Positions 1 to 64,000 of a stretch of DNA of 64,000 nucleotides are shown piece after piece. The translations under genes and the position numbers were made by a program. The stretch is from Jeotgalibacillus malaysiensis (GTDB lineage: Bacteria; Bacillota; Bacilli; Bacillales; Jeotgalibacillaceae), in assembly GCA_000818095.1 (NCBI GenBank), contig CP009416.1, positions 2,526,501-2,590,500 on the forward strand. Direction: 5' to 3'. Positions within the stretch are counted from its first letter, which is position 1. Each line of letters starts with the position of its first letter. The notes under the pieces were generated by a model. That model was not told where the DNA came from, made no database searches, and saw only the letters and a program-made list of their open reading frames with translations.

Positions 1-1747
1 TAAATTTAAAAGCAGCAGGTTCGTTCGTGTAGTCCGTTTCAGTAATTGCCGTACCGTCCGTTTTACGTAAGAAGAAGGTCACAGTATCTAAAGACCATCC
101 AGCCAATTCAACTGTGTAAGCCAGTGCGGGAGGAGTTGTTGTAGTGAAATATTTTTGAGCGTTAAATCCATACACAAAACCACTGCGTACAATCCCCTTC
201 ATTGTCATTACTGCATTAACTTTGAATTTTACGAGCACTTTATCTGTCCCACTTTTCGTGACAGACTCTATCCAACCCTCGCTAGACTGACTATCAATTA
301 CATAATTTGATCCTGAATAACTTATTCTCGCCCATCCCTTTATTTGTTTAGGAAAATCGTATTTTGTTTTATCTCTAAAATATGCTTCATTCCCACTCAC
401 TAAATCTTTTTGATAGTTCGCACCATTAAAAAATTCTTTTAGTATGGTTTTAGCAAGAATGTCATTCCCGATTATACTCATGTGAACACCGTCAATAAGT
501 GAGTTTTCTACATTTATTAACAAATTTACCAAGTCGACAAAACCACATCCTTGTTCTTGCGCTACTTTTTTAATTGCATTTACATAAGGCATAGTTTGTT
601 CGACTGAATAAGTGCTCCTTTTTGTTGTGCTTAATAGTATAATCTGTGAAGATGGTTTGTTGCTTTTTATCGCAGAGACGATGGACGAAACATTTTGATA
701 AGTTTGCTCTGCGCTCAATCCATTCGTAATATCGTTAGCTCCGGTAGTGATGAAAACTACATCTGCATTATGATCTAGAATTCTCGTTTGCACATTATCT
801 AGTAACCATTGTGAAGTCGTACCACCTTGACCAGTCATTTTAAATGTAGTGAACTTCGTACCGATTCCGTATAGATAAATATATTTCATGCCATCGGACG
901 AAGGGGTTGGATGCGTCTGAGTGATATTAGAGATTTTAATATCGTGGTGCTGATTGTCGCCTAATAGGTCTATCTCTATTGCGAAAATATCGTAGCCTTG
1001 GTGATCTTTTCCGACTCCATAGGTATTAACGTTCTTCTGAAACACCCCGTCTACATGAATATCAAATGCGGATGCTACGTTGAGCACGTTATAACTAGAA
1101 TATATTATAGCTTTGTTGTTTGGGTTGTTGTGTCTAAAACGAAAACTGAATTCTTCATTCACGTTCTTGGTTTGCAACATCAACATAATCCCGTTGAAAG
1201 CTGCGTTCCTATAAGGGGCAGAAAGAGGGTAATAGAAAAAGTTCGCATCTAGGTTTTTACTCCTAATAGGAATTTCGGTTATATTCTTAAAATACTCATC
1301 CATACGATGGATAGCATCACGAACCATGAATGACCATGAAAGCATCCCTACTTGATACTCATATCCGTTATTACCTCCAATAGTACCTGCCTCAAATGGA
1401 TGTCTATTAAAACTTAAACTGTCACCAGTAGAAATTACTTTGCTACCGTTCTTCAGAACAATGGGTGTAAGGTCAGCTTTTGAAATTACAACGGATTCTG
1501 ACGCTATATCTGCCAACTGGTCGGTAAGTTGCTGCCTCTCCTGGAGCAATCTTTGCTGTGGAGATCCATAGTCTATGCCGCCTGCACCCACCTTTAATTG
1601 ATCAGAAATAGTAGGGTCAGCAGACATGACAATTGAATCTAATTCAGCACGTGTTTGGTTTGCTGACGTTTCAGCTTTATCAAAATTCTCATTCAGCTTT
1701 TGTAAATTCTCTAAATCCATATTAGGACCAATCTGATTAAATGCCAT
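1..1747 (-). CDS. Phage tail protein with SGNH/GDSL hydrolase domain (partial)
   Basis: The frame is open from an ATG at 1747 to the window edge (582 residues), so the C-terminus is missing. Residues 1-80 look like a tail-attachment or coiled segment. The rest carries SGNH hydrolase blocks: GDS at 108-110 (nucleophile Ser110), GAND at 336-339 (oxyanion Asn338) and DGVH at 419-422 (Asp419, His422). This family hydrolyses esters. On a phage tail it probably de-acetylates or trims surface glycan during adsorption, which is inference. It follows the tail endopeptidase, and its start codon shares one base with the stop of the preceding small gene, so translation is probably coupled. The substrate cannot be read from the sequence. 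Confidence 0.8.
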   Translation of the reverse strand, partial: MAFNQIGPNMDLENLQKLNENFDKAETSANQTRAELDSIVMSADPTISDQLKVGAGGIDYGSPQQRLLQERQQLTDQLADIASESVVISKADLTPIVLKNGSKVISTGDSLSFNRHPFEAGTIGGNNGYEYQVGMLSWSFMVRDAIHRMDEYFKNITEIPIRSKNLDANFFYYPLSAPYRNAAFNGIMLMLQTKNVNEEFSFRFRHNNPNNKAIIYSSYNVLNVASAFDIHVDGVFQKNVNTYGVGKDHQGYDIFAIEIDLLGDNQHHDIKISNITQTHPTPSSDGMKYIYLYGIGTKFTTFKMTGQGGTTSQWLLDNVQTRILDHNADVVFITTGANDITNGLSAEQTYQNVSSIVSAIKSNKPSSQIILLSTTKRSTYSVEQTMPYVNAIKKVAQEQGCGFVDLVNLLINVENSLIDGVHMSIIGNDILAKTILKEFFNGANYQKDLVSGNEAYFRDKTKYDFPKQIKGWARISYSGSNYVIDSQSSEGWIESVTKSGTDKVLVKFKVNAVMTMKGIVRSGFVYGFNAQKYFTTTTPPALAYTVELAGWSLDTVTFFLRKTDGTAITETDYTNEPAAFKF

Positions 1748-1947
1748 TATTCACCCTCCTTGATTAATTGCGGTTTCATATTTTCATCAATAAAAACTCT
1801 CGCTCTCCCTAAGCTATTCGCCTCTTCTTCAGGTAGGTAGAAATAGTAATCGTATGGTGACTGCGCGACAATACTAATACCTGTCATAATATTTTTTATA
1901 AAACCTTCATTATCTACATTAATAAATACCTGTACATAACCGTCCAT
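1747..1947 (-). CDS. Small phage tail-region protein, unknown function
   Basis: A 66-residue ORF between the tail endopeptidase and the SGNH tail protein. Its stop overlaps the start of the latter (TAATG) and it starts 4 bp after the preceding gene, so it is a genuine member of the late operon. The product is acidic and mixed alpha/beta in character, with no signal peptide, membrane segment or motif that I recognise. Genes in this position often encode baseplate or fibre accessory proteins. That is positional inference only. Confidence 0.7.
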   Translation of the reverse strand: MDGYVQVFINVDNEGFIKNIMTGISIVAQSPYDYYFYLPEEEANSLGRARVFIDENMKPQLIKEGE

Positions 1948-1951
1948 TTAA

Positions 1952-3802
1952 TCACCCCGACAATGTTCTTTTTAATACACGACCTGAAGCAGTGCCGCCC
2001 GTGTTCGTATTGAGCCTGACATATACGCCCTTTTCAGTACCATCTGGTATTCCTAGATCTATCGTTAATGTTTCTTCCACAGCTTGGCCTGATGTCACGT
2101 TGTAAACGGTTCGTTGACCCAATAACGCGCCTCCGCCTCCTACTGAATAAACACTCAGGCGAGATCCTTGTCCTCCGCCGCTATCATGCAACGCAAAGCG
2201 AATGTTTAAATATCTGCTTGTATGTTTGAAAAAATAAGCGTTGAAGTTAGCCGGACTTGTTTCTGTGGTTGTTTTCCATATGCCGTTAATAGAAACATTC
2301 TCCATGAACGGCGGATCATGTTCATCTGTTGCGAATTCGCTCTGTAGGATTCCGCTGTTCATCACGACAAAACCATCAGGTCGCTCAATTGTCATAGCAC
2401 CTTTTGCGATATATAAACCATTTGAATCTAACTTGACATACTTTGTATTATCAGCTGCATTAATCGCCCACAGTCCAGTTCCATCCCAAAAGAACAGATC
2501 ATCTTCACCGACAATCGCAACATTATTAGCTCTCAATATACCTGTGGCAATCTCATCCGCGACAATACCCACACCTGTCATTGCTGTTCTGTATGTCTGC
2601 CCACCATCATCAGATATACCGATACCGGCACTGGTCAGCCTGATTAATCTGTTCGGATTATTAGGATCTTGGAGTACAATTCCCTGACCAGGCGGGTACT
2701 GTATTTCAGTTAAACTATTGTTTATGGCTTCAGAAGCGATTCTAACTGCTTCGGGCAGCACATTATAAGGTAATGGCTCTCTACCTTCAAACAGTCTGTC
2801 CAAACGCTTAGAAGTCTGAGCAAAACGTGTATTTTGATCTGTGAGTTTTTCTTTCAGGTTCGATAATGTCACAGCCGTTTTTACGACCTGCCACTTTTTA
2901 TTGATGTATTCAAACGTTTCTTGTACTTCCACAACGCGGGCATTTACCTTAATTTTCATCGGTTCATAGATGATGAAACCTCTATCACCTTCATTGCGGA
3001 ATAAGTCGCGATCTGTAATGTCTACAGTGATTGATAATTGCGGTTCGCTTATAAGTTCCCTTTCAAGTCTTTCCTGCATACCCTCCACAGTTGTTATTCG
3101 TTCGTCATACACCGCATCAGCATCTAACCTGCCAAATAGTTCAACGTTATCCTCGTGTGGAAGTGTAATAGGATATTCACCGTTTTCGTTAGGTTGTCCG
3201 CCATATCCCATGATGTACGTTGCGAGATTGTTCGTATCTACGCTTTTATCAATCGCCTTAACATTATGCTTCCAGCGAAACTGAAAGCCTGTATCTGCTC
3301 CTATTTTGCGTTTTAAATATACTGTATTACCGATCAATTCAAATTCTGATCCGTAACGCTCAAGCACCTTTTGAAAAAGCGCTAAACAATTCTCTCGCCC
3401 AAAATTTTCAAACGTTTCAGCATTAAATGAGTCAACTATTGAGAAAGTATAAGGTGTCGGCTCAAATACTCTTGTCAGCGCAGCTGCAAATGTCTGTGAT
3501 CCGTTATGCAGGTTATATTGAAAACAATTAATCATCACGTTAAAAAAAGAGTGAACAGCATCAACCTGTTTAATAGATTGATTGCCGACACCCTTTTCAT
3601 TGTTCCTTTTGATGACAAATTCATCACCTAAGAAATTAATTTTTGACTCCGTATCAACATATCCCCACGCTTCTTCATCTCGATCATCAGGCAATGCGAC
3701 AAAGGAGAGCGTTTTTTCACCATTGACCCTGCGTGTGCGTGTTACTTGTTTAATATGCCTGAGTAGTTTTGTTTCACCTATCAGATTAGTTACTGGTAGC
3801 AA
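1952..3802 (-). CDS. Phage tail endopeptidase / Tal-like tail protein
   Basis: 616 residues, directly downstream of the Dit-like gene. In siphoviruses this is the place of the tail-associated protein (Tal) that forms the tail tip, contacts the host and often carries a peptidase. The N-terminal 350 residues have the look of prophage tail endopeptidase proteins; the C-terminal 250 residues are glycine-rich and beta-like, as in fibre or carbohydrate-binding segments. The start codon is TTG at 3802, chosen because a full Shine-Dalgarno (TAAGGAGGTG) lies 5 bp upstream and no better start exists. Catalytic residues were not identified, so enzymatic activity is unproven. Confidence 0.75.
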   Translation of the reverse strand: MLPVTNLIGETKLLRHIKQVTRTRRVNGEKTLSFVALPDDRDEEAWGYVDTESKINFLGDEFVIKRNNEKGVGNQSIKQVDAVHSFFNVMINCFQYNLHNGSQTFAAALTRVFEPTPYTFSIVDSFNAETFENFGRENCLALFQKVLERYGSEFELIGNTVYLKRKIGADTGFQFRWKHNVKAIDKSVDTNNLATYIMGYGGQPNENGEYPITLPHEDNVELFGRLDADAVYDERITTVEGMQERLERELISEPQLSITVDITDRDLFRNEGDRGFIIYEPMKIKVNARVVEVQETFEYINKKWQVVKTAVTLSNLKEKLTDQNTRFAQTSKRLDRLFEGREPLPYNVLPEAVRIASEAINNSLTEIQYPPGQGIVLQDPNNPNRLIRLTSAGIGISDDGGQTYRTAMTGVGIVADEIATGILRANNVAIVGEDDLFFWDGTGLWAINAADNTKYVKLDSNGLYIAKGAMTIERPDGFVVMNSGILQSEFATDEHDPPFMENVSINGIWKTTTETSPANFNAYFFKHTSRYLNIRFALHDSGGGQGSRLSVYSVGGGGALLGQRTVYNVTSGQAVEETLTIDLGIPDGTEKGVYVRLNTNTGGTASGRVLKRTLSG

Positions 3803-3814
3803 TGTCGCACCTCC

Positions 3815-4621
3815 TTACGCATACAAAAACCGGAACTCGAATGATATTTCGAAAGCTCCGGTTATACCTGTGATCTGTATTTGATTTTCTCCCGGTGCAA
3901 GGCTGATCACATCCAACTCAGTATCACTAACGATATTCACAACGTTTTTATTCGCTTTAATACCATCGAGTATGATCTGATCACCAGCGTTCAAAACACC
4001 GTTATATTGCCATTCTTCATTTGTTGTATCGTTGCGGATCGTCAAACCGTCTGCTGTTGCTGTGGATGATGTCAGCGTAATGATAAGCTCACTCTCGCGC
4101 GGGTCTACTTCCTGATTGCCAGCATTGTAGATCATAAATGATGATGTATTGTGAATATAATCCTGTGTGGAAGAATCATATTTCAGACCCATACCATAAC
4201 CCCATAATTCAGCATCATAGGTAAATTCATCAAGCGTTGTACCTTTACTTGTACAATAAGGGTCAGTTGTCCTCAGTGGTAATTCAACTCTTGCTATACT
4301 ATGATTCTCACGATTGACAGCATAATCTTCCACATGCACTTTCCAACGCCTTGCAGACACCGCCCAATCAATCACGTAAAACTCAGGGTATTGTGAGAAT
4401 AAAGCATAAATTTCATCACGCATAAGTTTGTAATACATAGAGCCTTCTGAGTCGCATAAAAATTCAGCTTCAATATCGCGTGGAAGTTTATTCTTCGAAA
4501 CAATTACATCTCGTCCTCCCACACGCTCTTTCACATATTCATAAAGTTGAGGGAGAGGTTTGAATTTCAACCATGATATTTTACCCGGCAATTGAATTTC
4601 ATTCATATCCAGGTCATACAT
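3815..4621 (-). CDS. Distal tail protein (Dit-like)
   Basis: About 268 residues between the tape measure and the tail endopeptidase, the standard position of Dit. Dit forms the hexameric hub joining tail tube to baseplate. The N-terminus (MYDLDMNEIQLPG) and the pattern of conserved aromatic and Gly residues fit the phage tail-family (Dit) fold. A GTG at 4633 would add four residues, but GAGAGGG upstream is better spaced for the ATG at 4621, so I prefer the latter. The C-terminal half resembles a beta-sandwich domain. Function is assigned by synteny and general resemblance. Confidence 0.8.
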   Translation of the reverse strand: MYDLDMNEIQLPGKISWLKFKPLPQLYEYVKERVGGRDVIVSKNKLPRDIEAEFLCDSEGSMYYKLMRDEIYALFSQYPEFYVIDWAVSARRWKVHVEDYAVNRENHSIARVELPLRTTDPYCTSKGTTLDEFTYDAELWGYGMGLKYDSSTQDYIHNTSSFMIYNAGNQEVDPRESELIITLTSSTATADGLTIRNDTTNEEWQYNGVLNAGDQIILDGIKANKNVVNIVSDTELDVISLAPGENQIQITGITGAFEISFEFRFLYA

Positions 4622-4629
4622 TTTTACAT

Positions 4630-7419
4630 TCACCCTCTCACCCCTTTCATGAATCCTGATTGTGCTGAAGCATTACCGAACAATGCGTTCAAGTCTGAGA
4701 ATGATCTCTCAGCTAACACAGAGCCATCTACTTCAAGTCTTATGATTGCTGGTTGTCGTGGTGCAGTGTTGATTGATTTAGCAGCGGACATATTCTGACC
4801 CGCTGAGTAAACAACATTACGAGTAGTTTCCATATCAGGCATAGATAACACTTTTCCCATCATACCTTGTATCTGTGGAAGGGATTTCTGTAAGCTGTCC
4901 ATAATCGGATTGCCAAAGTCCAGTTTATCAAGGTCTTGTAACGGGCCGACTTTTGCAGGTGAGAAAGGTAAAAAGTCTCTGACTTTACTTACTACTCCCT
5001 CAATCGCGCCAGTCACTTTACTTACAGCGCCTTTGATCCCATCAGCCATCATATTGACTAACTCACGCCCGGCTGTTTTAAAGCGGCTACCCATATTTTT
5101 CACAATATCAAGAGACGCGTTAATGCTATTACGGAAAACGGTTTTTATACCTTCCCACACATTAGATACTGCATTTTTTGCTTCAGTCATTTTGGTTCTA
5201 ATGCTGGAAACAATTGAATTGAATTTACTTGATACCGTTGTGACGATATTAGAAATCAATTGACTCGCTGAGTTTTTAGCCTCAGTGAATTTATTCGTTA
5301 CCCAATCTTTAGCTGCTTGCATTTTCTGCTGAACATTAGAAACAATTGACGTAAACTTTGTAATAACATTTGAAACTAGATCAGCCAGCTTTTGAACAGC
5401 TGCAGATCGCGCTTCTTCAAATTTACGCTGAATCCAATCCTTCACAGCCTGCATCTTCTGAGTCACATTACTAACAATGGAAGTAAATTTTTCTACCACA
5501 GTAGAAACTACAGCAGATAAAATCGCTTGTGACATTGCTTTTGCTTCATTCCATTTTGTGACGATCCAGGAGACGGCGGTAGTTACACCTTCAATCACCG
5601 CTGTTTTTATTTTCGACCAAACAACAGGTAGTAACTCAGCTAAAAAGTTCCATGTTTCAACTGTCCAAGTTTTAATTGACTCCCAATTCGAATAGATCAA
5701 ATAAGCGAGTCCAAGTACAATTGCGGTTATGATTCCGACTGGACCGGTCAAAACTAACATAGCTGTACGAATCGCTGTGAAGATCGGCTTTAGTTTAGCG
5801 AGCCAAGTTATAGCAGTTCCTACCGTTGTAATCATTGTTCCTAAACCTGTAATTAATGCACCAATAAAAACAAGCACCGGCCCCAATGCCGCTGCTATCA
5901 ATCCAAATATAACCGTCATTTGTTGTGCTGCAGGTGATAAAGCAGTAAACCATTCAGATACTTTCTGAACCGCTGCTGATATTTTAGGAAGTAGATTTTC
6001 AGCCATATCAAGCAGGATTTCTCCGAGTGGTAATAAGGCTTCCTGTAACCCTCTAAACGCTTCAGTCATTCTTGTTCCAAAATTATCGTACAAAGCGTCT
6101 CCTGCTGTTTTAGTCGCGCCTTCAAACTCACCTAAATCAGTATTCACATTAGCGAAAAAGTCTTGAAATTCCGGGCCTAAATCTTCAATCGGCGTTCCGA
6201 ATAATGCAACAGCTGCCTGTGCTTTAGCTGCAGGATCTTCCACACCTGCGATTGCTGATGCTACTGCAGCAAAAGCTGATTGAGCAGATTCTCCACCGCT
6301 ATTAATGTCAGTTTCAACCTGGTTCACATCAAGTCCAAGTTGTTCAAGTGCATCACGTGAAGCCTTAGAACCGTCACCAATTCTGAGAAAACTCTCTTTA
6401 GCCGCGTCACCAACTTTGTCAAGGTTAAATGCCCCTGCTTCAGCACCTGCAATTAAGATCGCTGTAAACTCTTCAGCGTCATATCCCATACCTTGAAACT
6501 GTGGGGCATATTCTCGAAGCGTGTCCAAAAGCTCATCAGAAAAGTTACCGCCACGCTGAAATGCTGTGGTCATTAAGTCAAAAGCTGTTTCGCTGTCTAC
6601 ACCAAAGTTTTTCATCAATACGGATGCAGTTCGTGTGGATTCGTTTAATTCTGCGCCAAAAGCATCTTGAAGAATATAAGCACTTTCGAGAACATTTTTA
6701 AGGTCTACATCATTCAGATCACCCATGTTCTGCTTGACCATTGATAAATTATCAGTGACTTCTTGTAGGTTTTCTCCGAAAGCGCCCCTCCACACATCTT
6801 GCGCGACACCTTTTAAACGTTCGGCTTCTTCTGCTGTCACACCTAATTGAGCCTGTATTCTACCTTGTGCAGAATCAACATCATTAGCCGCCATGACTGC
6901 ACCTGTACCTAATGCAGTGAGTGGGAGTGTAACGCCTGCGCTTAATGACTCACCTGCACCTTTAACTGATTCACCTGCGTTTTTAACTTTATCCCCGGCA
7001 GATTTAACTTTTTCTCCAAGTTTATCGAAGTCGATACCTGCATCTTTAGCAGATGTAGCGGTTTTATCAAGATCAGCGCGCAGGTTCTTCAGTACACCTT
7101 CTGTTGTTTCAATATGACGGTTAAAATTCCTGTAAGTTTGTAAATCAATGTCGCCTCTTTCAAACTGTTTGTTTACATCTGATTGAGCTTGCTTTAAAAC
7201 ATCCAATTTTTTTGCTGTTGTCTCAACTCGTTCAGTAAGTATTTGTTGTTTCTGTGCCAAGAGTTCTGTATTTTTTGGATCGAATTTTAAACCGCGCTCT
7301 ACTTCCTTTAACTCAGTTGTCAGGTTTCTGCTTTCCTTGTTGACATCTTTTAGTGCTTTATCTAAACCGGAAGTCTCGCCGTTTATCTCAACCGTGATCC
7401 CCTTAATTTTACCAGCCAT
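4630..7419 (-). CDS. Phage tail tape measure protein
   Basis: 929 residues, the longest gene in the late operon. It sets tail length and is ejected during DNA delivery. Residues 1-150 are coiled coil, rich in Lys and Glu. Residues 170-450 fit the TP901-type tape-measure domain. A hydrophobic stretch at about 490-580 includes several membrane-like helices, typical for this family. After that come repeated segments of about 40 residues (SNVTQKMQAVKDW-type, about residues 640-740), a hallmark of tape-measure length repeats. The protein ends just before Dit. Two hairpins precede its start. Confidence 0.93.
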   Translation of the reverse strand: MAGKIKGITVEINGETSGLDKALKDVNKESRNLTTELKEVERGLKFDPKNTELLAQKQQILTERVETTAKKLDVLKQAQSDVNKQFERGDIDLQTYRNFNRHIETTEGVLKNLRADLDKTATSAKDAGIDFDKLGEKVKSAGDKVKNAGESVKGAGESLSAGVTLPLTALGTGAVMAANDVDSAQGRIQAQLGVTAEEAERLKGVAQDVWRGAFGENLQEVTDNLSMVKQNMGDLNDVDLKNVLESAYILQDAFGAELNESTRTASVLMKNFGVDSETAFDLMTTAFQRGGNFSDELLDTLREYAPQFQGMGYDAEEFTAILIAGAEAGAFNLDKVGDAAKESFLRIGDGSKASRDALEQLGLDVNQVETDINSGGESAQSAFAAVASAIAGVEDPAAKAQAAVALFGTPIEDLGPEFQDFFANVNTDLGEFEGATKTAGDALYDNFGTRMTEAFRGLQEALLPLGEILLDMAENLLPKISAAVQKVSEWFTALSPAAQQMTVIFGLIAAALGPVLVFIGALITGLGTMITTVGTAITWLAKLKPIFTAIRTAMLVLTGPVGIITAIVLGLAYLIYSNWESIKTWTVETWNFLAELLPVVWSKIKTAVIEGVTTAVSWIVTKWNEAKAMSQAILSAVVSTVVEKFTSIVSNVTQKMQAVKDWIQRKFEEARSAAVQKLADLVSNVITKFTSIVSNVQQKMQAAKDWVTNKFTEAKNSASQLISNIVTTVSSKFNSIVSSIRTKMTEAKNAVSNVWEGIKTVFRNSINASLDIVKNMGSRFKTAGRELVNMMADGIKGAVSKVTGAIEGVVSKVRDFLPFSPAKVGPLQDLDKLDFGNPIMDSLQKSLPQIQGMMGKVLSMPDMETTRNVVYSAGQNMSAAKSINTAPRQPAIIRLEVDGSVLAERSFSDLNALFGNASAQSGFMKGVRG

Positions 7420-7452
7420 ACATCATTCACCACACTTTCAAGGCATAATAAA

Positions 7453-7479
7453 AGCGCTCACCCGCTATGGATGAACGCT
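7453..7479 (-). terminator. Hairpin with T-tract upstream of the tape measure gene
   Basis: On the minus strand an 11-bp stem (AGCGTTCATCC pairing with GGGTGAGCGCT, two G-T pairs, 5-nt loop) is followed by TTTTATTATG. It has the form of an intrinsic terminator but stands inside the late operon, 34 bp before the tape measure start. It may partly reduce read-through rather than end the operon. Confidence 0.6.
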
Positions 7480-7495
7480 AAATTTGTATAAAAAT

Positions 7496-7519
7496 AAAAA
7501 GCACCCATGTTGGATGCTT
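7496..7519 (-). terminator. Intrinsic terminator-like hairpin after the 37-residue membrane ORF
   Basis: Minus strand: AAGCATCC pairs with GGGTGCTT (8 bp, one T-G pair, 5-nt loop), followed by TTTATTTTTA. It is the first of two tandem hairpins between the tail-chaperone genes and the tape measure gene. It follows the small membrane ORF directly, as a terminator would. Confidence 0.6.
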
Positions 7520-7528
7520 CGTTTTTTC

Positions 7529-7642
7529 TTATGAAAATATAACAAGTACAGTAAATGCTAATATTGCTATTAATGGAACAAGTATTGTTAATGCACAACC
7601 TAATCCCATCATCTTTGTACCTAATTTTTGAGTTTTGTTCAT
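7529..7642 (-). CDS. 37-residue single-pass membrane protein
   Basis: An ATG at 7642 with an upstream AAAGGGG opens a 37-residue ORF. Its first 12 residues are basic (MNKTQKLGTKMM) and residues 13-37 are one continuous hydrophobic helix. The frame extends further upstream, but that part has no ribosome-binding site and overlaps the chaperone frameshift product, so the short form is preferred. It sits between tail chaperone and tape measure genes and is followed by two terminator-like hairpins. The function is unknown. A holin-like or superinfection-exclusion role is possible but only a guess from size and topology. Confidence 0.6.
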   Translation of the reverse strand: MNKTQKLGTKMMGLGCALTILVPLIAILAFTVLVIFS

Positions 7643-7712
7643 GTGTGAATCCCCTTTCGATATATGCTTATGGTAACTATACCATTTACATACAGAAAAG
7701 GTTTCAACTATT

Positions 7713-8275
7713 TTAGAATGAGTCGAAGTCATCCTGTGAAGCCCGTCTGACTTTGCTGTCCTCAGGCATTTCAAAATCAATGTAATCATCAATAAAATCA
7801 AAAACCATTCCGATTGTCATATCCTCTAAATCAGCGCGAGATAACCCGGCTTTATAAGCGGTAAAGAGATAGGTGGTTGTGTAAGACTCCCAGTCTATCT
7901 CTTTCTTTTTCTTACCGCCTGTTTTCTCTACTTTTTTTTAGCAGATTGAAGTGTGGACATGATCATATCTTGAAGTTCAGGGTAAATTTCAAAGATAGGG
8001 AATTCTTCAAAACCATCAAGCCAAGTCATTGGATCAGTAATAGAAGGGTTAGCAGTTTTTGCTAATACCCAAGTCATACTATAAAAGGTTTCAAAGTCGA
8101 TTTTCATAACGTCAATTTCTACTTTTTTACCTTTTGCTACTGCATTGGGATCTCCTACCATACCCATAATATCTTTAAAAAAGCTCCGATTAAACTGAGA
8201 ATTATAACGTAAAGGAACAGCACCGTTAGATTTGAACGGCACTTGTTTCCCATCAATTGTTAATGTCTTTTCCAT
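7713..8275 (-). CDS. Tail assembly chaperone G-GT fusion made by -1 frameshift
   Basis: The G protein frame ends at 7928 with codons GCT AAA AAA AAG TAG. The A AAA AAG heptamer (7937-7931) is a canonical -1 slippery site. Slipping there moves ribosomes into a frame open from 7931 to a TAA at 7713-7715. This adds 72 residues beginning VEKTGGKKKKEIDW and gives a 187-residue product. G/GT frameshift pairs just upstream of the tape measure gene are established for long-tailed phages, where they chaperone the tape measure protein. The GT extension has no start codon of its own near its beginning, which supports expression by frameshift only. Confidence 0.85.
7928..8275 (-). CDS. Tail assembly chaperone (G protein)
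   Basis: 115 residues, start ATG 8275 with GGAGGA upstream. It is located between the major tail protein and the tape measure gene, where siphoviruses encode the G chaperone that coats the tape measure during tail assembly. The protein is soluble, slightly basic, and ends in a lysine run (SAKKK) encoded by the slippery sequence. In related phages most ribosomes stop here, while a minority shift into the GT extension. Confidence 0.82.
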   Translation of the reverse strand: MEKTLTIDGKQVPFKSNGAVPLRYNSQFNRSFFKDIMGMVGDPNAVAKGKKVEIDVMKIDFETFYSMTWVLAKTANPSITDPMTWLDGFEEFPIFEIYPELQDMIMSTLQSAKKK

Positions 8276-8300
8276 GCTTGTCCTCCATTCTATTTATCTT

Positions 8301-8930
8301 TTAAGGTGTAGCGACTTTTTCATAAACCGCATCATACCAAGCATCATAAATCGGTGCAGGTGTAGTCGTAGTTGTTTTCGTTTTAACTGCATAATCAGTT
8401 TCACGCGGTGAAGATACAAATGTAAGTTCGTTTGCGTTCGGCTCGACAGTATCTGTCTTTGTGGAAGAAGAAACTGTCGGACGGCTTGCAGAGCAGTTAT
8501 AAAGTACATGACGGACTGCTTTCACATCTCCATCAAATTCAAACAGCAACGCAAATTCTTTAGTTTTAGCGTTCGATTTTTCAGTTAGAACCATATCCTC
8601 TGCATCGTTTTCCTCGCCAAGCACTTCTTCAAGGAATGAATCTGGGATGTTTGCAATGTTCAGTGTGCCATCATAACCCTGGTTATTCGATGCTGAATAA
8701 TATAGTAGATCGTCAGCATAAAATTCTACCATGTCACCGCGAGGCTCTAGTGAGATTTCCACAGCTCCAGGTAAGCGTTTAGGTGCGTCATATGTGATAA
8801 CTCCATCAGTGTTTGTAAATGTTGCGTAGTGTACATTTTTCAAGCCAAATAGAACTTTGTTTGCAAAGAATTGTAAATTTAGTTTCAATGGTCCGCCTGG
8901 ATTTCCGAGCGTGTATGGTTTTTGTTCCAT
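8301..8930 (-). CDS. Major tail tube protein, phi13-type
   Basis: 209 residues. From residue 24 (ANKVLFGLKNVHYA) it matches the typical N-terminus of phi13-family major tail proteins, which polymerise into the tail tube. The first 23 residues are extra and contain LNLQFFA, a short motif I associate with the N-termini of several Firmicute phage structural proteins. They may be a processed leader or part of the mature protein. A Thr-rich segment near residue 188 precedes the C-terminus. Neighbours (tail terminator-like gene upstream, chaperones downstream) agree. Confidence 0.88.
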   Translation of the reverse strand: MEQKPYTLGNPGGPLKLNLQFFANKVLFGLKNVHYATFTNTDGVITYDAPKRLPGAVEISLEPRGDMVEFYADDLLYYSASNNQGYDGTLNIANIPDSFLEEVLGEENDAEDMVLTEKSNAKTKEFALLFEFDGDVKAVRHVLYNCSASRPTVSSSTKTDTVEPNANELTFVSSPRETDYAVKTKTTTTTPAPIYDAWYDAVYEKVATP

Positions 8931-8932
8931 CT

Positions 8933-9250
8933 TTAATTCAACCTCACTTCATATATTTTTTGGAATAACTTTTCTTCTTCGATATAAACTTCCGTGTCCT
9001 CGAAAGGTAATTCATTCGCATTTAAAAGACCCTCAAGCGTCGATTCAGCCTGAAGGTCTTTTTTGTTCGTATATAATTCAATTTGAATATTGCGCCCTCT
9101 CTTCCAAACTACATTATCTGCTTTGAAGTTACTTGAGAAAGCATCTACATAGCAGATAAACGGAATAGAAGGTGCAGCACCTGTAAAATGTGAGTACGCG
9201 ACTGGATAGCCGGATTCACGTAGTATTAAAACGAGTTCCTGTAACGTCAT
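8933..9250 (-). CDS. Tail terminator/completion-like protein
   Basis: 105 residues between the HK97 gp10-like gene and the major tail protein. In HK97-type clusters this slot encodes the small protein that caps the tail tube or completes the head-tail join. The start ATG overlaps the stop of the upstream gene by 4 bases. No motif is visible beyond a compact alpha/beta composition. The assignment rests on gene order and size. Confidence 0.6.
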   Translation of the reverse strand: MTLQELVLILRESGYPVAYSHFTGAAPSIPFICYVDAFSSNFKADNVVWKRGRNIQIELYTNKKDLQAESTLEGLLNANELPFEDTEVYIEEEKLFQKIYEVRLN

Positions 9251-9603
9251 CCGCGCACCACCTTTTCAATCATTCTTTCAAACTCACGAATCATATCTTC
9301 TTCCACAGGTCTGATGTGTGGACGACCAGCGACCCTGCCACCGTTTCGGGTAGCATGACCGTGTTCAAGTAGGTGAGTGAGTTGATAGTTTGTTTTGTTG
9401 TAGACCACATAACCATCTTTCGTTTTTTTCTTAGCCCACCCTCTGCGGTAATCTCCTTCACGATAAGGCCCACGGCTTTTCAACTGCGCCACACCATCAG
9501 TTGCTACAATGTCAGCAGCTTTTTCGATACCTTCTTTGACTTCATCAGTATAAGCAGAGAGTGTGCGACTAATTTCTTTTGCAAGATCGCCAATGTTAGT
9601 CAT
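9247..9603 (-). CDS. HK97 gp10-family head-tail protein
   Basis: 118 residues from ATG 9603; a GTG at 9621 would add six residues. The segment around RGPYREGDYRRGW and the HLLEHGHATRNGG motif in the second half are characteristic of the HK97 gp10 family, which joins head to tail. It overlaps the upstream head-closure gene by 8 bases and the downstream gene by 4, so the block is tightly coupled. Confidence 0.85.
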   Translation of the reverse strand: MTNIGDLAKEISRTLSAYTDEVKEGIEKAADIVATDGVAQLKSRGPYREGDYRRGWAKKKTKDGYVVYNKTNYQLTHLLEHGHATRNGGRVAGRPHIRPVEEDMIREFERMIEKVVRG

Positions 9604-9898
9604 CACCCACACTTCTTTCACAAGTCAGCCTGGTAAAGTCGCCCCGGTACTCAGTTCGACTGATTCTATAAGTGATTCCCTCATGCTTCAATTCCGTTTC
9701 GTCCTGATAATCCGCTGTTCTCACCTCAAAGCGTTTTTCAGGTCTTAAAGAATTTGAAGCATCACCATAAAATTCAGTTGTACTCACTGACATCCGGTTT
9801 GCGAATACCTGGCGTTCTGTTTTAGCATCCACAGGATTTCCAAGATCATCATAAGTGACTTCTACAGTAAGGAGATTGACTACATCATTAAAACGCAT
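9596..9898 (-). CDS. Head closure / head-tail adaptor protein
   Basis: 100 residues. The pattern (an early FANRMSVSTTEFY segment, then RPEKRFEVRTADY and a C-terminal GITYRISRTEY strand) fits the phage head-closure family related to SPP1 gp16. These proteins seal the portal after packaging and form the docking surface for the tail. It lies between the gp6-like connector and the gp10-like gene, the expected order. Confidence 0.8.
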   Translation of the reverse strand: MRFNDVVNLLTVEVTYDDLGNPVDAKTERQVFANRMSVSTTEFYGDASNSLRPEKRFEVRTADYQDETELKHEGITYRISRTEYRGDFTRLTCERSVGDD

Positions 9899-9899
9899 G

Positions 9900-10187
9900 T
9901 CAAATCACCTCTGGAGAACGATATTCAGCACTTAAAGCTAAATGTTGTTTCAGCATCACGTATGCGTCGTGGAACCTGTCAGCCTCTTGATTATCATAAC
10001 CAAAGTTGGCTTTACAATAGGTTACAATCGCCCTTGTAATCAATGGATCGGGATTAACCTCTGTGGTAGCTTCGACCAATACACCGGCAATCATGAGATC
10101 ATCCCTTGCAGCAGCTATTAGGTCGGTTATTTCGTCATCATAAGCAGTATTTGAAATCCTGAGTGCTTTCTTCACTTTCTCAAGCAT
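9900..10187 (-). CDS. Phage gp6-like head-tail connector
   Basis: 95 residues, mostly helical, with the typical opening MLEKVKKALRISNTAYDDEI and a following AAR-DLMIAG helix. This is the gp6-like connector family that binds below the portal ring. It is followed after one base by the head-closure gene and preceded by a small protein of unknown function. Confidence 0.85.
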   Translation of the reverse strand: MLEKVKKALRISNTAYDDEITDLIAAARDDLMIAGVLVEATTEVNPDPLITRAIVTYCKANFGYDNQEADRFHDAYVMLKQHLALSAEYRSPEVI

Positions 10188-10189
10188 GT

Positions 10190-10459
10190 TCAGTCACCGC
10201 CTTTATTTAGCTTGTTCTCCTCTTTCAAGGCGGAATCTTTACCCTGTACCTTCTCGCCATTAGAAAGTTCATAGTAGCCGCCTCCTGTGTGTTTAGGATA
10301 GTTGACTGTGGATGACTTTTTGTCCTCTTTACCGTCAATAAAACCTAAATCCTGAAGATGACTAATGCGCTTCCCGTCAGCGTGATCATATTGAGAACCG
10401 GGGAATAAAATATCCCCAGTCTCCCGATCTCTGAATTTTTTAAGCACTTTATATGCCAT
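10190..10459 (-). CDS. Small phage head-region protein
   Basis: 89 residues between the capsid gene and the gp6-like connector. The C-terminal part (YYELSNGEKVQGKDSA) resembles a short module I recall from several phage proteins. The remainder is charged and probably partly disordered. I assign no function. Position is compatible with a head decoration or assembly factor. Confidence 0.65.
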   Translation of the reverse strand: MAYKVLKKFRDRETGDILFPGSQYDHADGKRISHLQDLGFIDGKEDKKSSTVNYPKHTGGGYYELSNGEKVQGKDSALKEENKLNKGGD

Positions 10460-10476
10460 ACATTACAGCCTCCTTA

Positions 10477-11712
10477 TTATGCGTTTGGTAGATTCTGAAT
10501 CAGCGCAAATGCTTTTGTATCAAGCACGTCACCGTCATATACACCGTAAGCAGCGTAAATTGTTGTACGATTAGCAACATCAGTCTGTGAAGCCATACGC
10601 ATTGCTTCATTCGTGTTGAATACATAACCACGGTTAGCGTTACCGATTAAAACTGAACCTGCAGACACACCGGCATCTGGCTTAACAACCATTCCGAACA
10701 TACGACCGACACCGCCTGAAGTTACATCAGGGATGAAGAGCGGTCTACCCTGCTCGTCCATTAGGTTTGCAAGTTCTGACCAGATTGTACCGTTGCTTGC
10801 ATAGATCGCAGCTCCTGAAAGATATGAAGAATGAATTTTACCAATTGCCTCGGTAAGTTTTGCATAAGAAAGTGGCACAGGTGTAGTTGCGTTGTCAGAA
10901 TCATAAGTAACAACCTGCGGTGTACCTGCTTCAGCAAGAAGTTCAGTTTCAACACCGTTTGGCTCGTTAGTATCTGACCCCTGGAGTACAGCTGTTCCAA
11001 GAGCAACACCAAAGCGCTCACCAAGTTCAGATTGGATATAAGGGATAAACTGTTCCACAGCCATTGCTTCAAGTTTCCAAGAAACCTTCACATTCTTAGC
11101 AAGCTCATGACCACCAAGAATTAGCTCACCGAATGTATTCTGCTCTTCTTCAGTTGGTGTACCCTCTGCGTACCATGAAGCATCACCAGCATCAATTGAC
11201 GTATGCTTTGCAATTTTCATTGTTCCGTTAATTGCGTATTTGCGTACATCAGCGAAAAACGGATACATTTCTTCAGCGCGCGCCCAGATACCAGCCACCA
11301 CAGTTTCAGGAATCAGTACAGCAGTGTTGCCAGTGTCGTGAGTGTAAGCATTGCTCATACCGTTCACACGATTGAACACTTCAAGCTCTTCACCTTCCAC
11401 TTTTCGATTCATCATATGCTTTGCGAATGCTGACTCATATACTTCAGCATGGTTCTTTTTTACTTTTGCGTTTAGCTCTTCCACAACGCTTGCCCCCTCT
11501 GGTGACTGTGATTTATTTTCGATGTCTGTTACTCCACGCTCTTTCAGTGCCGCTGAGTTTGCTTGTGCAGTTTTCACTTTCTCCCACTTGTTATCAAGCT
11601 CTTCAACTTCCTGCAGCTTTGCTTCATGCTCGTCAAATTTGCCTTCTTCAATCAGTGCGTCATTTTCCTTTAGTAGTGCGTTGCGTTTTTCTTCATATTG
11701 TTTTCTGTTCAT
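10477..11712 (-). CDS. HK97-fold major capsid protein
   Basis: 411 residues. Residues 1-110 form a charged coiled coil, the scaffolding-like delta domain that the prohead protease normally removes. The mature part shows the HK97 pattern: the ETVVAGIWARAEEMYPFFADVRKY entry region, the WYAEG E-loop area and a beta-rich C-terminus ending in AFALIQNLPNA. The start overlaps the stop of the ClpP-type protease gene by 4 bases. Processing after about residue 115 is inferred from the family. Confidence 0.93.
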   Translation of the reverse strand: MNRKQYEEKRNALLKENDALIEEGKFDEHEAKLQEVEELDNKWEKVKTAQANSAALKERGVTDIENKSQSPEGASVVEELNAKVKKNHAEVYESAFAKHMMNRKVEGEELEVFNRVNGMSNAYTHDTGNTAVLIPETVVAGIWARAEEMYPFFADVRKYAINGTMKIAKHTSIDAGDASWYAEGTPTEEEQNTFGELILGGHELAKNVKVSWKLEAMAVEQFIPYIQSELGERFGVALGTAVLQGSDTNEPNGVETELLAEAGTPQVVTYDSDNATTPVPLSYAKLTEAIGKIHSSYLSGAAIYASNGTIWSELANLMDEQGRPLFIPDVTSGGVGRMFGMVVKPDAGVSAGSVLIGNANRGYVFNTNEAMRMASQTDVANRTTIYAAYGVYDGDVLDTKAFALIQNLPNA

Positions 11713-12419
11713 GATTTAATACCTCCGAGTTTGATAGTATTTGTGCGGGCAATCGCTCGCTTTTTTTGCATTAAAATAGCCTCATCCTTTTTCGGATCAG
11801 GCTTGTTTTGCTGTTTATCATTTTTGAATTTCTCAATGACTTCAGGCGGTAGCATATTCAAATGTTTTGATGAAGAAGCGATCAACTGATTGTTTGTATC
11901 AAACATGACTTCATCAATAAATCCTTGTTTTTTTGCTTCCTGAGCTGACATCCACGTTTCTTTTTTCATCATTTCCAATAAATCGTCTTGCGCCTTACCT
12001 GTTTTCAAGATATAAGCGTTTGCGACAACTTTATTAGTAGTAGAAAGAATGTCTGCAGCATGTGACATCGTGCGATCATCACCCCAGGCAATCATGCTGG
12101 CATTATGAATCATCATCTCAGCTGTGGGAGACATCAGCACCCTATCCCCTGCCATTGCAATGACTGAAGCAGCAGACGCGGCAATACCTGTTACTTTCAC
12201 AGTGACATTTCCATCATGCTCACGAATGGCTGTATAAATATCAGAACCTGAGTGGACATCACCACCACCACTATTAATTGAGATTTCAATATCCTTCCCG
12301 CTATTAGCATCAAGAAAAGATGAAACCTTTGCAGGTGAGGTCGCTTCCATATCAAACCAATCGTAAATCTCTTGATAATCGTTTGGAATAATAGGCCCGT
12401 TAATCTTCAACTTTTTCAA
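11709..12419 (-). CDS. ClpP-type prohead protease
   Basis: 236 residues if translation begins at TTG 12419, where GGAGGTG stands 6 bases upstream; an in-frame ATG at 12437 has no such site. The Clp-protease fold is clear: INSGGGDVHSG, then GIAASAAS with the nucleophilic Ser (residue 82), and MMIHNA with the catalytic His (residue 105). In HK97-like phages such enzymes cleave the capsid delta domain during maturation. It lies between portal and capsid, as expected. Confidence 0.9.
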   Translation of the reverse strand: MKKLKINGPIIPNDYQEIYDWFDMEATSPAKVSSFLDANSGKDIEISINSGGGDVHSGSDIYTAIREHDGNVTVKVTGIAASAASVIAMAGDRVLMSPTAEMMIHNASMIAWGDDRTMSHAADILSTTNKVVANAYILKTGKAQDDLLEMMKKETWMSAQEAKKQGFIDEVMFDTNNQLIASSSKHLNMLPPEVIEKFKNDKQQNKPDPKKDEAILMQKKRAIARTNTIKLGGIKS

Positions 12420-12450
12420 TTCCTCACCTCCTCTCATGGTCTATGTTCAA

Positions 12451-13638
12451 CTACTCGTTATTGTCTGTATTCTGATTGACTTCACCCATATCCAAGCGTC
12501 TGACATATGTTTCTCCACCCTCAATAGGTGCATATCCAAGTACGTCACGACCTTCATTTGTGTTGATGATACCTCTATCCACACCATCAAATACAAATGC
12601 CATTTTCGTTGCCAGTGAAGCAAATGCAAGATTGCTGGATTCGAACATAATTGAGTTTCCGTAACCTCTTTCACGACGATTGAATAACTTTCGAGTGTAT
12701 TCGTTGGAAAACTGAACAATATCCGGTTCGACTGCCGCCTCATAATATGAAACCCATTGATCCTCAGTGTAAGAACTGTGGACGATATCATCATTTGTGT
12801 TGAATGCTGCATACACACGTTTTACTGTGGAAGTCATCAGCTTATCATTCACAATGATCTCGCCATGTTCAACCTGTTTAGCTGTAAATTTCGCATCAGT
12901 CGCAGCCGCCCCGCCTGAATCAGAATCAATGTTCAGATAATCCTTTGTAAATTGTTCTGCTTGCTTTTTCAAATCCTCTGGGCGCAACGTCTGATTAAAC
13001 ATTAGCAGCCATTTTACAATCGTGCTGTTTTTGATCGCCTTCACAATCCCCTGATCAATCGTTGTCACTACTTCCATCAACTGAGTGAGCGCAGGAGCCG
13101 CAGGATCTCCGAATATTTCATTTTCGTTGTAATCTTTTCTCAAGTGAATAATATCTGAGTATGCAAAGGTTACTAGCTTCCCGCCTTTTAATGTGAACCT
13201 TAAAAACGGTGCGCCAGTCTTACTCTTGAGATATTCCACAGTTGTTGCAATGACCGGATAAATCGCATAAGGCAGTCCATTTTCATCACGCTCAATAAAA
13301 GCATAAGCATTATTATTCAATTCAAGCTGCAGCGCCATTTTCTCTTGAAACTGCTGACCGCTCATTAATGGATTAGGTTCTTCCAATAAAAAACGCATAT
13401 ACGGATCAGGATTGACTTTCAAGTCGCCTGCTGTCCTTCGTATATGCTTTCCTACCGCTTTACCTATTGCCCTTACTTTAGGTCTTACAGCCGCTCTGAT
13501 GATGTCTGAGCGATATAATTTACCGCTCCATGAAAAATACGTTTCGTTCTCCTGGACAATCATATGCTGCGTGTTTGATCCGGCAGCTGATTTCATAGAC
13601 ACTCGATTTTCTTTTTTGAATCGGTCAAAAAATCCCAT
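12451..13638 (-). CDS. Portal protein, HK97 family
   Basis: 395 residues. The sequence has the usual features of the family: a basic N-terminus, the DPYMRFLLEEPNPLMSGQQF region, LELNNNAYAFI, and a central helical stem followed by a C-terminal crown. Twelve copies form the channel for DNA entry and exit at one capsid vertex. The gene follows the large terminase after 18 bases and precedes the prohead protease. Confidence 0.92.
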   Translation of the reverse strand: MGFFDRFKKENRVSMKSAAGSNTQHMIVQENETYFSWSGKLYRSDIIRAAVRPKVRAIGKAVGKHIRRTAGDLKVNPDPYMRFLLEEPNPLMSGQQFQEKMALQLELNNNAYAFIERDENGLPYAIYPVIATTVEYLKSKTGAPFLRFTLKGGKLVTFAYSDIIHLRKDYNENEIFGDPAAPALTQLMEVVTTIDQGIVKAIKNSTIVKWLLMFNQTLRPEDLKKQAEQFTKDYLNIDSDSGGAAATDAKFTAKQVEHGEIIVNDKLMTSTVKRVYAAFNTNDDIVHSSYTEDQWVSYYEAAVEPDIVQFSNEYTRKLFNRRERGYGNSIMFESSNLAFASLATKMAFVFDGVDRGIINTNEGRDVLGYAPIEGGETYVRRLDMGEVNQNTDNNE

Positions 13639-13656
13639 GTAATAATTTCACCACCT

Positions 13657-15351
13657 TTAAATTAAATTTTGATAGTCGGCCTGCTTGTCGTTAAATATGA
13701 CAAATGCATTTAACATAGCAGCCGTACCGTCAATTCTTTTCCTGCCGTTTTTACCTTTGGACGGCTGAATATTATCGTTTTTATCCACATCGATCATTGT
13801 GTTTGATAAACACCATTTTGTAATAGGGTTATTCTCATAATTCATAGTCTTAGCTTCCAGTTCTGCCCCCATCAGCTTCATAGGCGCAGAAAGTGTCTTT
13901 TTACCTTGAATAACCGGTATCATGGAATCTTTACCAAAATAATTTTTCATTTCTTCTACAAAATAAGTGGCTGACCATGAATCATAGCCGATCCAAGGTA
14001 CATATATATCGAATTTCTCCTGTAATTCAAGGAACCATTCAACAACAAACTTATAATGCACTTTGTTGCCTGGTGTGGTTCTCAACCACCCAAGATCACG
14101 CCAAATGGTATAAGGTATCTTATCCTCATGTTCTCTTCTTTCAAGTAAATCCTCAGGCAACCAATACATATGCTTGAAGTACATCTGAGGATCACCTTCA
14201 ACCTGAAACAAAATACAAGCTGAAGTTAAGTCGATACTGGATGATAGATCCGCTCCACCGATTGCATATTTTGGTTTCATCTCGTTCATATCAAACGTAT
14301 CTTGATTATTTAATTGTTCGAAAGTAAGCCAAGCTTCTGATGAAGTATCCCTTATATTAAAATCCTTTGTTAATAGATTTTTAACTAACATTGGATTTTC
14401 TTTTGCCTTTGAAACTTTCCGTTTAAGCTCATCAAAACTTTTGATTGTTCCGAGTCCCGGGTTTGCTTTAATCCATGCCTTTTCTTCAATCCACTCTTCC
14501 CGCTTGTCCAATTCATAAATAATCGGCAGCACACGATCATCGTGATAGCCGCTCGGATCTTCATAACCATTGATGATCTTTTGGCACTCTTCATATTTAA
14601 GATCGAAAATGCCTTCTCGGACAGTCCCGGCAGTTGTAGTAATAATACTGATTGGCTGCTCGCGCGCGGACATACCATCGATAATAACGTCATAAAGATT
14701 TTTATCTTCAATTGCATGCAGCTCATCAATAAAAGAACCATGTGGATTTAAACCATCAAGTGTATTTGAATCACTGGACAACGGTCTGAACGTACCGTCA
14801 TTAAAGTCAGCAATCATTTCAGCCACAAGCGTTCTGATCCGTTTTCTCAACACCGGGGATTTCTTAACCATCCGTTTTGATTCAAGCCAGATGATCTTTG
14901 CTTGATCTTTTTTTGTAGCAGCTGATACGATTTCGGGCCCGGGCTCACCATCCGCAGTTAAAAGGTAGAGTGCAATCGCAGATCCCCAGGCAGACTTGCC
15001 GTTTTTTCTTGCCACAATTAAAATAAACTCGCGATGTTTGCGAGTTCCGTCAATTTTATGAATAAAACCAAATAATGCTGCGGTTGCTGCCTGCTGCCAT
15101 AATTCTAAAAGAAAAGGTTGCCCACCCAATTTACCTTTAGAGTGTTTGCAGAAATTCTCTACAAACTCAATAGCATGATTGGCTTTTTGTGGGCTGTACT
15201 CCCATTCACTTTTCGGATCATCCAACAGCCGAACAAGTTCTTTATAAACTTTCCGCACTTTAATAGATGTAACTATTGTTCCGTTTTCTATCTTTGCCCA
15301 ATAATCTCTAATTGGATTATGGGCAATTGGATATCGTTTAAGCGCAGTCAT
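13657..15351 (-). CDS. Terminase large subunit
   Basis: 564 residues, the usual length. The ATPase part has an unusual Walker A, ARKNGKS (residues 114-120), and a Walker B region around GSFIDELHA (about 190). The C-terminal nuclease part begins near GGADLSSSIDLT, where the first acidic metal ligands of the RNase H-like fold are expected. It packages DNA into the prohead and cuts it. The start codon overlaps the terS stop by 4 bases. Confidence 0.94.
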   Translation of the reverse strand: MTALKRYPIAHNPIRDYWAKIENGTIVTSIKVRKVYKELVRLLDDPKSEWEYSPQKANHAIEFVENFCKHSKGKLGGQPFLLELWQQAATAALFGFIHKIDGTRKHREFILIVARKNGKSAWGSAIALYLLTADGEPGPEIVSAATKKDQAKIIWLESKRMVKKSPVLRKRIRTLVAEMIADFNDGTFRPLSSDSNTLDGLNPHGSFIDELHAIEDKNLYDVIIDGMSAREQPISIITTTAGTVREGIFDLKYEECQKIINGYEDPSGYHDDRVLPIIYELDKREEWIEEKAWIKANPGLGTIKSFDELKRKVSKAKENPMLVKNLLTKDFNIRDTSSEAWLTFEQLNNQDTFDMNEMKPKYAIGGADLSSSIDLTSACILFQVEGDPQMYFKHMYWLPEDLLERREHEDKIPYTIWRDLGWLRTTPGNKVHYKFVVEWFLELQEKFDIYVPWIGYDSWSATYFVEEMKNYFGKDSMIPVIQGKKTLSAPMKLMGAELEAKTMNYENNPITKWCLSNTMIDVDKNDNIQPSKGKNGRKRIDGTAAMLNAFVIFNDKQADYQNLI

Positions 15352-15716
15352 GATAATCCCACAAATTCATCAAACCCATCACTTTTGGGCTTTTCATTCG
15401 TTGCTTTAGGAACTTGATCTGCAATCCCCTTAATAATAGACTGATAGTTTTTATTCATGGTGTTGTACAGCCTGGCAACTGGCCGTTCTCGTTCATAAGG
15501 TTCTGTTTTATCTGATTGACTAAACATCTCGACAAAACCGTTTTCGTCCAGATCCTTTTCCATATCCTCAAGTGTCACTCGCATGAAAGCCGCCCTTTTA
15601 ATCAATCCATCAACAGAATGAAGTGAATTTTTGGGAAGCTCTTTGAAGATCCGTCTTAATCTCCGGTCCTCAGCCTTGATCCGTTCTTCTTTTGTTTTCT
15701 CTTTCTTGATCGCCAT
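15348..15716 (-). CDS. Terminase small subunit, P27-like
   Basis: 122 residues immediately upstream of, and overlapping, the large subunit. A basic N-terminal helix (KKEKTKEERIKAEDRRLRRIF) is followed by helices of the P27 small-terminase type ending in the NTMNKNYQSIIKGIAD region. It recognises the packaging site and recruits the large subunit. The P27 type with an upstream HNH gene is usual in cos phages. Confidence 0.85.
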   Translation of the reverse strand: MAIKKEKTKEERIKAEDRRLRRIFKELPKNSLHSVDGLIKRAAFMRVTLEDMEKDLDENGFVEMFSQSDKTEPYERERPVARLYNTMNKNYQSIIKGIADQVPKATNEKPKSDGFDEFVGLS

Positions 15717-15843
15717 AAATTCACCTTCCTTCTGCTAGAAATTGATTGGGGAGGGGGGTCACGCGGACAGCCTGTGCATTACGTCTGCCCCCACTCTCGG
15801 TCTCCATTGTGTCTTTTTTTCACACAATTAAGGGGGGCTGCCC
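15717..15843 (-). other. Candidate cos (packaging) region
   Basis: A 127-bp non-coding gap between the HNH nuclease and terS, the usual location of cos in HK97-like Firmicute phages. It holds GC-rich blocks (GGGGAGGGGGG near 15750, ACGCGGACAGCC near 15761 and CTGCCCCCA near 15785) that differ sharply from the AT-rich surroundings. I cannot locate the nicking positions. The call rests on position, composition and the HNH-P27-TerL gene set. Confidence 0.5.
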
Positions 15844-16146
15844 TTATTTTGTTTTTATGAGATTTCCAGTTTCATCAAATGCAAATCCTTCTCGGGTAGC
15901 TGAATACTTTCTGTGATGTTCTGTGTTGTGGCAATCAATGCAAAGATATTCTAAGTTGTTGTGATTCAATGTAACCTCAGGATTATTTATATTCTTCGAA
16001 TCAATATAAACTTTGTGGTGAACTATTAACCCCGGCTTGCCACACCTCTCACATAACCCAAAGACTTTGCTGATGTATGATTTCCTACAACGTTTCCATG
16101 CTGCTGAGTTATAGAAGCGCTTGGCTTCAGGCGTATGTTCTAACAT
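15844..16146 (-). CDS. HNH endonuclease (packaging-associated)
   Basis: 100 residues. The HNH motif is complete: zinc-type pairs C32-C35 and C69-C72, with H43-H44 as the general-base region, N64, and H73. In HK97-type phages the HNH protein beside the small terminase is needed, together with the large terminase, for specific cos cleavage. It is the first gene of the late operon after the terminator near 16,210. Confidence 0.9.
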   Translation of the reverse strand: MLEHTPEAKRFYNSAAWKRCRKSYISKVFGLCERCGKPGLIVHHKVYIDSKNINNPEVTLNHNNLEYLCIDCHNTEHHRKYSATREGFAFDETGNLIKTK

Positions 16147-16209
16147 TCTTAATCAGTCCTTTCACGTTGACCAGACGAGATAGATATGTGGATCACACCT
16201 CTCACGCTA

Positions 16210-16240
16210 AGACATAATAAAAACCACCCAACTAATGTCA
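16210..16240 (-). terminator. Intrinsic terminator between middle and late operons
   Basis: Minus strand: AAACCACC pairs with GGTGGTTT around an 11-nt loop, followed by TTTATTATG. It separates the late-regulator gene from the late operon. Late expression would therefore need its own promoter in 16,147-16,210 or antitermination. I see no strong sigma-A promoter there, which fits activator dependence. Confidence 0.75.
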
Positions 16241-16308
16241 GGTGGTTTCAAACATTCGGCCGGACCAACCAAAGTCCGTTATGAAGGGGATTTCATGTTT
16301 TAAGTATA

Positions 16309-16728
16309 TCAGCCTTTTTCACTGGTATGTGTACGGTCTTTGTACTGTCTTTTCTCTGACATAAGGTTTCGTACATGACTATGTGAATAACCAAGCTTCT
16401 TTGCTATTTCTTTATATGTCATGTTATCAATGAATCTCATCTTAGCAATCTTGTATTCAAGTCCTTCAAGTGAATTGACGTTATGCTCAATCTCTTCTTT
16501 AATCTCTGAATAAAACTCCAACATGCTTTCTAAATACTTCAGGCGCTCAACTGCTCTATCTGTATTACGAGCAGCAGCATCCATTCCATGCTTTTCCGCT
16601 CCTGGTGAACTAAATGGAATAGACCCCTTACCAAACCAGTAGTGAATATCAACTTCGAACATTTCAATCTGAGCTTTAATAATATCTATCTTTCTCAGTA
16701 AGTCAGCATAGTTTTCAATGATCTGCAA
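16309..16728 (-). CDS. Late transcription regulator, ArpU/RinA-like
   Basis: 139 residues. The C-terminal 45 residues form a sigma-region-4-like helix-turn-helix (YKIAKMRFIDNMTYKEIAKKLGYSHSHVRNLMSEK). The N-terminal part is helical. Size, this C-terminal motif and position directly before the late operon match the ArpU/RinA group of phage late-gene activators. Which of the families it belongs to cannot be settled by eye. Confidence 0.75.
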   Translation of the reverse strand: MQIIENYADLLRKIDIIKAQIEMFEVDIHYWFGKGSIPFSSPGAEKHGMDAAARNTDRAVERLKYLESMLEFYSEIKEEIEHNVNSLEGLEYKIAKMRFIDNMTYKEIAKKLGYSHSHVRNLMSEKRQYKDRTHTSEKG

Positions 16729-16764
16729 AGTAATTGCCCCCTCATGTCCCGCTCATAGATTTAA

Positions 16765-17070
16765 TTAATCAGGTAGATCTCCTGTTTCAACGAATGATTG
16801 AAGTATTGGTAGAATCTCTTCCACCTGCTCTCTAGTCAGATGCATTCTAGTATTAAGAGATACATCTTCAGGTATGTGATAAGGAACCCAACCAGTGCCG
16901 CCTTCTTTCGTTTTAGAAGCCATTATACTTGGATCAGCACTATCCAAACCAAACCATATTGCATCTTCAAAAGCTAATGAAGATTTCTGTATACTACACT
17001 CATGACCATAACGATCTTTGAAGTTGATTATCCCGAACCCTCTATGCGTTGTATCTTTTGTGAATTCCAT
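16765..17070 (-). CDS. Phage protein of unknown function
   Basis: 101 residues from ATG 17070, preceded by GGGCGG; a GTG at 17085 would add five residues. The protein is soluble with conserved-looking blocks (RGFGIINFKDRYGHECSIQKSS, split by a GLDSADPSIM segment) and a helical end. Proteins of this type recur in Firmicute prophages between replication genes and the late regulator, but I know no function for them. Confidence 0.72.
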   Translation of the reverse strand: MEFTKDTTHRGFGIINFKDRYGHECSIQKSSLAFEDAIWFGLDSADPSIMASKTKEGGTGWVPYHIPEDVSLNTRMHLTREQVEEILPILQSFVETGDLPD

Positions 17071-17093
17071 CTTTACACCGCCCACTCATAGAT

Positions 17094-17330
17094 TTAATTA
17101 ATCATAGAGCGACGTTCAAGCAGCCGCTCCTTCTTAATACCTGCAATGACTCTTTCTATTTGGTGTAGCTTCTTCCAACCCTTTAACCACCTGACAGTTG
17201 TTTTAGCCTTTAACGCAATCTGAGCATCCAGATACTTCTGCTCTTTATATGCAATGTACTGATCGACTGTCAGCTTTACATCAGTGTAAGTAGCCGGCAG
17301 ATCTTCAACCTTAATTCTCTTGTAATTCAT
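17094..17330 (-). CDS. Small basic phage protein
   Basis: 78 residues, strongly basic in the C-terminal half (WLKGWKKLHQIERVIAGIKKERLLERR), helical throughout. It overlaps the upstream gene by 20 bases and lies in the run of small middle-region genes. No family was recognised. A nucleic-acid-binding role is possible given the charge, but nothing in the sequence confirms it. Confidence 0.6.
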   Translation of the reverse strand: MNYKRIKVEDLPATYTDVKLTVDQYIAYKEQKYLDAQIALKAKTTVRWLKGWKKLHQIERVIAGIKKERLLERRSMIN

Positions 17331-17487
17331 TCAGCAGCTCCTCCAATGCTTCAGTAATTATTTCTTCTTTATGCGAGTCAATGTTTCTTTCTGCGTTAAT
17401 TTCGATCATCGCTTTATTCTGTATCATCTTTTGTTCAATGTGATCAATGATTTCTTGAACAGATAAGTTCGTTATTTGATCGTTCAC
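17311..17487 (-). CDS. Small acidic helical phage protein
   Basis: 58 residues from GTG 17487. This start is chosen over the ATG at 17502 because GGAGGGG lies five bases upstream of the GTG, inside the last codons of the preceding nested gene, whose TAA ends one base before it. The product is an acidic, fully helical peptide (EIIDHIEQKMIQNKAMIEI and EEIITEALEELLNELQEN). Function unknown. Confidence 0.62.
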   Translation of the reverse strand: MNDQITNLSVQEIIDHIEQKMIQNKAMIEINAERNIDSHKEEIITEALEELLNELQEN

Positions 17488-17488
17488 G

Positions 17489-17656
17489 TTATCCCCTCCC
17501 ATTATTGAATATCATCATGCAGCCCACACCATATCCATGAGGTTTAATGTCACTGGCAAGCTCCCAGCCTCTATCTTCATGTTTCGCTATAAGACTTCTC
17601 AACTTCGATTCCGTCAGCGAGTAAACGAGTTTCTTCAATGGTCTGTGTTTGGTCAT
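17489..17656 (-). CDS. 55-residue gene overlapping the end of its neighbour
   Basis: ATG 17656, preceded by GAGAGGGG with nine bases between, opens a 55-residue frame (MTKHRPLKKLVYSL to IFNNGRG) ending at 17489. Its first half lies inside the 3' end of the upstream 118-residue gene in another frame. Support comes from the good ribosome site, the protein-like composition (KHEDRGWELASDIKPHGYG) and its last codons, which supply the ribosome site of the next gene. The gene is short and easily missed. Function unknown. Confidence 0.6.
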   Translation of the reverse strand: MTKHRPLKKLVYSLTESKLRSLIAKHEDRGWELASDIKPHGYGVGCMMIFNNGRG

Positions 17657-17933
17657 GTACGAAACCCCTCTCTTTTACTGCAGCAATGATTTCCCTTTTC
17701 GTTTTAAGTACTACCTCATGTATCTCAGCAATGTTCTCAGCGTCCGAAACAATTAACTGGTGATCCAGTAGCGCTGTGCAAACCCGCTCAAATGATGGAT
17801 AGTAACCTATACGTCTTGTAATGTACTGATCTTGGAGCGGCTGCCCGTCTTCATCTTTCTTCTGCACCTTCTGCTCAAGCTTGTAATTGAGCGGGTCAGT
17901 CGTTATCTGGTACTCTCCTATTGTGATGTTCAT
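17577..17933 (-). CDS. Phage protein of unknown function
   Basis: 118 residues, alpha/beta. Notable segments are ITIGEYQITTDPLNYKLEQK at the start, a central RRIGYYPSFERVCTALLDHQL block and a helical region following it. Proteins with this layout occur in middle regions of Firmicute phages, but I recall no function. The last 80 bases are shared with a 55-residue gene in another frame. Confidence 0.65.
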   Translation of the reverse strand: MNITIGEYQITTDPLNYKLEQKVQKKDEDGQPLQDQYITRRIGYYPSFERVCTALLDHQLIVSDAENIAEIHEVVLKTKREIIAAVKERGFVHDQTQTIEETRLLADGIEVEKSYSET

Positions 17934-17945
17934 TTGCTCACCTCT

Positions 17946-18104
17946 TTAGTAGATTGCTTCACATATAAAACTAATGTACGTAACCTGCTTATGACCTTTT
18001 TTCTCGCAACGTTCCAACACTTCTTTGAGATCGAATTTATCAGTTATTACTCTTATCTCCATTAGACCACTTTGTGATTTTACAGCCCATACGAACTTCC
18101 CCAT
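17946..18104 (-). CDS. 52-residue phage protein
   Basis: ATG 18104 with GAGGAG eight bases upstream gives MGKFVWAVKSQSGLMEIRVI through a helix (DKFDLKEVLERCEKKGH) to a beta-like end (QVTYISFICEAIY). The stop is at 17946, 12 bases before the next gene. A beta-alpha-beta small domain is plausible. The gene fills what would otherwise be an unexplained 180-base gap in the operon. Function unknown. Confidence 0.6.
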   Translation of the reverse strand: MGKFVWAVKSQSGLMEIRVITDKFDLKEVLERCEKKGHKQVTYISFICEAIY

Positions 18105-18116
18105 CTTCCCATCTCC

Positions 18117-18539
18117 TCAAAGTAATGATTTAAGTAATCCTTTTGCATGTTTCAATTGGTGATTAATCATCATCAATTCCTCAGCCTTTTTATTCGCCTT
18201 ATACCTTTCGTTTTGAAGCGTCCTATCCGTTTCGAGTAGCAAAGTGTTAAGGCGATCGTTTTCAGCTTGTAACTCTTTGTTTTTAGATACGTAAGAAGAT
18301 AAAAGGTTTCCCTGCTCTTTATACTTGCTGTAAGTTACATAATCAGTGCCGAATTTCTCCCTCTGACGATCCCAACCTTCTTTGAATGCTTCAGCAGGAA
18401 TATTATGATCTGGAATTACATAATCAAGTGGCTGCTCTCCCATTTCACACATGAGATCAGATGAACGTTTTACTTTGAAAGCTGTCTGAAATGGTTTGAT
18501 GAATGCTGTGTCTAACATTTCATGAAGAATGTTTGTCAT
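18117..18539 (-). CDS. Coiled-coil phage protein
   Basis: 140 residues. The first half is globular; residues 75-135 form a coiled coil (SKNKELQAENDRLNTLLLE and following heptads). The start overlaps the stop of the preceding gene by 4 bases. Unknown function. The coiled coil suggests self-association or a scaffold role. Confidence 0.65.
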   Translation of the reverse strand: MTNILHEMLDTAFIKPFQTAFKVKRSSDLMCEMGEQPLDYVIPDHNIPAEAFKEGWDRQREKFGTDYVTYSKYKEQGNLLSSYVSKNKELQAENDRLNTLLLETDRTLQNERYKANKKAEELMMINHQLKHAKGLLKSLL

Positions 18540-18745
18540 TTTTCTTTTCTCCTCTCCAATTCAACCTGATAACACTTATCCTCAAGATTGGTCATGAATT
18601 TTCCATCTCCACCAATTGATTCATGTAGCTTGAGTTCAAAATAATCAGCAAAACCATTAGTAACTTCAGGGAACAAAAAATGATATATCGGAAAATTTTC
18701 ACGACTAAATTTATTTAGAATTTCTTCACTAATCACATTCCACAC
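18536..18745 (-). CDS. Small phage protein of unknown function
   Basis: 69 residues, aromatic-rich in the first 40 residues (FSRENFPIYHFLFPEVTNGFADYF), then charged. Its stop overlaps the start of the coiled-coil protein gene, so the two are translationally coupled. No family recognised. Confidence 0.6.
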   Translation of the reverse strand: MWNVISEEILNKFSRENFPIYHFLFPEVTNGFADYFELKLHESIGGDGKFMTNLEDKCYQVELERRKEK

Positions 18746-18753
18746 TCCCTTAA

Positions 18754-18870
18754 TTAATCAAATCCAGTAACGCAGCAAGACAATATTATTTCAAAATGCT
18801 CTCGATAACAGTTGGGACACACATCTTCACCTTGAGGGACATAGACACCGCATAGAATACATTCATCCAT
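18754..18870 (-). CDS. 38-residue zinc-knuckle-like protein
   Basis: ATG 18870 with GGGGGAG nine bases upstream. The 38 residues contain CILC and CPNC (Cys4, Cys7, Cys18, Cys21), a treble-clef or zinc-ribbon knuckle, then a hydrophobic helix and a CC pair. Such tiny two-CxxC proteins are frequent in phage middle regions. The reading frame fits neatly between its neighbours. Zinc binding is inferred. Confidence 0.6.
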   Translation of the reverse strand: MDECILCGVYVPQGEDVCPNCYREHFEIILSCCVTGFD

Positions 18871-18884
18871 TGGCTTGCTCCCCC

Positions 18885-19046
18885 TTATAGCTTTTTTAAT
18901 TCTTCAACCTTAACGATTGTCAGCGTTCCGTCATTCCCTATCTGTGCGACTGTTTTAACTGATTTATCACCGTTCTTGCCCCAATCAATAGCAATCAATC
19001 TATCTTTCAACTGAAACAGCTGTTCGGCTGGATCATGACAATGCAT
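18885..19046 (-). CDS. 53-residue phage protein
   Basis: ATG 19046 shares one base with the stop of the sigma-factor gene (TAATG), with GGGAG upstream. The product runs MHCHDPAEQLFQLKDRLIAI, then a basic turn and a beta-hairpin-like end (GTLTIVKVEELKKL). Coupling to the sigma factor is clear from the overlap. Function unknown. Confidence 0.6.
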   Translation of the reverse strand: MHCHDPAEQLFQLKDRLIAIDWGKNGDKSVKTVAQIGNDGTLTIVKVEELKKL

Positions 19047-19702
19047 TATGACCGGCTCCCTTCCATATCTCTAAAATGATCTTTTAATTTCTGAATCCCC
19101 TGCCTGGTTAACCTGCTTACATGCATTTGAGAAACTTTTAATTCATTTGCTATTTCATCCTGCGATAGCCGCTCCCCATCAGGCTTTATATAATTCACAA
19201 AACATTTATATTGTTTAGGGCTTAGCAACTCTTGAGCGACTTGTAATACCTGACTGACGACTTCTAACTGTTCGATCTTTTTAGGGTAATCGCCATCAGG
19301 ATCCGCTATTAAATCATGAAACGTTAATTCCCTCTGAATCAGATCACTTGTTATAAAGTCCAGTGAAGTATGCGGATGTTCAGACCAGCGTTTTGGATTA
19401 TGCTGATCCCGGTGATACTTCGTTAAAGCATGTCTCATGGCAGTAGTAACGTATGTTGCAAATGCAGTCTCTTTCGTATGATCGAATCCACGCAACGCCT
19501 TTGAAAATGCTTCAGTGCAAATTGAGAATCTGTCATCATAATCAAAAGGGAACTGGTAAGCTAAGACGGTGATATGAATCAGCGGGACATTTACTTTATA
19601 AAGCTCCGACTCTATCTGGTCTCGCTCCTCTTCAGTGACTGCCCCTGCTAACTGCTCAATCAGTTCCTCATTACGTTCACGATACTGAATGTTTGTCGCC
19701 AC
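19046..19702 (-). CDS. Phage-encoded sigma-70-family factor
   Basis: 218 residues from GTG 19702. The arrangement is that of an alternative sigma factor: a region-2-like segment (residues 45-105, FSICTEAFSKALRGFDHTKETAFATYVTTAMRHAL, which has the core-binding and -10 recognition character) and a C-terminal region-4 helix-turn-helix (LSQDEIANELKVSQMHVSRL, about 176-195). It probably redirects host RNA polymerase to phage promoters. Together with the late regulator at 16,309 it suggests a two-step cascade. A palindrome-rich AT segment lies directly upstream. Confidence 0.85.
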   Translation of the reverse strand: MATNIQYRERNEELIEQLAGAVTEEERDQIESELYKVNVPLIHITVLAYQFPFDYDDRFSICTEAFSKALRGFDHTKETAFATYVTTAMRHALTKYHRDQHNPKRWSEHPHTSLDFITSDLIQRELTFHDLIADPDGDYPKKIEQLEVVSQVLQVAQELLSPKQYKCFVNYIKPDGERLSQDEIANELKVSQMHVSRLTRQGIQKLKDHFRDMEGSRS

Positions 19703-19758
19703 ATTGTTACACCCTCTTTCTGATCAGCCGCTGCTTACGACGTGGTTTGTGTCAGTTA

Positions 19759-19830
19759 TGTCTTAACCACCTAAGGTCATAAGACAATTAAGATATATTT
19801 AGATATAAATATTGTCTTAATTAAATCTTA
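19759..19830 (-). promoter_or_regulatory. AT-rich palindromic control region before the sigma gene
   Basis: TAAGACAAT (19780-19788) and ATTGTCTTA (19811-19819) form a perfect inverted repeat around an AT-rich core. A third GTCTTA half-site is at 19760-19765, inverted against 19780. The gap 19703-19883 holds no gene. It probably contains the promoter and an operator for the sigma factor operon. The binding protein is unknown, and I could not settle a -10/-35 pair. Confidence 0.5.
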
Positions 19831-19883
19831 TTTGACCTGATACTGGACCGAGCTGGCCCGAGAAATGTCCTTAAATGTCCCGC

Positions 19884-20234
19884 TCATAACTTTAAATCTT
19901 TAATCTGCTCTTTAAACTCTTCAATTTGACGACTGACAGCCTGCTGAACCCATAAACGTTTATCAGGTTCATATGTCTTACGTAATTTCTCAGCCTGCTC
20001 TTTCCAGTAGTCCCGCTCCTTCTCCATCTCCTGCAGCTGATTTCTGAGAGCCTGACGTGACATCATCACGCCAGTGTTCTCATATGTCATGCGTAGCCTG
20101 TATGCTTGCTCTGCTTCATAAAACAGGTACTTCAGGTCATCCTGAGTGAAGTATTGCGTTAAACGGTCAAATCTCTTTTTGTCATAGTCACGGTGTACGA
20201 CTGATTTAAGGAATTCAAACCGGTTTTGATCCAT
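19884..20234 (-). CDS. Coiled-coil phage protein
   Basis: 116 residues, helical. Residues 60-95 form a strong coiled coil (ALRNQLQEMEKERDYWKEQA and following). It overlaps the upstream gene by 20 bases. No known family recognised. Confidence 0.62.
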   Translation of the reverse strand: MDQNRFEFLKSVVHRDYDKKRFDRLTQYFTQDDLKYLFYEAEQAYRLRMTYENTGVMMSRQALRNQLQEMEKERDYWKEQAEKLRKTYEPDKRLWVQQAVSRQIEEFKEQIKDLKL

Positions 20235-20502
20235 CTAATAGTTCAACACCTTCCAGAATGATGTTTGCATCAAAAGGATTTAGAAGCATATTAGCGGGAT
20301 ATCCAAACTTCTCTATCAGCATCCACATTTGAGTGCGGTAATAGCCTTCATCATCCAGTCTTAATTCGAATTCCCCTAATCCCTTTCCGCCTCTATCGAT
20401 AATGTTCTGATTCAGTGCTTGGTGCCGCTCTCTTAATACCTGAATACCATAATCAGTTAGTTTCACCTTCACAGGATAGTTGGTGTTGAATTTAGCGTTC
20501 AT
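20215..20502 (-). CDS. Phage protein of unknown function
   Basis: 95 residues with an early VKLTDYGIQVLRERH helix and a YRTQMWMLIEKFG block. Proteins like this occur near replication genes of Firmicute phages; I do not know a function. The 3' end overlaps the coiled-coil gene downstream. Confidence 0.62.
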   Translation of the reverse strand: MNAKFNTNYPVKVKLTDYGIQVLRERHQALNQNIIDRGGKGLGEFELRLDDEGYYRTQMWMLIEKFGYPANMLLNPFDANIILEGVELLDGSKPV

Positions 20503-20517
20503 GGTTTGCTCATCTCC

Positions 20518-21099
20518 CTAGTAAAAGTTCTCCTGCCTAATGTGATTGATTTTATTCTTTTCGAAATAAGCAGCTTCGATCTCGTCCCATGAGAAGCCAA
20601 GTATGGTTCCTAGTTGTAATAACTGTTCAAATAATCTAACCCAGTAGTAAACAGCGTTAGCGGAATTTCTATCTCTAATTTCTTCATACAAATCAACAAG
20701 CTTTTTATTAACATATAGGAATTTATCTTCAATACTCTTCTTAGGTGAAACATTGGTGATGATAAATTCAGCAATCTTTTCAGGCTTAACATTCAAATCT
20801 AAAGCTATACTGACAGCGAAGTGAATGTTGTCCACATATTCTTCAAGGAGTGGATTTTTCAAAATTTCAATATTTCCTAAATTATCAACAAACCTTTCAA
20901 ACTTATGTTCAATCGTTCTCGGTTTCTGATCCCTACTCCAAAACTTAAACCCTCTCCACTCATTAGCGAGCTCTCCAAGCTCCACATGAAGCGCGAGTAT
21001 CTTCTTTGCAAGCCTATCCTCTCCTGGCTGTCTCGGGTGCTCCTTTTCAATATGCTCATCCAGCTGGCGCTGTGCATTAAATAGTTTTGTAAGCTCCAT
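20518..21099 (-). CDS. Dimeric dUTPase / MazG-like NTP pyrophosphatase
   Basis: 193 residues, all-alpha. The metal-binding motifs of the dimeric dUTPase (MazG) superfamily are present: E40 and E43 in ELGELANEWRGFKFW, then E87 and D90 in EEYVDN. It hydrolyses dUTP to dUMP and pyrophosphate, keeping uracil out of phage DNA and feeding thymidylate synthesis. It lies with the recombination and replication genes. Confidence 0.85.
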   Translation of the reverse strand: MELTKLFNAQRQLDEHIEKEHPRQPGEDRLAKKILALHVELGELANEWRGFKFWSRDQKPRTIEHKFERFVDNLGNIEILKNPLLEEYVDNIHFAVSIALDLNVKPEKIAEFIITNVSPKKSIEDKFLYVNKKLVDLYEEIRDRNSANAVYYWVRLFEQLLQLGTILGFSWDEIEAAYFEKNKINHIRQENFY

Positions 21100-21295
21100 T
21101 CATCTGCTCCTTTTGGTGGTTAGGAGCGGCTTTCCACTTAAAGTCGATCAAATCCCCTTTACGGTTATAAGTCATTGACCCTTTGGAGCGGCAGCCGCTG
21201 CACCTGTAATCTTTTCTTGTGTAGTACGTTCTCTTGATGTCTTTTACTTTTGTCATATCCTGACGACATTCAATACAATTCATGCTGTACTTCAA
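21077..21295 (-). CDS. Small zinc-ribbon phage protein
   Basis: 72 residues with CIEC (Cys7, Cys10) and CSGC (Cys32, Cys35) separated by a basic stretch, the form of a zinc ribbon. A second ATG four residues in is an alternative start. It overlaps the dUTPase start by 23 bases. Possibly a DNA- or RNA-binding adaptor. Confidence 0.6.
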   Translation of the reverse strand: MKYSMNCIECRQDMTKVKDIKRTYYTRKDYRCSGCRSKGSMTYNRKGDLIDFKWKAAPNHQKEQMNGAYKTI

Positions 21296-21300
21296 TTCCT

Positions 21301-21483
21301 TTACTTAATGATCTTCCTTACCGGGTGGAAGGGTTTGTTATCTATGACTTGGCTTTTGACCCTCATGTCTGAATCTACTGACCAGGAACGTCTGACTTGT
21401 AGCTGCTTATCAAAATATGATTGCGCTCTGTCTATTTCTTCAAAAAATTCATTCAGTTCTTCAAACCAGATAGCTGGAAGCAT
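21301..21483 (-). CDS. Small phage protein
   Basis: 60 residues: an acidic amphipathic helix (FEELNEFFEEIDRAQSYFDK) followed by a basic tail. It sits in line between RecU and the zinc-ribbon gene, four bases after the recU stop. Unknown function. Confidence 0.55.
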   Translation of the reverse strand: MLPAIWFEELNEFFEEIDRAQSYFDKQLQVRRSWSVDSDMRVKSQVIDNKPFHPVRKIIK

Positions 21484-21487
21484 ATTT

Positions 21488-22003
21488 TCACACCTCCACT
21501 ACTGCCGGCAGCCAGTCAATGGTCAACCCGCTCCCTGGCTTAACCTCAATCGCCTGTTCTTTAAAAACCATCAGCGGAATACTCTTAGCTCCACCGTTCA
21601 CTGCGTCCTGCCAGCGCTCTTTAAGTACTTCATAGGGTAATAGGTATGTCTCATTCAGTTTCGTGAAGCAGACGATCAGGAAGGCTTTACCGCCTTGTGC
21701 TGTCCACCGTTCAAAGTACTTCACCTGATGGTCATGAATGTTTTTCAGTTCGAATGATGTTTTATTGCTAGTTTGCTTAGCATCAAAACACACTGGCAGC
21801 TTACCGATCAGCCCTATATAGTCCGGGGCACCTTTGCCTTTAAAGAATCCACTGCGGATCCGGGCACCATCTGTCATTGTTGCTTTTACTTCAGGGTACT
21901 GCTTGATGATCTCTGCCCGCCCGCTCTGGCGATACTTTATGTTCGCCATATCAATATAGGCTTCTAACATCATTCCACGGTTACTGTGACTTCTTGACTT
22001 CAT
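21488..22003 (-). CDS. RecU-like Holliday junction resolvase
   Basis: 171 residues from ATG 22003, which gives the typical basic RecU opening (SRSHSNRGMMLEAY). The catalytic metal-binding set of the family is visible in APDYIG (Asp61) and CFDAKQT (Asp74, Lys76). The middle has the HDHQVKYFERW segment common to RecU. It cleaves four-way DNA junctions during phage recombination and replication. The first bases overlap the preceding gene. Confidence 0.87.
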   Translation of the reverse strand: MKSRSHSNRGMMLEAYIDMANIKYRQSGRAEIIKQYPEVKATMTDGARIRSGFFKGKGAPDYIGLIGKLPVCFDAKQTSNKTSFELKNIHDHQVKYFERWTAQGGKAFLIVCFTKLNETYLLPYEVLKERWQDAVNGGAKSIPLMVFKEQAIEVKPGSGLTIDWLPAVVEV

Positions 22004-22250
22004 CCTCGGCACCATCCTTTTTAAACATTTCATAGAGCGGCCAGTCTGGATTATTACGCTTTTCTGCTAAATACTCGTTTAAGAGCCTGCTCATCTTTGG
22101 CTGATTCTTTGGCAGCATGTATCGCCTTAAATTCCCTACATGATCTTTAAACGTGAGTACTTGCTTTTCATTCACGACATAATCAATCATGAGTGCCAGT
22201 GACTTATGCTTACCTCTGATAGCTGATTCATACAGCAGTTGGATCTGCAT
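21981..22250 (-). CDS. Phage protein of unknown function
   Basis: 89 residues, basic, helical. It overlaps recU downstream and the zinc-finger gene upstream by 23 bases each. No family was recognised by eye. Its place between the helicase loader and RecU suggests a DNA-metabolism accessory role. Confidence 0.6.
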   Translation of the reverse strand: MQIQLLYESAIRGKHKSLALMIDYVVNEKQVLTFKDHVGNLRRYMLPKNQPKMSRLLNEYLAEKRNNPDWPLYEMFKKDGAEDEVKKSQ

Positions 22251-22497
22251 ATCTTAAACGCTTCCTGTCAGCTTTATATGAATCTTCAATCTCTTTCTGG
22301 CATTCTGCTCTGAATTCATCCGGATCAATACCGAACCGCTCACATGCTTCATTGATTTTTGCCTGAGTTTGCTTACTGCTCTCTTCAGCCTGCTTTAAGT
22401 TGCGCTCCTGGCATTTAGAGTTAAGGCAAGGAATAGTTTCTTTGCCGTATGAATGAAACTTATAAGTAGCTCCATGACCGTTACAGTGATTACACAT
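22228..22497 (-). CDS. Zinc-finger phage protein
   Basis: 89 residues. CNHCNGHG (Cys2, Cys5) and CLNSKC (Cys24, Cys29) resemble half of a DnaJ-type zinc-finger repeat (CxxCxGxG). The remainder is a charged helix. It may bind single-stranded DNA or a helicase, as similar small proteins near phage loaders do; this is inference. Confidence 0.6.
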   Translation of the reverse strand: MCNHCNGHGATYKFHSYGKETIPCLNSKCQERNLKQAEESSKQTQAKINEACERFGIDPDEFRAECQKEIEDSYKADRKRLRYADPTAV

Positions 22498-22519
22498 ATA
22501 GTCCCGCTCCTCTCTTTAA

Positions 22520-23413
22520 TTAAAATGTGCCATTCAAGCGATAGCTTTTACCCGTGAATTCAAGAATGTGAATGTTGGCAAAGATCCGCTCGTATATCTT
22601 TTTGCTGACATGCTGCTGAAGTTCATCCGGATCCGGGTTAGATGTGTATATGGTGTTGCGTCCCTGTCTGGCATCCGTGATTTGAAATAGCATGTCATTC
22701 AGCCAGCTCTGCCCCTGCTCGTCCTGCTTGTTCATTGCACCGCCAAGCTCGTCAATGATAAGTAGGTCGCATGATTTCAGCATGTCTAATATTTTTGATT
22801 CACTAATGTCACTGTCTTTCCGCCATGTGGCCTTAATCTTGGTGACCAGCTCCGGCAAGTTGATAAAGATGACTGTGATCCCCTCAGTGCCGTCCGGCTT
22901 CGTGTAGGTAGAACCTAACTCTATGACTCTTTTAGCAATCGCTACTGCAAGGTGACTCTTACCCAGTCCATACATGCCGTGGAGCAGCAACCCGATGTCA
23001 TTCTCTTCGTTCAGGTTCTTCGGGAAGTTCTCAGCATACCTTCTGCAATCATTCAATGCTTTCTCCTGGCTTTCATTTGCCGGCTTGTAATTATCAAAGC
23101 CTGCTTTCTTTAAGCGAGGAGGAATGATGCTATATAGATTAAAGTGATCCTGCAGACGGTGCATACGCTCTTTTCGTGCGTTTTCTTTAGCTGCTGCTGC
23201 GAGCTGCTGATCTTCCTGCATGATGTGATCGCAGTACATGCAGTACTCTTTGCCAGAGTCGTCGATCATCAGGACCCGATTGCAAGAGCTCTTTTCACCC
23301 GCGAATCTGTTCTGACAGCGATTAGAACTTGCCTGCGGAATTTTTCCGTTGTTTAATAGCTTCTTGCCAATCTTCGCCAAACTCTCCGGTTCCTTGTGCT
23401 CTGGATGGTTCAC
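22520..23413 (-). CDS. DnaC/DnaI-type helicase loader (AAA+ ATPase)
   Basis: 297 residues from GTG 23413, which has GGAGGTG seven bases upstream, even though the first 92 bases lie inside the preceding gene. An N-terminal zinc site (Cys33/44 and CMYC 58-61) is followed by an AAA+ domain with Walker A GMYGLGKS (146-153) and Walker B DLLIIDELGG. It loads the replicative helicase onto the phage origin, with the upstream replisome organizer. Confidence 0.9.
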   Translation of the reverse strand: MNHPEHKEPESLAKIGKKLLNNGKIPQASSNRCQNRFAGEKSSCNRVLMIDDSGKEYCMYCDHIMQEDQQLAAAAKENARKERMHRLQDHFNLYSIIPPRLKKAGFDNYKPANESQEKALNDCRRYAENFPKNLNEENDIGLLLHGMYGLGKSHLAVAIAKRVIELGSTYTKPDGTEGITVIFINLPELVTKIKATWRKDSDISESKILDMLKSCDLLIIDELGGAMNKQDEQGQSWLNDMLFQITDARQGRNTIYTSNPDPDELQQHVSKKIYERIFANIHILEFTGKSYRLNGTF

Positions 23414-24146
23414 GTTTCTTCACCTCCGGCTGATTCAGGTATGATTCAAATTTCGTTCCAAAGAGTGTAGGCGGTCTAAGATACTGCTCCATATCCGGAT
23501 TACCTTTCCACTCTGCAGTCTTTTTGTTAATCACTGATTTAAACTCATCCAGTGTAAATTTTTCATTCCAGCGCGCTTTAATCAGATCTTTTGTTTTTTT
23601 AGAACTTGACCTGAAGCTTGTACCTGCTTTTTGATTCAGATATTCGATAATTTCAAAGAAAGGTATATATTCTTTTTCTTTATCTAAATCTTTATCTTCT
23701 TCTAGTTCTATGTCCGTTACTTCTCCGTTACATGTAACGTTACTGTTTTCTTGCTCAATCCTTTTATTCTCGCGGTGTTTGGCTACACGCTTACGATTGT
23801 TTTCTCTAATTTTTTCCAAACTAGAGGTGTTCTGATGTTTCTCCCAATTTGCAACTCTTACAAAATTATCCTGTTCTATCTCTATCATTCCGAAGTCTTT
23901 AAACGTCTGTAACGCTAACCGAACCGTATTAAGCGGACGATTGAAAATAGTAGCCAGCATTTCATCTGTGTAAGGGATATTCTCACTCAGGTAAATATAA
24001 CCGCTGGCATTCGTTTTACCGGCTTGTGCCAGTAACTTCACCCATATAATTAAGATTGTGTCAGCCTCAGGCATGCTCTCAATAAGACGAATCTTTTCAT
24101 CTTCAAACATCTGAGTGCTTAACTTAATCCATTTAACTTCAGACAA
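23322..24146 (-). CDS. Phage replisome organizer / DnaD-like protein
   Basis: 274 residues from a TTG at 24146 (AAAAAGGAG eight bases upstream). Residues 1-110 are a winged-helix domain of the phage replisome organizer type (WIKLSTQMFEDEKIRLIE and NRPLNTVRLALQTFKDFGMI). An acidic linker follows. A C-terminal domain (EIIEYLNQKAGTSFRSSSKK onward) matches the conserved end of such proteins. It binds the origin and recruits the loader encoded next. The origin may lie inside the gene. Confidence 0.87.
   Translation of the reverse strand: MSEVKWIKLSTQMFEDEKIRLIESMPEADTILIIWVKLLAQAGKTNASGYIYLSENIPYTDEMLATIFNRPLNTVRLALQTFKDFGMIEIEQDNFVRVANWEKHQNTSSLEKIRENNRKRVAKHRENKRIEQENSNVTCNGEVTDIELEEDKDLDKEKEYIPFFEIIEYLNQKAGTSFRSSSKKTKDLIKARWNEKFTLDEFKSVINKKTAEWKGNPDMEQYLRPPTLFGTKFESYLNQPEVKKREPSRAQGTGEFGEDWQEAIKQRKNSAGKF
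23708..23745. repeat. GTAACG iterons, candidate phage replication origin
   Basis: Within the linker-coding part of the replisome organizer gene, GTAACG occurs three times on the minus strand and once inverted, with the palindrome GTTACATGTAAC in the centre. Phage origins of this replication type often lie inside the organizer gene and consist of short iterons it binds. No experiment or search backs this call. Confidence 0.45.
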
Positions 24147-24220
24147 TTAAAACACTCCTTTTTGTAATGGTTGTGCCGCAAGCCCGGGAAGGACCTGCAG
24201 CATAAATTAACAGATGCGCT

Positions 24221-24577
24221 CTATGGCAAGTCGATATAAACCGTAATAACTTTTTCCCACTGTACTTCTTTTGCTTTAATTTCAGCTTGCTCTTGTAGAT
24301 ATGTGTCAGACCAAGATGGATTCAATACTTCCAACTGGTTAAAAAACAGTTCTTCAACCTCTTCTTCATCAATAGATCGGAAGTAAATTCTTTCTTCGTT
24401 ATGATAAACCTCGTCAATCTTCGCAGATCCCCACGAACCCATCCATGAAGTGAAATCGTCGCTGGCACAAACATCTGTTGCTACCATTGGAACGATTTCT
24501 AATTCTGGATTTTCATTTACAAGCTTTAAAAGAGTTTCAATATTTGACTTTTGTTTTTCTGCCCTTACTGAATCCAT
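24221..24577 (-). CDS. Phage protein of unknown function
   Basis: 118 residues from ATG 24577, chosen because GGAGGG lies seven bases upstream; an ATG five codons earlier overlaps that site. The protein is acidic, with an FTSWMGSWGSAKIDEVYHNEE block and a helical EVEELFFNQLEVL region. No family recognised. It lies between the Rha-type antirepressor and the replication genes. Confidence 0.65.
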   Translation of the reverse strand: MDSVRAEKQKSNIETLLKLVNENPELEIVPMVATDVCASDDFTSWMGSWGSAKIDEVYHNEERIYFRSIDEEEVEELFFNQLEVLNPSWSDTYLQEQAEIKAKEVQWEKVITVYIDLP

Positions 24578-24607
24578 ATGGTTACCCTCCATGTGTTTTA
24601 TTTAGTT

Positions 24608-25291
24608 TTAAAGCATCGGTCTCCAGTTCTTAATCCAAGCCACAGCATCATCAAAATCAATACGTCTGATATCCCGGTAAGAAGGTACCCGAAATGAGTC
24701 TCTTAGGTTCCTGTGCAGTTGCGGATAGATCTTCTTCTTTTCGATTTCATCAGGATTTAGGTTTTCATCCTTAAACACCCTGGCAACACGCTGCCCGATC
24801 TGCTTCTGAATGACTGTCTGCTGATATGAATTGATTCTTGTGTCCTTTTCAAGCTTTTCCAGCCGGCTATCTACCTGCACAAGCTTTTCTTCATGCTCAA
24901 GTGTGGTTTGCATGATGGCGAGCCTCTGCTCACGATCACTAAGAGGTCTAGGTTCGCTTAATTTCTTTTCCATACGCTCAAATTGAGTTGTATAAGCTGC
25001 GGTGAATAAAACACCTTTTTCTCCGGTCATTTTATTGGCTACCATGTCACACCCCTTTTTCGTTAAGAGGTAACAAGGTTGCTCTCTACCGTTTGCATCT
25101 TTATACGTGGACTGGATGAAAAAATGGTTTGCATTTACTGAGCTCAAATTTGAGCCGATCAAAATATTGACGTAACCTTTAATGTCACGCAACAAATTCT
25201 TATGCTCTTTACCGATCATTTCTGCGATGTCTCGGCTATCCGAAACTGCTATTCCATTTACGTTAAAAACCAAGTCAATTTTTTTATCCAT
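24608..25291 (-). CDS. Rha-family antirepressor
   Basis: About 227 residues from ATG 25291 (GGGAGGG six bases upstream). Residues 1-100 show the Rha pattern (VSDSRDIAEMIGKEHKNLLR, SNHFF-type strand, GREQPCYLLTKKGCDMVANK). The C-terminal part resembles the ORF6C domain (RVARVFKDENLNPDEIEKKK, then FDDAVAWIKNWRP). Rha-type proteins interfere with phage repression or development. A long hairpin lies directly upstream. Confidence 0.85.
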   Translation of the reverse strand: MDKKIDLVFNVNGIAVSDSRDIAEMIGKEHKNLLRDIKGYVNILIGSNLSSVNANHFFIQSTYKDANGREQPCYLLTKKGCDMVANKMTGEKGVLFTAAYTTQFERMEKKLSEPRPLSDREQRLAIMQTTLEHEEKLVQVDSRLEKLEKDTRINSYQQTVIQKQIGQRVARVFKDENLNPDEIEKKKIYPQLHRNLRDSFRVPSYRDIRRIDFDDAVAWIKNWRPML

Positions 25292-25314
25292 GTGAAGCCC
25301 TCCCGCTGAAGTAG

Positions 25315-25411
25315 TTGTCAATATGCGGGGTATCTGCTACCATGTAAGTAATAGTTTTGAGTAGCAGACAACCCCTGAGCTCATCAGTTCCCGCTGATGG
25401 GCTCATTTTTT
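25315..25411 (+). ncRNA. Candidate short antisense transcript with terminator
   Basis: On the + strand TTGTCA (25315-25320) and TACCAT (25338-25343) are spaced 17 bp like a sigma-A promoter. They lie before an intrinsic terminator: GAGCTCATCAG pairing with CTGATGGGCTC, then ATTTTTT (25377-25411). A second inverted repeat, GGGGTATCTGCTAC against GTAGCAGACAACCCC (25327-25375), spans the start. The expected RNA is about 60 nt, opposite to the early operon leader. The promoter is moderate and no transcript is known. Confidence 0.4.
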
Positions 25412-25501
25412 ATGTCTTGCATGTTTCAAGTAAATCAGCCGCTCCTTCAGACTCAGCTTTTCCCACTCTCGATCTCGCATCTTTTTATTTTTGAATATCA
25501 T
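25403..25501 (-). CDS. 32-residue basic peptide
   Basis: ATG 25501, with GGAGAAAG upstream, gives MIFKNKKMRDREWEKLSLKE and a basic end (LKHARHKK). It overlaps the previous gene by 17 bases in another frame. Very short basic phage ORFs of this kind occur just upstream of antirepressor genes. The terminator-like hairpin on the opposite strand overlaps its last codons. Coding is plausible, not certain. Confidence 0.4.
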   Translation of the reverse strand: MIFKNKKMRDREWEKLSLKERLIYLKHARHKK

Positions 25502-25586
25502 GTTTGGCTTTCTCCTCTCCTCGGATCGTGCCGATGAAGTAGGATCCAAAGATCATAAATACCAGGAAGAATATTAGAGCTGTCAT
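25485..25586 (-). CDS. 33-residue single-pass membrane peptide
   Basis: ATG 25586 overlaps the stop of the preceding gene (ATGA). Residues 2-20 (TALIFFLVFMIFGSYFIG) form one membrane helix, followed by a short charged tail (TIRGEEKAKHDIQK). The stop-start overlap and the topology make a real membrane peptide likely. Function unknown. Confidence 0.5.
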   Translation of the reverse strand: MTALIFFLVFMIFGSYFIGTIRGEEKAKHDIQK

Positions 25587-25753
25587 TCAATCACTCTCCT
25601 AAACTTTCGATTTCTAGTGAACACATCATTGATCATGCAGTCCGGGTTCATTCGGATCCACTTCCTCAGTAAGTCGTGGTAAAACTCTACTGGCTTCCCC
25701 TGTTCGTAATACAGCCTGATCGCTTCGTCTGCTGTGATGGCTTGGTAGTTCAT
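25583..25753 (-). CDS. 56-residue phage protein
   Basis: ATG 25753 overlaps the stop of the preceding gene by ATGA, and its own stop overlaps the start of the membrane peptide. The product begins MNYQAITADEAIRLYYEQGK and is helical with a basic end. The chain of 4-base overlaps supports translation. No family recognised. Confidence 0.6.
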   Translation of the reverse strand: MNYQAITADEAIRLYYEQGKPVEFYHDLLRKWIRMNPDCMINDVFTRNRKFRRVIE

Positions 25754-26103
25754 GATTTGAGCCTGCGAAATTGAACCGAATCATCTGAAAAAATGTCACA
25801 GCTGAAATCGTAAACGTTCTGCCATACTCCGTGATCTAACACTTCAACTTCAAAACGATTTGCAACTGATACTGCAGCAGTAACATGAGAAACAATTTCA
25901 AACTCAGGTTCAATGTTGCAATGATCTGAGCCTAACCAAGCAGCAGCGATTTGCTCCTGTGTCATGTTATTTAATATTGAATAATAGGATAGTCGAAAGT
26001 TTTTCTTCGCTGCCCACTCTAAAGTTTTATATAGATTGTGGTATTCGCATTTTCTTCTTTGAACAGCATCATATTCAGAACGTTTCATATTCACTTTGAT
26101 CAT
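25750..26103 (-). CDS. Phage protein of unknown function
   Basis: 117 residues from ATG 26103, which has GGAGGGG five bases upstream; an ATG five codons earlier lacks this. It has a basic N-terminal helix, a middle LSYYSILNNMTQEQIAAAWLG segment and an acidic, beta-like C-terminal half. It is translated in overlap with the genes that follow. Function unknown. Confidence 0.62.
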   Translation of the reverse strand: MIKVNMKRSEYDAVQRRKCEYHNLYKTLEWAAKKNFRLSYYSILNNMTQEQIAAAWLGSDHCNIEPEFEIVSHVTAAVSVANRFEVEVLDHGVWQNVYDFSCDIFSDDSVQFRRLKS

Positions 26104-26114
26104 AATGCCCCTCC

Positions 26115-26270
26115 TCACTCATTCGGTATTTCCTTCGTCTGATCCGTTAACCGGTGTCTCAGCAAGAACCTGCCTTCAACCTTCTTACTGATCAGCCAGT
26201 TACGTGGATTGCATCCGTATTTGATAAGTACATAACGTTCCGCTCTGGACGGCCGCTTACCTGATTTCAA
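26115..26270 (-). CDS. DUF6906-like small basic protein
   Basis: 51 residues from TTG 26270, with AGGGGTG upstream. The product MKSGKRPSRAERYVLIKYG followed by CNPRNWLISKK has the clear signature of a common short phage family (KxGKRPT...GLNPxNWLV...), which I take to be DUF6906. The non-ATG start and small size make it easy to miss. The function of the family is not known to me. Confidence 0.65.
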   Translation of the reverse strand: MKSGKRPSRAERYVLIKYGCNPRNWLISKKVEGRFLLRHRLTDQTKEIPNE

Positions 26271-26274
26271 TTGA

Positions 26275-26595
26275 TCACCCCTTGTTAAAAATCACTGAAA
26301 AGTATTTGTCCAGAAAGTCATTCATTTTCTCTGCGTGAAACACATAAGTTTCACCTTTAACTTTCGGGTAGTACACGAATCCTCCGTTATCAACATCCAG
26401 GTCTTTTCTAAATCTGCTTAAAACATTTTCTTTAAGCCAAACTGCTTTACGCCCTGTCCGATCTTCGAGGTCTTTCATTGACCACCATTGACCATGCAAC
26501 TCAGCATCTTGTAACCTTTTCAGTTCGGTTTTTTCAATGATGATTAGATGTTCAGGTACCGGTATCGAAACTTGAACTGAAAATTGCTGATTCAC
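26275..26595 (-). CDS. DUF771-like phage protein
   Basis: 106 residues from GTG 26595, five bases after AGGAGGTG; an ATG six codons upstream overlaps that site. The WSMKDLEDRTGRKAVWLKEN segment followed by a VYYPKVKGETYVFHAEKM end is typical of DUF771-type phage proteins. Its winged-helix look suggests DNA binding, perhaps excisionase-like control. It is the second gene of the leftward early operon. Confidence 0.75.
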   Translation of the reverse strand: MNQQFSVQVSIPVPEHLIIIEKTELKRLQDAELHGQWWSMKDLEDRTGRKAVWLKENVLSRFRKDLDVDNGGFVYYPKVKGETYVFHAEKMNDFLDKYFSVIFNKG

Positions 26596-26667
26596 TTCTT
26601 CACCTCCTCTCAAATGAGATATTTGTTAACTCGAATTTCAGGTTAATCATTTACTACAGTTAACACT

Positions 26668-26880
26668 TCACTCAAAAAAAATAAAATCATCAAATCTAAG
26701 ACCCACCTTTTTACAATAAGCATGTAGTCTCCCCAGAAAAACAGTTCCTGCATTAGCATCTTTAGTCAAAATTTTGTGCAGTTGAGCAGGTTCAACCTGT
26801 AATTCTCTAGCAAACTTTCTATAAGAACCACTATGCTTCAAGTTCATGTGTTCAGTGAGCTTTAGTTTATCAAGGTACAT
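26668..26880 (-). CDS. Cro-like helix-turn-helix protein
   Basis: 70 residues from ATG 26880 (GAGAGGTGG upstream). A lambda-repressor-type HTH covers residues 12-50 (SYRKFARELQVEPAQLHKIL). It is the first gene transcribed leftward, divergent from the repressor, so it probably acts as Cro in the lysis-lysogeny switch. Two GTTAAC sites follow the gene at about 26,627 and 26,657. Confidence 0.8.
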   Translation of the reverse strand: MYLDKLKLTEHMNLKHSGSYRKFARELQVEPAQLHKILTKDANAGTVFLGRLHAYCKKVGLRFDDFIFFE

Positions 26881-26919
26881 TGTTACCACCACCTCTCAAA
26901 AGGAAGTGTTTACTGTGGT

Positions 26920-27016
26920 TAACACTTTACACTCATCATTAACTATTGTCAACGTTTTCTACAATAAATATTTACAGCAATAAACGTTGACTCTAGTCAA
27001 CGATAGTTGTATACTA
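26920..27016. promoter_or_regulatory. Divergent promoters and operators of the lysogeny switch
   Basis: Rightward promoter: TTGACT (26987-26992), 17 bp, TATACT (27010-27015), driving the repressor. Leftward promoter: TTGACA on the minus strand (26952-26947), 17 bp, TAAAGT (26929-26924), driving the Cro-like gene. Operator symmetry is rich: GTTGACT-CT-AGTCAAC (26986-27001), GTCAACGTTT (26948-26957) inverted at 26982-26991, and GTTAAC at 26919-26924. Both -35 boxes lie inside operator half-sites, the usual design of a mutual repression switch. Confidence 0.8.
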
Positions 27017-27043
27017 ATTTCAACATAAATGGGAGGTAAGGCA

Positions 27044-27649
27044 ATGTTTAATAAAAAACTTTTCAGTTCATTGCTTACTGAAATTAAAAGTAAACAATCA
27101 TTAAATGAATACGCCAGACAAAGCGGAGTCTCAGCAGCCTATATCTCAAAATTAATCAGAGAACTAAATGACTCTCCTCCTAGCCCGGAGATTATAAAAA
27201 AACTGAGTTTAAATTATATTGGTATGTATAAACAATTGATGGCAGCTGCTGGACATATAGCACCTTTTGATGAAGATTATGTTATCCAAGCAAAAATAAA
27301 ATATATTTTGGAAAAAAAGCCTGAGTTAGATTCAAAAAACTTCGGTTATTTTAAGCATGGATATTACAAATTGAGTCCAGAAGAAATAACTGAGCTTGAC
27401 CAATATATTGAAAGCAGTTCTACAGAACAAATTGAGTCTTATTTAGACGAACTTAGAAAATTAATCATGAAGAATCAAGATATTTCTGAAGTAAAAGAAA
27501 ATGAGGATACAGTTGGATATAAAATTTCTGATCCTAAAGAGGATAAGAAAATCAGAACAATAGCTGCACACATTGATGATGATGTCACTGAGGAGGAATT
27601 AAAAGACATAATGAACTATATTGAGTTCCTCAAGAATAAAAGAAAGTGA
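27044..27649 (+). CDS. ImmR/CI-like phage repressor
   Basis: 201 residues from ATG 27044 (GGGAGG upstream). An N-terminal HTH (residues 13-45: SLNEYARQSGVSAAYISKL) is followed by a helical region. There is no S24 peptidase Ser-Lys dyad, so RecA-stimulated autocleavage is unlikely. The C-terminal HIDDDVTEEELKDIMNYI segment resembles the end of repressors that work with an ImmA protease, and that gene follows after 4 bases. It keeps the prophage silent. Confidence 0.82.
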   Translation: MFNKKLFSSLLTEIKSKQSLNEYARQSGVSAAYISKLIRELNDSPPSPEIIKKLSLNYIGMYKQLMAAAGHIAPFDEDYVIQAKIKYILEKKPELDSKNFGYFKHGYYKLSPEEITELDQYIESSSTEQIESYLDELRKLIMKNQDISEVKENEDTVGYKISDPKEDKKIRTIAAHIDDDVTEEELKDIMNYIEFLKNKRK

Positions 27650-27653
27650 CGTG

Positions 27654-28109
27654 ATGTCTTTGAGATACGAAAAGCTTATGGATGAGTACCCTGACTTAAA
27701 TTATGAAGAAGATAATAACATGCCTGAAAAATTACCAGGCGTTATTATTGATAATTTCATTGCTATTAATAGAAATTTATCAATGAAAGCTAAATATTTC
27801 ATTCTTGCGGAGGAGATCGGGCACTATCTAACAACTAACGGAGATATTCTTAACCTGAAGGATATCCGTCACATGAAAGCTGAGGTTGTCGCCAGGCGAT
27901 GGGGCTTTCATAAGGTACTGTCTTTTGATCATCTACTTGAATGTTATGATCGGAGCATATTAACATGTGATGAATTATGCTCCCACTTCGAACTTGAGCC
28001 GGAACACGTTAACCAGGTACTTAAATCGTACATAGATAAGTACGGGCCAAGTGTTGAGCATAAAGGTCACTTAATTCAATTTGACCCACTCAACATTAAA
28101 AAAATTTAA
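27654..28109 (+). CDS. ImmA/IrrE-like metallopeptidase
   Basis: 151 residues from ATG 27654 (a longer frame starting at 27621 lacks support). The opening MSLRYEKLMDEYPDL and the LAEEIGHYLT motif (Glu53, Glu54, His57) place it in the ImmA/IrrE group. The first His of HExxH is Glu here, which I recall in other phage members. ImmA cleaves the ImmR repressor to induce a mobile element. The gene is cotranscribed with the repressor. Confidence 0.82.
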   Translation: MSLRYEKLMDEYPDLNYEEDNNMPEKLPGVIIDNFIAINRNLSMKAKYFILAEEIGHYLTTNGDILNLKDIRHMKAEVVARRWGFHKVLSFDHLLECYDRSILTCDELCSHFELEPEHVNQVLKSYIDKYGPSVEHKGHLIQFDPLNIKKI

Positions 28110-28146
28110 TATACTACTTACATATTTTTATTATTTTGGGGAGGTG

Positions 28147-28200
28147 ATGCTAATTAATTTATTGGCAGCAAGACAAACAATGAGGTGGTTATATGGCTAG
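28147..28200 (+). CDS. 17-residue leader ORF overlapping the integrase start
   Basis: ATG 28147, preceded by GGGGAGG, encodes MLINLLAARQTMRWLYG and stops at TAG 28198-28200, eight bases into the integrase gene (ATG 28193). Its strong ribosome site and the overlap suggest translational coupling that would set integrase level. Not proven. Confidence 0.35.
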   Translation: MLINLLAARQTMRWLYG

Positions 28201-29308
28201 TATTAAGAAACGAGGTAATAGTTGGAGTTATTCAGTCAGCAGATATGTTGACGGAAAATACGCTCCTATCCGAAAAGGCGGCTTTAAGGGTGAAAAAGAA
28301 GCCCGGCTTGCAGCTGCTAAAGTGGAGCTTGATCTTTCTGAAGGGATCCAGGAGTCTTACGAAAAACAGATATTTGCGGAGTACTTTGAGCAATGGGTGA
28401 AAGATTTTAAATCTAATCGCGCAGCACCTACACTTAAGCGTTACGCAAATACGCTCAGTTGGATTAAAGAGCATCTTGGACACATTAAGATACAGGACAT
28501 CAATAAACGGCTCTATCAGCGTCTGTTGAACGATTACGGTAAGACACATAGTAAAGAGACCTTAAGAAAAATAAATACCCACATCCGCGCTTGTGTGAAG
28601 GAAGCGATAGATGAGGGTAAGATCAGAACAGACTTTACACGCGGGGTTGAGCTTCACGGCCAAGTAAAAGCTAAACCCGATGAAGAAAAGTACTTGAACT
28701 TTGATGACGCGCAAAAGCTGCTCCGATATTTATATCAACACCGCGACCGTAGCCCTTTGTATTATTTAATGATACTCGGACTACAAACCGGGATGCGATA
28801 TGGAGAGTTATTGGGACTCAAAAAACGTGATTTTGATTTTAAAAATAATATCATTGCGGTTCGCCGCTCAATGGATTATCAGCATGGCGAAGGATTAGGG
28901 CCAGTGAAGGGCGGCCGGGAACGAGACATTGAAATGGATGACTGGACAATGAACCTGATCCGCACAGAACTATTCAAACAATCAGTCACTTCACTGGACG
29001 GCATGGTGTTTTTCAATCCAAGAAATAAATATGGTACCTATTCTAATAATGCACCAAATGACATCTTAAGAAGGTGTCAAAAGAAATTAGGTATTTCACC
29101 GGCTATTACAATGCACGGTCTGCGACATACCCATATTTCAATTTTACTTTATCAGCGCATCAATGTGCAGTATGTATCTGAGCGCGCCGGTCATAAGGAT
29201 ACAACCGTTACTTTAAACACCTATGCGCATGTGCTGGATGAAATGCGTACCAGAGAGAATACAAAAACGGTTGAAGTGCTGAATCAACTGAATAAAATCG
29301 TGCAGTAA
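28193..29308 (+). CDS. int: Tyrosine-recombinase integrase
   Basis: 371 residues. An N-terminal AP2-like arm-binding domain (KKRGNSWSYSVSRYVDGKYA) is followed by a SAM-like core-binding domain (about 60-160) and the catalytic domain. The active-site residues are present: Arg202 (TGMRYGE), His308 and Arg311 (HGLRH), His334 (RAGH) and Tyr344 (NTYAH). It integrates the phage at the tRNA-Arg gene that lies 148 bp downstream, and excises it with a directionality factor. Confidence 0.95.
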   Translation: MASIKKRGNSWSYSVSRYVDGKYAPIRKGGFKGEKEARLAAAKVELDLSEGIQESYEKQIFAEYFEQWVKDFKSNRAAPTLKRYANTLSWIKEHLGHIKIQDINKRLYQRLLNDYGKTHSKETLRKINTHIRACVKEAIDEGKIRTDFTRGVELHGQVKAKPDEEKYLNFDDAQKLLRYLYQHRDRSPLYYLMILGLQTGMRYGELLGLKKRDFDFKNNIIAVRRSMDYQHGEGLGPVKGGRERDIEMDDWTMNLIRTELFKQSVTSLDGMVFFNPRNKYGTYSNNAPNDILRRCQKKLGISPAITMHGLRHTHISILLYQRINVQYVSERAGHKDTTVTLNTYAHVLDEMRTRENTKTVEVLNQLNKIVQ

Positions 29309-29310
29309 AA

Positions 29311-29336
29311 TGTGTAGCGCTATGTGTAGTGTAGAA
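29311..29336 (+). repeat. Short TGTGTAG repeats after the integrase gene
   Basis: TGTGTAG occurs at 29311 and 29323, followed by AGTGTAG. Direct repeats of this size between int and the attachment site are candidates for integrase arm-binding sites. The rest of 29,309-29,455 holds no gene. Confidence 0.3.
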
Positions 29337-29455
29337 TGATTTTCTATGTTTTTCTAAGCGTTTCACTAAATTAAAGAATCGGTCAGAAACATTGATATAT
29401 ATAGGTTTTGAAGAAGAATGACATTTATATAAGACGTTGAAAATTGGTAGATAAA

Positions 29456-29500
29456 CGCCCTCGAAGGGAATCGAACCCCTATCTCAAGAACCGGAATCTT
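29456..29500. other. Probable attachment site (att) in tRNA-Arg 3' end
   Basis: The prophage lies on the 3' side of the tRNA, and the tRNA is intact, as expected when attP carries a copy of the tRNA 3' end. The core is therefore probably within the T-arm/acceptor half. The other att copy would be beyond the left window edge, so core borders cannot be read. Confidence 0.6.
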
Positions 29501-29527
29501 GCGTCATATCCATTAAACTACGAGGGC
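29456..29527 (-). tRNA. tRNA-Arg (anticodon CCG)
   Basis: Minus strand, 72 nt, with no encoded CCA. The acceptor stem GCCCTCG pairs with CGAGGGC. The anticodon stem CAAGA/TCTTG encloses TTCCGGT, giving anticodon CCG, and a T-arm with GGTTCGATTCC is present. A tRNA-Arg gene beside clpP is also found in Bacillus subtilis, as I recall. It serves as the phage integration site. Confidence 0.95.
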
Positions 29528-29667
29528 ACGTTTTAACAATGCTTTTCTATTATAATAAAGGAGTTTTGGGAATGCAAGTTGAATATTAATGTTAGTAAGA
29601 TGGTTTAGACTTGTTAATCATGCGCTCAGATGGGTATGATGAAAGGAAGAACGAGAAAGTCTTTTTG

Positions 29668-29697
29668 TTTGACCTTGTTTGACCTTCATTGTAAGAT
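29668..29697 (+). promoter_or_regulatory. clpP promoter overlapped by CtsR operator
   Basis: TTTGACC-TTG-TTTGACC (29668-29684) is the tandem heptad operator of the heat-shock repressor CtsR read in reverse (GGTCAAA-CAA-GGTCAAA). It covers the -35 box of a promoter TTGACC (29669-29674), 17 bp, TAAGAT (29692-29697). CtsR would block polymerase here until heat or protein stress. Confidence 0.88.
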
Positions 29698-29750
29698 GAC
29701 AGTACATATTGTTGCAACACCACCATTAGATGTTAAAGGAGGATTTTCAA

Positions 29751-30353
29751 ATGAATTTAATTCCTACAGTTATTGAACAGACTAACCGCGGTGAGCGTGC
29801 GTATGACATTTACTCACGTCTCTTGAAAGACCGTATTGTTATGCTTGGAAGCGCAATTGACGATAACGTTGCTAACTCAATCGTATCTCAGCTGCTATTC
29901 CTTGAAGCAGATAATCCGGACAAGGATATCTATCTATACATCAACAGCCCGGGCGGAAGCATCACAGCGGGTATGGCAATCTATGATACGATGCAGTTCA
30001 TTAAGCCAAAGGTACACACAATCTGTATCGGTATGGCTGCATCAATGGGTGCGTTCCTGCTTGCTGCAGGTGAAAAAGGCCACCGCTACGCACTGCCAAA
30101 CGCAGAAGTGATGATTCACCAGCCACTTGGCGGCGCACAGGGTCAGGCAACTGAAATTGACATCGCTGCAAAACGCATCCTGTTCCTTCGCGAAAAGCTG
30201 AACAAGATTCTTGCTGAACGTACTGGACAGGACTTCGAAACAATTGCAAAAGATACTGACCGCGATAACTTCATGACAGCTGAACGCGCACTTGAGTATG
30301 GTCTTGTAGATCAGATCATGGACCGCAATAAGCTTGCTGAAGACGGTAAGTAA
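29751..30353 (+). CDS. clpP: ATP-dependent Clp protease proteolytic subunit
   Basis: 200 residues from ATG 29751, preceded by AAAGGAGG; an earlier in-frame start lacks a site. The catalytic triad is Ser98 (GMAASMG), His123 (MIHQPLGG) and Asp172 (DTDRDN). Fourteen subunits form a barrel that degrades proteins unfolded by ClpC, ClpX or ClpE, in stress response, development and regulator turnover. The upstream CtsR operator makes it heat inducible, and a terminator follows directly. Confidence 0.98.
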
Positions 30354-30358
30354 TCATA

Positions 30359-30398
30359 CTGAAACCGGCCTCCCTTTTTGGGAAGGTCGGTTTTTTTG
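30359..30398 (+). terminator. clpP terminator
   Basis: GAAACCGGCCT-CCC pairs with GGGAAGGTCGGTTT around TTTTT, followed by TTTTTTTG on the + strand, five bases after the clpP stop. Confidence 0.85.
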
Positions 30399-30429
30399 AT
30401 GGCAGGATGTAAGGGGGTTTGTGGTGATT

Positions 30430-30560
30430 CTACTTCAGTTTGTATGTTTCCCCGCTCAGGTTGTCGCGATACGCTCGGGGATTTGCACCACTCCCGCCCG
30501 CGGATGCACCAAACGACCGCAAAACTGTCGCTTTCACGTCCCGAACCTGCACATTTATCC
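30430..30560 (-). repeat. Family A intergenic repeat array (locus 1)
   Basis: Read on the minus strand this gap between clpP and crh shows the tandem 21-22 bp units found at four other loci: GGTGCAAATCCCCGAGCGTA, then TCGCGACAACCTGAGCGG, then ACATACAAACTG. The units are degenerate, sharing ACAAA followed by a C/G-rich part. Only one array is seen here, without the conserved linking block of the other loci. The ORFs crossing it are not conserved between loci. Confidence 0.6.
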
Positions 30561-30568
30561 CCGCCAAA

Positions 30569-30602
30569 TAAAAAAACTCTCCGGCACCATACCGGAGAGG
30601 TC
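30569..30602 (-). terminator. Terminator after crh
   Basis: Minus strand: CTCTCCGG pairs with CCGGAGAG around a TATGGTG loop, followed by TTTTTTTATTT. It ends the yvcI-rapZ-yvcK-whiA-crh operon. Confidence 0.88.
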
Positions 30603-30607
30603 GTTGT

Positions 30608-30865
30608 TTACTTCTCTTCTTCCACATACGCCGCAAGCGTTTGCATTGCTGCTTCTTCATCAGCACCGTCAGTGATAAGTGTGAAGCTTTCCCCTGAACT
30701 TAGCGCGAGGCTCATTAAGCCCATGATACTTTTGGCGTTTACTTTTTTGTTTTCTTTTTCAATGTAGACATCTGAAGAAAACTTTGTAGCTTCCTGAACA
30801 AACATGGATGCAGGACGTGCCTGCAATCCACTTTTTAACCTGACTGTTACTTCTTTTTGCTGCAT
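30608..30865 (-). CDS. crh: Crh, HPr-like catabolite repression protein
   Basis: 85 residues. The HPr active-site His15 is replaced by Gln (GLQARPAS), while the regulatory Ser46 is kept (AKSIMGLMSL). This is the definition of Crh. HPr kinase, encoded at 50,427, phosphorylates Ser46, and Crh-P then acts as a CcpA corepressor; free Crh has been reported to inhibit methylglyoxal synthase in B. subtilis. It is the last gene of its operon. Confidence 0.95.
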   Translation of the reverse strand: MQQKEVTVRLKSGLQARPASMFVQEATKFSSDVYIEKENKKVNAKSIMGLMSLALSSGESFTLITDGADEEAAMQTLAAYVEEEK

Positions 30866-30882
30866 CTGATCTCCTCCTGAAC

Positions 30883-31830
30883 TTAGTTTCCTACCATTTC
30901 ACCCTTGCGTAATTTTTCAGCAATCTGATCGATTTTTCTTAAGCGGTGATTGATTCCGGACTTGCTGACAGCGCCGCCGGAGACCATTTCGCCAAGTTCT
31001 TTTAACGTAACGTCCTGATAGGCAACTCTCAGTTCAGCGATTTCTCTGAGCTTATCAGGCAGAATACCAAGACCCGCAGTTCTTTCGATAAAGCGGATGT
31101 TTTCCACTTGTCTGAGTGCGGCTCCGATTGTTTTGTTAAGATTAGCGGTTTCACAATTGACGAGGCGGTTGACCGAGTTTCTCATATCTCTGACAATCCG
31201 TACGTCTTCAAAGCGGAGAAGTGCCTGGTGTGCACCAATCAGACTGAAAAACTCAGTGATTTTCTCAGCTTCTTTTAAATAGGTGATAAAGCCCTTCTTG
31301 CGCTCAATCGTCTTGCTGTTCAGATCGAACTGGTTCATCAGATTAGCAAGAGAGTCGTTATGTTCTTCATACATTGTGAAGATCTCGAGGTGGTATGATG
31401 AGGTTTCAGGGTTATTGACTGACCCGCCTGCAAGGAATGCACCTCTCAGATATGCACGCTGACAGCACTTTTTACCGATTAAGGCAGGTGTGACTTCGTG
31501 ATTCAGCTGAAAGCCTTCACCTAAAATGTTGAGGTTCTCTAAAATATCACGTGCCTGTTCAGCGATTCTGACGATATAGACGTTATTTTTCTTTAATCTC
31601 ATCTTTTTTCGCACGAGTAGTTCTACCTGTACGCTGTAATTCCTTTTAATCAATGTATAAATTCTGCGGGCGATTGCCGCATTCTCTGTCTGGATATTTA
31701 CAATCAGCACCCTGTTTGAAAAAGACAGTGATCCATTCATCCGGATCAGCGCAGACAATTCTGCTTTTGAGCAGCAATCATTTGCTTCTATCTGGGTGAG
31801 TTCTTTTTTCGTTTCTGACGCAAACGACAT
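30883..31830 (-). CDS. whiA: WhiA, DNA-binding regulator
   Basis: 315 residues: an N-terminal LAGLIDADG-homing-endonuclease-like domain without nuclease residues ([34 protein letters not shown]) and a C-terminal helix-turn-helix ([19 protein letters not shown]). WhiA affects cell division and chromosome segregation in Bacillus. The gene lies between yvcK and crh exactly as in B. subtilis. Confidence 0.96.
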
Positions 31831-31859
31831 GTGTCTTTTCCGCCTCCCTCTTTCACTTA

Positions 31860-32831
31860 CTACGCAAGCTGATCACGTGTTTCAGCCATTAAGCGGACAA
31901 CAATTTCTGCGACACGATCTGTATCATGACGAATGAGTCCATTTCGATTAATGATTATTTTATCATAAACGACCTGAAGTCCGAGTCCTTTGAGACGATC
32001 TACATCAAATTTTACGGGTTCCGCCATTTCTTTATCATAAAGTGAGCGGATCTCCGCCGGAACGTCTTCATTATTCACTAGGACGTAATCCATAAATTTC
32101 GCACCCATATGCTTGTAAATGGCTTCTACGTGCTGGGATGCAGTGTAATTCAGCGTCTCACCGGCCTGTGTCATCAGGTTACAGATATAGACTTTAGGCG
32201 CAGTGCTCTTTAATACGGCCTGACCAATCTCTTTTACAAGAAGATTTGGCAGAATGCTCGTATAAAGTGAGCCTGGACCTATAATAATCATATCGGCTTC
32301 TTCGATCGCTTCTATAGCCTGTGGCAAAGCTTTTACATGCTTCGGCGATAAAAATACGCGATCGATCTTCTTTCCGCTGAATGGAATTTTTGATTCTCCC
32401 TTGATAATTGAGCCGTCTTCCATTTGAGCGGACAGGACAATACTCTGGTTGGCTGAAGGAAGTACGCGACCTCTGACATTCAGCACTTTACTCATTTCTT
32501 CAACGCCATGCGCGAAGTCACCTGTGATTGATGTCATCGCTGCTATAATTAAATTCCCCAGCGAATGACCGCTTAATTCGTTTTTACTCGCAAATCTGTA
32601 TTGGAACATCTCTTCTACAAGCGGCTCGACGTCAGATAATGCAGCAATCACATTTCTGATATCACCCGGAGGCGGAATTTTCAGGTCATCTCTGATTCTG
32701 CCCGAGCTTCCTCCATCATCAGCCACTGTTACGATCGCTGTCAGATCAAGCGGATGATATTTAAGTCCGCGGAGCAGAACAGACAGGCCTGTCCCGCCCC
32801 CGATCACGACAACTTTACCTTTTTGAGTCAT
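31860..32831 (-). CDS. yvcK: YvcK/GlmR, cell-wall and central metabolism factor
   Basis: 323 residues with the UDP-sugar-binding [14 protein letters not shown] start and the [14 protein letters not shown] block of the CofD/YvcK fold. In Bacillus it binds UDP-GlcNAc and stimulates GlmS, supporting growth on gluconeogenic carbon sources. The start overlaps the rapZ stop by ATGA. The operon connects it with RapZ, another amino-sugar regulator. Confidence 0.95.
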
Positions 32832-33712
32832 TTTTTCGGAGCACCCTGCTTTTTATGAATATCACGGTGCGTAATCTGAGTGTGATAATCCTTGGCAAAT
32901 GCACGTGCAATTTCTTCTGTCAGCGCCACTGAACGGTGTTGACCGCCCGTGCATCCGATTGCAATCACAAGCTGACTTTTTCCTTCACGCTTATAATGAG
33001 GAAGCATGAATTGAAGGAGATCAATTGTCTTCTCCAGAAACTTCTTCGTCTCATTCCATTTCATTACATACTCAGATACTTCTTCATCCAGGCCTGTCTG
33101 GGGTCTCATATGATCAATGTAGTGTGGATTCGGCAGGAACCTTACATCAAATACAAGATCTGCATCAATCGGCAGCCCATGCTTGAATCCAAACGACATC
33201 ACATTTACGGTAAATAAAGACTGCTTATTCACTGAAAACTCCTGAAGAATTTTCTCACGCAGCTCTCTCGGTTTTAAATTAGATGTATTATAAATTGTCT
33301 GTGCGCGTCCCTTTAATTCAGACAGCAGCAGTCTCTCCTGCTTAATGCCTTCCATCGGCAACCCGGCAGGCGCAAGCGGGTGGGAACGCCTTGTTTCTTT
33401 ATAACGTCTCACAAGTGCCTGATCATCTGCTTCTAAAAACAGAATGCGCGGCTTCAGCGTTTCTTCATCATCAAACTGATCAAGCGCCTGAAAAAGAGAA
33501 TCAAAGAACTCTCTTCCTCTTAAATCCATAACGACTGCTACACGGTTCATCTTATCCCCTGATTCCTTCATCAGTTCAAGAAACTTCGGCAAAAGCGTCG
33601 GAGGCAGATTATCTACACAGAAAAAACCAAGGTCTTCAAAGCTTTGAATCGCAACTGTTTTCCCCGCTCCCGACATTCCCGTTATAATAACTAATTCCAT
33701 ATCTGTTGACAT
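32828..33712 (-). CDS. rapZ: RapZ/YvcJ nucleotide-binding protein
   Basis: 294 residues. The P-loop is GMSGAGKT (residues 12-19); the C-terminal domain has the conserved [13 protein letters not shown] signature. In Escherichia coli RapZ controls glmZ RNA decay; in B. subtilis YvcJ is an NTPase with effects on competence. ATG 33712 has GGGGGAG upstream. Confidence 0.95.
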
Positions 33713-33726
33713 AACGACACTCCCCC

Positions 33727-34185
33727 TCAGCTTGGATCCAGACGGTAAGATAACAGTTCAAAATCTTTTGTATAGGTGAAGGTGCCATAGATGACACCCT
33801 GTCCATGAATCACATACTCAAGAATATGGCGGTCACCTTCAGCCATATCAAGCGACTGAATCGCTTCAACCGGCTGCCACTGCAGAATTCCTTCCGGCGA
33901 CTCATCAAGGATCAATCCATCACCCTCAGTTGCAAGAAACGTAAACATCATCCACTCAGAAATGACTTCATTTCCTTCTTTTATAATGAAAGTAAAAATC
34001 CCTTTAATCTCAGGATTTTTCACATAAATCCCTGTTTCTTCACGATATTCTCTAATACAGGCATCCCTGATTGATTCACCCGGCTCCATTTTACCGCCCG
34101 GTGCAACCCACCAGTCTCTTCTCGGCTTTTGGAGAAGCAGCGCCTGATTATCTTTTATATATACACAATTCGTTATCCTCTGCAC
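33727..34185 (-). CDS. yvcI: Nudix hydrolase YvcI
   Basis: 152 residues from GTG 34185 with AGGTGA upstream. The Nudix box is complete between Gly31 and Ile53 (GKMEPGES, then REYREETGI). It probably hydrolyses a nucleoside diphosphate derivative; the substrate is not certain. It is the first gene of the operon that ends with crh. Confidence 0.88.
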
Positions 34186-34218
34186 GATATCACCTGCTCA
34201 TTTTTGCTCATTCATTTT

Positions 34219-34247
34219 ATTATACATGGTTTCACAGCCTCTCACAA
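34219..34247 (-). promoter_or_regulatory. Promoter of the yvcI-crh operon
   Basis: Minus strand: TTGTGA (34247-34242), 17 bp, TATAAT (34224-34219). The -10 box is perfect, the -35 weaker. It is the only well-formed sigma-A candidate between the upstream terminator and yvcI. Confidence 0.6.
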
Positions 34248-34303
34248 TGAAGCCGTACTGTCTCCTTCTCTATCTGTATGTAAATCTCCTTTATCCTATG
34301 AAA

Positions 34304-34340
34304 ACAAAAAAAGGGCACGGACATGTTCGGTGTCCGTGCC
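34304..34340 (-). terminator. Strong hairpin terminator upstream of yvcI
   Basis: Minus strand: GGCACGGACA pairs with TGTCCGTGCC around a 7-nt loop and is followed by CTTTTTTTG. No gene of that strand lies directly before it, because trxB already has a terminator near 34,800. It may end read-through or a small unseen transcript. Confidence 0.75.
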
Positions 34341-34371
34341 AAAGATATATACTAAAGGGGGTCAATTACTT

Positions 34372-34428
34372 ATGGTCTTACTATACCCATTAATTGTTGC
34401 ATGGCGGTTACAGTTTGGTAACGATTAG
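34372..34428 (+). CDS. Possible 18-residue hydrophobic peptide
   Basis: ATG 34372 with AAGGGGG ten bases upstream encodes MVLLYPLIVAWRLQFGND. The ribosome site is good, but there is no clear promoter and the ORF is very short. It lies between a strong hairpin and a family B palindrome. It could be chance. Confidence 0.2.
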   Translation: MVLLYPLIVAWRLQFGND

Positions 34429-34463
34429 ATAAAGATTTGGTTATTGATCATCAAATATGAAGC

Positions 34464-34588
34464 GTTGATCTACGCTGCAGGCGGACGCTTTCCGCGGGGA
34501 CGGCGCTGAGCCTCCTCAGGCTTCGCCTTGCGGGGTCTCAGCTGTCCGTCACATCCCGCTGGAGTCGCCGCCTTCCGCTCCGATCAAC
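34464..34588. repeat. Family B palindromic repeat, copy 1
   Basis: About 125 bp, GC-rich in AT-rich surroundings, ending in GTTGATC / GATCAAC. Inside are the shared blocks GGCGGACGCTTTCCGCGG, GAGCCTCCTCAGGC, GCGGGGTCTCAGCTGTCC and GGAGTCGCCGCCTTCCGC. The element can fold into one long branched hairpin. It is one of six copies in the window, all intergenic. Bases 34,589-34,784 hold nothing that I can identify. Confidence 0.8.
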
Positions 34589-34784
34589 TATGTGCAAGTA
34601 TGTAGATGGTTCGCAAAAATTAATCGTTTTTTGAAAAATAACCAAATTCGTGGCGGGTCCAATTACACAATCTCAGGGACCTCTCATAAAATCTCCATCA
34701 CCACCGTAGTAATCTTCTAAACAGCACAAGTAATTTCATGAACACCACTTATAATCTTCGGAACCCACCACACACAACACACTT

Positions 34785-34820
34785 ACAAAAAACAAAAACC
34801 CCTCCAACCAAGGAGAGGCT
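34785..34820 (-). terminator. trxB terminator
   Basis: Minus strand: CCTCTCC pairs with GGAGGGG around TTGGTT, followed by TTTTTGTTTTTTG. The family B element lies between trxB and this site. Confidence 0.75.
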
Positions 34821-34846
34821 CTAAGTTTGATCAGTAGTATATCCAA

Positions 34847-34974
34847 CTGGTGATTGGAACGGAGGACGGAGACTCCCGCCCCAGGAAAGGGACAGGTGAG
34901 ACCCCGCAGAGCGAAGCTCGAGGAGGCTCACCGCCCGGGGGCAGGAAAGCGTAGTCCTCCGTGGAAATCACCAG
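34847..34974. repeat. Family B palindromic repeat, copy 2
   Basis: 128 bp with terminal inverted repeats CTGGTGATT / AATCACCAG. The interior (GGTGAGACCCCGCAGAGCG, GAGGAGGCTCACC, GGAAAGCG) has the blocks of the family in opposite orientation to copy 1. It lies in the 3' untranslated part of trxB. Confidence 0.8.
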
Positions 34975-34998
34975 CGGTTGTTAAAGACGACTATTTAA

Positions 34999-35985
<987 letters not shown>

Positions 35986-36032
35986 CTACAATCTATCGTA
36001 ATCCAAGGTGTATAAATCGTCCAATCATCTGC

Positions 36033-37481
36033 TTATGGCAAGTATAATTCAAGTTCACGCTTATATCTCGCAAGCGTTCCGGGCGCAATACCGTATTTAG
36101 CAGCGATCTCTTTTTGTGTCAGCTTTGATCCTCTGACCTTGCGCCACAGGTACTCTACAGCTGCTGACAGAGCCTCTACATTTTGGAATGTATACCCGTC
36201 AACGGATCCGTGATAAACAATATGGAACCACATATAGAATAATCCCTGGTGTGCCTTTTCGTGCAGATCAAAGTGTTTTAAAAGGTCGCATGCAACCAGA
36301 TGAGCACGGCTGATCGGCGTATCCTGCGGGTCATTGGACTGTAGCATATGATAATATGCTTTTTCAATCGCTGTAAAGTATTCAGGTGCATCCTCTGTTA
36401 ACAAGCTGTCTGACTCCTGAATATCTTTAAACAAAATAAACATCCGCTCTTCAGGATAAAAAGTTTTCAGCTTTTCATCGTTACGGGACGTTGCACGGTT
36501 CCACGGCTCCTGGCCTGCTTTTTCAGGCTGCTCTTCAATGACGCGCTTCCACGCTTCTTCAGCCGCCTTTTTATAACCGGAATGCCACGCAGAATGCGAC
36601 AGCCAGTAATGAAAGCCGCTGTCCCCTTCGAATCCTTTTTTCGCAAGACTCTTTAGCCAGCCGTATGCCTGCTCATGTTTTCCGAGCAGAGCAAATGTTG
36701 CCCCGAGCTTAAAGCGATGTTCAATCAGAAACGGCCGCACAGTCTCAAGCGCTTTGACAAGAGCTTCAAGCTCCTTCGTGCGTCCCTGATAATGATAAAA
36801 TACCGCTAAATTACATAGCGCATGCAGATTTCCGGGATTTCGGTTCAGCACTTCAGTCAGAATTGCAGATGCCTGCTCTGTTTCTCCCTGATAAAAGTAG
36901 GCAAGTGCAAGGTTATTATAGGCTGACCAGTAATCCGGATAGCGTTCAATCACATCCTCAAGCACTTCAATCGCTTCCTTGAACTTCCCGTCAGCAAGCA
37001 GCTTTCCTGCTTTTTCCTGATGAATAATCAGGTCATCCTGTTCAAATTCATCATCAAAACCGTCTTCATCCTCAAACTGCAGCAGATCAAGCAGATCCTC
37101 TGCATCCTCTGAGAATTCACCATCCGGCTGATCCTGCAAATACGTATTTACATGGCGGTATGCCTCCTGGAACAAGCCAAGGTGCGCATAATTGTTTGCC
37201 ATAAAATAATGAACTTCTGTCATAGACGGATCGGTTGACTCACTTATACGCTTCAGACGTTCGTTAGACTTCTGGAAATGCCCAAGCTCCGTTTCAATCA
37301 TCGCAATCTGAAGTGCAATCATCGGCTCTTCCGGCTCAAGCTCGGCCGCTTTCCCTAAATATTTCACAGCCTTCTCAAGCTGACCCTTCTGATAAATGGC
37401 CATCCCTCTTTTATACAGACTCTCACCTGTCTGGGTAAATGGCACAAGCTTTCCTTTTTGATGATCCGATCCTTTTTTCAT
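36033..37481 (-). CDS. yvcD: TPR-repeat protein YvcD
   Basis: 482 residues with several tetratricopeptide repeats (first near residues 20-55, KRGMAIYQKGQLEKAVKYLG; more at about 160-230) and a central acidic stretch (EDEDGFDDEFEQDD). The C-terminus is a helix-turn-helix (LTQKEIAAKYGIAPGTLARY), which suggests DNA or RNA binding guided by protein contacts. Function unknown; position matches B. subtilis yvcD. Confidence 0.85.
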   Translation of the reverse strand: MKKGSDHQKGKLVPFTQTGESLYKRGMAIYQKGQLEKAVKYLGKAAELEPEEPMIALQIAMIETELGHFQKSNERLKRISESTDPSMTEVHYFMANNYAHLGLFQEAYRHVNTYLQDQPDGEFSEDAEDLLDLLQFEDEDGFDDEFEQDDLIIHQEKAGKLLADGKFKEAIEVLEDVIERYPDYWSAYNNLALAYFYQGETEQASAILTEVLNRNPGNLHALCNLAVFYHYQGRTKELEALVKALETVRPFLIEHRFKLGATFALLGKHEQAYGWLKSLAKKGFEGDSGFHYWLSHSAWHSGYKKAAEEAWKRVIEEQPEKAGQEPWNRATSRNDEKLKTFYPEERMFILFKDIQESDSLLTEDAPEYFTAIEKAYYHMLQSNDPQDTPISRAHLVACDLLKHFDLHEKAHQGLFYMWFHIVYHGSVDGYTFQNVEALSAAVEYLWRKVRGSKLTQKEIAAKYGIAPGTLARYKRELELYLP

Positions 37482-37589
37482 TTGTAGCCTCCGTACATTG
37501 TATTAACTAATCAATTCTAGCATGGATTTGGAAGTGTGGAAAGGGATGATTGCCACGGGGGGGTCGTGTGATTTTAGCTGAAAGAGGTC

Positions 37590-37738
37590 GACTGGTGCAA
37601 GGGTCACGGGGGATTTTGACAAATCTTGAGGCGATTGCGACAAACCAGCGTGGGATTGGTACAAATCCCCGGGTGTATCGCAACAAACCCGGCAAAAACA
37701 CCTACATCCACAACATAAATAACGATAAATCCACAACG
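37590..37738 (+). repeat. Family A intergenic repeat array (locus 2, first array)
   Basis: Tandem units on the + strand: TTTTGACAAATCTTGAGGCG, TTGCGACAAACCAGCGTGGG, TTGGTACAAATCCCCGGGTG, TATCGCAACAAACCCGGC, each starting 21-22 bp after the last. The array ends in AACACCTACATCCACAAC and ATAAATAACGATAAATCC, a tail also present at the other loci. Confidence 0.75.
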
Positions 37739-37751
37739 CCAGCTCTGCATG

Positions 37752-37797
37752 CACTTTGGTAACAGGCTTTTAGTGTCTTAAAGGCATGAAGAGGGTG
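37752..37797 (+). repeat. Conserved linking block between two arrays (locus 2)
   Basis: CACTTTGGTAACA followed by GGCTTTTAGTGTCTTAAAGG and CATGAAGAGGGTG. Nearly the same block lies at 59,552-59,608 and, inverted, at 45,329-45,378, each time between two family A arrays. It therefore belongs to the element. Confidence 0.75.
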
Positions 37798-37839
37798 TGG
37801 CTGGAAACCAGTGACAAGCGCTATTCACACAAATGGCGA

Positions 37840-37945
37840 GAGAATACAGGCAAACTTGGCCGGGAATGGTACAAATCTCCGGGTGTATCGCGACAAACCA
37901 AACGAAAACACGTACATCTCCAGTAAAAATAGCAACATTCCACAA
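37840..37945 (+). repeat. Family A intergenic repeat array (locus 2, second array)
   Basis: Units ACAGGCAAACTTGGCCGGGA, TGGTACAAATCTCCGGGTG, TATCGCGACAAACC, then the tail AACACGTACATCTCCAG and AAAAATAGCAACATTCC. It abuts the his operon terminator. Confidence 0.75.
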
Positions 37946-37975
37946 AAAAACACCCGCTCCAAAAAGGAACGGGCA
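37943..37975 (-). terminator. his operon terminator
   Basis: Minus strand: CCCGTTCC pairs with GGAGCGGG around TTTTT, then TGTTTTTTTG. It lies just after hisIE. Confidence 0.85.
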
Positions 37976-37981
37976 CTTCAA

Positions 37982-38614
37982 TTATTTCGGTCGATTATGA
38001 CGTTCTTCAAGCACGCCCATTACATCTGCAAGCGGCAGCTTCTGCTCGCGAAGCAGCACGAGTGTGTGATACAGCAGATCCGCTGTTTCCCACTTCAGCT
38101 CTTCTTTATCACGGTTTTTCGCTGCGATAATGACTTCAGCTGACTCTTCACCTACTTTTTTCAGGATCTTATCAACGCCTTCTTCAAAAAGATACGTTGT
38201 ATAAGCGCCTTCCGGACGTTCTTCATCGCGTGCTGCAATCAGACTTTCAAGCACTGAGAGAATCTGCGTTCCGACAGCTTTATCATCTGATTCATACACT
38301 TTTTCATTGAAGCATGAACGCTCACCAGTATGGCACGCGGGTCCTGCAGGTTTTACACGGACAACGAGTGAATCTCCGTCGCAGTCAAGTGTCATGTCGA
38401 CGATCTTCTGCGTGTTGCCGCTTGTTGCTCCCTTATGCCAAAGCTCCTGGCGTGAGCGGCTGTAAAACCACGTTTCGCCGGTTTCAGCTGACTTTTTAAA
38501 TGACTCTTCATTCATATACGCTACTGTCAGGACTTCTCCGGTTGATGCATCCTGCACCACTGCCGGGACTAATCCTTTTTCATCGAAGCGAATGTTCTCT
38601 GTATTAATTGTCAT
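37982..38614 (-). CDS. hisI: Bifunctional phosphoribosyl-AMP cyclohydrolase / phosphoribosyl-ATP pyrophosphatase
   Basis: 210 residues. The N-terminal HisI part has the metal-binding motifs (LDCDGDS and CHTGERSC). The C-terminal HisE part (residues 115-210) has [13 protein letters not shown] and the [12 protein letters not shown] helix. It performs steps 2 and 3 of histidine synthesis. The start overlaps the hisF stop by 4 bases. Confidence 0.96.
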
Positions 38615-39369
38615 CTTACATTCACTCCTTCATTTCTTAAATGTGCTTTAACTTCTTTCACGCTTGTTTCTTCATAGTGGAAAATGGATGCTGCGAGTGC
38701 GGCATCTGCTTTGCCATCTGTAAAAATCTCAGTAAAGTGCTCACTGCCACCCGCGCCGCCTGAAGCGATCACCGGAATATTGACTGCTTCACTCACTGCT
38801 TTTGTCAGTTCAACATTAAAGCCTGACTTTTCACCATCGCGATCCATTGACGTTAAAAGGATCTCTCCTGCACCAAGTGATTCCGCTTCTTTGACCCAGT
38901 CAATCACAAGTCTCTCAGTCGGCTTGCGGCCGCCGTGCGTGTAAACGCGCCACGTACCTGCTTCCTCGTCCCATTTCGCATCGACTGCAACGACGATACA
39001 CTGTGTTCCAAAGTATTCTGCACCTTCCCGGATCAGCTCAGGACGCAGGACTGCTGCTGTGTTAAGTGACACTTTGTCAGCTCCCGCGCGGAGAATCCGC
39101 TTCATATCTTCAAGTGCGTTAATTCCGCCGCCTACTGTAAATGGAATCGCAAGCTCTGCTGCAACACCCTGCACGACATCCACCATCGTTTTACGGCCTT
39201 CATGTGATGCTGAAATATCAAGAAACACAAGCTCATCTGCACCCTGCTGATCGTAAGCACGTGCAAGTTCAACCGGATCCCCTGCGTCGCGAAGCTCTAC
39301 AAACTGGATTCCTTTTACCACGCGGCCCTCTTTTACATCAAGACATGGAATAATCCGTTTTGTCAGCAT
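38611..39369 (-). CDS. hisF: Imidazole glycerol phosphate synthase cyclase subunit
   Basis: 252 residues from ATG 39369 (GAGGAG upstream; a GTG one codon earlier is less likely). A TIM barrel with [12 protein letters not shown] at the start and the phosphate sites FTVGGGI and ASGGAGG. It closes the imidazole ring with ammonia delivered by HisH. The start overlaps the hisA stop by one base. Confidence 0.97.
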
Positions 39370-40097
39370 CACGATGTCTCCTCAATTGCCTGTTTGACGG
39401 TGAATTTATTTGTGTAGATGGCTTTTCCAACAATCGCACCTGCCACGCCGATTCCTGATACGGCCTGCAGCGTACGCAAATCCTCAAGTGAACTCACGCC
39501 GCCTGAAGCAATCACTTCAGCACCTGTGCACTCTGCAAGTTCTACAACTGCATCCACATTCGGACCGCTCAGCATACCGTCTGTTGCGATATCTGTAAAA
39601 ATAAACGTTTCAGCACCTGCTTCTGCAAGTTCTTTTCCAAGGTCAACCGCTTTTAGCTCTGACGTTTCAATCCAGCCGTGTGTAGCAACGTAGCCGTTCT
39701 TTGCATCAAGTCCGATTGCAATGCGGCTGCCGTATTTTTTCAGCCATTCTTTTACCAAAGCAGGGTTGGTCACTGCCAGACTTCCGATAATCACACGGTC
39801 AACGCCCTGATCTAAATAGTGTACCACGTCTTCTTCCGTGCGGATGCCGCCGCCAACCTGAACACGTGCAGGAAGTTCTTTGACAACGCGCTCAACAAAT
39901 ACATCATTCACACGCTTGCCATCCTTGGCTCCGTCAAGGTCCACCATGTGAATCCACTCGGCACCCTCATCAACGAACTGCTTTGCCATATCAAAAGGAG
40001 AATCCCCATAGATCGTCTCCTGTGCATAATCACCCTGTGTGAGACGTACACATTTGCCGCCTCTCATATCAATTGCCGGATAGACTGTGAAACTCAT
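39369..40097 (-). CDS. hisA: Phosphoribosylformimino-AICAR phosphate isomerase
   Basis: 242 residues, a TIM barrel homologous to His[19 protein letters not shown] start, VQVGGGIRT and VIASGGVSS phosphate sites. It performs the Amadori rearrangement of ProFAR. The gene overlaps hisH by 4 bases. Confidence 0.97.
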
Positions 40098-40729
40098 ACT
40101 TCCACCTCCGTATTTTGTACGTACTGCGTATAGTTTTTCAAAAGTGCCATGCCTAAGTCACCGCTTTTTTCAGGATGAAACTGCATGCCGAACACATTGT
40201 TTTTCCCGACAACAGCCGGTACCTCTTCAAAATAATCTGATGAAGCGATCAGTGCCTCACGCTCTTCACCTGCGATATAGTAGGAGTGAACAAAATAGAC
40301 GTGATCTGCCTCAACATCCGCAGTCAGCGGTGAATCCTGGTGAAACTTCAGCTTATTCCAGCCCATATGCGGAACCTTATAGCGCTCACCATTTGCTTCG
40401 CCAGAAAACTTAACTGCCTTTCCTTTCAGCAGTCCAAGTCCTTTGAATACGCCATTCTCTTCACTTTCATCAAATAAAAGCTGCATCCCAAGGCAGATAC
40501 CGAGTATCGGCTTGCCTGCATGCGCCTGTTCTTTAATAAAATCAGACAGCTTCGTTTCGTCCAGCAGTTTCATTGCATCACGAAATGCGCCAACGCCCGG
40601 TAAAATCAGTCCATCTGTCTTTTCAAGCTGCTCTTTTTTATCACTGATGATATAGGGAACGCCAATCCGCTCAAGTGCCTTACTGACGCTAAACAGATTC
40701 CCCATACCGTAATCAACTATTCCGATCAT
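40094..40729 (-). CDS. hisH: Imidazole glycerol phosphate synthase glutaminase subunit
   Basis: 211 residues, class I glutamine amidotransferase. The nucleophile is the Cys of [11 protein letters not shown]; the catalytic His and Glu are in [11 protein letters not shown]. It feeds ammonia to HisF. The ATG at 40729 directly follows the TAA of hisB. Confidence 0.97.
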
Positions 40730-41320
40730 TTACAACATCCCTTTCGTTGATGGCACACCTTTAACCCGAGGGTCAATCTGAGTTGCTTCATCAAGTGCGC
40801 GGCCCAGCGCTTTAAATACAGCTTCGATCATATGGTGCGTGTTGAAGCCGTAATGTACATTCACGTGCAGGTTCATTCGCGCTTCAATCGCCAGCTTCCA
40901 AAGGAATTCATGTACAAGCTCTACATCAAAATCTCCTACGCGTTCTTTCGGGAAATCAGCATTCATCACTAAATGCGGGCGGTTGCTTAAATCAACTGTG
41001 ACCTGCGCAAGTGCTTCATCCATTGGGACAAACGCGTTGCCGTAACGCTTGATTCCTTTTTTATCACCAAGTGCTTCAAGCAGTGCCTGACCGAGTACGA
41101 TTCCGATATCTTCTGTTGTATGATGTCCATCGATGTCCACATCTCCGCGGCCTTCAACTGTGAGGTCAAAGTGGCCGTGCTTTGTGAAGAGGTCGAGCAT
41201 GTGGGTCATGAAGGGGACGTCTGTCTGAATGTCGCTGATGCCTTCGCCGTCGATGTTCAGCGCGAGTGAGATATTGGTTTCGTTGGTTTTTCTTTTTAAT
41301 GAAAATTTGCGTTCAGTCAT
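40730..41320 (-). CDS. hisB: Imidazoleglycerol-phosphate dehydratase
   Basis: 196 residues from ATG 41320, preceded by AAAAGGAGTG. The frame continues upstream through a family B palindrome, but that part is not hisB. Metal ligands lie in the two HHTTED-type motifs: [11 protein letters not shown] and [13 protein letters not shown]. It dehydrates imidazoleglycerol phosphate. This is the short monofunctional enzyme. Confidence 0.96.
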
Positions 41321-41361
41321 TTGTGACACTCCTTTTAGTCTGTATGGCAAGCTGTAAGGCG

Positions 41362-41488
41362 GCTGATGATTGGAGCTCCAGGGGGACGCTTTCCGTGGCC
41401 GGGCGGTGAGCCAGCAGGCTTCGCCATGCTCTGTCTCACCTGTCCCTTCCTGCCACAGGAGTCGCCCCCTTCCGCTCCAATCATCAGC
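41362..41488. repeat. Family B palindromic repeat, copy 3 (hisD-hisB gap)
   Basis: 127 bp with perfect 15-bp terminal inverted repeats GCTGATGATTGGAGC / GCTCCAATCATCAGC. The interior shows GGGGGACGCTTTCCG, GGTGAGCC, GTCTCACCTGTCC and GAGTCGCCCCCTTCC. It occupies the 281-base gap between hisD and hisB, where neighbouring his genes otherwise overlap. Confidence 0.88.
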
Positions 41489-41601
41489 TGTGCAAGTATA
41501 TTGATGGTAATTCAAAAGTAGGTGATTCACACCCACAAACAGTATTTAATATTTCCCAACCCAGCGGAGTTCTCCGAAAGCTCCGCGATTACAAAAGAAA
41601 T

Positions 41602-42870
41602 TTAGTTTTTATCCCTAGCCTCAATCGCTCTCGCGTGGGCTTCCAATCCTTCAAGTCTTGCGAATTTTGCAACTTTGCTGCCGTTTTCGTCAAAGGCTGC
41701 TTTACTGTAAGAGATGATGCTCGACTTCTTCACGAAATCATCTACTGAGAGCGGGCTTGAGAAGCGGGCTGTTCCGCTTGTTGGCAGCGTGTGATTCGGT
41801 CCTGCAAAGTAATCGCCGATCGGTTCTGAGCTGTACCTGCCGACGAAGATCGCACCGGCGTGGCGGATTTTTCCGACCAGTTCCATTGCGTTTTCCATCT
41901 GGACTTCAAGGTGCTCAGGGGCAATCTGATTGACTGCTTCTACTGCCTGATTAAGAGAATCTGCCACGTAAATGGCACTGTGCTCTTCAATGGCAATGCG
42001 CGCCATATCATGTCTTGGCAGTTCATTTAGCTGTACTTCCACTTCCTTTTGGACGGCTTCAGCAAGTCCTTTAGAAGTTGTAACAAGGTTCGCCTGCGAA
42101 AGTTCGCCGTGTTCAGCCTGGGATAACAGGTCCGCTGCGACTTCGTTTGCAAAAGCTGTATCATCTGCAAGCACCGTCACATCACTCGGTCCTGCAATCA
42201 TATCAATATCCACGATACCAAATACTTCACGTTTGGCAAGTGCAACAAAGATATTCCCCGGCCCGGTAATTTTATCAACCGGTTCAATTGATTCTGTTCC
42301 ATAAGCAAGTGCTGCAACTGCCTGGGCTCCGCCAATTTTATAAATGTCACGCACACCCGCAAGACGTGCTGCAGCTAAAACGCCTGCCGGTACCTTACCG
42401 TCTTTACCTGGTGGCGTTACCATGACAATGCGTTTTACACCTGCAACCTGCGCAGGAATCGCATTCATCAGAACAGAGGAAGGATATGCGGCCGTTCCGC
42501 CTGGCACATAAATACCTGCTGCATCAAGCGCAGTGACCTTTTGACCAAGAATCGTACCATTCTCTTCAGTCGTCATCCATGACTGCTGTACCTGCTTTTC
42601 GTGGAAGGCACGAATATTGTTCGCTGCTTCCTGTAAAATCGACAGCAGTTCCTCATCCAGTTCCTGAAGCGCTTCATCAACTTCACCGTCTGTCACCTTT
42701 AACGATTCAAGCTTCACACCATCAAACTGCTCTGTGTAAAAGCGGACCGCCTTGTCACCTTTATTTTTTACTTCTGCAATAATATCCTGCACACTTTTCC
42801 GCTGCGCCTCAGTTCCCTGATCAAGCGACTGACGCGGAATACTGCTTTCATTTAGATAACGAATCTTCAT
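41602..42870 (-). CDS. hisD: Histidinol dehydrogenase
   Basis: 422 residues with the family signature region [15 protein letters not shown] (zinc site area) and the ITGPGN NAD-site segment. Oxidises histidinol to histidine in the last two steps. ATG 42870 has GAAAGGA upstream. Both flanking gaps carry family B palindromes. Confidence 0.97.
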
Positions 42871-42921
42871 ATCAGGTCTTTCCTTTCATATTAAAAGATG
42901 GGATGAACTTGTTTAATCCAC

Positions 42922-43033
42922 AGCGCTGATCTTCAGCGGGATGTGAAGGGCAACTGAGACCCCTCAGGCAAAGCCGAGGAGGCTCAGCACCGTCCCCGCG
43001 GAAAGCGTCCGCCTGGAACGAAAATCGTGCGCC
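42922..43033. repeat. Family B palindromic repeat, copy 4 (hisG-hisD gap)
   Basis: About 112 bp. Blocks ACTGAGACCCCTCAGGC, GCCGAGGAGGCTCAGC and CGCGGAAAGCGTCCGCC identify the family, but the ends are degenerate: GCGCTGATC against ATCGTGCGC. It looks like an older or truncated copy. It is placed 19 bases after the hisG stop. Confidence 0.75.
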
Positions 43034-43051
43034 AGTGCAAAAGTTCCAATA

Positions 43052-43678
43052 TTACCCGTTCACCACTTTTTCAAGTCTATTCGTCATCTCACTAATCCGG
43101 TCGTGCATCAGACGATAGCTCACCGGGTTCGCAATCAGGCGGGATGTAATATCTACAATATGCTCATATTCAACCAGGCCATTTTCCTTCAGAGTACGCC
43201 CGGTTGAGACAATGTCAACAATGCGGTCCGTCAGCCCGATAATCGGTGCAATCTCAATCGAACCGTTCAGCTTAATAATTTCAACCTGCTCGCCCTGCTC
43301 TCTAAAATAAGACGATGCAACGTTCGGATATTTTGTCGCAATCCTTGGTGCCACTTCATTCATTTCTGTATCAGGAAGCCCTGCTACCGCTAAATAGCAG
43401 TGGCTGATTTTAAGATCCAGCAGTTCATACACATGACGCTCTTCTTCAAGCATCACATCTTTTCCTGCAATTCCGATATCCGCAACCCCGTGTTCAACGT
43501 AAGTCGGCACGTCCATCGGTTTCGCTAAAATAAAGCGCAGATTTTCTTCAGGTACTTCTATAATCAGTTTTCTTGAATCATCAAATTCAGGCGGCAGATT
43601 GTAGCCTGCTTCCTTCAGCATCACTACCGCTTCTTCAAATATACGCCCTTTTGGCATGGCAATCGTTAATTCCTTCAC
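43052..43678 (-). CDS. hisG: ATP phosphoribosyltransferase catalytic subunit (short form)
   Basis: 208 residues, the short form that needs HisZ and has no C-terminal regulatory domain. The [13 protein letters not shown] and [20 protein letters not shown] motifs are clear. It starts with GTG 43678, overlapping the hisZ stop by 4 bases. It commits PRPP and ATP to the pathway. Confidence 0.96.
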
Positions 43679-44862
43679 GCCTGATCCCCTGCCTTTCCAA
43701 TAAACGTATGCACATCGTTAAATCCGGCCGTAAAGCTGTCCAGATCAGATACACCTTTTACATCCTGCACTATGACAGGCTGCTGGTTCATTCTATATTC
43801 AGCCGCCTTCTCTGCAGCTTCTCTCCTGCGTTCCGCTGAAAATAAAATCAGTGCAGGCTGAGCCTTTTTGACACTTTTATTTAAAGCTTCCATCAGATAA
43901 TCCATTCTCAGTCCAAATCCTGTCGCGCCGACTTCAGCGCCAAATTTCTTCAGCAGATTATCATAACGTCCGCCGTTACCAAGTGCGAACCCTACATTAT
44001 CTGCATAAACCTCGAACAGTACGCCCGTATAGTAAGACATGTGGCTGACAAGTGACACATCCATTTTCACATAATCTTCTACGCCGTAGTCCTTCAACAC
44101 TGAAAGCAGTTCTTCAAGCTCACGCAATGCCTCGCGCCCGCCTGCTCCTTCTAAAAGCGCTTCAGCTTTCGCAATCGATCCGCCGTTACCCTGGATATGG
44201 AGAACATCAATCAACCGCTTCTTATCAATAGAAGAAAGCGGCAGTGAATCCACATGCTTGCGGTAACCGACATAATTCTTTTCATATAAATGCTTTCTCA
44301 GCTTTTCAGCACGTTCTTCTGTGCCAACGATCTGAAGGAACAGCTCCTGCAGGAACCCAACATGTCCAACAGCGATCGTAAAGTCTTCAAGGCCTGATGC
44401 TTTAAGCACTGAAGCTAAAAGGGCAATCGTTTCAGCATCTGCACTGACGGTCGAATCACCGATCAGTTCAACACCAATCTGTTCAAACTCAGCCGGTCTC
44501 CCGCCTTCACGCTGCTGCGCGCGGAATAAGTTTGCCGCATACGCCAGTCTAAGCGGATTGCGGTCTTTTAACAGCTTTGATGCCGCAACCCGGGCAATTG
44601 GCGCTGTCATATCAGGTCTGAGCACAAGCGTTCTTCCCTGCTGGTCAAGCAGTTTGAACAGCTGCTGATCTAAAATCGCAGATGCCTCTCCGACCGTTTC
44701 GTCATATTCAAGAGCCGGGGTTTCCATGAATTCGTAGCCCCAGTTCATCATTTCGTTTTCAATGTTTGTACGGATTTCTTTTTTCAGACTATATAAATGA
44801 GGAAACGTATCTCTCATTCCAATCGGTTTTTCAAACATAAACAGCTTTGACATCGTCTCCAC
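43675..44862 (-). CDS. hisZ: ATP phosphoribosyltransferase regulatory subunit
   Basis: About 392-395 residues. A histidyl-tRNA-synthetase paralogue with class II motifs ([31 protein letters not shown]). It lacks tRNA synthetase activity and forms a complex with short HisG to give allosteric control. Start GTG 44862 or ATG 44853; both fit. First gene of the his operon. Confidence 0.95.
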
Positions 44863-44890
44863 AACCTTTCATGGTTTGTACATTATAACC

Positions 44891-45016
44891 GTTAGACTGC
44901 GCTTCAGGCGGACGCTTTCCACGCGGCCGGCGGTGAGCCTCCTCAGCGCTTCGCGCCTGCGGGGTCTCACCTGTCCGACTCCTCGCGTTGGAGTCGCCGC
45001 CTTACGATCCGTCCAA
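44891..45016. repeat. Family B palindromic repeat, copy 5 (hisZ leader)
   Basis: About 126 bp with GGCGGACGCTTTCCACGCGG, GGTGAGCCTCCTCAG, GCGGGGTCTCACCTGTCC and GGAGTCGCCGCCTTACG. The ends GTTAGAC / GTCCAAC are imperfectly inverted. It lies 28 bases upstream of hisZ and would be part of its untranslated leader. I see no T-box here. Confidence 0.8.
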
Positions 45017-45189
45017 CTCTGTATTATTTACCGAACTAATTATAAAAAAATGTATCTATTTATTATAACCTATTAGATACTGACAACTCGAATAATTGAC
45101 TGAATCCTTTAGTTCGCTAATACGATAACAAAATAAAGATATTGTGTAGTTTACTAGGGATGTAGTGGTTAGTCAAGGGTGTTGTTTGG

Positions 45190-45300
45190 GTGAAGATGTT
45201 GCTGTTTTTGCTGGAGTTGTTGTGGGTTCTCTTTGAATTGTAGCGATACACCCCGAAAGTTGTCGCAGTTTGTTTCAAGAATGTTGTAATCATAAGAGTC
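45190..45300 (-). repeat. Family A intergenic repeat array (locus 3, inner array)
   Basis: On the minus strand: AACTGCGACAACTTTCGGGG, TGTATCGCTACAATTCAAAG, then a tail CAACAACTCCAGCAAAAACA / GCAACATC like those of locus 2. Degenerate but with the same order of blocks. The gap 45,017-45,189 before it holds nothing else I can identify. Confidence 0.65.
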
Positions 45301-45328
45301 GTATGTCGTATACTCAATCAGGTTTGTA

Positions 45329-45378
45329 ACTCCCCCCTCTTGATGCCTTTAGGAGATCAAAAGACTGTTGTTCAAATG
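45329..45378 (-). repeat. Conserved linking block (locus 3)
   Basis: Minus strand: CATTTGAACAACAGTCTTTT, GATCTCCTAAAGGCATC, AAGAGGGGGG. It is related to the blocks at 37,752 and 59,552 and again lies between two arrays. Confidence 0.65.
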
Positions 45379-45402
45379 CATTAAGAGTAGATGTCACCAT
45401 TA

Positions 45403-45512
45403 TGTGCTAAATTGTACCTATCTCTATCGAAATTGTAGTAGTTTATCTTCAGGATGTCCCGATACGCCAGGGAGTTTGTCTGTATTCCATGCCAAGTTGT
45501 AGCTGTCACCCG
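45403..45512 (-). repeat. Family A intergenic repeat array (locus 3, outer array)
   Basis: Minus strand units: ACAGCTACAACTTGGCATGG, ATACAGACAAACTCCCTGGC, TATCGGGACATCCTG, ACTACTACAATTTCG, TAGGTACAATTTAGC, each about 20-22 bp apart. This is the most degenerate copy. Confidence 0.6.
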
Positions 45513-45531
45513 CGCGCAAGGTCATTAGATA

Positions 45532-45563
45532 CAAAAAAAGACACCTCCCAAAGGAGATGCCTC
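45532..45563 (-). terminator. Terminator after the SurA-like lipoprotein gene
   Basis: Minus strand: GGCATCTCC pairs with GGAGGTGTC (two G-T pairs) around TTTG, followed by TTTTTTTGTATC. Confidence 0.8.
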
Positions 45564-45571
45564 TCAACCAT

Positions 45572-46345
45572 TTAGATCAGTCTTTCAATTTCAGCTTCTG
45601 CTTTCAGCTCTTCAAGGTGAGCCATCAGCTGTTCCTGCTGCTTTTGCTGGTTCAATGTTGATACGATATCTTCACGAACGTCCTCTAGTGCAGGTGCTTC
45701 CTGACCAGTCTGTTCTGCCTGAGCAGTAATCTGATCGTAGAATTCCTGAATTTCTTCATCAGTCGGCTCTTCTGCAGGTGCTACTTCGTTTACATACTTA
45801 TCAAATTTGATAGAGTCTGCCATCTGACCGCGAAGTGTTTCCTTATCAATGCCTTGTGCTTCCATGATTTCATTCATTGCTTCTTCTCCACCAAACTGCT
45901 CTTGGAATGATGCATATTCCTCATCAATTTCCTCTTCAGATGCTTCATGTCCAGCTTCGTTTGCTTTTTGAATGATCAGGTTCTGATTAATCAAAAGATC
46001 AAGCGTCTGAGTTTTAGCCTGTTCAGCGCCTTCTTCAGTTGTTGGGTCCTGACCCATTTGCTGAAGGTTGCTTTGCGTTGAAGCTAAAGCTGAGTTATAT
46101 GCTTCACCAGTGATTTCTTCACCGTTGATTGTTGCAACGACTTCATCCTCTGCAACCTGCTGCTCTTCCATTGCAGCCTGCATTTCTTCAGCAGCTGCCT
46201 GCTGATCTTCTGCTGCCTGTTGCTCCTCAGCAGTTGGTTCTTCATTTTCTGCTTCTGTATTCGCTGATTCCTCATCACTGCATGCAGCAAGCCCTAGTGC
46301 AAGTGCTCCTGCAGCGAATGGTAGAAAGATTTTCTTAAAGTTCAT
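45572..46345 (-). CDS. SurA-N-like lipoprotein (PrsA-type chaperone/isomerase relative)
   Basis: 257 residues. A lipoprotein signal ends with the lipobox LAAC, so Cys22 is the lipidated residue. An acidic, Gln-rich linker (EEQQAAEDQQAAAEEMQAA-type) covers residues 30-65. From VVATINGEEITGEAYNSAL on, it matches the SurA N-terminal domain of peptidyl-prolyl isomerase-type chaperones. I see no full parvulin domain, so it is probably a chaperone for exported proteins. Its lipidation would depend on Lgt, encoded at 49,578. Confidence 0.85.
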   Translation of the reverse strand: MNFKKIFLPFAAGALALGLAACSDEESANTEAENEEPTAEEQQAAEDQQAAAEEMQAAMEEQQVAEDEVVATINGEEITGEAYNSALASTQSNLQQMGQDPTTEEGAEQAKTQTLDLLINQNLIIQKANEAGHEASEEEIDEEYASFQEQFGGEEAMNEIMEAQGIDKETLRGQMADSIKFDKYVNEVAPAEEPTDEEIQEFYDQITAQAEQTGQEAPALEDVREDIVSTLNQQKQQEQLMAHLEELKAEAEIERLI

Positions 46346-46587
46346 CAGGTAAAACCCCTTTCAGATTTCCAAAAACTCTATTTCTTAGCCTAGGTTGCAT
46401 TGTAACGAATATCTGGAAAAAAGCAAACCCATAACACTTAATTTCACTAAATTGAAACATGAATGTAATCATCAAACACCTTCAATTTCAGGGCAGGGCA
46501 ACACTTTCATGCCCCGGGGCGAGAGTCTAAGGCCCCCATTCCAAATAGCAACTACGAATTTCGCATTCAGTTTTGCAGCCACCATTT

Positions 46588-46640
46588 ATGTTAACCTTAA
46601 TAAAATTCAAGTTGACTTAAAAAGATATTCTGCTTATAAT
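46588..46640 (+). promoter_or_regulatory. bioY promoter with possible BirA operator
   Basis: TTGACT (46612-46617), 17 bp, TATAAT (46635-46640) is a near-consensus sigma-A promoter. Upstream, ATGTTAACC and GTTGACTTA are separated by 14 bases, like the two halves of a biotin repressor (BirA) site; the second half is degenerate and covers the -35 box. Biotin-BirA would then repress bioY. The promoter is well supported, the operator less so. Bases 46,346-46,587 hold no other clear feature. Confidence 0.55.
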
Positions 46641-46714
46641 TTTTTTGTACATAATTATTTCTTATTTAAAAATCTATTTAAAACTTTGTTAAAGCCCATA
46701 TTATTTTCTGCACA

Positions 46715-46842
46715 GCTGATGATTGGAGCGGAAGGGGGCGACTCCGGGACGATAAGTGGGAAGCTGAGACCCCACAGCCGAAGGCGAGGAGGCTCAGCAA
46801 CCACCGTCCGGAAAGCGTCCCCCTGGAGCTCCAATCATCAGC
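46715..46842. repeat. Family B palindromic repeat, copy 6 (bioY leader)
   Basis: 128 bp with the same perfect 15-bp terminal repeats as copy 3 (GCTGATGATTGGAGC), but the interior is in opposite orientation: GGGGGCGACTCCGGG, GCTGAGACCCCACAGCC, GAGGAGGCTCAGC, GGAAAGCGTCCCCC. It lies between the bioY promoter and start codon, so the mRNA leader would contain the whole palindrome. Confidence 0.88.
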
Positions 46843-46878
46843 CCACTTTAACAGAGCAAAAAGAAACGAGGGATTCAC

Positions 46879-47469
46879 ATGGTAAAATCACAGGTTCACG
46901 GAATGGTGCTCGCTTCACTATTCGCAGCACTCATGGCAATCGGGGCAAACATTACATCAATCGTTCCTATTTTAGTAGTCGGAAACGTCCCAATCACTCT
47001 GCAAACAGTCGTCTGTGTCATCGCAGGTCTCCTGCTCGGTAAAAAATGGGGCGCTATTTCAATGACCGTTTATATGCTGATCGGTCTTGCAGGCATGCCA
47101 GTATTCGCAGGCTGGGGTGGAGGTCTTGGTACACTGATCAGACCGACATTCGGCTTTATACTCTCTTATATTATCGTTGCATGGTTCGTTGGGCTGCTGA
47201 CTGAAAAGCATAAATCATTTGCCATGCTTCTCACAGCCGCACTTCTTGGGACAGCGCTGAACTACCTCCTCGGCACAAACTGGATGTATATGGCTTACAA
47301 GCTGTGGTTTAACGCACCTGAAGGGTTCACGTATACAATGGCATGGGTATGGATGCTGCCGCCAATGCCAAAAGATATTATTCTTTCATTTGTAGCAGCA
47401 GTTGTCGGTGCAAAAATGCTGCAGATATTTCCGCAGGCGCAGCCGTCAAAGACAAGCGTTCCTGCATAA
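46879..47469 (+). CDS. bioY: Biotin transporter substrate-binding component
   Basis: 196 residues with six membrane segments and the BioY signature (VPITLQTVVCVIAGLLLGKKWG; GMPVFAGWGGGLGTLIRPTFGF). It captures biotin and works with the ECF energy module or alone. A longer reading frame upstream crosses the palindrome and is not used. It stands alone on the + strand, convergent with yvoF. Confidence 0.94.
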   Translation: MVKSQVHGMVLASLFAALMAIGANITSIVPILVVGNVPITLQTVVCVIAGLLLGKKWGAISMTVYMLIGLAGMPVFAGWGGGLGTLIRPTFGFILSYIIVAWFVGLLTEKHKSFAMLLTAALLGTALNYLLGTNWMYMAYKLWFNAPEGFTYTMAWVWMLPPMPKDIILSFVAAVVGAKMLQIFPQAQPSKTSVPA

Positions 47470-47470
47470 T

Positions 47471-47506
47471 AAAAAGAGCAGAGGATTTAATCCTTCTGCT
47501 CTTTTT
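47471..47506. terminator. Bidirectional terminator of bioY and yvoF
   Basis: AAAAAGAGCAGAGGAT pairs with ATCCTTCTGCTCTTTTT. T-tracts follow on both strands, so it serves both convergent operons and overlaps the yvoF 3' end. Confidence 0.88.
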
Positions 47507-47990
47507 GTTCGGGCATTTTAATGATCTGCATCGGATTACCGCCTGCAAATGCGCCGGCTGGTACGTCCCGGTGAACGAGCGTGGCAGCTGAAATCACTGC
47601 CCCGTCACCGATCACAACGCCAGGTAATACAGTCGAGTTCGCCCCGATCATGACATTGTCACCAATCACGACTTCCCCAAGCCTGTATTCCTCCACCAGA
47701 TATTCATGGGCTAAAATCGTAGAATTATAGCCGATAATTGTATTTCGTCCTACTTTAATCATTTCAGGATAAAGTGTATCCGGCATCACCATCAGTGCGA
47801 ATGCTGTTTTTTCACCAACTTCCATTCTAAGGAGCTTGCGGTACATCCAGTTCTTCACACTGATAAATGGCGTGTAGCGGGCTGTCTGCAGCACGACAAA
47901 GTTCCATGCCACTTTAATAAAAGGAACGGTTTTATAAAGCTGCCAAAGCGAGTTCGATCCTTCTACAGGATAGCGCTTTGTCCGTCTCAT
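47487..47990 (-). CDS. yvoF: Hexapeptide-repeat acyltransferase YvoF
   Basis: 167 residues. The second half is a left-handed beta-helix with hexapeptide repeats (VGRNTIIGYNSTILAHEY; VVIGDNVMIGANSTVLPG) and ends with the FAGGNPMQIIK motif of O-acetyltransferases. The acceptor is unknown. It overlaps ppaX by 4 bases. Confidence 0.88.
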   Translation of the reverse strand: MRRTKRYPVEGSNSLWQLYKTVPFIKVAWNFVVLQTARYTPFISVKNWMYRKLLRMEVGEKTAFALMVMPDTLYPEMIKVGRNTIIGYNSTILAHEYLVEEYRLGEVVIGDNVMIGANSTVLPGVVIGDGAVISAATLVHRDVPAGAFAGGNPMQIIKMPEQKEQKD

Positions 47991-48640
47991 GAGCCGCTCT
48001 CCTCGATGATCTTAAGCAGATCACCCATCTCTTCTAACATAAAATCAGGCTTGAAGCCGGCCAGGTACTCTCTACCTTTAGACGTCCAGGCAACGCCCGC
48101 TGTTCGCGTACCCGCGTTATGGCCACCTTCAATATCATGGTGGTTATCACCAACCATTATCGCCTGATCCGCTGTTGAGCCAAGCGCTTCAAGTGCCATA
48201 TTGAGCGGTTCAGGATGCGGTTTTGCGTGCGTTACATCATCTAGGCCGATGACGACGTCAAAATACTGATCGAGGTTCATCAGCTTAAGTCCTTTTACAA
48301 CCATGTCATGACGCTTGGTTGAGACGATCGCCATTTTAATGCCGCGATCGTGCAGTGCTTTGACCGTCTCATCAACACCGTCAAATGCTGTAACGAGCTC
48401 ATCATGAACCTTGAAATTATATTCTCTGTAAAAGTTGACCATTTCTTCTGTTTTGTCAGGATTTAACGCCTGAAACGAATCTACAAGTGGCGGTCCCATG
48501 AATTGCAGGACATCCTCTCTCGTGTATTCGTCCGGATAATAGTGATCCATCACGTGCATAAACGAAGAAATGATCAATTCATTTGTGTTAATTAGTGTGC
48601 CATCAAGATCAAATAGCACGGTATCAATGCGTTTGTTCAT
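47987..48640 (-). CDS. ppaX: Pyrophosphatase PpaX
   Basis: 217 residues from ATG 48640 (GGAGAG upstream). HAD-fold: DLDGTLINTNE holds the nucleophilic Asp, and MVGDNHHDIEGG the last acidic motif. PpaX hydrolyses pyrophosphate formed when HPr kinase/phosphorylase dephosphorylates Ser46-P HPr; that enzyme is encoded in the same operon. Confidence 0.95.
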   Translation of the reverse strand: MNKRIDTVLFDLDGTLINTNELIISSFMHVMDHYYPDEYTREDVLQFMGPPLVDSFQALNPDKTEEMVNFYREYNFKVHDELVTAFDGVDETVKALHDRGIKMAIVSTKRHDMVVKGLKLMNLDQYFDVVIGLDDVTHAKPHPEPLNMALEALGSTADQAIMVGDNHHDIEGGHNAGTRTAGVAWTSKGREYLAGFKPDFMLEEMGDLLKIIEESGS

Positions 48641-49577
48641 AGCTTGGTTCTCTCCTCTCCGCGCGATTCCAGATTGCTGCAACTGAAATGGTTAACAAGA
48701 CCGCCGTTGTCAGACGGATCAATAGCAGCGGCAGGATTGGGATCCCGAGCGGAATAAAGATTAAGGTATCTTCAACAATGGCGTGACAGGCGACGAGAAA
48801 AATGAATGCGAGCGTCGCATCTTTTCTACTGACGCCGTCTTCCTGAACTGCTTTTATCATGACACCTGCACCGTAGGCAAGTCCGATCGTCAGCCCCGCT
48901 ACAAGCGTCATAGATGTATTCTCTTTCATTCCAAGACCTCTTGTGACTGGCGCCATCCATCTTGAAAAGACGTCAAGCCATTTCAGGTCACGCATGATCT
49001 GGATCACTATCATGAGTGGAATCACAATAAGTGCCAGCTGCATCACACCGAATGCTGCTTTTTCCAGTCCGAGGAGCAGGATCGATCCCCAGCCACTCAC
49101 ATCCGGTTCACTGACAGGCACCATTCCATACTGCGCAATCTCACCGCCGCCGCTCCAGACAAGGTTAATGACAATGGCAGATGTAAATGCAAGTCCAAGT
49201 CTGACAAGCAGAATGACCCACAGCTTTACGCCAACCTTCAGCGCAACCCCTGTTTCAATGAGCAGATTATGTGAAAATGAAAGCATGACTGCAATAATGA
49301 AAACTTCTTTTACAGTCATTTCAAGTGATAAAATCCCGGCAATTCCGGCATATAAATTTAACAGATTACCTAACACAAGCGGAACCGCTGCCTCACCACT
49401 TAGACCGAACAGTCCCATAAATGGCGCAATCAGTTCCGTGATAAACGGCAGAACAGGTGTGAACTGCAATACAGTAATAATAAATGTAATCGGAAAAATA
49501 ATTTTCCCGAGCGTCCACGTCGTATTCAGACCTGCCTTCAGACCGTCTTTAAGCGTCTGTTGATTCATTCCATTCAC
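48624..49577 (-). CDS. yvoD: Nucleoside-recognition membrane protein YvoD
   Basis: 317 residues, about eight membrane segments and the Gate/nucleoside-recognition pattern (GLFGLSGEAAVPLVLGN; GLAYGAGVMIKAVQE; CHAIVEDTLIFIPLG). Transport or sensing of a nucleoside-like compound is possible; unproven. Starts one base after the lgt stop and overlaps ppaX by 17 bases. Confidence 0.88.
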   Translation of the reverse strand: MNGMNQQTLKDGLKAGLNTTWTLGKIIFPITFIITVLQFTPVLPFITELIAPFMGLFGLSGEAAVPLVLGNLLNLYAGIAGILSLEMTVKEVFIIAVMLSFSHNLLIETGVALKVGVKLWVILLVRLGLAFTSAIVINLVWSGGGEIAQYGMVPVSEPDVSGWGSILLLGLEKAAFGVMQLALIVIPLMIVIQIMRDLKWLDVFSRWMAPVTRGLGMKENTSMTLVAGLTIGLAYGAGVMIKAVQEDGVSRKDATLAFIFLVACHAIVEDTLIFIPLGIPILPLLLIRLTTAVLLTISVAAIWNRAERREPSYEQTH

Positions 49578-50411
49578 CTAATTTCGTTTATCAGCGTAGC
49601 GTGTCTTAATTCCCTGACCAAATCTGCGATATAAAATCAACCCGACTGCAACAATAACTAACAGAATAGAAATCGCCTGTGCAACGCGGATTGTTTCAGT
49701 CAGCATCAGGCTGTCTGTACGAAGCCCTTCTACAAATGTACGTCCGACTGAATACCAGATCACATAGCTTAAGAAAATCTCACCTCTGAGCGGGTTCACT
49801 TTTCGAAGAAGCAGCAGTAAAATCAGTCCGACGAAGTTCCATACTGACTCATATAAAAATGTTGGATGATAATAGGCAAAGCTGCCGTTTACTTCAATGT
49901 ACATCTGGTTAATAATCCAGTCCGGAATCATTAACCCTTCAAGAAAGCTACGTGACACTTCACCACCGTGCGCCTCCTGATTGATAAAGTTCCCCCAACG
50001 TCCGAGCATCTGTCCTAAGATAATACTCGGCGCTGCAATATCGACAATCTTCCAGAATGAAAGACCTTTTCGTTTCGCAAAAACAAAACCGGTTGCAACT
50101 GATCCTATCAGCGCACCATGGATCGCAATCCCGCCGTTCCAGATCGCAACAATTTCACCCGGGTTCTGTGAAAAATAATCCCACTGAAAAATAACATAGT
50201 AAATTCTCGCACTGATAATCGCAATTGGCACTGCCCAGATTAACAGGTCAGCAAACATATCTTTTGGCATGCCAAGCCTGTCTGCTTCACGGTTGGCAAG
50301 AAGATAACCAAGCACAATCCCCGTTCCGATAATCAGTCCGTACCAGGCCACACTAAGCGGTCCGACACTGAACGCAACCGGATCGATCGGCTGGGCTGTT
50401 AATAACATCAT
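49578..50411 (-). CDS. lgt: Prolipoprotein diacylglyceryl transferase
   Basis: 277 residues, seven membrane segments. The conserved HGA/LIG region ([11 protein letters not shown]) and the [14 protein letters not shown] signature are present. It transfers diacylglycerol from phosphatidylglycerol to the lipobox Cys of prelipoproteins. AGGAGG precedes ATG 50411. Confidence 0.97.
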
Positions 50412-50426
50412 AATGTTTCCTCCTGA

Positions 50427-51362
50427 TTAAATATCGTCATGGTCCCCGTCTACAATAATGTCATTCAGACGGCTTGAAAATTGCTCCGCTGCATTCATGC
50501 CCATTCTTTTCAGACGGAAATTCATCGCAGCTACTTCAATAATGACAGCCAGATTTCGACCCGGACGGACCGGCAGCGTAATCTTCGTCACATCAGTATC
50601 AATAATTCTCATCGTCTCTTCATCAAGTCCAAGACGGTCATACTGCTTTGTCTTATCCCAGATCTCAAGGTCAATCACTAGCGTCACTCGCTTATGGCTG
50701 CGCACAGCACCAGCTCCGAACAGCGTCATAACATTAATGATGCCAAGTCCTCTAATCTCAAGCAGATGCTCAATCAGCTCCGGTGAAGAACCGATCAGCG
50801 TATCAGTATCCTCCTGGCGAATCTCAACGCTATCATCTGCAACAAGACGGTGCCCGCGCTTTACAAGCTCAAGCGCTGTTTCACTTTTACCAACGCCGCT
50901 TTTACCTGTAATCAGCACACCAACACCGTAAATATCGACTAGTACACCATGCAGTGCCGTAGTCGGTGCAAGCTTACTCTCTAAAAAGTTAGTCAGACGG
51001 CTAGAAAAACGCGTCGTCTTAACAGGCGTTTTCATCACAGGCACCTGACTCAGCTCTGACGCCTCAATCAGTTCGCGCGGCACTTCAATGTCACGCGACA
51101 AAATGATGCCCGGCGTATTATCCGTACATAACTGTCTCATCCGGTCTTTCTTTTCATCAGTCGACAGCAGCTCATAAAAAGACATCTCCGTCCGTCCGAG
51201 CAGCTGAATCCGCTCCGCAGGATAATAGCTGAAATAACCTGCCATCTCAAGACCGGGTCTTGAAATATCACTCGTTGTAATCGGACGGTGAATACCTTCT
51301 TCTCCGCTCACGAGCTCCATCTTGAACTTCTCAATAATCTCATTCGTCGTTACTTTAGCCAT
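50427..51362 (-). CDS. hprK: HPr kinase/phosphorylase
   Basis: 311 residues from the second ATG (51362), which is better spaced from GGGAGGG than the one at 51365. The P-loop is GKSGVGKS (about residue 153-160), preceded by the HG pair and followed by the RGLGIINV region of the C-terminal signature. It phosphorylates Ser46 of HPr and Crh using ATP or pyrophosphate, or removes it, and so controls catabolite repression. Confidence 0.97.
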
Positions 51363-51524
51363 CATGACCCTCCCTGCTTATCTCACATACAGTCTATTGT
51401 AGCACTTTGAAAAATGAAGCACTACATTAGAAAACCGAAACATTTTTGAAAAGGTGTCTGATTCAATGCGCTTATACGATCTCTTTCATGAAGACCCAAT
51501 CCATTTTAAAAAAGGAGAATCATC

Positions 51525-52184
51525 ATGCCAATTGTATGTATTGACGCAGGACACAGCTATAATACGCCCGGTAAACGGAGTCCCGATGGAATGAATGAAT
51601 ACGCATTTAACAAAGCAGCTGCTTTAGCTGCCAAAAAAGTACTGCTCCAGGCTGGTATCACAGTCCTTACACCGCATCGCGATGACCAGGACGTCCCGCT
51701 TGTTGCAAGAACAGATCTCGCTAACAACGGCCGCGCAGATCTCTATATTTCTATTCACGCAAATGCCTTCGGCGGATCGATATGGAACGGCGTTCAGGGA
51801 ATCGAAACGTATATCCATCCGCTTCATTCAAGTGAGGAAAAGAATCTCGCACAAACGATTCACCAACAACTGATTAACAGTACAAAACGACCCGACAGAG
51901 GTGTGAAAACAGCTGACTTCCACGTACTGCGCGAAACTAAAATGCCAGCAGTGCTCGTCGAATGCGGCTTCATGACCAATCGTGAGGAAAAGCAGCTGCT
52001 TGCAAGTGAGTCGTATAGAAAAACTTGCGGAGAAGCGATCGCAGCTGGTGTATTGACCTATCTTGGGAAATCAATTCAGCAAACATATTTTGTTCAAACC
52101 GGCGCTTTTTCTAAAAAAGAAAATGCTGAAAAGCAGGCAGCCGCGCTTAAGAAAGCAGGGTTCGAAGCAATTATCAAAATGTAA
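51525..52184 (+). CDS. N-acetylmuramoyl-L-alanine amidase with C-terminal SPOR-like segment
   Basis: 219 residues. Amidase_3 domain at residues 1-180, with zinc ligands His10 (DAGH), Glu25 and His79 (ISIHANAF) and the catalytic Glu in VLVECGFMTN. The last 35 residues (TYFVQTGAFSKKENAEKQAA onward) are a half SPOR module for denuded glycan binding. There is no signal peptide, as in CwlC-type amidases released by cell lysis, for example in mother-cell lysis. AAAGGAGA precedes ATG 51525. Confidence 0.88.
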   Translation: MPIVCIDAGHSYNTPGKRSPDGMNEYAFNKAAALAAKKVLLQAGITVLTPHRDDQDVPLVARTDLANNGRADLYISIHANAFGGSIWNGVQGIETYIHPLHSSEEKNLAQTIHQQLINSTKRPDRGVKTADFHVLRETKMPAVLVECGFMTNREEKQLLASESYRKTCGEAIAAGVLTYLGKSIQQTYFVQTGAFSKKENAEKQAAALKKAGFEAIIKM

Positions 52185-52193
52185 TACGCACCA

Positions 52194-52235
52194 AAAAGAC
52201 GCCCGGGGTTTTCATACCCCTGACGTCTTTTTAAT
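52194..52235. terminator. Bidirectional terminator of the amidase and the small membrane gene
   Basis: AAAAAGACG-CCCGGGG pairs with CCCCTG-ACGTCTTTTT; T-tracts on both strands. It overlaps the end of the membrane-protein gene at 52,231. Confidence 0.8.
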
Positions 52236-52503
52236 TTGCATTCGATACTTCCGGATTCTGTTTTCCTGAAGAAAATCTCAGCTTCAGGCCAATTGCCAAA
52301 ATCGCAATGGAGATCAGCAGGCTGATGCCCCCTACTCCCCAATTGAAAATCAGCAGAATCCATTTAAACAAGCCCATAATATCAGTACTCTGCGTAAAGA
52401 GTGCCAGCACTACGAACAGCACGCCTGTGCCAAGAAATGCCGCACCAACCGTACTAAAACCAAACCACATAATCCGGTTAATAAACGTCTCCATCTGCCT
52501 CAC
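52231..52503 (-). CDS. Small two-helix membrane protein
   Basis: 90 residues with membrane helices at about 16-37 (STVGAAFLGTGVLFVVLALF) and 47-72 (IFNWGVGGISLLISIAILAI), and a short charged tail. No family recognised. Its location near yvlB suggests a cell-envelope role, as inference only. Confidence 0.65.
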   Translation of the reverse strand: MRQMETFINRIMWFGFSTVGAAFLGTGVLFVVLALFTQSTDIMGLFKWILLIFNWGVGGISLLISIAILAIGLKLRFSSGKQNPEVSNAN

Positions 52504-52600
52504 CCGCCTTATGTATTTATTGTACTATACCATGAAGCGGGGGTTGGGAAACATTTTTTGTGAAGTGACGTGCGGGTGGACTGCGTTACTGAGGCGGGGC

Positions 52601-52748
52601 GGAATCTTACAAGTGGATGATGGGAAGGCGACAAACCGGGCGTGGGATAGGGACATACCGGCTGGGGATTGCGACAAATTCCCGGGTGTATCGCGACAAA
52701 CCGGCGGATGACTGATACAAATCTCCACACAATTGGTACAATCACCCC
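52601..52748 (+). repeat. Family A intergenic repeat array (locus 4)
   Basis: Units on the + strand: AGGCGACAAACCGGGCGTGG, TAGGGACATACCGGCTGGGG, TTGCGACAAATTCCCGGG, TGTATCGCGACAAACCGGCG, TGATACAAATCTCCACAC, TGGTACAATCACCCC. The 21-22 bp spacing holds across at least six units. Only one array and no linking block is found here. Confidence 0.75.
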
Positions 52749-52780
52749 ACCAAAACCCCCTCACTCCAAAAATACAAAAC

Positions 52781-52818
52781 AGCCCAACGCGCTCGTCTGG
52801 GGGGACGCGCATTGGGCT
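52781..52818. terminator. yvlB terminator
   Basis: AGCCCAACGCGC pairs with GCGCATTGGGCT (one G-T pair) around a 13-base loop. T-tracts follow on both strands (GTTTTTAAA on +, GTTTTGTATTTTT on -). It ends yvlB on the minus strand. Confidence 0.82.
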
Positions 52819-52862
52819 GTTTTTAAATGTGTGAATCCTGGTCATTTAATTAGACGAATTGT

Positions 52863-54131
52863 TTATGCGTTCGTTTCATTCTTTTTTGAATAAGATTTAA
52901 CCGTGACTGCTCCGGTTTTTGCATCTGCTGTGATATAAAGCTTTGATGCACCTTCACGGTCTTTTCTGAAATTCAGTCTGCGTTGCATCATTTCCTCGCG
53001 CTCTTCTAAATGGTCCATTTCATGGAAGTCCACTTTCAGTCTCCCGAAGTTGGTTCTGAGCGTACCATCAAGTGACACTGATTCAGGTACATTGATTTCA
53101 ATTGGACCTGCGAGTGATTTAGCTTCGATGCGTCTCGCTGATGAACTTGATGTGCTGCAGACAATCTTGCCGTTTACAGACTGTGCATCAATTTCATCGA
53201 GCGCACCCTCTACATTTACCTTCCCATTAACCGATTCTGCTTCAATCAGATCAGCGCGCGTATTTTCAACGTTAATGCCGCCATTAGCCGTTTCAAGCTC
53301 AGCTTTTTCAACAAGCATATTAGAAAGCTCAATTTTTCCGTTGGCTGTACGGACTTTGACTTTATTCACGTTACCGCCTTCAGACTGAAATTTCCCATTA
53401 AACAGACGGATATCCCATCTTTCATAACTTGCTTTAGGTACGTAAAGGACAGTATCCAGGCTCATCATCTTCAGGTCTGATACAAAGCGCAGTTTCTTAA
53501 AGTTTGTGTTAAAAATCACTGAATCCTTCAGCTGCTGCTTCGCTTTTAGTTCATCATCTGATCTGAACACTTTTACATTACATTCAGCTCTGACAAAATC
53601 TTCATCCCATGGTCGGATCGTCAGCTTACCGTTTGAAATGCTTGCTTCAATATCGATCAGTTCAGCTTTTTCAGACTCAAAAACGTGCTTGAATTCGAGT
53701 GATGGTCCCATGTTGAATTCAAGGTCCAGCCCTTTCACTTTTTCAAACGCAGTCTGGACAAAGTCTGTCAGCTTGTCTTTTTGCTGCTGGCGCTTATGCT
53801 TCTTAGTCTGCTCAGCTGAAAATTCCGATGCTTTTTTCTCAATTGTGCCGAAGAGATCATTGATCATTTCATCAAGATTAAACGGAAACTCTTTTTTCTG
53901 ACTGCCCTGACTGCCCGATCCACTGTGTGACTCGCTGTGTGAGCTGCTGTCTGACTGGTGCGATGAGCGGCTCTGTTGTTCATAAGTGCTTTCTTTATGA
54001 GCAGAAGAAGATGAGCTCTCTGTTGATTTGGAACCGTCTTTTTCAAGCGCTTCAAGCAACGTTAATGCTTCAGTAGCCGAAATAGTTCCCTTTTCTACCA
54101 TGCTTAAAATTCTCTTGCGTTCGTTTTCCAT
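52863..54131 (-). CDS. yvlB: YvlB/LiaX-like DUF4097 protein
   Basis: 422 residues from ATG 54131 (AGAGGAG upstream). The N-terminus (ENERKRILSMVEKGTISATEALTLLEALEKDG) is the SHOCT-like helical domain of YvlB/LiaX. A Ser/His-rich linker lies at residues 45-85. The rest is a beta-helix-like DUF4097 domain with repeated short strands (SVNGKVNVEG, SVNGKIV). In Bacillus it belongs to the envelope-stress-responsive yvlABCD operon; its exact role is unknown. Confidence 0.88.
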   Translation of the reverse strand: MENERKRILSMVEKGTISATEALTLLEALEKDGSKSTESSSSSAHKESTYEQQSRSSHQSDSSSHSESHSGSGSQGSQKKEFPFNLDEMINDLFGTIEKKASEFSAEQTKKHKRQQQKDKLTDFVQTAFEKVKGLDLEFNMGPSLEFKHVFESEKAELIDIEASISNGKLTIRPWDEDFVRAECNVKVFRSDDELKAKQQLKDSVIFNTNFKKLRFVSDLKMMSLDTVLYVPKASYERWDIRLFNGKFQSEGGNVNKVKVRTANGKIELSNMLVEKAELETANGGINVENTRADLIEAESVNGKVNVEGALDEIDAQSVNGKIVCSTSSSSARRIEAKSLAGPIEINVPESVSLDGTLRTNFGRLKVDFHEMDHLEEREEMMQRRLNFRKDREGASKLYITADAKTGAVTVKSYSKKNETNA

Positions 54132-54357
54132 GTATTTGACACTCTCCTCTAGTTTGAAATTGTCTCTACAAAAGTGAACGTGAACTAGTAACCATTGAGC
54201 GATCGGCAGACAGTCCGCCAATCCGCTCAATTCAAAAAGTATTTACTAATTGTACGGGTCAATCAAATAAAAGTTTCATTTGATTTAAGCATGACAGAAA
54301 ATCCGGAGCAGACCACCCGTCTCAGGACTGATATTGCGCTAAAGCCAGAGGACGATT

Positions 54358-57240
54358 TTAGACGTTTACCTTCTCTCCAGTACGCTCAGCCATTCTTTCT
54401 TCCATCCGGCTGCGATCACGCTCAAGAACCGGCTTCAGATAGCTGCCTGTATAAGATTCCTGCACCTCAGCAATATCTTCAGGTGTGCCGCATGCAAGAA
54501 TCGTTCCTCCGCGGTCACCGCCTTCAGGACCAAGGTCAATGATGTAATCAGATGCTTTGATAATATCGAGGTTGTGCTCGATAATCAGCACTGTGTCACC
54601 GTTGTCTACTAAGCGCTGCAATACATTTAGCAGTCTTGAAATATCATCTACATGAAGACCTGTTGTCGGCTCGTCAAGAATATACATAGACTTTCCATTT
54701 GAACGTCTGTGAAGTTCTGAAGCAAGCTTCACACGCTGGGCTTCACCACCGGAAAGCGTTGTGGCAGGTTGTCCGAGTGTAATATAACCAAGTCCAACGT
54801 CAACAATTGTCTGCAGCTTACGGCTGATCTTAGGAATGTTTTCAAAGAATGAAAGACCATCTTCTACTGTCATTTCAAGTACGTCAGCAATATTTTTACC
54901 TTTATATTTCACTTCAAGCGTTTCGCGATTATAGCGCTTCCCGTGACAGACTTCACACGGTACGTAGACATCCGGCAGGAAGTGCATTTCGATTTTAATA
55001 ATTCCGTCCCCGCGGCAGGCTTCACAGCGTCCACCTTTTACGTTAAAGCTGAAGCGGCCTTTTTTATAGCCGCGCACTTTTGCTTCATTTGTGGTCGCGA
55101 ATACATCACGGATATTATCAAATACACCTGTGTAAGTTGCAGGGTTTGAACGCGGCGTTCTGCCGATTGGTGACTGGTCGATATCAATTACTTTTTCAAG
55201 ATGATCGATTCCTTTAATCTCTTTATGCTCTCCTGGCTTTACCTTCGAACGGTGAAGCTTTTGAGCAAGAGATTTGTGTAAAATGCTGTTGATCAATGTA
55301 CTTTTCCCTGAACCTGATACACCTGTTACTGATGTAAAGACACCGAGTGGGATCTTCACGTTGACATCCTTCAGGTTATTGGCTTTCGCACCTTTTATTT
55401 CAAGCTGTCTCTTTTTATCAGGCTTTCTGCGTTCAGCAGGAAGAGGGATAAATTTCTTTCCTGAGAGATACTGTCCTGTCAGTGATTTCGTACTTTTCAT
55501 CACCTGCTTCGGCGTGCCGGCAGCAACAATTTCACCGCCGTGTACACCCGCTCCAGGCCCAACATCGATCAGATAATCAGCAGCAAGCATCGTATCTTCA
55601 TCGTGTTCAACAACGATCAGCGTATTTCCGATATCACGCATATTTTTTAGTGTATCTATCAGACGGTCATTATCGCGCTGGTGTAAGCCGATTGAAGGTT
55701 CATCCAGAATATAGAGAACACCTGTCAACTGTGAACCGATCTGAGTTGCGAGTCTGATCCGCTGTGCTTCCCCGCCAGAGAGTGTGCCGGCTGCACGACT
55801 TAAAGTTAAATAATCTAGACCAACATTTACAAGGAACGTCAAACGCTCATTAATTTCTCTTAAAATCAGTCTTGCGATCTGCATTTCTTTTTCAGTCAGG
55901 TCAACATGATTAAAAAATTCCTTCGCTTCTTCAATTGAAAATGAAGTAACGTGTCCAATATGAAGATCCTGTACTTTTACAGCAAGGCTCTCACGCTTCA
56001 GACGGTGACCTTCACATGTCGGACAGTGGTGCTGCGCCATATATTTCTGCATCTGCTCACGGATATAATCCGAGCTCGTTTCACGAAAGCGTCTTTCAAC
56101 GTTTTTCAGCACACCTTCAAAATTGATCTTATTTTCACGGACCTGTCCAAAATCATTTTCATAGCGGAAATAGATTTTGTCACGGCCGGATCCTTTTAGA
56201 ATTTTATCCATCTTTTTCTTAGGAATATCCTTCACGGGAATATCCATATCAATATCATAATGGTCGCACACCGCTTTTAGCATAGACGGGTAGTACTGGG
56301 AGCTGGTCGGTTCCCATGGTGCGATCGCATGCTCGTTCAGCGTGCGGCTCCAGTCCGGAATCACCAGTTCAAGATCCACCTCAAGCTTCGTGCCAAGCCC
56401 ATCACATTCAGGGCATGCACCAAAAGGCGAGTTAAATGAAAACATGCGCGGCTCAAGCTCTTCAATTGAAAAGCCGCAAATTGGGCAGGCATGATGTTCG
56501 TTAAATTTGATTTCCTCTTCACCAATAACGTCGACAATGACATTGCCATCGCCCAGCTTCAGCGCAGCTTCCAGTGAATCTGCAAGACGTGCTTCAGCAC
56601 CTTCTTTTACAACAATCCGGTCAATAATGACTTCAATTGAATGCTTTTTGTTTTTATCAAGTTCAATTTCATCACCGATATCCATCATTTCACCGTTTAC
56701 ACGAACGCGGACATACCCCTGCTTCTTCACATCTTCAAGAATTTTCGCATGAGTACCTTTACGACCTGAGACAAGCGGTGATAACACTTGAAGCTTAGTG
56801 CGTTCAGGGTATTCATAAATGCGGTCGACCATCTGTTCAACTGTCTGAGATGTAATTTCAATTCCGTGATCAGGACAAACCGGCCTGCCGACACGCGCAA
56901 ATAACAGTCGGAGATAGTCATAAATTTCAGTAACCGTTCCGACTGTTGAACGCGGGTTTCTGCTGGTTGTTTTCTGATCAATCGAAATGGCTGGTGACAA
57001 CCCTTCAATTGTATCAACATCAGGCTTATCCATTTGACCGAGGAATTGTCTTGCATAAGCAGAGAGCGATTCAACGTATCGTCTCTGCCCTTCCGCATAA
57101 ATCGTGTCAAACGCGAGCGATGATTTACCTGATCCTGAAAGGCCTGTCATCACAACGAGTTTGTCACGCGGAATTTTTATATCAACATTCTTTAAGTTAT
57201 GAGCGCGGGCGCCCTGTATAATTATCTGATCTTTACCCAT
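54358..57240 (-). CDS. uvrA: Excinuclease ABC subunit A
   Basis: 960 residues, full length. Two ABC ATPase modules: first P-loop GLSGSGKS (33-40), second GVSGSGKS (about 640-647), and two LSGGEAQR signatures. The zinc sites CPICG and CEACRGDG / CEVCHGKR are present. It scans DNA with UvrB for bulky lesions. The gene follows uvrB after 7 bases. Confidence 0.98.
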
Positions 57241-57247
57241 AGTCAGG

Positions 57248-59230
57248 TCATCCTTCCGCTTTCAGTTCTAAAACGAGGTCACGAAGCTCCGCCGCTTTTT
57301 CAAAGTCAAGCGCACGTGCTGCTTCCTTCATTTCAATTTCCATAGACTCAATGACTTTCGCACGTTCTTTCTTAGACAGATTCTTCATCTGCTCAGCAGG
57401 TGATACGTATTCTTCCGCTTCTTCAACCGCATGTGTCGCACGGATTACATCACGGATTTCTTTATTGATTGTAACCGGCGTAATACCGTGTTCTTCATTA
57501 TAAGCAATCTGCTTTTCACGTCTTCTCGCTGTCTCATCCATCGCACGCTGCATGGAATCAGTTACTTTATCTGCATATAAAATAACGTGTCCATTTGAGT
57601 TACGTGCAGCACGACCAATCGTCTGAATGAGTGAACGGTCAGAACGCAGGAAGCCCTCTTTATCTGCATCCAGAATCGTAATAAGCGATACTTCCGGAAT
57701 ATCAAGCCCTTCCCGTAAAAGGTTGATCCCGATCAAGACGTCATATTTACCAATCCGGAGGTCTCTAATAATCTCAATCCGCTCAAGCGTCTTTACTTCT
57801 GAATGAAGGTATTGAACCTTAATGCCGATTTCTTTCAGATAATCTGTCAGATCCTCTGACATTTTCTTCGTTAAAGTTGTGATCAGCGTCCGCTCATTTT
57901 TCGCAATTCGATCCTGAATTTCACCAAGCAGGTCATCAATCTGACCTTCACTCGGACGGATTTCAACGGTTGGATCAAGCAGCCCTGTCGGACGAATGAT
58001 CTGTTCAACCATTTCATCTGTATGATCTATTTCATATGGACCCGGCGTCGCTGATACATAAATGGCATTATGCACGTGCTTTTCGAATTCCTCAAATTTT
58101 AATGGGCGGTTATCCATCGCTGACGGCAGACGGAATCCGTGATCCACAAGCACTTTTTTACGTGCCTGGTCTCCGTTATACATTCCGCGAATCTGGGGAA
58201 GCGTCACGTGAGATTCATCAATGACTAGTAGAAAATCATCCGGGAAATAATCAAGGAGCGTATAAGGTGTCGCACCTGCTTCACGCAGCGTCAGATGTCT
58301 TGAATAGTTCTCAATCCCGGAGCAAAAGCCCATTTCTCTCATCATTTCAAGATCATAGCGCGTTCGCTGTTCGAGGCGCTGCGCTTCAAGCAGCTTATCT
58401 TCCTCTTTTAAAATTTTCAGCTGTTCTTCAAGCTCCTTTTCAATGTTTTCAATCGCTACGCGCATCTTTTCTTCACGGGTTACGAAGTGGGATGCCGGAA
58501 ATACTGCCACATGATCGCGATCACCAAGGATTTCGCCTGTCAGCGCATCTACCATTCTGATCCGGTCAATCTCATCACCAAAAAACTCAACGCGAATACA
58601 GTGCTCATCGTTTTTAGCAGGGAAAATTTCAACCACATCACCTCTAACACGGAATGTTCCGCGCGTAAAAGCTATATCGTTGCGTTCATACTGGATATCA
58701 ACGAGCCTTCTGAGCAGCTGATTTCGCTCAATTTCCATCCCGACACGGAGTGAAACAACAAGCTCTTTATATTCTTCAGGAGAACCCAGCCCGTAAATAC
58801 ATGAAACAGACGAGATAATAATGACATCATCACGCTCAAACAGGGAAGATGTCGCTGAGTGACGCAGCTTATCAATTTCATCATTGATACTTGCGTCTTT
58901 TTCTATAAATGTATCTGTCTGAGGCACATAGGCTTCAGGCTGATAATAATCATAATAGCTGACAAAATATTCTACAGCATTGTCCGGAAAAAACTCTTTA
59001 AACTCACTGTAAAGCTGTCCGGCAAGCGTTTTGTTATGGGCAATGACCAGCGTTGGGCGCTTTACTTCCTGTACAACGTTCGAAACCGTAAAGGTCTTCC
59101 CCGTACCAGTCGCACCAAGCAAAGTCTGATGCCGCTTCTGCTTCTCCACACCTTCTACAAGCTTCTTAATTGCAGCAGGCTGATCCCCCGCCGGCTGATA
59201 TTTTGACTTCAAATCAAATTCCTGCACCAT
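57248..59230 (-). CDS. uvrB: Excinuclease ABC subunit B
   Basis: 660 residues. Walker A GATGTGKT (39-46), the beta-hairpin region [24 protein letters not shown] helicase motif II, and a C-terminal UVR motif that binds UvrC. It verifies damage after UvrA. A LexA-like box lies 142 bp upstream of the start. Confidence 0.98.
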
Positions 59231-59371
59231 CTATTCAACGCCTCCTAAAAATCTTTCCGATAAAACCTTCTTCTATATTCATACCCTTTATATTGAAATG
59301 AAACAGGGTTTCAGGCAAATTAATTGTCTCAACTAGTTTACCACCATGAGATCAAAAAGAACAGTAAAAAG

Positions 59372-59385
59372 CGAACATACATTCT
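59372..59385. promoter_or_regulatory. LexA (SOS) box upstream of uvrBA
   Basis: CGAACATACATTCT matches the Bacillus SOS box (CGAACRNRYGTTCG type) with mismatches confined to its right half. SOS control of uvrBA is established in B. subtilis. I could not place the promoter with confidence. Confidence 0.55.
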
Positions 59386-59411
59386 TAGAGTGTGTTTTGG
59401 TAAGGGAGTGT

Positions 59412-59535
59412 GGGTGATTGATACATATTGTTGAGGAATTGATTCATATTCAGGCATGGACAGGTGCAAACCACCGGGTGTATCGCTACAAACTCAGCTG
59501 GGATTGATACATATCCAGCATAAAAAGCGACAATT
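59412..59535 (+). repeat. Family A intergenic repeat array (locus 5, first array)
   Basis: Units: GTGATTGATACATATTGTTG, GAATTGATTCATATTCAGGC, GACAGGTGCAAACCACCGGG, TGTATCGCTACAAACTCAGC, GGGATTGATACATATCC, then the tail CAGCATAAAAAGCGACAATT. The array lies in the uvrB-csbA gap. Confidence 0.75.
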
Positions 59536-59551
59536 GTGAAGATCCGCCGCC

Positions 59552-59608
59552 CCACTTTGATGAACTTAAGTAACTGGCTTTTAGTTTCTTAAGGGCATGA
59601 AGAGGGTG
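59552..59608 (+). repeat. Conserved linking block (locus 5)
   Basis: CACTTTGATGAACTTAAGTA, ACTGGCTTTTAGTTTCTTAA, GGGCATGAAGAGGGTG: about 90 percent like the block at 37,752 over its last 36 bases, again between two arrays. Confidence 0.75.
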
Positions 59609-59637
59609 AGGTGCAGGTCGAGTATGGCAGTTTGAGA

Positions 59638-59745
59638 GTGGGATTAATACATATCCGGGCATGGACAGGTGCAAATCACCGGGTGTATCGCTACAAACTC
59701 AGTTGGGATTGATACATATCCAGCATAAAAAGCGACAATTGCACC
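59638..59745 (+). repeat. Family A intergenic repeat array (locus 5, second array)
   Basis: An almost exact copy of the last 86 bases of the first array (59,450-59,535), with only two or three differences over the shared part from GGCATGGACAGGTGCAAA to AAAAGCGACAATTG. A recent local duplication within the element. Confidence 0.78.
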
Positions 59746-59751
59746 ACCCCC

Positions 59752-59793
59752 AATAAAAAAACAGCGCAGAATCTATGCGATTCCGCGCTGTTT
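59752..59793. terminator. csbA terminator
   Basis: ACAGCGCAGAATC pairs with GATTCCGCGCTGT around TATGC. T-tracts on both strands. It overlaps the last codons of csbA. Confidence 0.82.
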
Positions 59794-60018
59794 TTCTGTA
59801 TAGTTCTTCATATATCGGTTGACGTACCAGAGACCGAGTGTCAGTGAAGCTGCGTCTACGATGATTACGTACCAGCTGCCGGTATAACCTTTATAGGATG
59901 AGCCGGCAATCAGTGCAATCGTCAGCAGCATTGCAATCGTGCGGCTGTAAGTGATTCGGGTAAATAAGACAACGAGTAATGCTGGAAGAAACATGGCCAT
60001 CAGAATTTTTGTGCCCAT
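59773..60018 (-). CDS. csbA: CsbA family membrane protein
   Basis: 81 residues, three hydrophobic helices and a basic end. Size, composition (MFLPALLVVLFTRITYSRT; GYTGSWYVIIVDAASL) and position just upstream of uvrB agree with CsbA, a sigma-B-controlled membrane protein of unknown function in Bacillus. Confidence 0.85.
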   Translation of the reverse strand: MGTKILMAMFLPALLVVLFTRITYSRTIAMLLTIALIAGSSYKGYTGSWYVIIVDAASLTLGLWYVNRYMKNYTEKQRGIA

Positions 60019-60049
60019 TTCATCACCTCACGTTACAATCATACTGAAC

Positions 60050-60685
60050 TCATTTTGATGCTGCAATAAGATTTTCCGTTATTTTGCTTAATTCTGAGTG
60101 TGGGATAAACTTTTCAGCGAGCATATCAGGGAGGACGCTTTCTAAGAAAAATTCCACGCTGGTCATATCTCTGAACTTCAGGATCGTCGAGAGCGCTTCC
60201 TGATAGATCTCAAGGAAAATCGGCTCCGGATTTCCTTTTTGAATCTCACCAAATGACTCATAGAGTAGGTCAATTTTATCCGCCACTGATAAAATATTAC
60301 CTTCAAGCGAGCGGTCCTTCCCTTCTTTGAAGCGGGCGAGATAAATCGACTGGTACTCCTCAGGAAATTCGGCCTGGACAAAGCGGTGGGCCATTTCCTC
60401 TTCCACCTCACTGAACAGGCGATTCAATTCAGAGGACGCATATTTAACCGGTGTTTTAATATCCCCTGTAAAAATTTCAGGGTAATCATGATTTAAGGCT
60501 TTCTCATATAGGTTTTTCCAGTTAACCATTTTACCGTGGTGCTCTTCAACTGTACCGAGAAATTGAGCAATTTTTGTTACTTTAAATGAATGGGCGGCAA
60601 CTGTATGTTCATTATATTTAAACTTGCCTGGACAGCGATAAAGCTTTTCCATATCCGATAAACTTTTGAAATAATGATGAATCCC
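60050..60685 (-). CDS. HD-domain phosphohydrolase, YfbR-like
   Basis: 211 residues from ATG 60685 (GGGGTGAG upstream). Metal ligands: His in HTVAAHSF, His-Asp in NHDYPEIFTGD and a later Asp in SVADKIDLLYES. The pattern fits the YfbR/YedD group of 5'-deoxynucleotidases. Its substrate here is not proven. The gene stands between minJ and csbA. Confidence 0.82.
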   Translation of the reverse strand, partial: GIHHYFKSLSDMEKLYRCPGKFKYNEHTVAAHSFKVTKIAQFLGTVEEHHGKMVNWKNLYEKALNHDYPEIFTGDIKTPVKYASSELNRLFSEVEEEMAHRFVQAEFPEEYQSIYLARFKEGKDRSLEGNILSVADKIDLLYESFGEIQKGNPEPIFLEIYQEALSTILKFRDMTSVEFFLESVLPDMLAEKFIPHSELSKITENLIAASK

Positions 60686-60989
60686 CATGAGCTCACCCCG
60701 TTTTTTTATAGCTAATCGTAGCATTCACCGTGTATAAAGTACAATACATAATATGTGAAATTTTTGCTAAAAGATTTAGGCGAGTGAGGAGGATGTTGTA
60801 TTCCATCATTAATTGATGGATATCAGTCACCTTTTTGTTTATTCGATCACGTCTGGCATTTATTCGGTCTGCGGCACGATTAGTTTAAATAATTCATATA
60901 CCTTGCCACTTTTATCTATCAGCTATCTAATTAATTCAATCACCTTTTACCGAATTAGGCCTCGACTGCCGTCCAACGCTCCCCGCTCC

Positions 60990-61018
60990 CAAAAAAACAG
61001 CCTGATCACTCAGGCTGT
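60990..61018 (-). terminator. minJ terminator
   Basis: Minus strand: ACAGCCTGA pairs with TCAGGCTGT around GTGA, then TTTTTTTGGG. It includes the minJ stop. The gap 60,725-60,989 holds only AT-rich sequence and a CCATCA/TGATGG palindrome at 60,801-60,817. Confidence 0.88.
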
Positions 61019-62173
61019 CTCACGATTACGATCTTCAATTAAAATCAAACCAAGCTGATAATGCTGACCTTCATACAATGCAGCCTGCGTATAGCGGATT
61101 TCGCCTGCGTGGTTAAATACTTCAAGCTTGCAGTGGGCGAGACTTTTTTGGACTGCTTCATAAAATTCGCGTTCATTGCGAACGACGATTCCGTTCACTT
61201 TATGGACCATCTCACCGCGCGCAAGACCCATTTTTGCTGCCGGCGTATCAGGAAGGACATCGATAATCATTACGCCTTTTTCACCGTTCAGGAAGTGATA
61301 GCCTGATTTTCTGCAGACGGCGCGCGTTTTCAGGAGGATGAATAATCTGCCTGCAAACGCAAGGCCAAATGCAGCGTAGATGAGATAAGGTGCTAAAAGC
61401 GAGCCTGCTGCAATGACGCCTGAAAGGACGCCAAGCCAGATCACCTGTGTGCCGGTTGATCTCAGGATATTTTTAGGCAGGTCATGAACAACCGTTAATT
61501 GATATCCGAGTATCGCTGGAAAGATCATGAGCGAGAACGTATCACCCGCACCGATCAAAGGCCACCAGCCCGCTTCACTGATCAGCCCGTTTGGTACAGG
61601 AATCAGAAGTGGCACAAGCCAGATTCTTTTTGTAAAAAATGCGCCTGCTTTCATACCGCGTGGAGTTCGGATTAATCTCGGTGAAGTCTGCTTAACTGCA
61701 TTTAGCTGAATCATCAGTCCTTCAGCAATGAGTAACAGTCCCATGATGATGCCTGCAGCTGTAAATACTTGCGGCAGTAAAGGCACCAGATCAGGAAGCG
61801 TCACGTTAAAATAATCAAGGCTAATAATCGCAGCGAGTACAACGGGAAATAGGAAGCCAGCTGATAACAGTCTGAATTGTCCCGTGACTGCTGCAAGAAT
61901 CATGACAAGGCTGACTGCATAAATCCAGAACGTGTCGAGCACAAGCCCTGCTCCGCTGATCACTGCCGATAAGATTAGACCGATCACTAATGATATTCCA
62001 AAAAAGCTGAGACATTCTATGTACCACGGTTTGACCGCTGTCCTGACATCCCTGCGCTCCCTTTTCAATCTGACAGTTCCTGCAACAATAGCTGCAATCA
62101 TGCCGATTAAAAGCACCGGATTTAATAAGCCCAACAGCGCGCCAGGCAATTCACTTATCCATTGATTGAACAT
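61010..62173 (-). CDS. minJ: MinJ topological determinant of cell division
   Basis: 387 residues from ATG 62173 (GGGGGGG upstream). Eight or so membrane segments are followed by a C-terminal PDZ domain (GVMIIDVLPDTPAAKMGLARGEMVHKVNG, about residues 300-375). MinJ bridges DivIVA and MinD and restricts division at the poles. Position next to csbA/uvrB matches B. subtilis. Confidence 0.93.
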   Translation of the reverse strand: MFNQWISELPGALLGLLNPVLLIGMIAAIVAGTVRLKRERRDVRTAVKPWYIECLSFFGISLVIGLILSAVISGAGLVLDTFWIYAVSLVMILAAVTGQFRLLSAGFLFPVVLAAIISLDYFNVTLPDLVPLLPQVFTAAGIIMGLLLIAEGLMIQLNAVKQTSPRLIRTPRGMKAGAFFTKRIWLVPLLIPVPNGLISEAGWWPLIGAGDTFSLMIFPAILGYQLTVVHDLPKNILRSTGTQVIWLGVLSGVIAAGSLLAPYLIYAAFGLAFAGRLFILLKTRAVCRKSGYHFLNGEKGVMIIDVLPDTPAAKMGLARGEMVHKVNGIVVRNEREFYEAVQKSLAHCKLEVFNHAGEIRYTQAALYEGQHYQLGLILIEDRNRETA

Positions 62174-62277
62174 ACGATCCCCCCCGGTCGATAACAAATT
62201 CTTGTATTTATTGTATCAGACCTGAGGGAATCGCTGTATAGGAATTTCGCCCGGGTCACGCCTTATTTTTAATGCAG

Positions 62278-62463
62278 TTAGTGCTTTGCGATGAATTCAA
62301 TCGCAGACTGAAGCTGGTGGTCATGATTCGGATTCTTTCTATACAGCTCAAGCGTGGACTCAAGCTTTTTCAGCTGGTGACCCTGGAGGTGGATTATGTT
62401 TGGGTTTACAATTTTTGTGCGGTACACCGGGGACGGAGTTGTGTGTTCCACTTTTAGAATCAT
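62278..62463 (-). CDS. Doubtful 61-residue ORF, possible gene remnant
   Basis: The last 43 residues (NPNIIHLQGHQLKKLESTLE onward) look protein-like and helical, while the first 18 lie inside a perfect palindrome and probably are not native. It may be the remnant of a gene broken by that palindrome. No family recognised and no convincing ribosome site. Confidence 0.3.
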   Translation of the reverse strand: MILKVEHTTPSPVYRTKIVNPNIIHLQGHQLKKLESTLELYRKNPNHDHQLQSAIEFIAKH

Positions 62464-62498
62464 TCTAAAAATGACTCACTTAACTCCGTCCCCGGTGT
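62424..62498. repeat. REP-like perfect palindrome
   Basis: ACACCGGGGACGGAGTT (62,424-62,440) is perfectly inverted at 62,482-62,498. The interior contains another palindrome, TTTTAGAAT-C-ATTCTAAAA. The CACCGGGGACGGAG sequence recurs in many Bacillales genomes as I remember, in elements linked to REP-associated transposases. It has no visible coding role. A partly similar GCCGGTGTACC follows. Confidence 0.7.
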
Positions 62499-62515
62499 GC
62501 CGGTGTACCACCACA

Positions 62516-62548
62516 ACAAAAAAACTCCCAAACCGAAGTCTGGGAGTC
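62516..62548 (-). terminator. Terminator after the M23 hydrolase gene
   Basis: Minus strand: ACTCCCA-GAC pairs with GTTTGGGAGT around TTCG, then TTTTTTTGTTG. Confidence 0.85.
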
Positions 62549-62555
62549 TGCTAGA

Positions 62556-63962
62556 TTAGAATGAGATATATTTACGTGGGTTAACAGCATTTGACTTAGA
62601 GCCGTTCCATGCGCCTTCGTGAAGTTCGAAGTGAAGGTGAGACCCAAATGAGAATCCTGTGTTACCCATGCCGCCAATGTATTGGCCTTTTTCGATATAC
62701 TGTCCGCCTGATACAGCGATGCTGCTTAGGTGAGCGTATACAGTTGTGAATGTCTGTCCATTTACGCTGTGCGTTAGGATGATCATGTTACCATAACCAC
62801 CGTTTTCACCACCAGCTGCTTTAACTACATAACCATCGGCAGCTGCAACGATTGCTGAACCTGTACCGTTAGCAACGTCAATTCCATAGTGGTAACGTGT
62901 ATTACCGTTTAGAATATCCCAGCCAAATTCAGTTGTGATTCTTCCGCTTGCAGGTGTTGTCCATGCACCAGCTGATACAGGAGCTGATACTGATGGTGCT
63001 GATGGCTGTGAAGAACTGCTTGAACTGCTTGAGCTGCTGGCACTACTTGAACTGCTAGTCTGGGCTGCTGCTTGTCTCTCAGCTTCAGCTTGTCTTTCAG
63101 CCTCTGCCTGTCTTTCTGCTTCTGCCTGTCTTTGTCTTTCAAGTTCTTTCTGACGCTCAATTTCTCTTTGTCTAGCAAGCTCAGCAAGACGTTCCTGCTC
63201 TGCTACAATTTGATTTTCAACGTCTGCTGCTAATTCTTTAAGTTCACTGTCTTCTTCCTGAAGCTTAGACTTTTCGTCTTCTAGTTCATCCTGTTTTGCT
63301 TCAAGATTTGCCATTAGCGCATCTTTATCAGCTTTTTGAGCATCCAGATCAGCTTTCAATCCATCAAGCTCAGCTTTCTGAGCTTCAAGCTCTTCAAGCT
63401 GCTGCTGAACTTCTGCTTCTTTTTGTTCAAGAGATTCTTTATCCTGACGCTGTTCTTCCATGATTTTACGATCTGCATCTACAAGCGTATTAACTGCTGA
63501 GAAGCGATCGATGAAATCTCCGAAGTTTTCAGCCCCCAGTAATACATCAATGTAGCTTACAGAGCCACCAGTTAACTGAATCGCACGTGCACGTTCTTCT
63601 AATAATGCATTACGCTCTTCGATTTTTCTTTTCAGCTCTTCAATTTCTCCCTGAAGCTTCTCAATCTCTGCATTTGTTTCATCGATTTCTACTGAAACAG
63701 CTTCAATTTGGTTGGTTGTATCTTTAATTTCAGCATCAAGTTTTTTGATCTCATCAGTTACTTTTGCCTGCTCTGCAACAATCTCTTCAATACGGTTATT
63801 AGTTTTACTAATTTCACCGCTGATTTCTTCACGCTGGTTTTCAATTGATGAACGTTCTTCTTTTAAATTGTCTAAAGTTTCAGCAGAGGCTGTGTTGATT
63901 ACCGGAAAACTTCCTGCAACAAGTGCTGCTGCCAATGACAAGCTGACGAATGACTTTTTCAC
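62556..63962 (-). CDS. Secreted coiled-coil M23 (LytM) endopeptidase, EnvC/PcsB-like
   Basis: 468 residues. A signal peptide (basic KK, hydrophobic core, ASA at about residue 28) leads into a long coiled coil (about 30-290), with a QAEAER repeat near 285 and a Ser-rich linker. The C-terminal M23 domain contains YHYGIDVAN (zinc His and Asp) and HLHFELHEG (His-x-His). Such proteins cleave peptidoglycan cross-bridges when activated by FtsEX. Location beside minJ, near where ftsE/ftsX lie in B. subtilis, agrees. Confidence 0.9.
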   Translation of the reverse strand: MKKSFVSLSLAAALVAGSFPVINTASAETLDNLKEERSSIENQREEISGEISKTNNRIEEIVAEQAKVTDEIKKLDAEIKDTTNQIEAVSVEIDETNAEIEKLQGEIEELKRKIEERNALLEERARAIQLTGGSVSYIDVLLGAENFGDFIDRFSAVNTLVDADRKIMEEQRQDKESLEQKEAEVQQQLEELEAQKAELDGLKADLDAQKADKDALMANLEAKQDELEDEKSKLQEEDSELKELAADVENQIVAEQERLAELARQREIERQKELERQRQAEAERQAEAERQAEAERQAAAQTSSSSSASSSSSSSSSSQPSAPSVSAPVSAGAWTTPASGRITTEFGWDILNGNTRYHYGIDVANGTGSAIVAAADGYVVKAAGGENGGYGNMIILTHSVNGQTFTTVYAHLSSIAVSGGQYIEKGQYIGGMGNTGFSFGSHLHFELHEGAWNGSKSNAVNPRKYISF

Positions 63963-64000
63963 AAAATTGATCTCCCTTCGAATCTAGCATTTCTTTTTAT

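Follow-up and report, generated by a model that had tools for sequence, protein, structure and literature searches.

What are the rows of short direct repeats that lie between operons of Jeotgalibacillus malaysiensis, and what could read them? The question arose from a 64,000-nucleotide stretch of its DNA (the window), for which a first-pass annotation had described tandem arrays of a 21-22 bp unit at five loci and had considered protein binding, chromosome organisation, a structured RNA and a mobile element as explanations.

Phased arrays in the window

All five loci were confirmed to carry arrays by a scan of the window with the sequence-only profile R1, which gave eight matches with E values from 8e-23 to 6e-14 (Table 1). 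Seven of these eight arrays sat in the alignment behind R1 and their scores are therefore flattered, but the array at 30418-30514, outside that alignment, still reached 48 bits with an E of 5.7e-14. The pattern GGGTGTATCGCNACAAA, with up to three mismatches, matched seven times in the window versus 0.51 expected in shuffles, and CSGGKGTATCGCNACAAA, with up to two mismatches, matched 39 times in the whole genome versus 0 for the reversed pattern. In each of the pairs at 37.6/37.8, 45.2/45.4 and 59.4/59.6 kb, the two arrays and the imperfect dyad between them make up a single composite element.

By eye, each of the five loci has a terminator-like hairpin close to one of its ends; the terminator scan listed one of these hairpins (45565-45536) and not the other two by-eye hairpins in its range, and its total was not above shuffles (14 vs 12.8). 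Among ten neighbouring genes scanned in the window we identified clpP, an HPr-like gene, hisIE, hisZ and uvrB, with below-cutoff matches to TPR, PPIase, amidase, LiaX and nucleotidase models, and a rep gene was not found among the ten.

Table 1. Arrays, dyads and adjoining features in the window.
Feature	Position	Strand	Basis or score	Remark
21/22-bp phased array	30418..30514	-	R1, 48 bits	Weakest of eight; neighbours clpP and crh/HPr-like gene, convergent (flanking-gene scan)
Composite element, first array	37630..37730	+	76.3 bits	Between TPR gene and hisIE
Imperfect dyad between paired arrays	37743..37794	+	Alignment
Second array	37841..37939	+	74.2 bits	Same orientation as 37630 array; few bases ahead of A-run of terminator-like hairpin of hisIE (by eye)
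Composite-element array	45194..45292	-	60.2 bits	Upstream of hisZ
Imperfect dyad between paired arrays	45337..45387	-	Alignment
Other array of hisZ element	45410..45511	-	55.8 bits
Terminator-like hairpin	45565-45536	-	Terminator scan	Adjoins 45410..45511 array
Single array	52599..52742	+	75.2 bits (strong part 52643-52742)	No dyad seen
Weak extra units	52599-52642	+	5.7 bits, E 0.86
First array upstream of uvrB	59413..59535	+	64.0 bits (strong part 59451-59535)
Weak extra units, uvrB locus	59413-59448	+	5.8 bits, E 0.82
Imperfect dyad between paired uvrB arrays	59554..59604	+	Alignment
Second uvrB array	59639..59740	+	73.7 bits	Closely resembles first; end adjoins terminator-like hairpin (by eye)

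Unit, period and register

An array comprises about six units and covers about 125 bp. The unit approximates GRRATTGCGACAAATCC, about 21 bp long, and a position weight matrix of 188 units places its core at A-N5-ACA. Units run in direct orientation within an array, and paired arrays are likewise direct and not inverted. With a unit matrix we found 177 units in 24 J. malaysiensis segments, compared with 2.45 in mononucleotide shuffles, the matrix having been trained on the same 24 segments. Steps of up to 32 bp were 21 bp in 89 cases and 22 bp in 44, with no other value, which bears out the period first reported. One register is common to 38 arrays over about -60 to +60 in a conservation profile for which each array was excised at constant distances from its GGGTG unit. 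The 22-bp step sits immediately ahead of the GGGTGTATCGC unit, and further 22-bp steps occur in a few arrays. The string originally quoted as the unit, ACAAA-N-CC-CGGGTG-TATCGCNACAAA, turned out to be the junction of two adjacent units at a 22-bp step. At many paired loci an imperfect dyad of about 50 bp separates the two same-direction arrays, and the array halves are near-identical at several array-dyad-array loci.

Distribution on the chromosome

R1 was built from 35 of 39 arrays, and its scan of the J. malaysiensis genome gave 56 matches at E <= 0.1, of which 52 lay below 1e-6; weak arrays could be missed because 150 of 894 first-look candidates were scored. The four matches with E above 1e-6 are excluded from locus and placement counts. 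The 52 strong matches form 34 loci, all on chromosome C1, and zero R1 matches were obtained on the 603-kb replicon C2 (603,070 bp). Hence the annotation's own caution, that a genome scan might return only the seven arrays it had listed or a similarity no better than shuffled sequence, was not borne out. At 16 of the 34 loci there are two or more same-direction matches within 1 kb, often around a dyad of about 50 bp.

We treated C1 as the chromosome and placed the origin at its start and the terminus on the opposite side; a dnaA-like gene lies at 523. Sparse GC-skew samples switch sign between 1.05 and 1.75 Mb, and the skew is near zero at 1.4 Mb and also at 0.35 Mb. The loci span -1.191 to +0.919 Mb from dnaA on a half-chromosome of 1.758 Mb, and the region opposite dnaA, 0.92-2.33 Mb, held zero arrays in the R1 scan (150 of 894 candidates scored). 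The probability that all 34 loci fall within the observed maximum distance is 1.8e-6; the loci are clustered, and merging at 60 kb leaves 11 clusters with a placement P of 0.014. This restriction is compatible with the role in chromosome organisation proposed earlier, and the case is weaker once clusters are merged. Synteny near the origin is steadier than elsewhere, so a chromosomal role could be mimicked by old arrays that survive only where origin-side gene order is stable.

Inherited positions and a concerted base change

To follow the arrays among relatives we compared the flanks of 27 J. malaysiensis loci with 25 array loci of G008, and with fewer from G006, G011 and G007. Flanks matched a G008 array locus at 18 of the 27, and L003 and L005 matched an array locus in another relative, which gives 20 of 27 with two low-score flank matches (L001, L011) left out. 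Because 20 of 27 loci match relatives' array loci, the arrays are old at their sites. Arrays can also be lost. When the 900 bp upstream of uvrB were inspected by eye in 12 genus members, arrays were seen in J. malaysiensis and G008 only; G011 and G007 retain about one unit, and the other eight relatives have none.

The J. malaysiensis and G008 arrays were then compared at 17 of the 18 matched loci (L022, inside the locus of L010, was omitted, as were arrays with fewer than 60 aligned bases). Of 580 comparisons at core positions, 539 gave the same base. The base after ACAA, the fifth of ACAAn, behaved differently, as it was C or G in 24/150 J. malaysiensis units versus 110/142 G008 units. The shift had the same direction at 17/17 loci (sign test 1.5e-5; Fisher p 2e-27, which treats linked units as independent). 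Agreement at the switched base was 20/135 (0.15) at orthologous sites, and between different loci it was 0.42 within J. malaysiensis and 0.38 within G008. For spacers the corresponding values were 352/679 (0.52) at orthologous sites, and 0.40 and 0.39 between different loci. Locus history thus persists in the spacers and is overwritten in the unit code. A second change was seen at seven loci shared with G006, where the third base of ACA was A in 77/77 J. malaysiensis versus 29/49 G006 units; three loci shared with G011 lean as G006 does, on few units. Since the base switched genome-wide while the spacers stayed locus-specific, co-evolution of many sites with one putative trans-acting DNA-binding protein would best account for the switch.

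Arrays elsewhere in the order

Relatives within the genus were matched by R1 as well, with 31 matches in G006, 7 in G007, 63 in G008 and 14 in G011; matches were weak in G004 and G009 (2 each) and zero in five same-genus genomes. Among 29 genomes of other families one matched, G019. The unit of G004 and G009 is a variant, GAAACRRTACA, and a 73-unit array of a related unit is present in G019. A pattern of ACAW four times at 21 bp matched in 228 of 397 genomes of the order, coding repeats included, and when matches were read individually, genome-specific units were recognised in members of 8 families, at least 13 genomes in all (G004, G009, G005, G019, G237, G146, G263, G291, G236, G288, G095, G046 and G239), with two unit types in G291. 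These order-wide patterns required ACA and 21 bp, so that the common features are partly imposed. Across one set of 30 genomes, of which 25 had been picked for high 21-bp counts, four-fold repetition of the ACA core gave 925 matches at 21 bp versus 21 at 24 bp; matches overlap within arrays. The 24-bp period served as control in place of the reversed pattern, which was not clean, its matches in G005, G046 and G239 being arrays of another unit. Behind the same gene, relatives of G237 have, by eye, arrays that are built on another core and repeat about every 25 bp, so period and core may vary. A five-fold pattern matched 5 of 118 other genomes of the phylum, by eye only in low-complexity or coding-like repeats; it also misses the J. 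malaysiensis arrays, and its negatives are therefore weak.

Origin-side placement recurs in some closed genomes and not in G291. The 14 loci of the main G237 unit lie between -1.213 and +1.247 of 2.296 Mb (P 1.9e-4), and including one other-unit array 2.04 Mb from the origin gives P 0.17. G146 has 11 loci out to 1.283 of 2.155 Mb (P 3.3e-3), G263 8 loci out to 1.187 of about 2.2 Mb (P 7e-3) and G236 10 loci out to 0.981 of about 2.0 Mb (P 8e-4). In G291 the arrays approach the terminus, type A reaching 2.163 and type B 2.338 of about 2.45 Mb (type B placement, KS p 0.58). G146 and G263 belong to one genus, the clustering correction was applied to J. malaysiensis only, and lengths are rounded for G263, G291 and the G236 chromosome. 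Rows dropped before these counts were G237 474516 and 3116877 (the second of them a terminus-proximal 21-bp array with a different unit), G146 761307 and 1209970, G263 2305911, G291 367959 and 3430484, and G236 plus-strand echoes of minus-strand arrays. Array strand agrees with the replichore at 14/14 loci in G237, 10/10 in G236, 8/11 in G146, 5/8 in G263 and 16/34 in J. malaysiensis. Replichore polarity was rejected as a general rule, being complete in G237 and G236 and absent in J. malaysiensis.

A phage or plasmid origin was likewise rejected: one exact pattern gave zero matches in IMG/VR and one 401-bp element gave zero in PLSDB and INPHARED, collections that may omit records of this genome. 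In genome_contigs, which may also omit them, the IMG/VR pattern matched a J. salarius record only.

Gene context

Neighbouring ORFs were examined at 25 J. malaysiensis loci, ORFs overlapping an array being removed before neighbour choice and the tally recounted from individual rows. The 23 classifiable loci comprise 12 co-directional sense, 5 co-directional antisense, 5 convergent and 1 divergent, and the claim that arrays never lie inside a gene fits the loci read. In G237, 13 of 14 array loci follow an ORF and run sense to it, three of them between convergent ORFs, and the 14th, L180, has an opposite-strand 180-aa ORF on its left; in G146 at least one of six loci is antisense to both neighbours. 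No neighbour gene common to array loci pointed to a trans-acting gene. As a side observation, both flanking genes match across genera at L005/L143, L024/L150 and L077/L112, a raw count without a chance rate from which we claim nothing.

A putative reader and the alternatives

We propose that the rows of units are read by one sequence-specific, fast-evolving, putative DNA-binding protein as a phased filament, and give this reading a probability of about 0.5. Each array would be a row of about six putative binding sites for one protein; with sites two helical turns apart, the protein units would stack head-to-tail, probably cooperatively, along a single face of the helix and build a nucleoprotein filament that is short, at about 125 bp, and directional. 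The helical phasing and protein binding suggested by the first-pass annotation are strengthened by the 21/22-bp steps and by the concerted one-base switch, the protein itself being putative. As to role, the most likely one, and the weakest step of the proposal, is that the arrays, in the manner of Noc sites, label the part of the chromosome away from the terminus, which could let the nucleoid or the cell cycle distinguish origin-side from terminus-side DNA. More tentatively, and possible at best, the Bacillales may have an addressing system in which one family of fast-evolving DNA-binding proteins, with species dialects of about 21 bp, forms helically phased filaments at dozens of inherited intergenic, mostly origin-side sites, so that segregation, division or sporulation could draw on a coordinate along the chromosome arms. 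If the proposal is true, these would be a class of chromosomal nucleoprotein sites undescribed in the open PMC literature searched, in a well-studied order, and the recognition code would shift as a whole between sister species. The states before and after that code change sit at the same loci, and the arrays of the two species would then offer a direct route to the protein and to how a chromosome marks its origin-side DNA.

The arrays might instead be relics of a mobile element, that is, transposase-binding sites from a transposon with multi-site ends, which spread in an ancestor and now decay behind genes. Tn7-like ends have ACA-core TnsB sites about 20-22 bp apart, an architecture similar in core and spacing; the dispersal of copies behind genes, the array-dyad-array composites with near-identical halves and the loss of arrays at some loci would also fit. 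We nevertheless regard this as rather unlikely. Tn7-like ends are inverted around cargo, whereas the paired arrays are direct and their flanks match between species, and no transposase was recognised beside the arrays read, including by eye among the ORFs in 20 kb around the long G019 array. Decaying relics would not be expected to keep their cores while spacers drift at orthologous sites, nor to switch one base at 17/17 loci. Of the earlier suggestion of a mobile element, current activity is not supported, because sites match between species, and mobile origin is kept as this rival. A topological or insulating element at 3' ends, where DNA wrapped downstream of operons would relax supercoils or stop read-through, would explain why 17 of the 23 classifiable loci lie between co-directional genes and 5 between convergent ones, and why G237 arrays so consistently follow an ORF in sense; about 125 bp in helical register is also near the gyrase wrap. 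We find it unlikely, as species-specific base preferences are unexpected of gyrase, 5 of the 17 co-directional loci are antisense and the units have no consistent palindromic pairing.

Could the units be kept alike with no binder at all, by short-tract ectopic gene conversion or biased mutation within one genome? The near-identical array pairs within loci do show local duplication or conversion, but conversion should homogenise spacers, which agree better between species at one locus (0.52) than between loci (0.40), and it would need tracts of a few bases at each of more than 100 units, so that we judge it improbable. The explanation we consider very improbable is a structured RNA in which tandem mini-hairpins (GGATT-GCGACA-AATCC) are combined with the dyad. 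One locus forms a better fold than shuffled sequence does (z -2.3 on the plus and -3.1 on the minus strand), and pairing in the mini-hairpin register exceeds that of shuffles at two of the six positions of the unit (z 3.7 and 2.3), but the other four have z of -0.4 to 0.1 among 28 one-per-locus arrays. In 20 dyad copies, both pairing (76.3% vs 76.5% of cells) and covariation (9 vs 8.7 two-sided changes) equal those in shuffles. Rfam at gathering score gives only a tRNA in the window, and the arrays occur in both orientations to genes. The structured RNA of the first-pass annotation is thereby disfavoured, and we return to the putative filament-forming protein.

Comparison with known systems

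In the part of the open PMC literature that our search covered, no description of such arrays was found. Several known systems resemble the arrays in part. Plasmid-origin iterons are direct repeats of about 20 bp that keep helical phase and adjoin a dyad, and the arrays share this phasing of direct repeats, but differ by occupying dozens of chromosomal loci with zero matches on the 603-kb replicon. BIMEs act as topological elements for gyrase. Like REP/BIME sequences, the arrays are dispersed intergenic composite elements, but REPs are palindromes in alternating orientation (PMC2817692), whereas the array units are direct and lack consistent pairing.

The proposed territory marking has a parallel in Noc, whose binding-site consensus is a 14-bp palindrome, ATTTCCCGGGAAAT. 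The array consensus is a direct repeat, and only CCCGGG at the 22-bp junction is common to both. In Bacillus subtilis about 70 Noc-binding sites are dispersed and the terminus region is without Noc (PMC4726725). The arrays are similarly dispersed on the chromosome, and absence from the terminus region holds for J. malaysiensis, G146, G263, G236 and the main unit of G237 but not for G291 or for G237 with the odd array included; unlike single 14-bp palindromes, they are direct-repeat arrays at 21 bp with species-specific units.

For the proposed head-to-tail reading, the MerR-like BldC provides a parallel, as it forms head-to-tail oligomers on a varying number of direct repeats, each subunit covering 9 bp, at operators of regulated promoters (PMC5859096). 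The arrays share the direct repeats and differ in their 21-bp spacing and mostly downstream position. In Beggiatoaceae, TAACTGA heptamers occur as many intergenic sets of 2-6 direct repeats per genome, particularly upstream of start codons and as one word across species (PMC4679880). The arrays too are intergenic and many per genome, but unlike these sets they consist of 21-bp phased units that differ between species.

Array period and unit composition in other Bacillales genomes

The array period itself seems able to differ between species, since in three locus segments from relatives of G237 (L245, L247 and L248) arrays with the core CAACAGTCAAA and a period of ~25 bp occupy the same place as a 21-bp array in G237. 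The gene preceding these ~25-bp-period arrays is presumably that of flotillin. In G237 the second unit type lies 2.04 Mb from the origin.

The long array of G019 has unit steps of 21 bp (47 times) and 20 bp (17 times), and is flanked by a small ORF and by another that, judged by eye, looks like an alkaline phosphatase. A 104-bp higher-order repeat, equal to about five units, occurs in tandem in G263 at the coordinates tabulated below and at similar places in G263 and in G146, two genomes of one genus.

Arrays and adjoining repeats in compared genomes (G, with contig C) and extracted locus segments (L)
Feature	Unit or sequence	Location
73-unit array	GGCACATACCCG-type	L166:10350-11870 (G019:C55)
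Tandem higher-order repeat	104 bp	G263:C1:475089-475467
Long array	like GCTTGCTACACC, exactly 21 bp	G046:C2:430762-431164
Long array	like GCTTGCTACACC, exactly 21 bp	G239:C4:477360-477699
Second unit type	TTTATGGGAACATTCTC, 21 bp	G237:C1:3116877-3116964
Different dispersed intergenic repeat, adjoining an array	GTCAGCTCTGACGGGCATAAG...CCCGAGGAGCTAGCGCC	L001:1180-1400
Another dispersed repeat, GC-rich arms	CGCTTTCC..., CTCACCTGTC	L022:1180-1350; L236 and L237, upstream of uvrB

The first of the two dispersed repeats is also present in L011 and L084. The repeat with GC-rich arms adjoins an array, or stands where one would be in other Jeotgalibacillus species.
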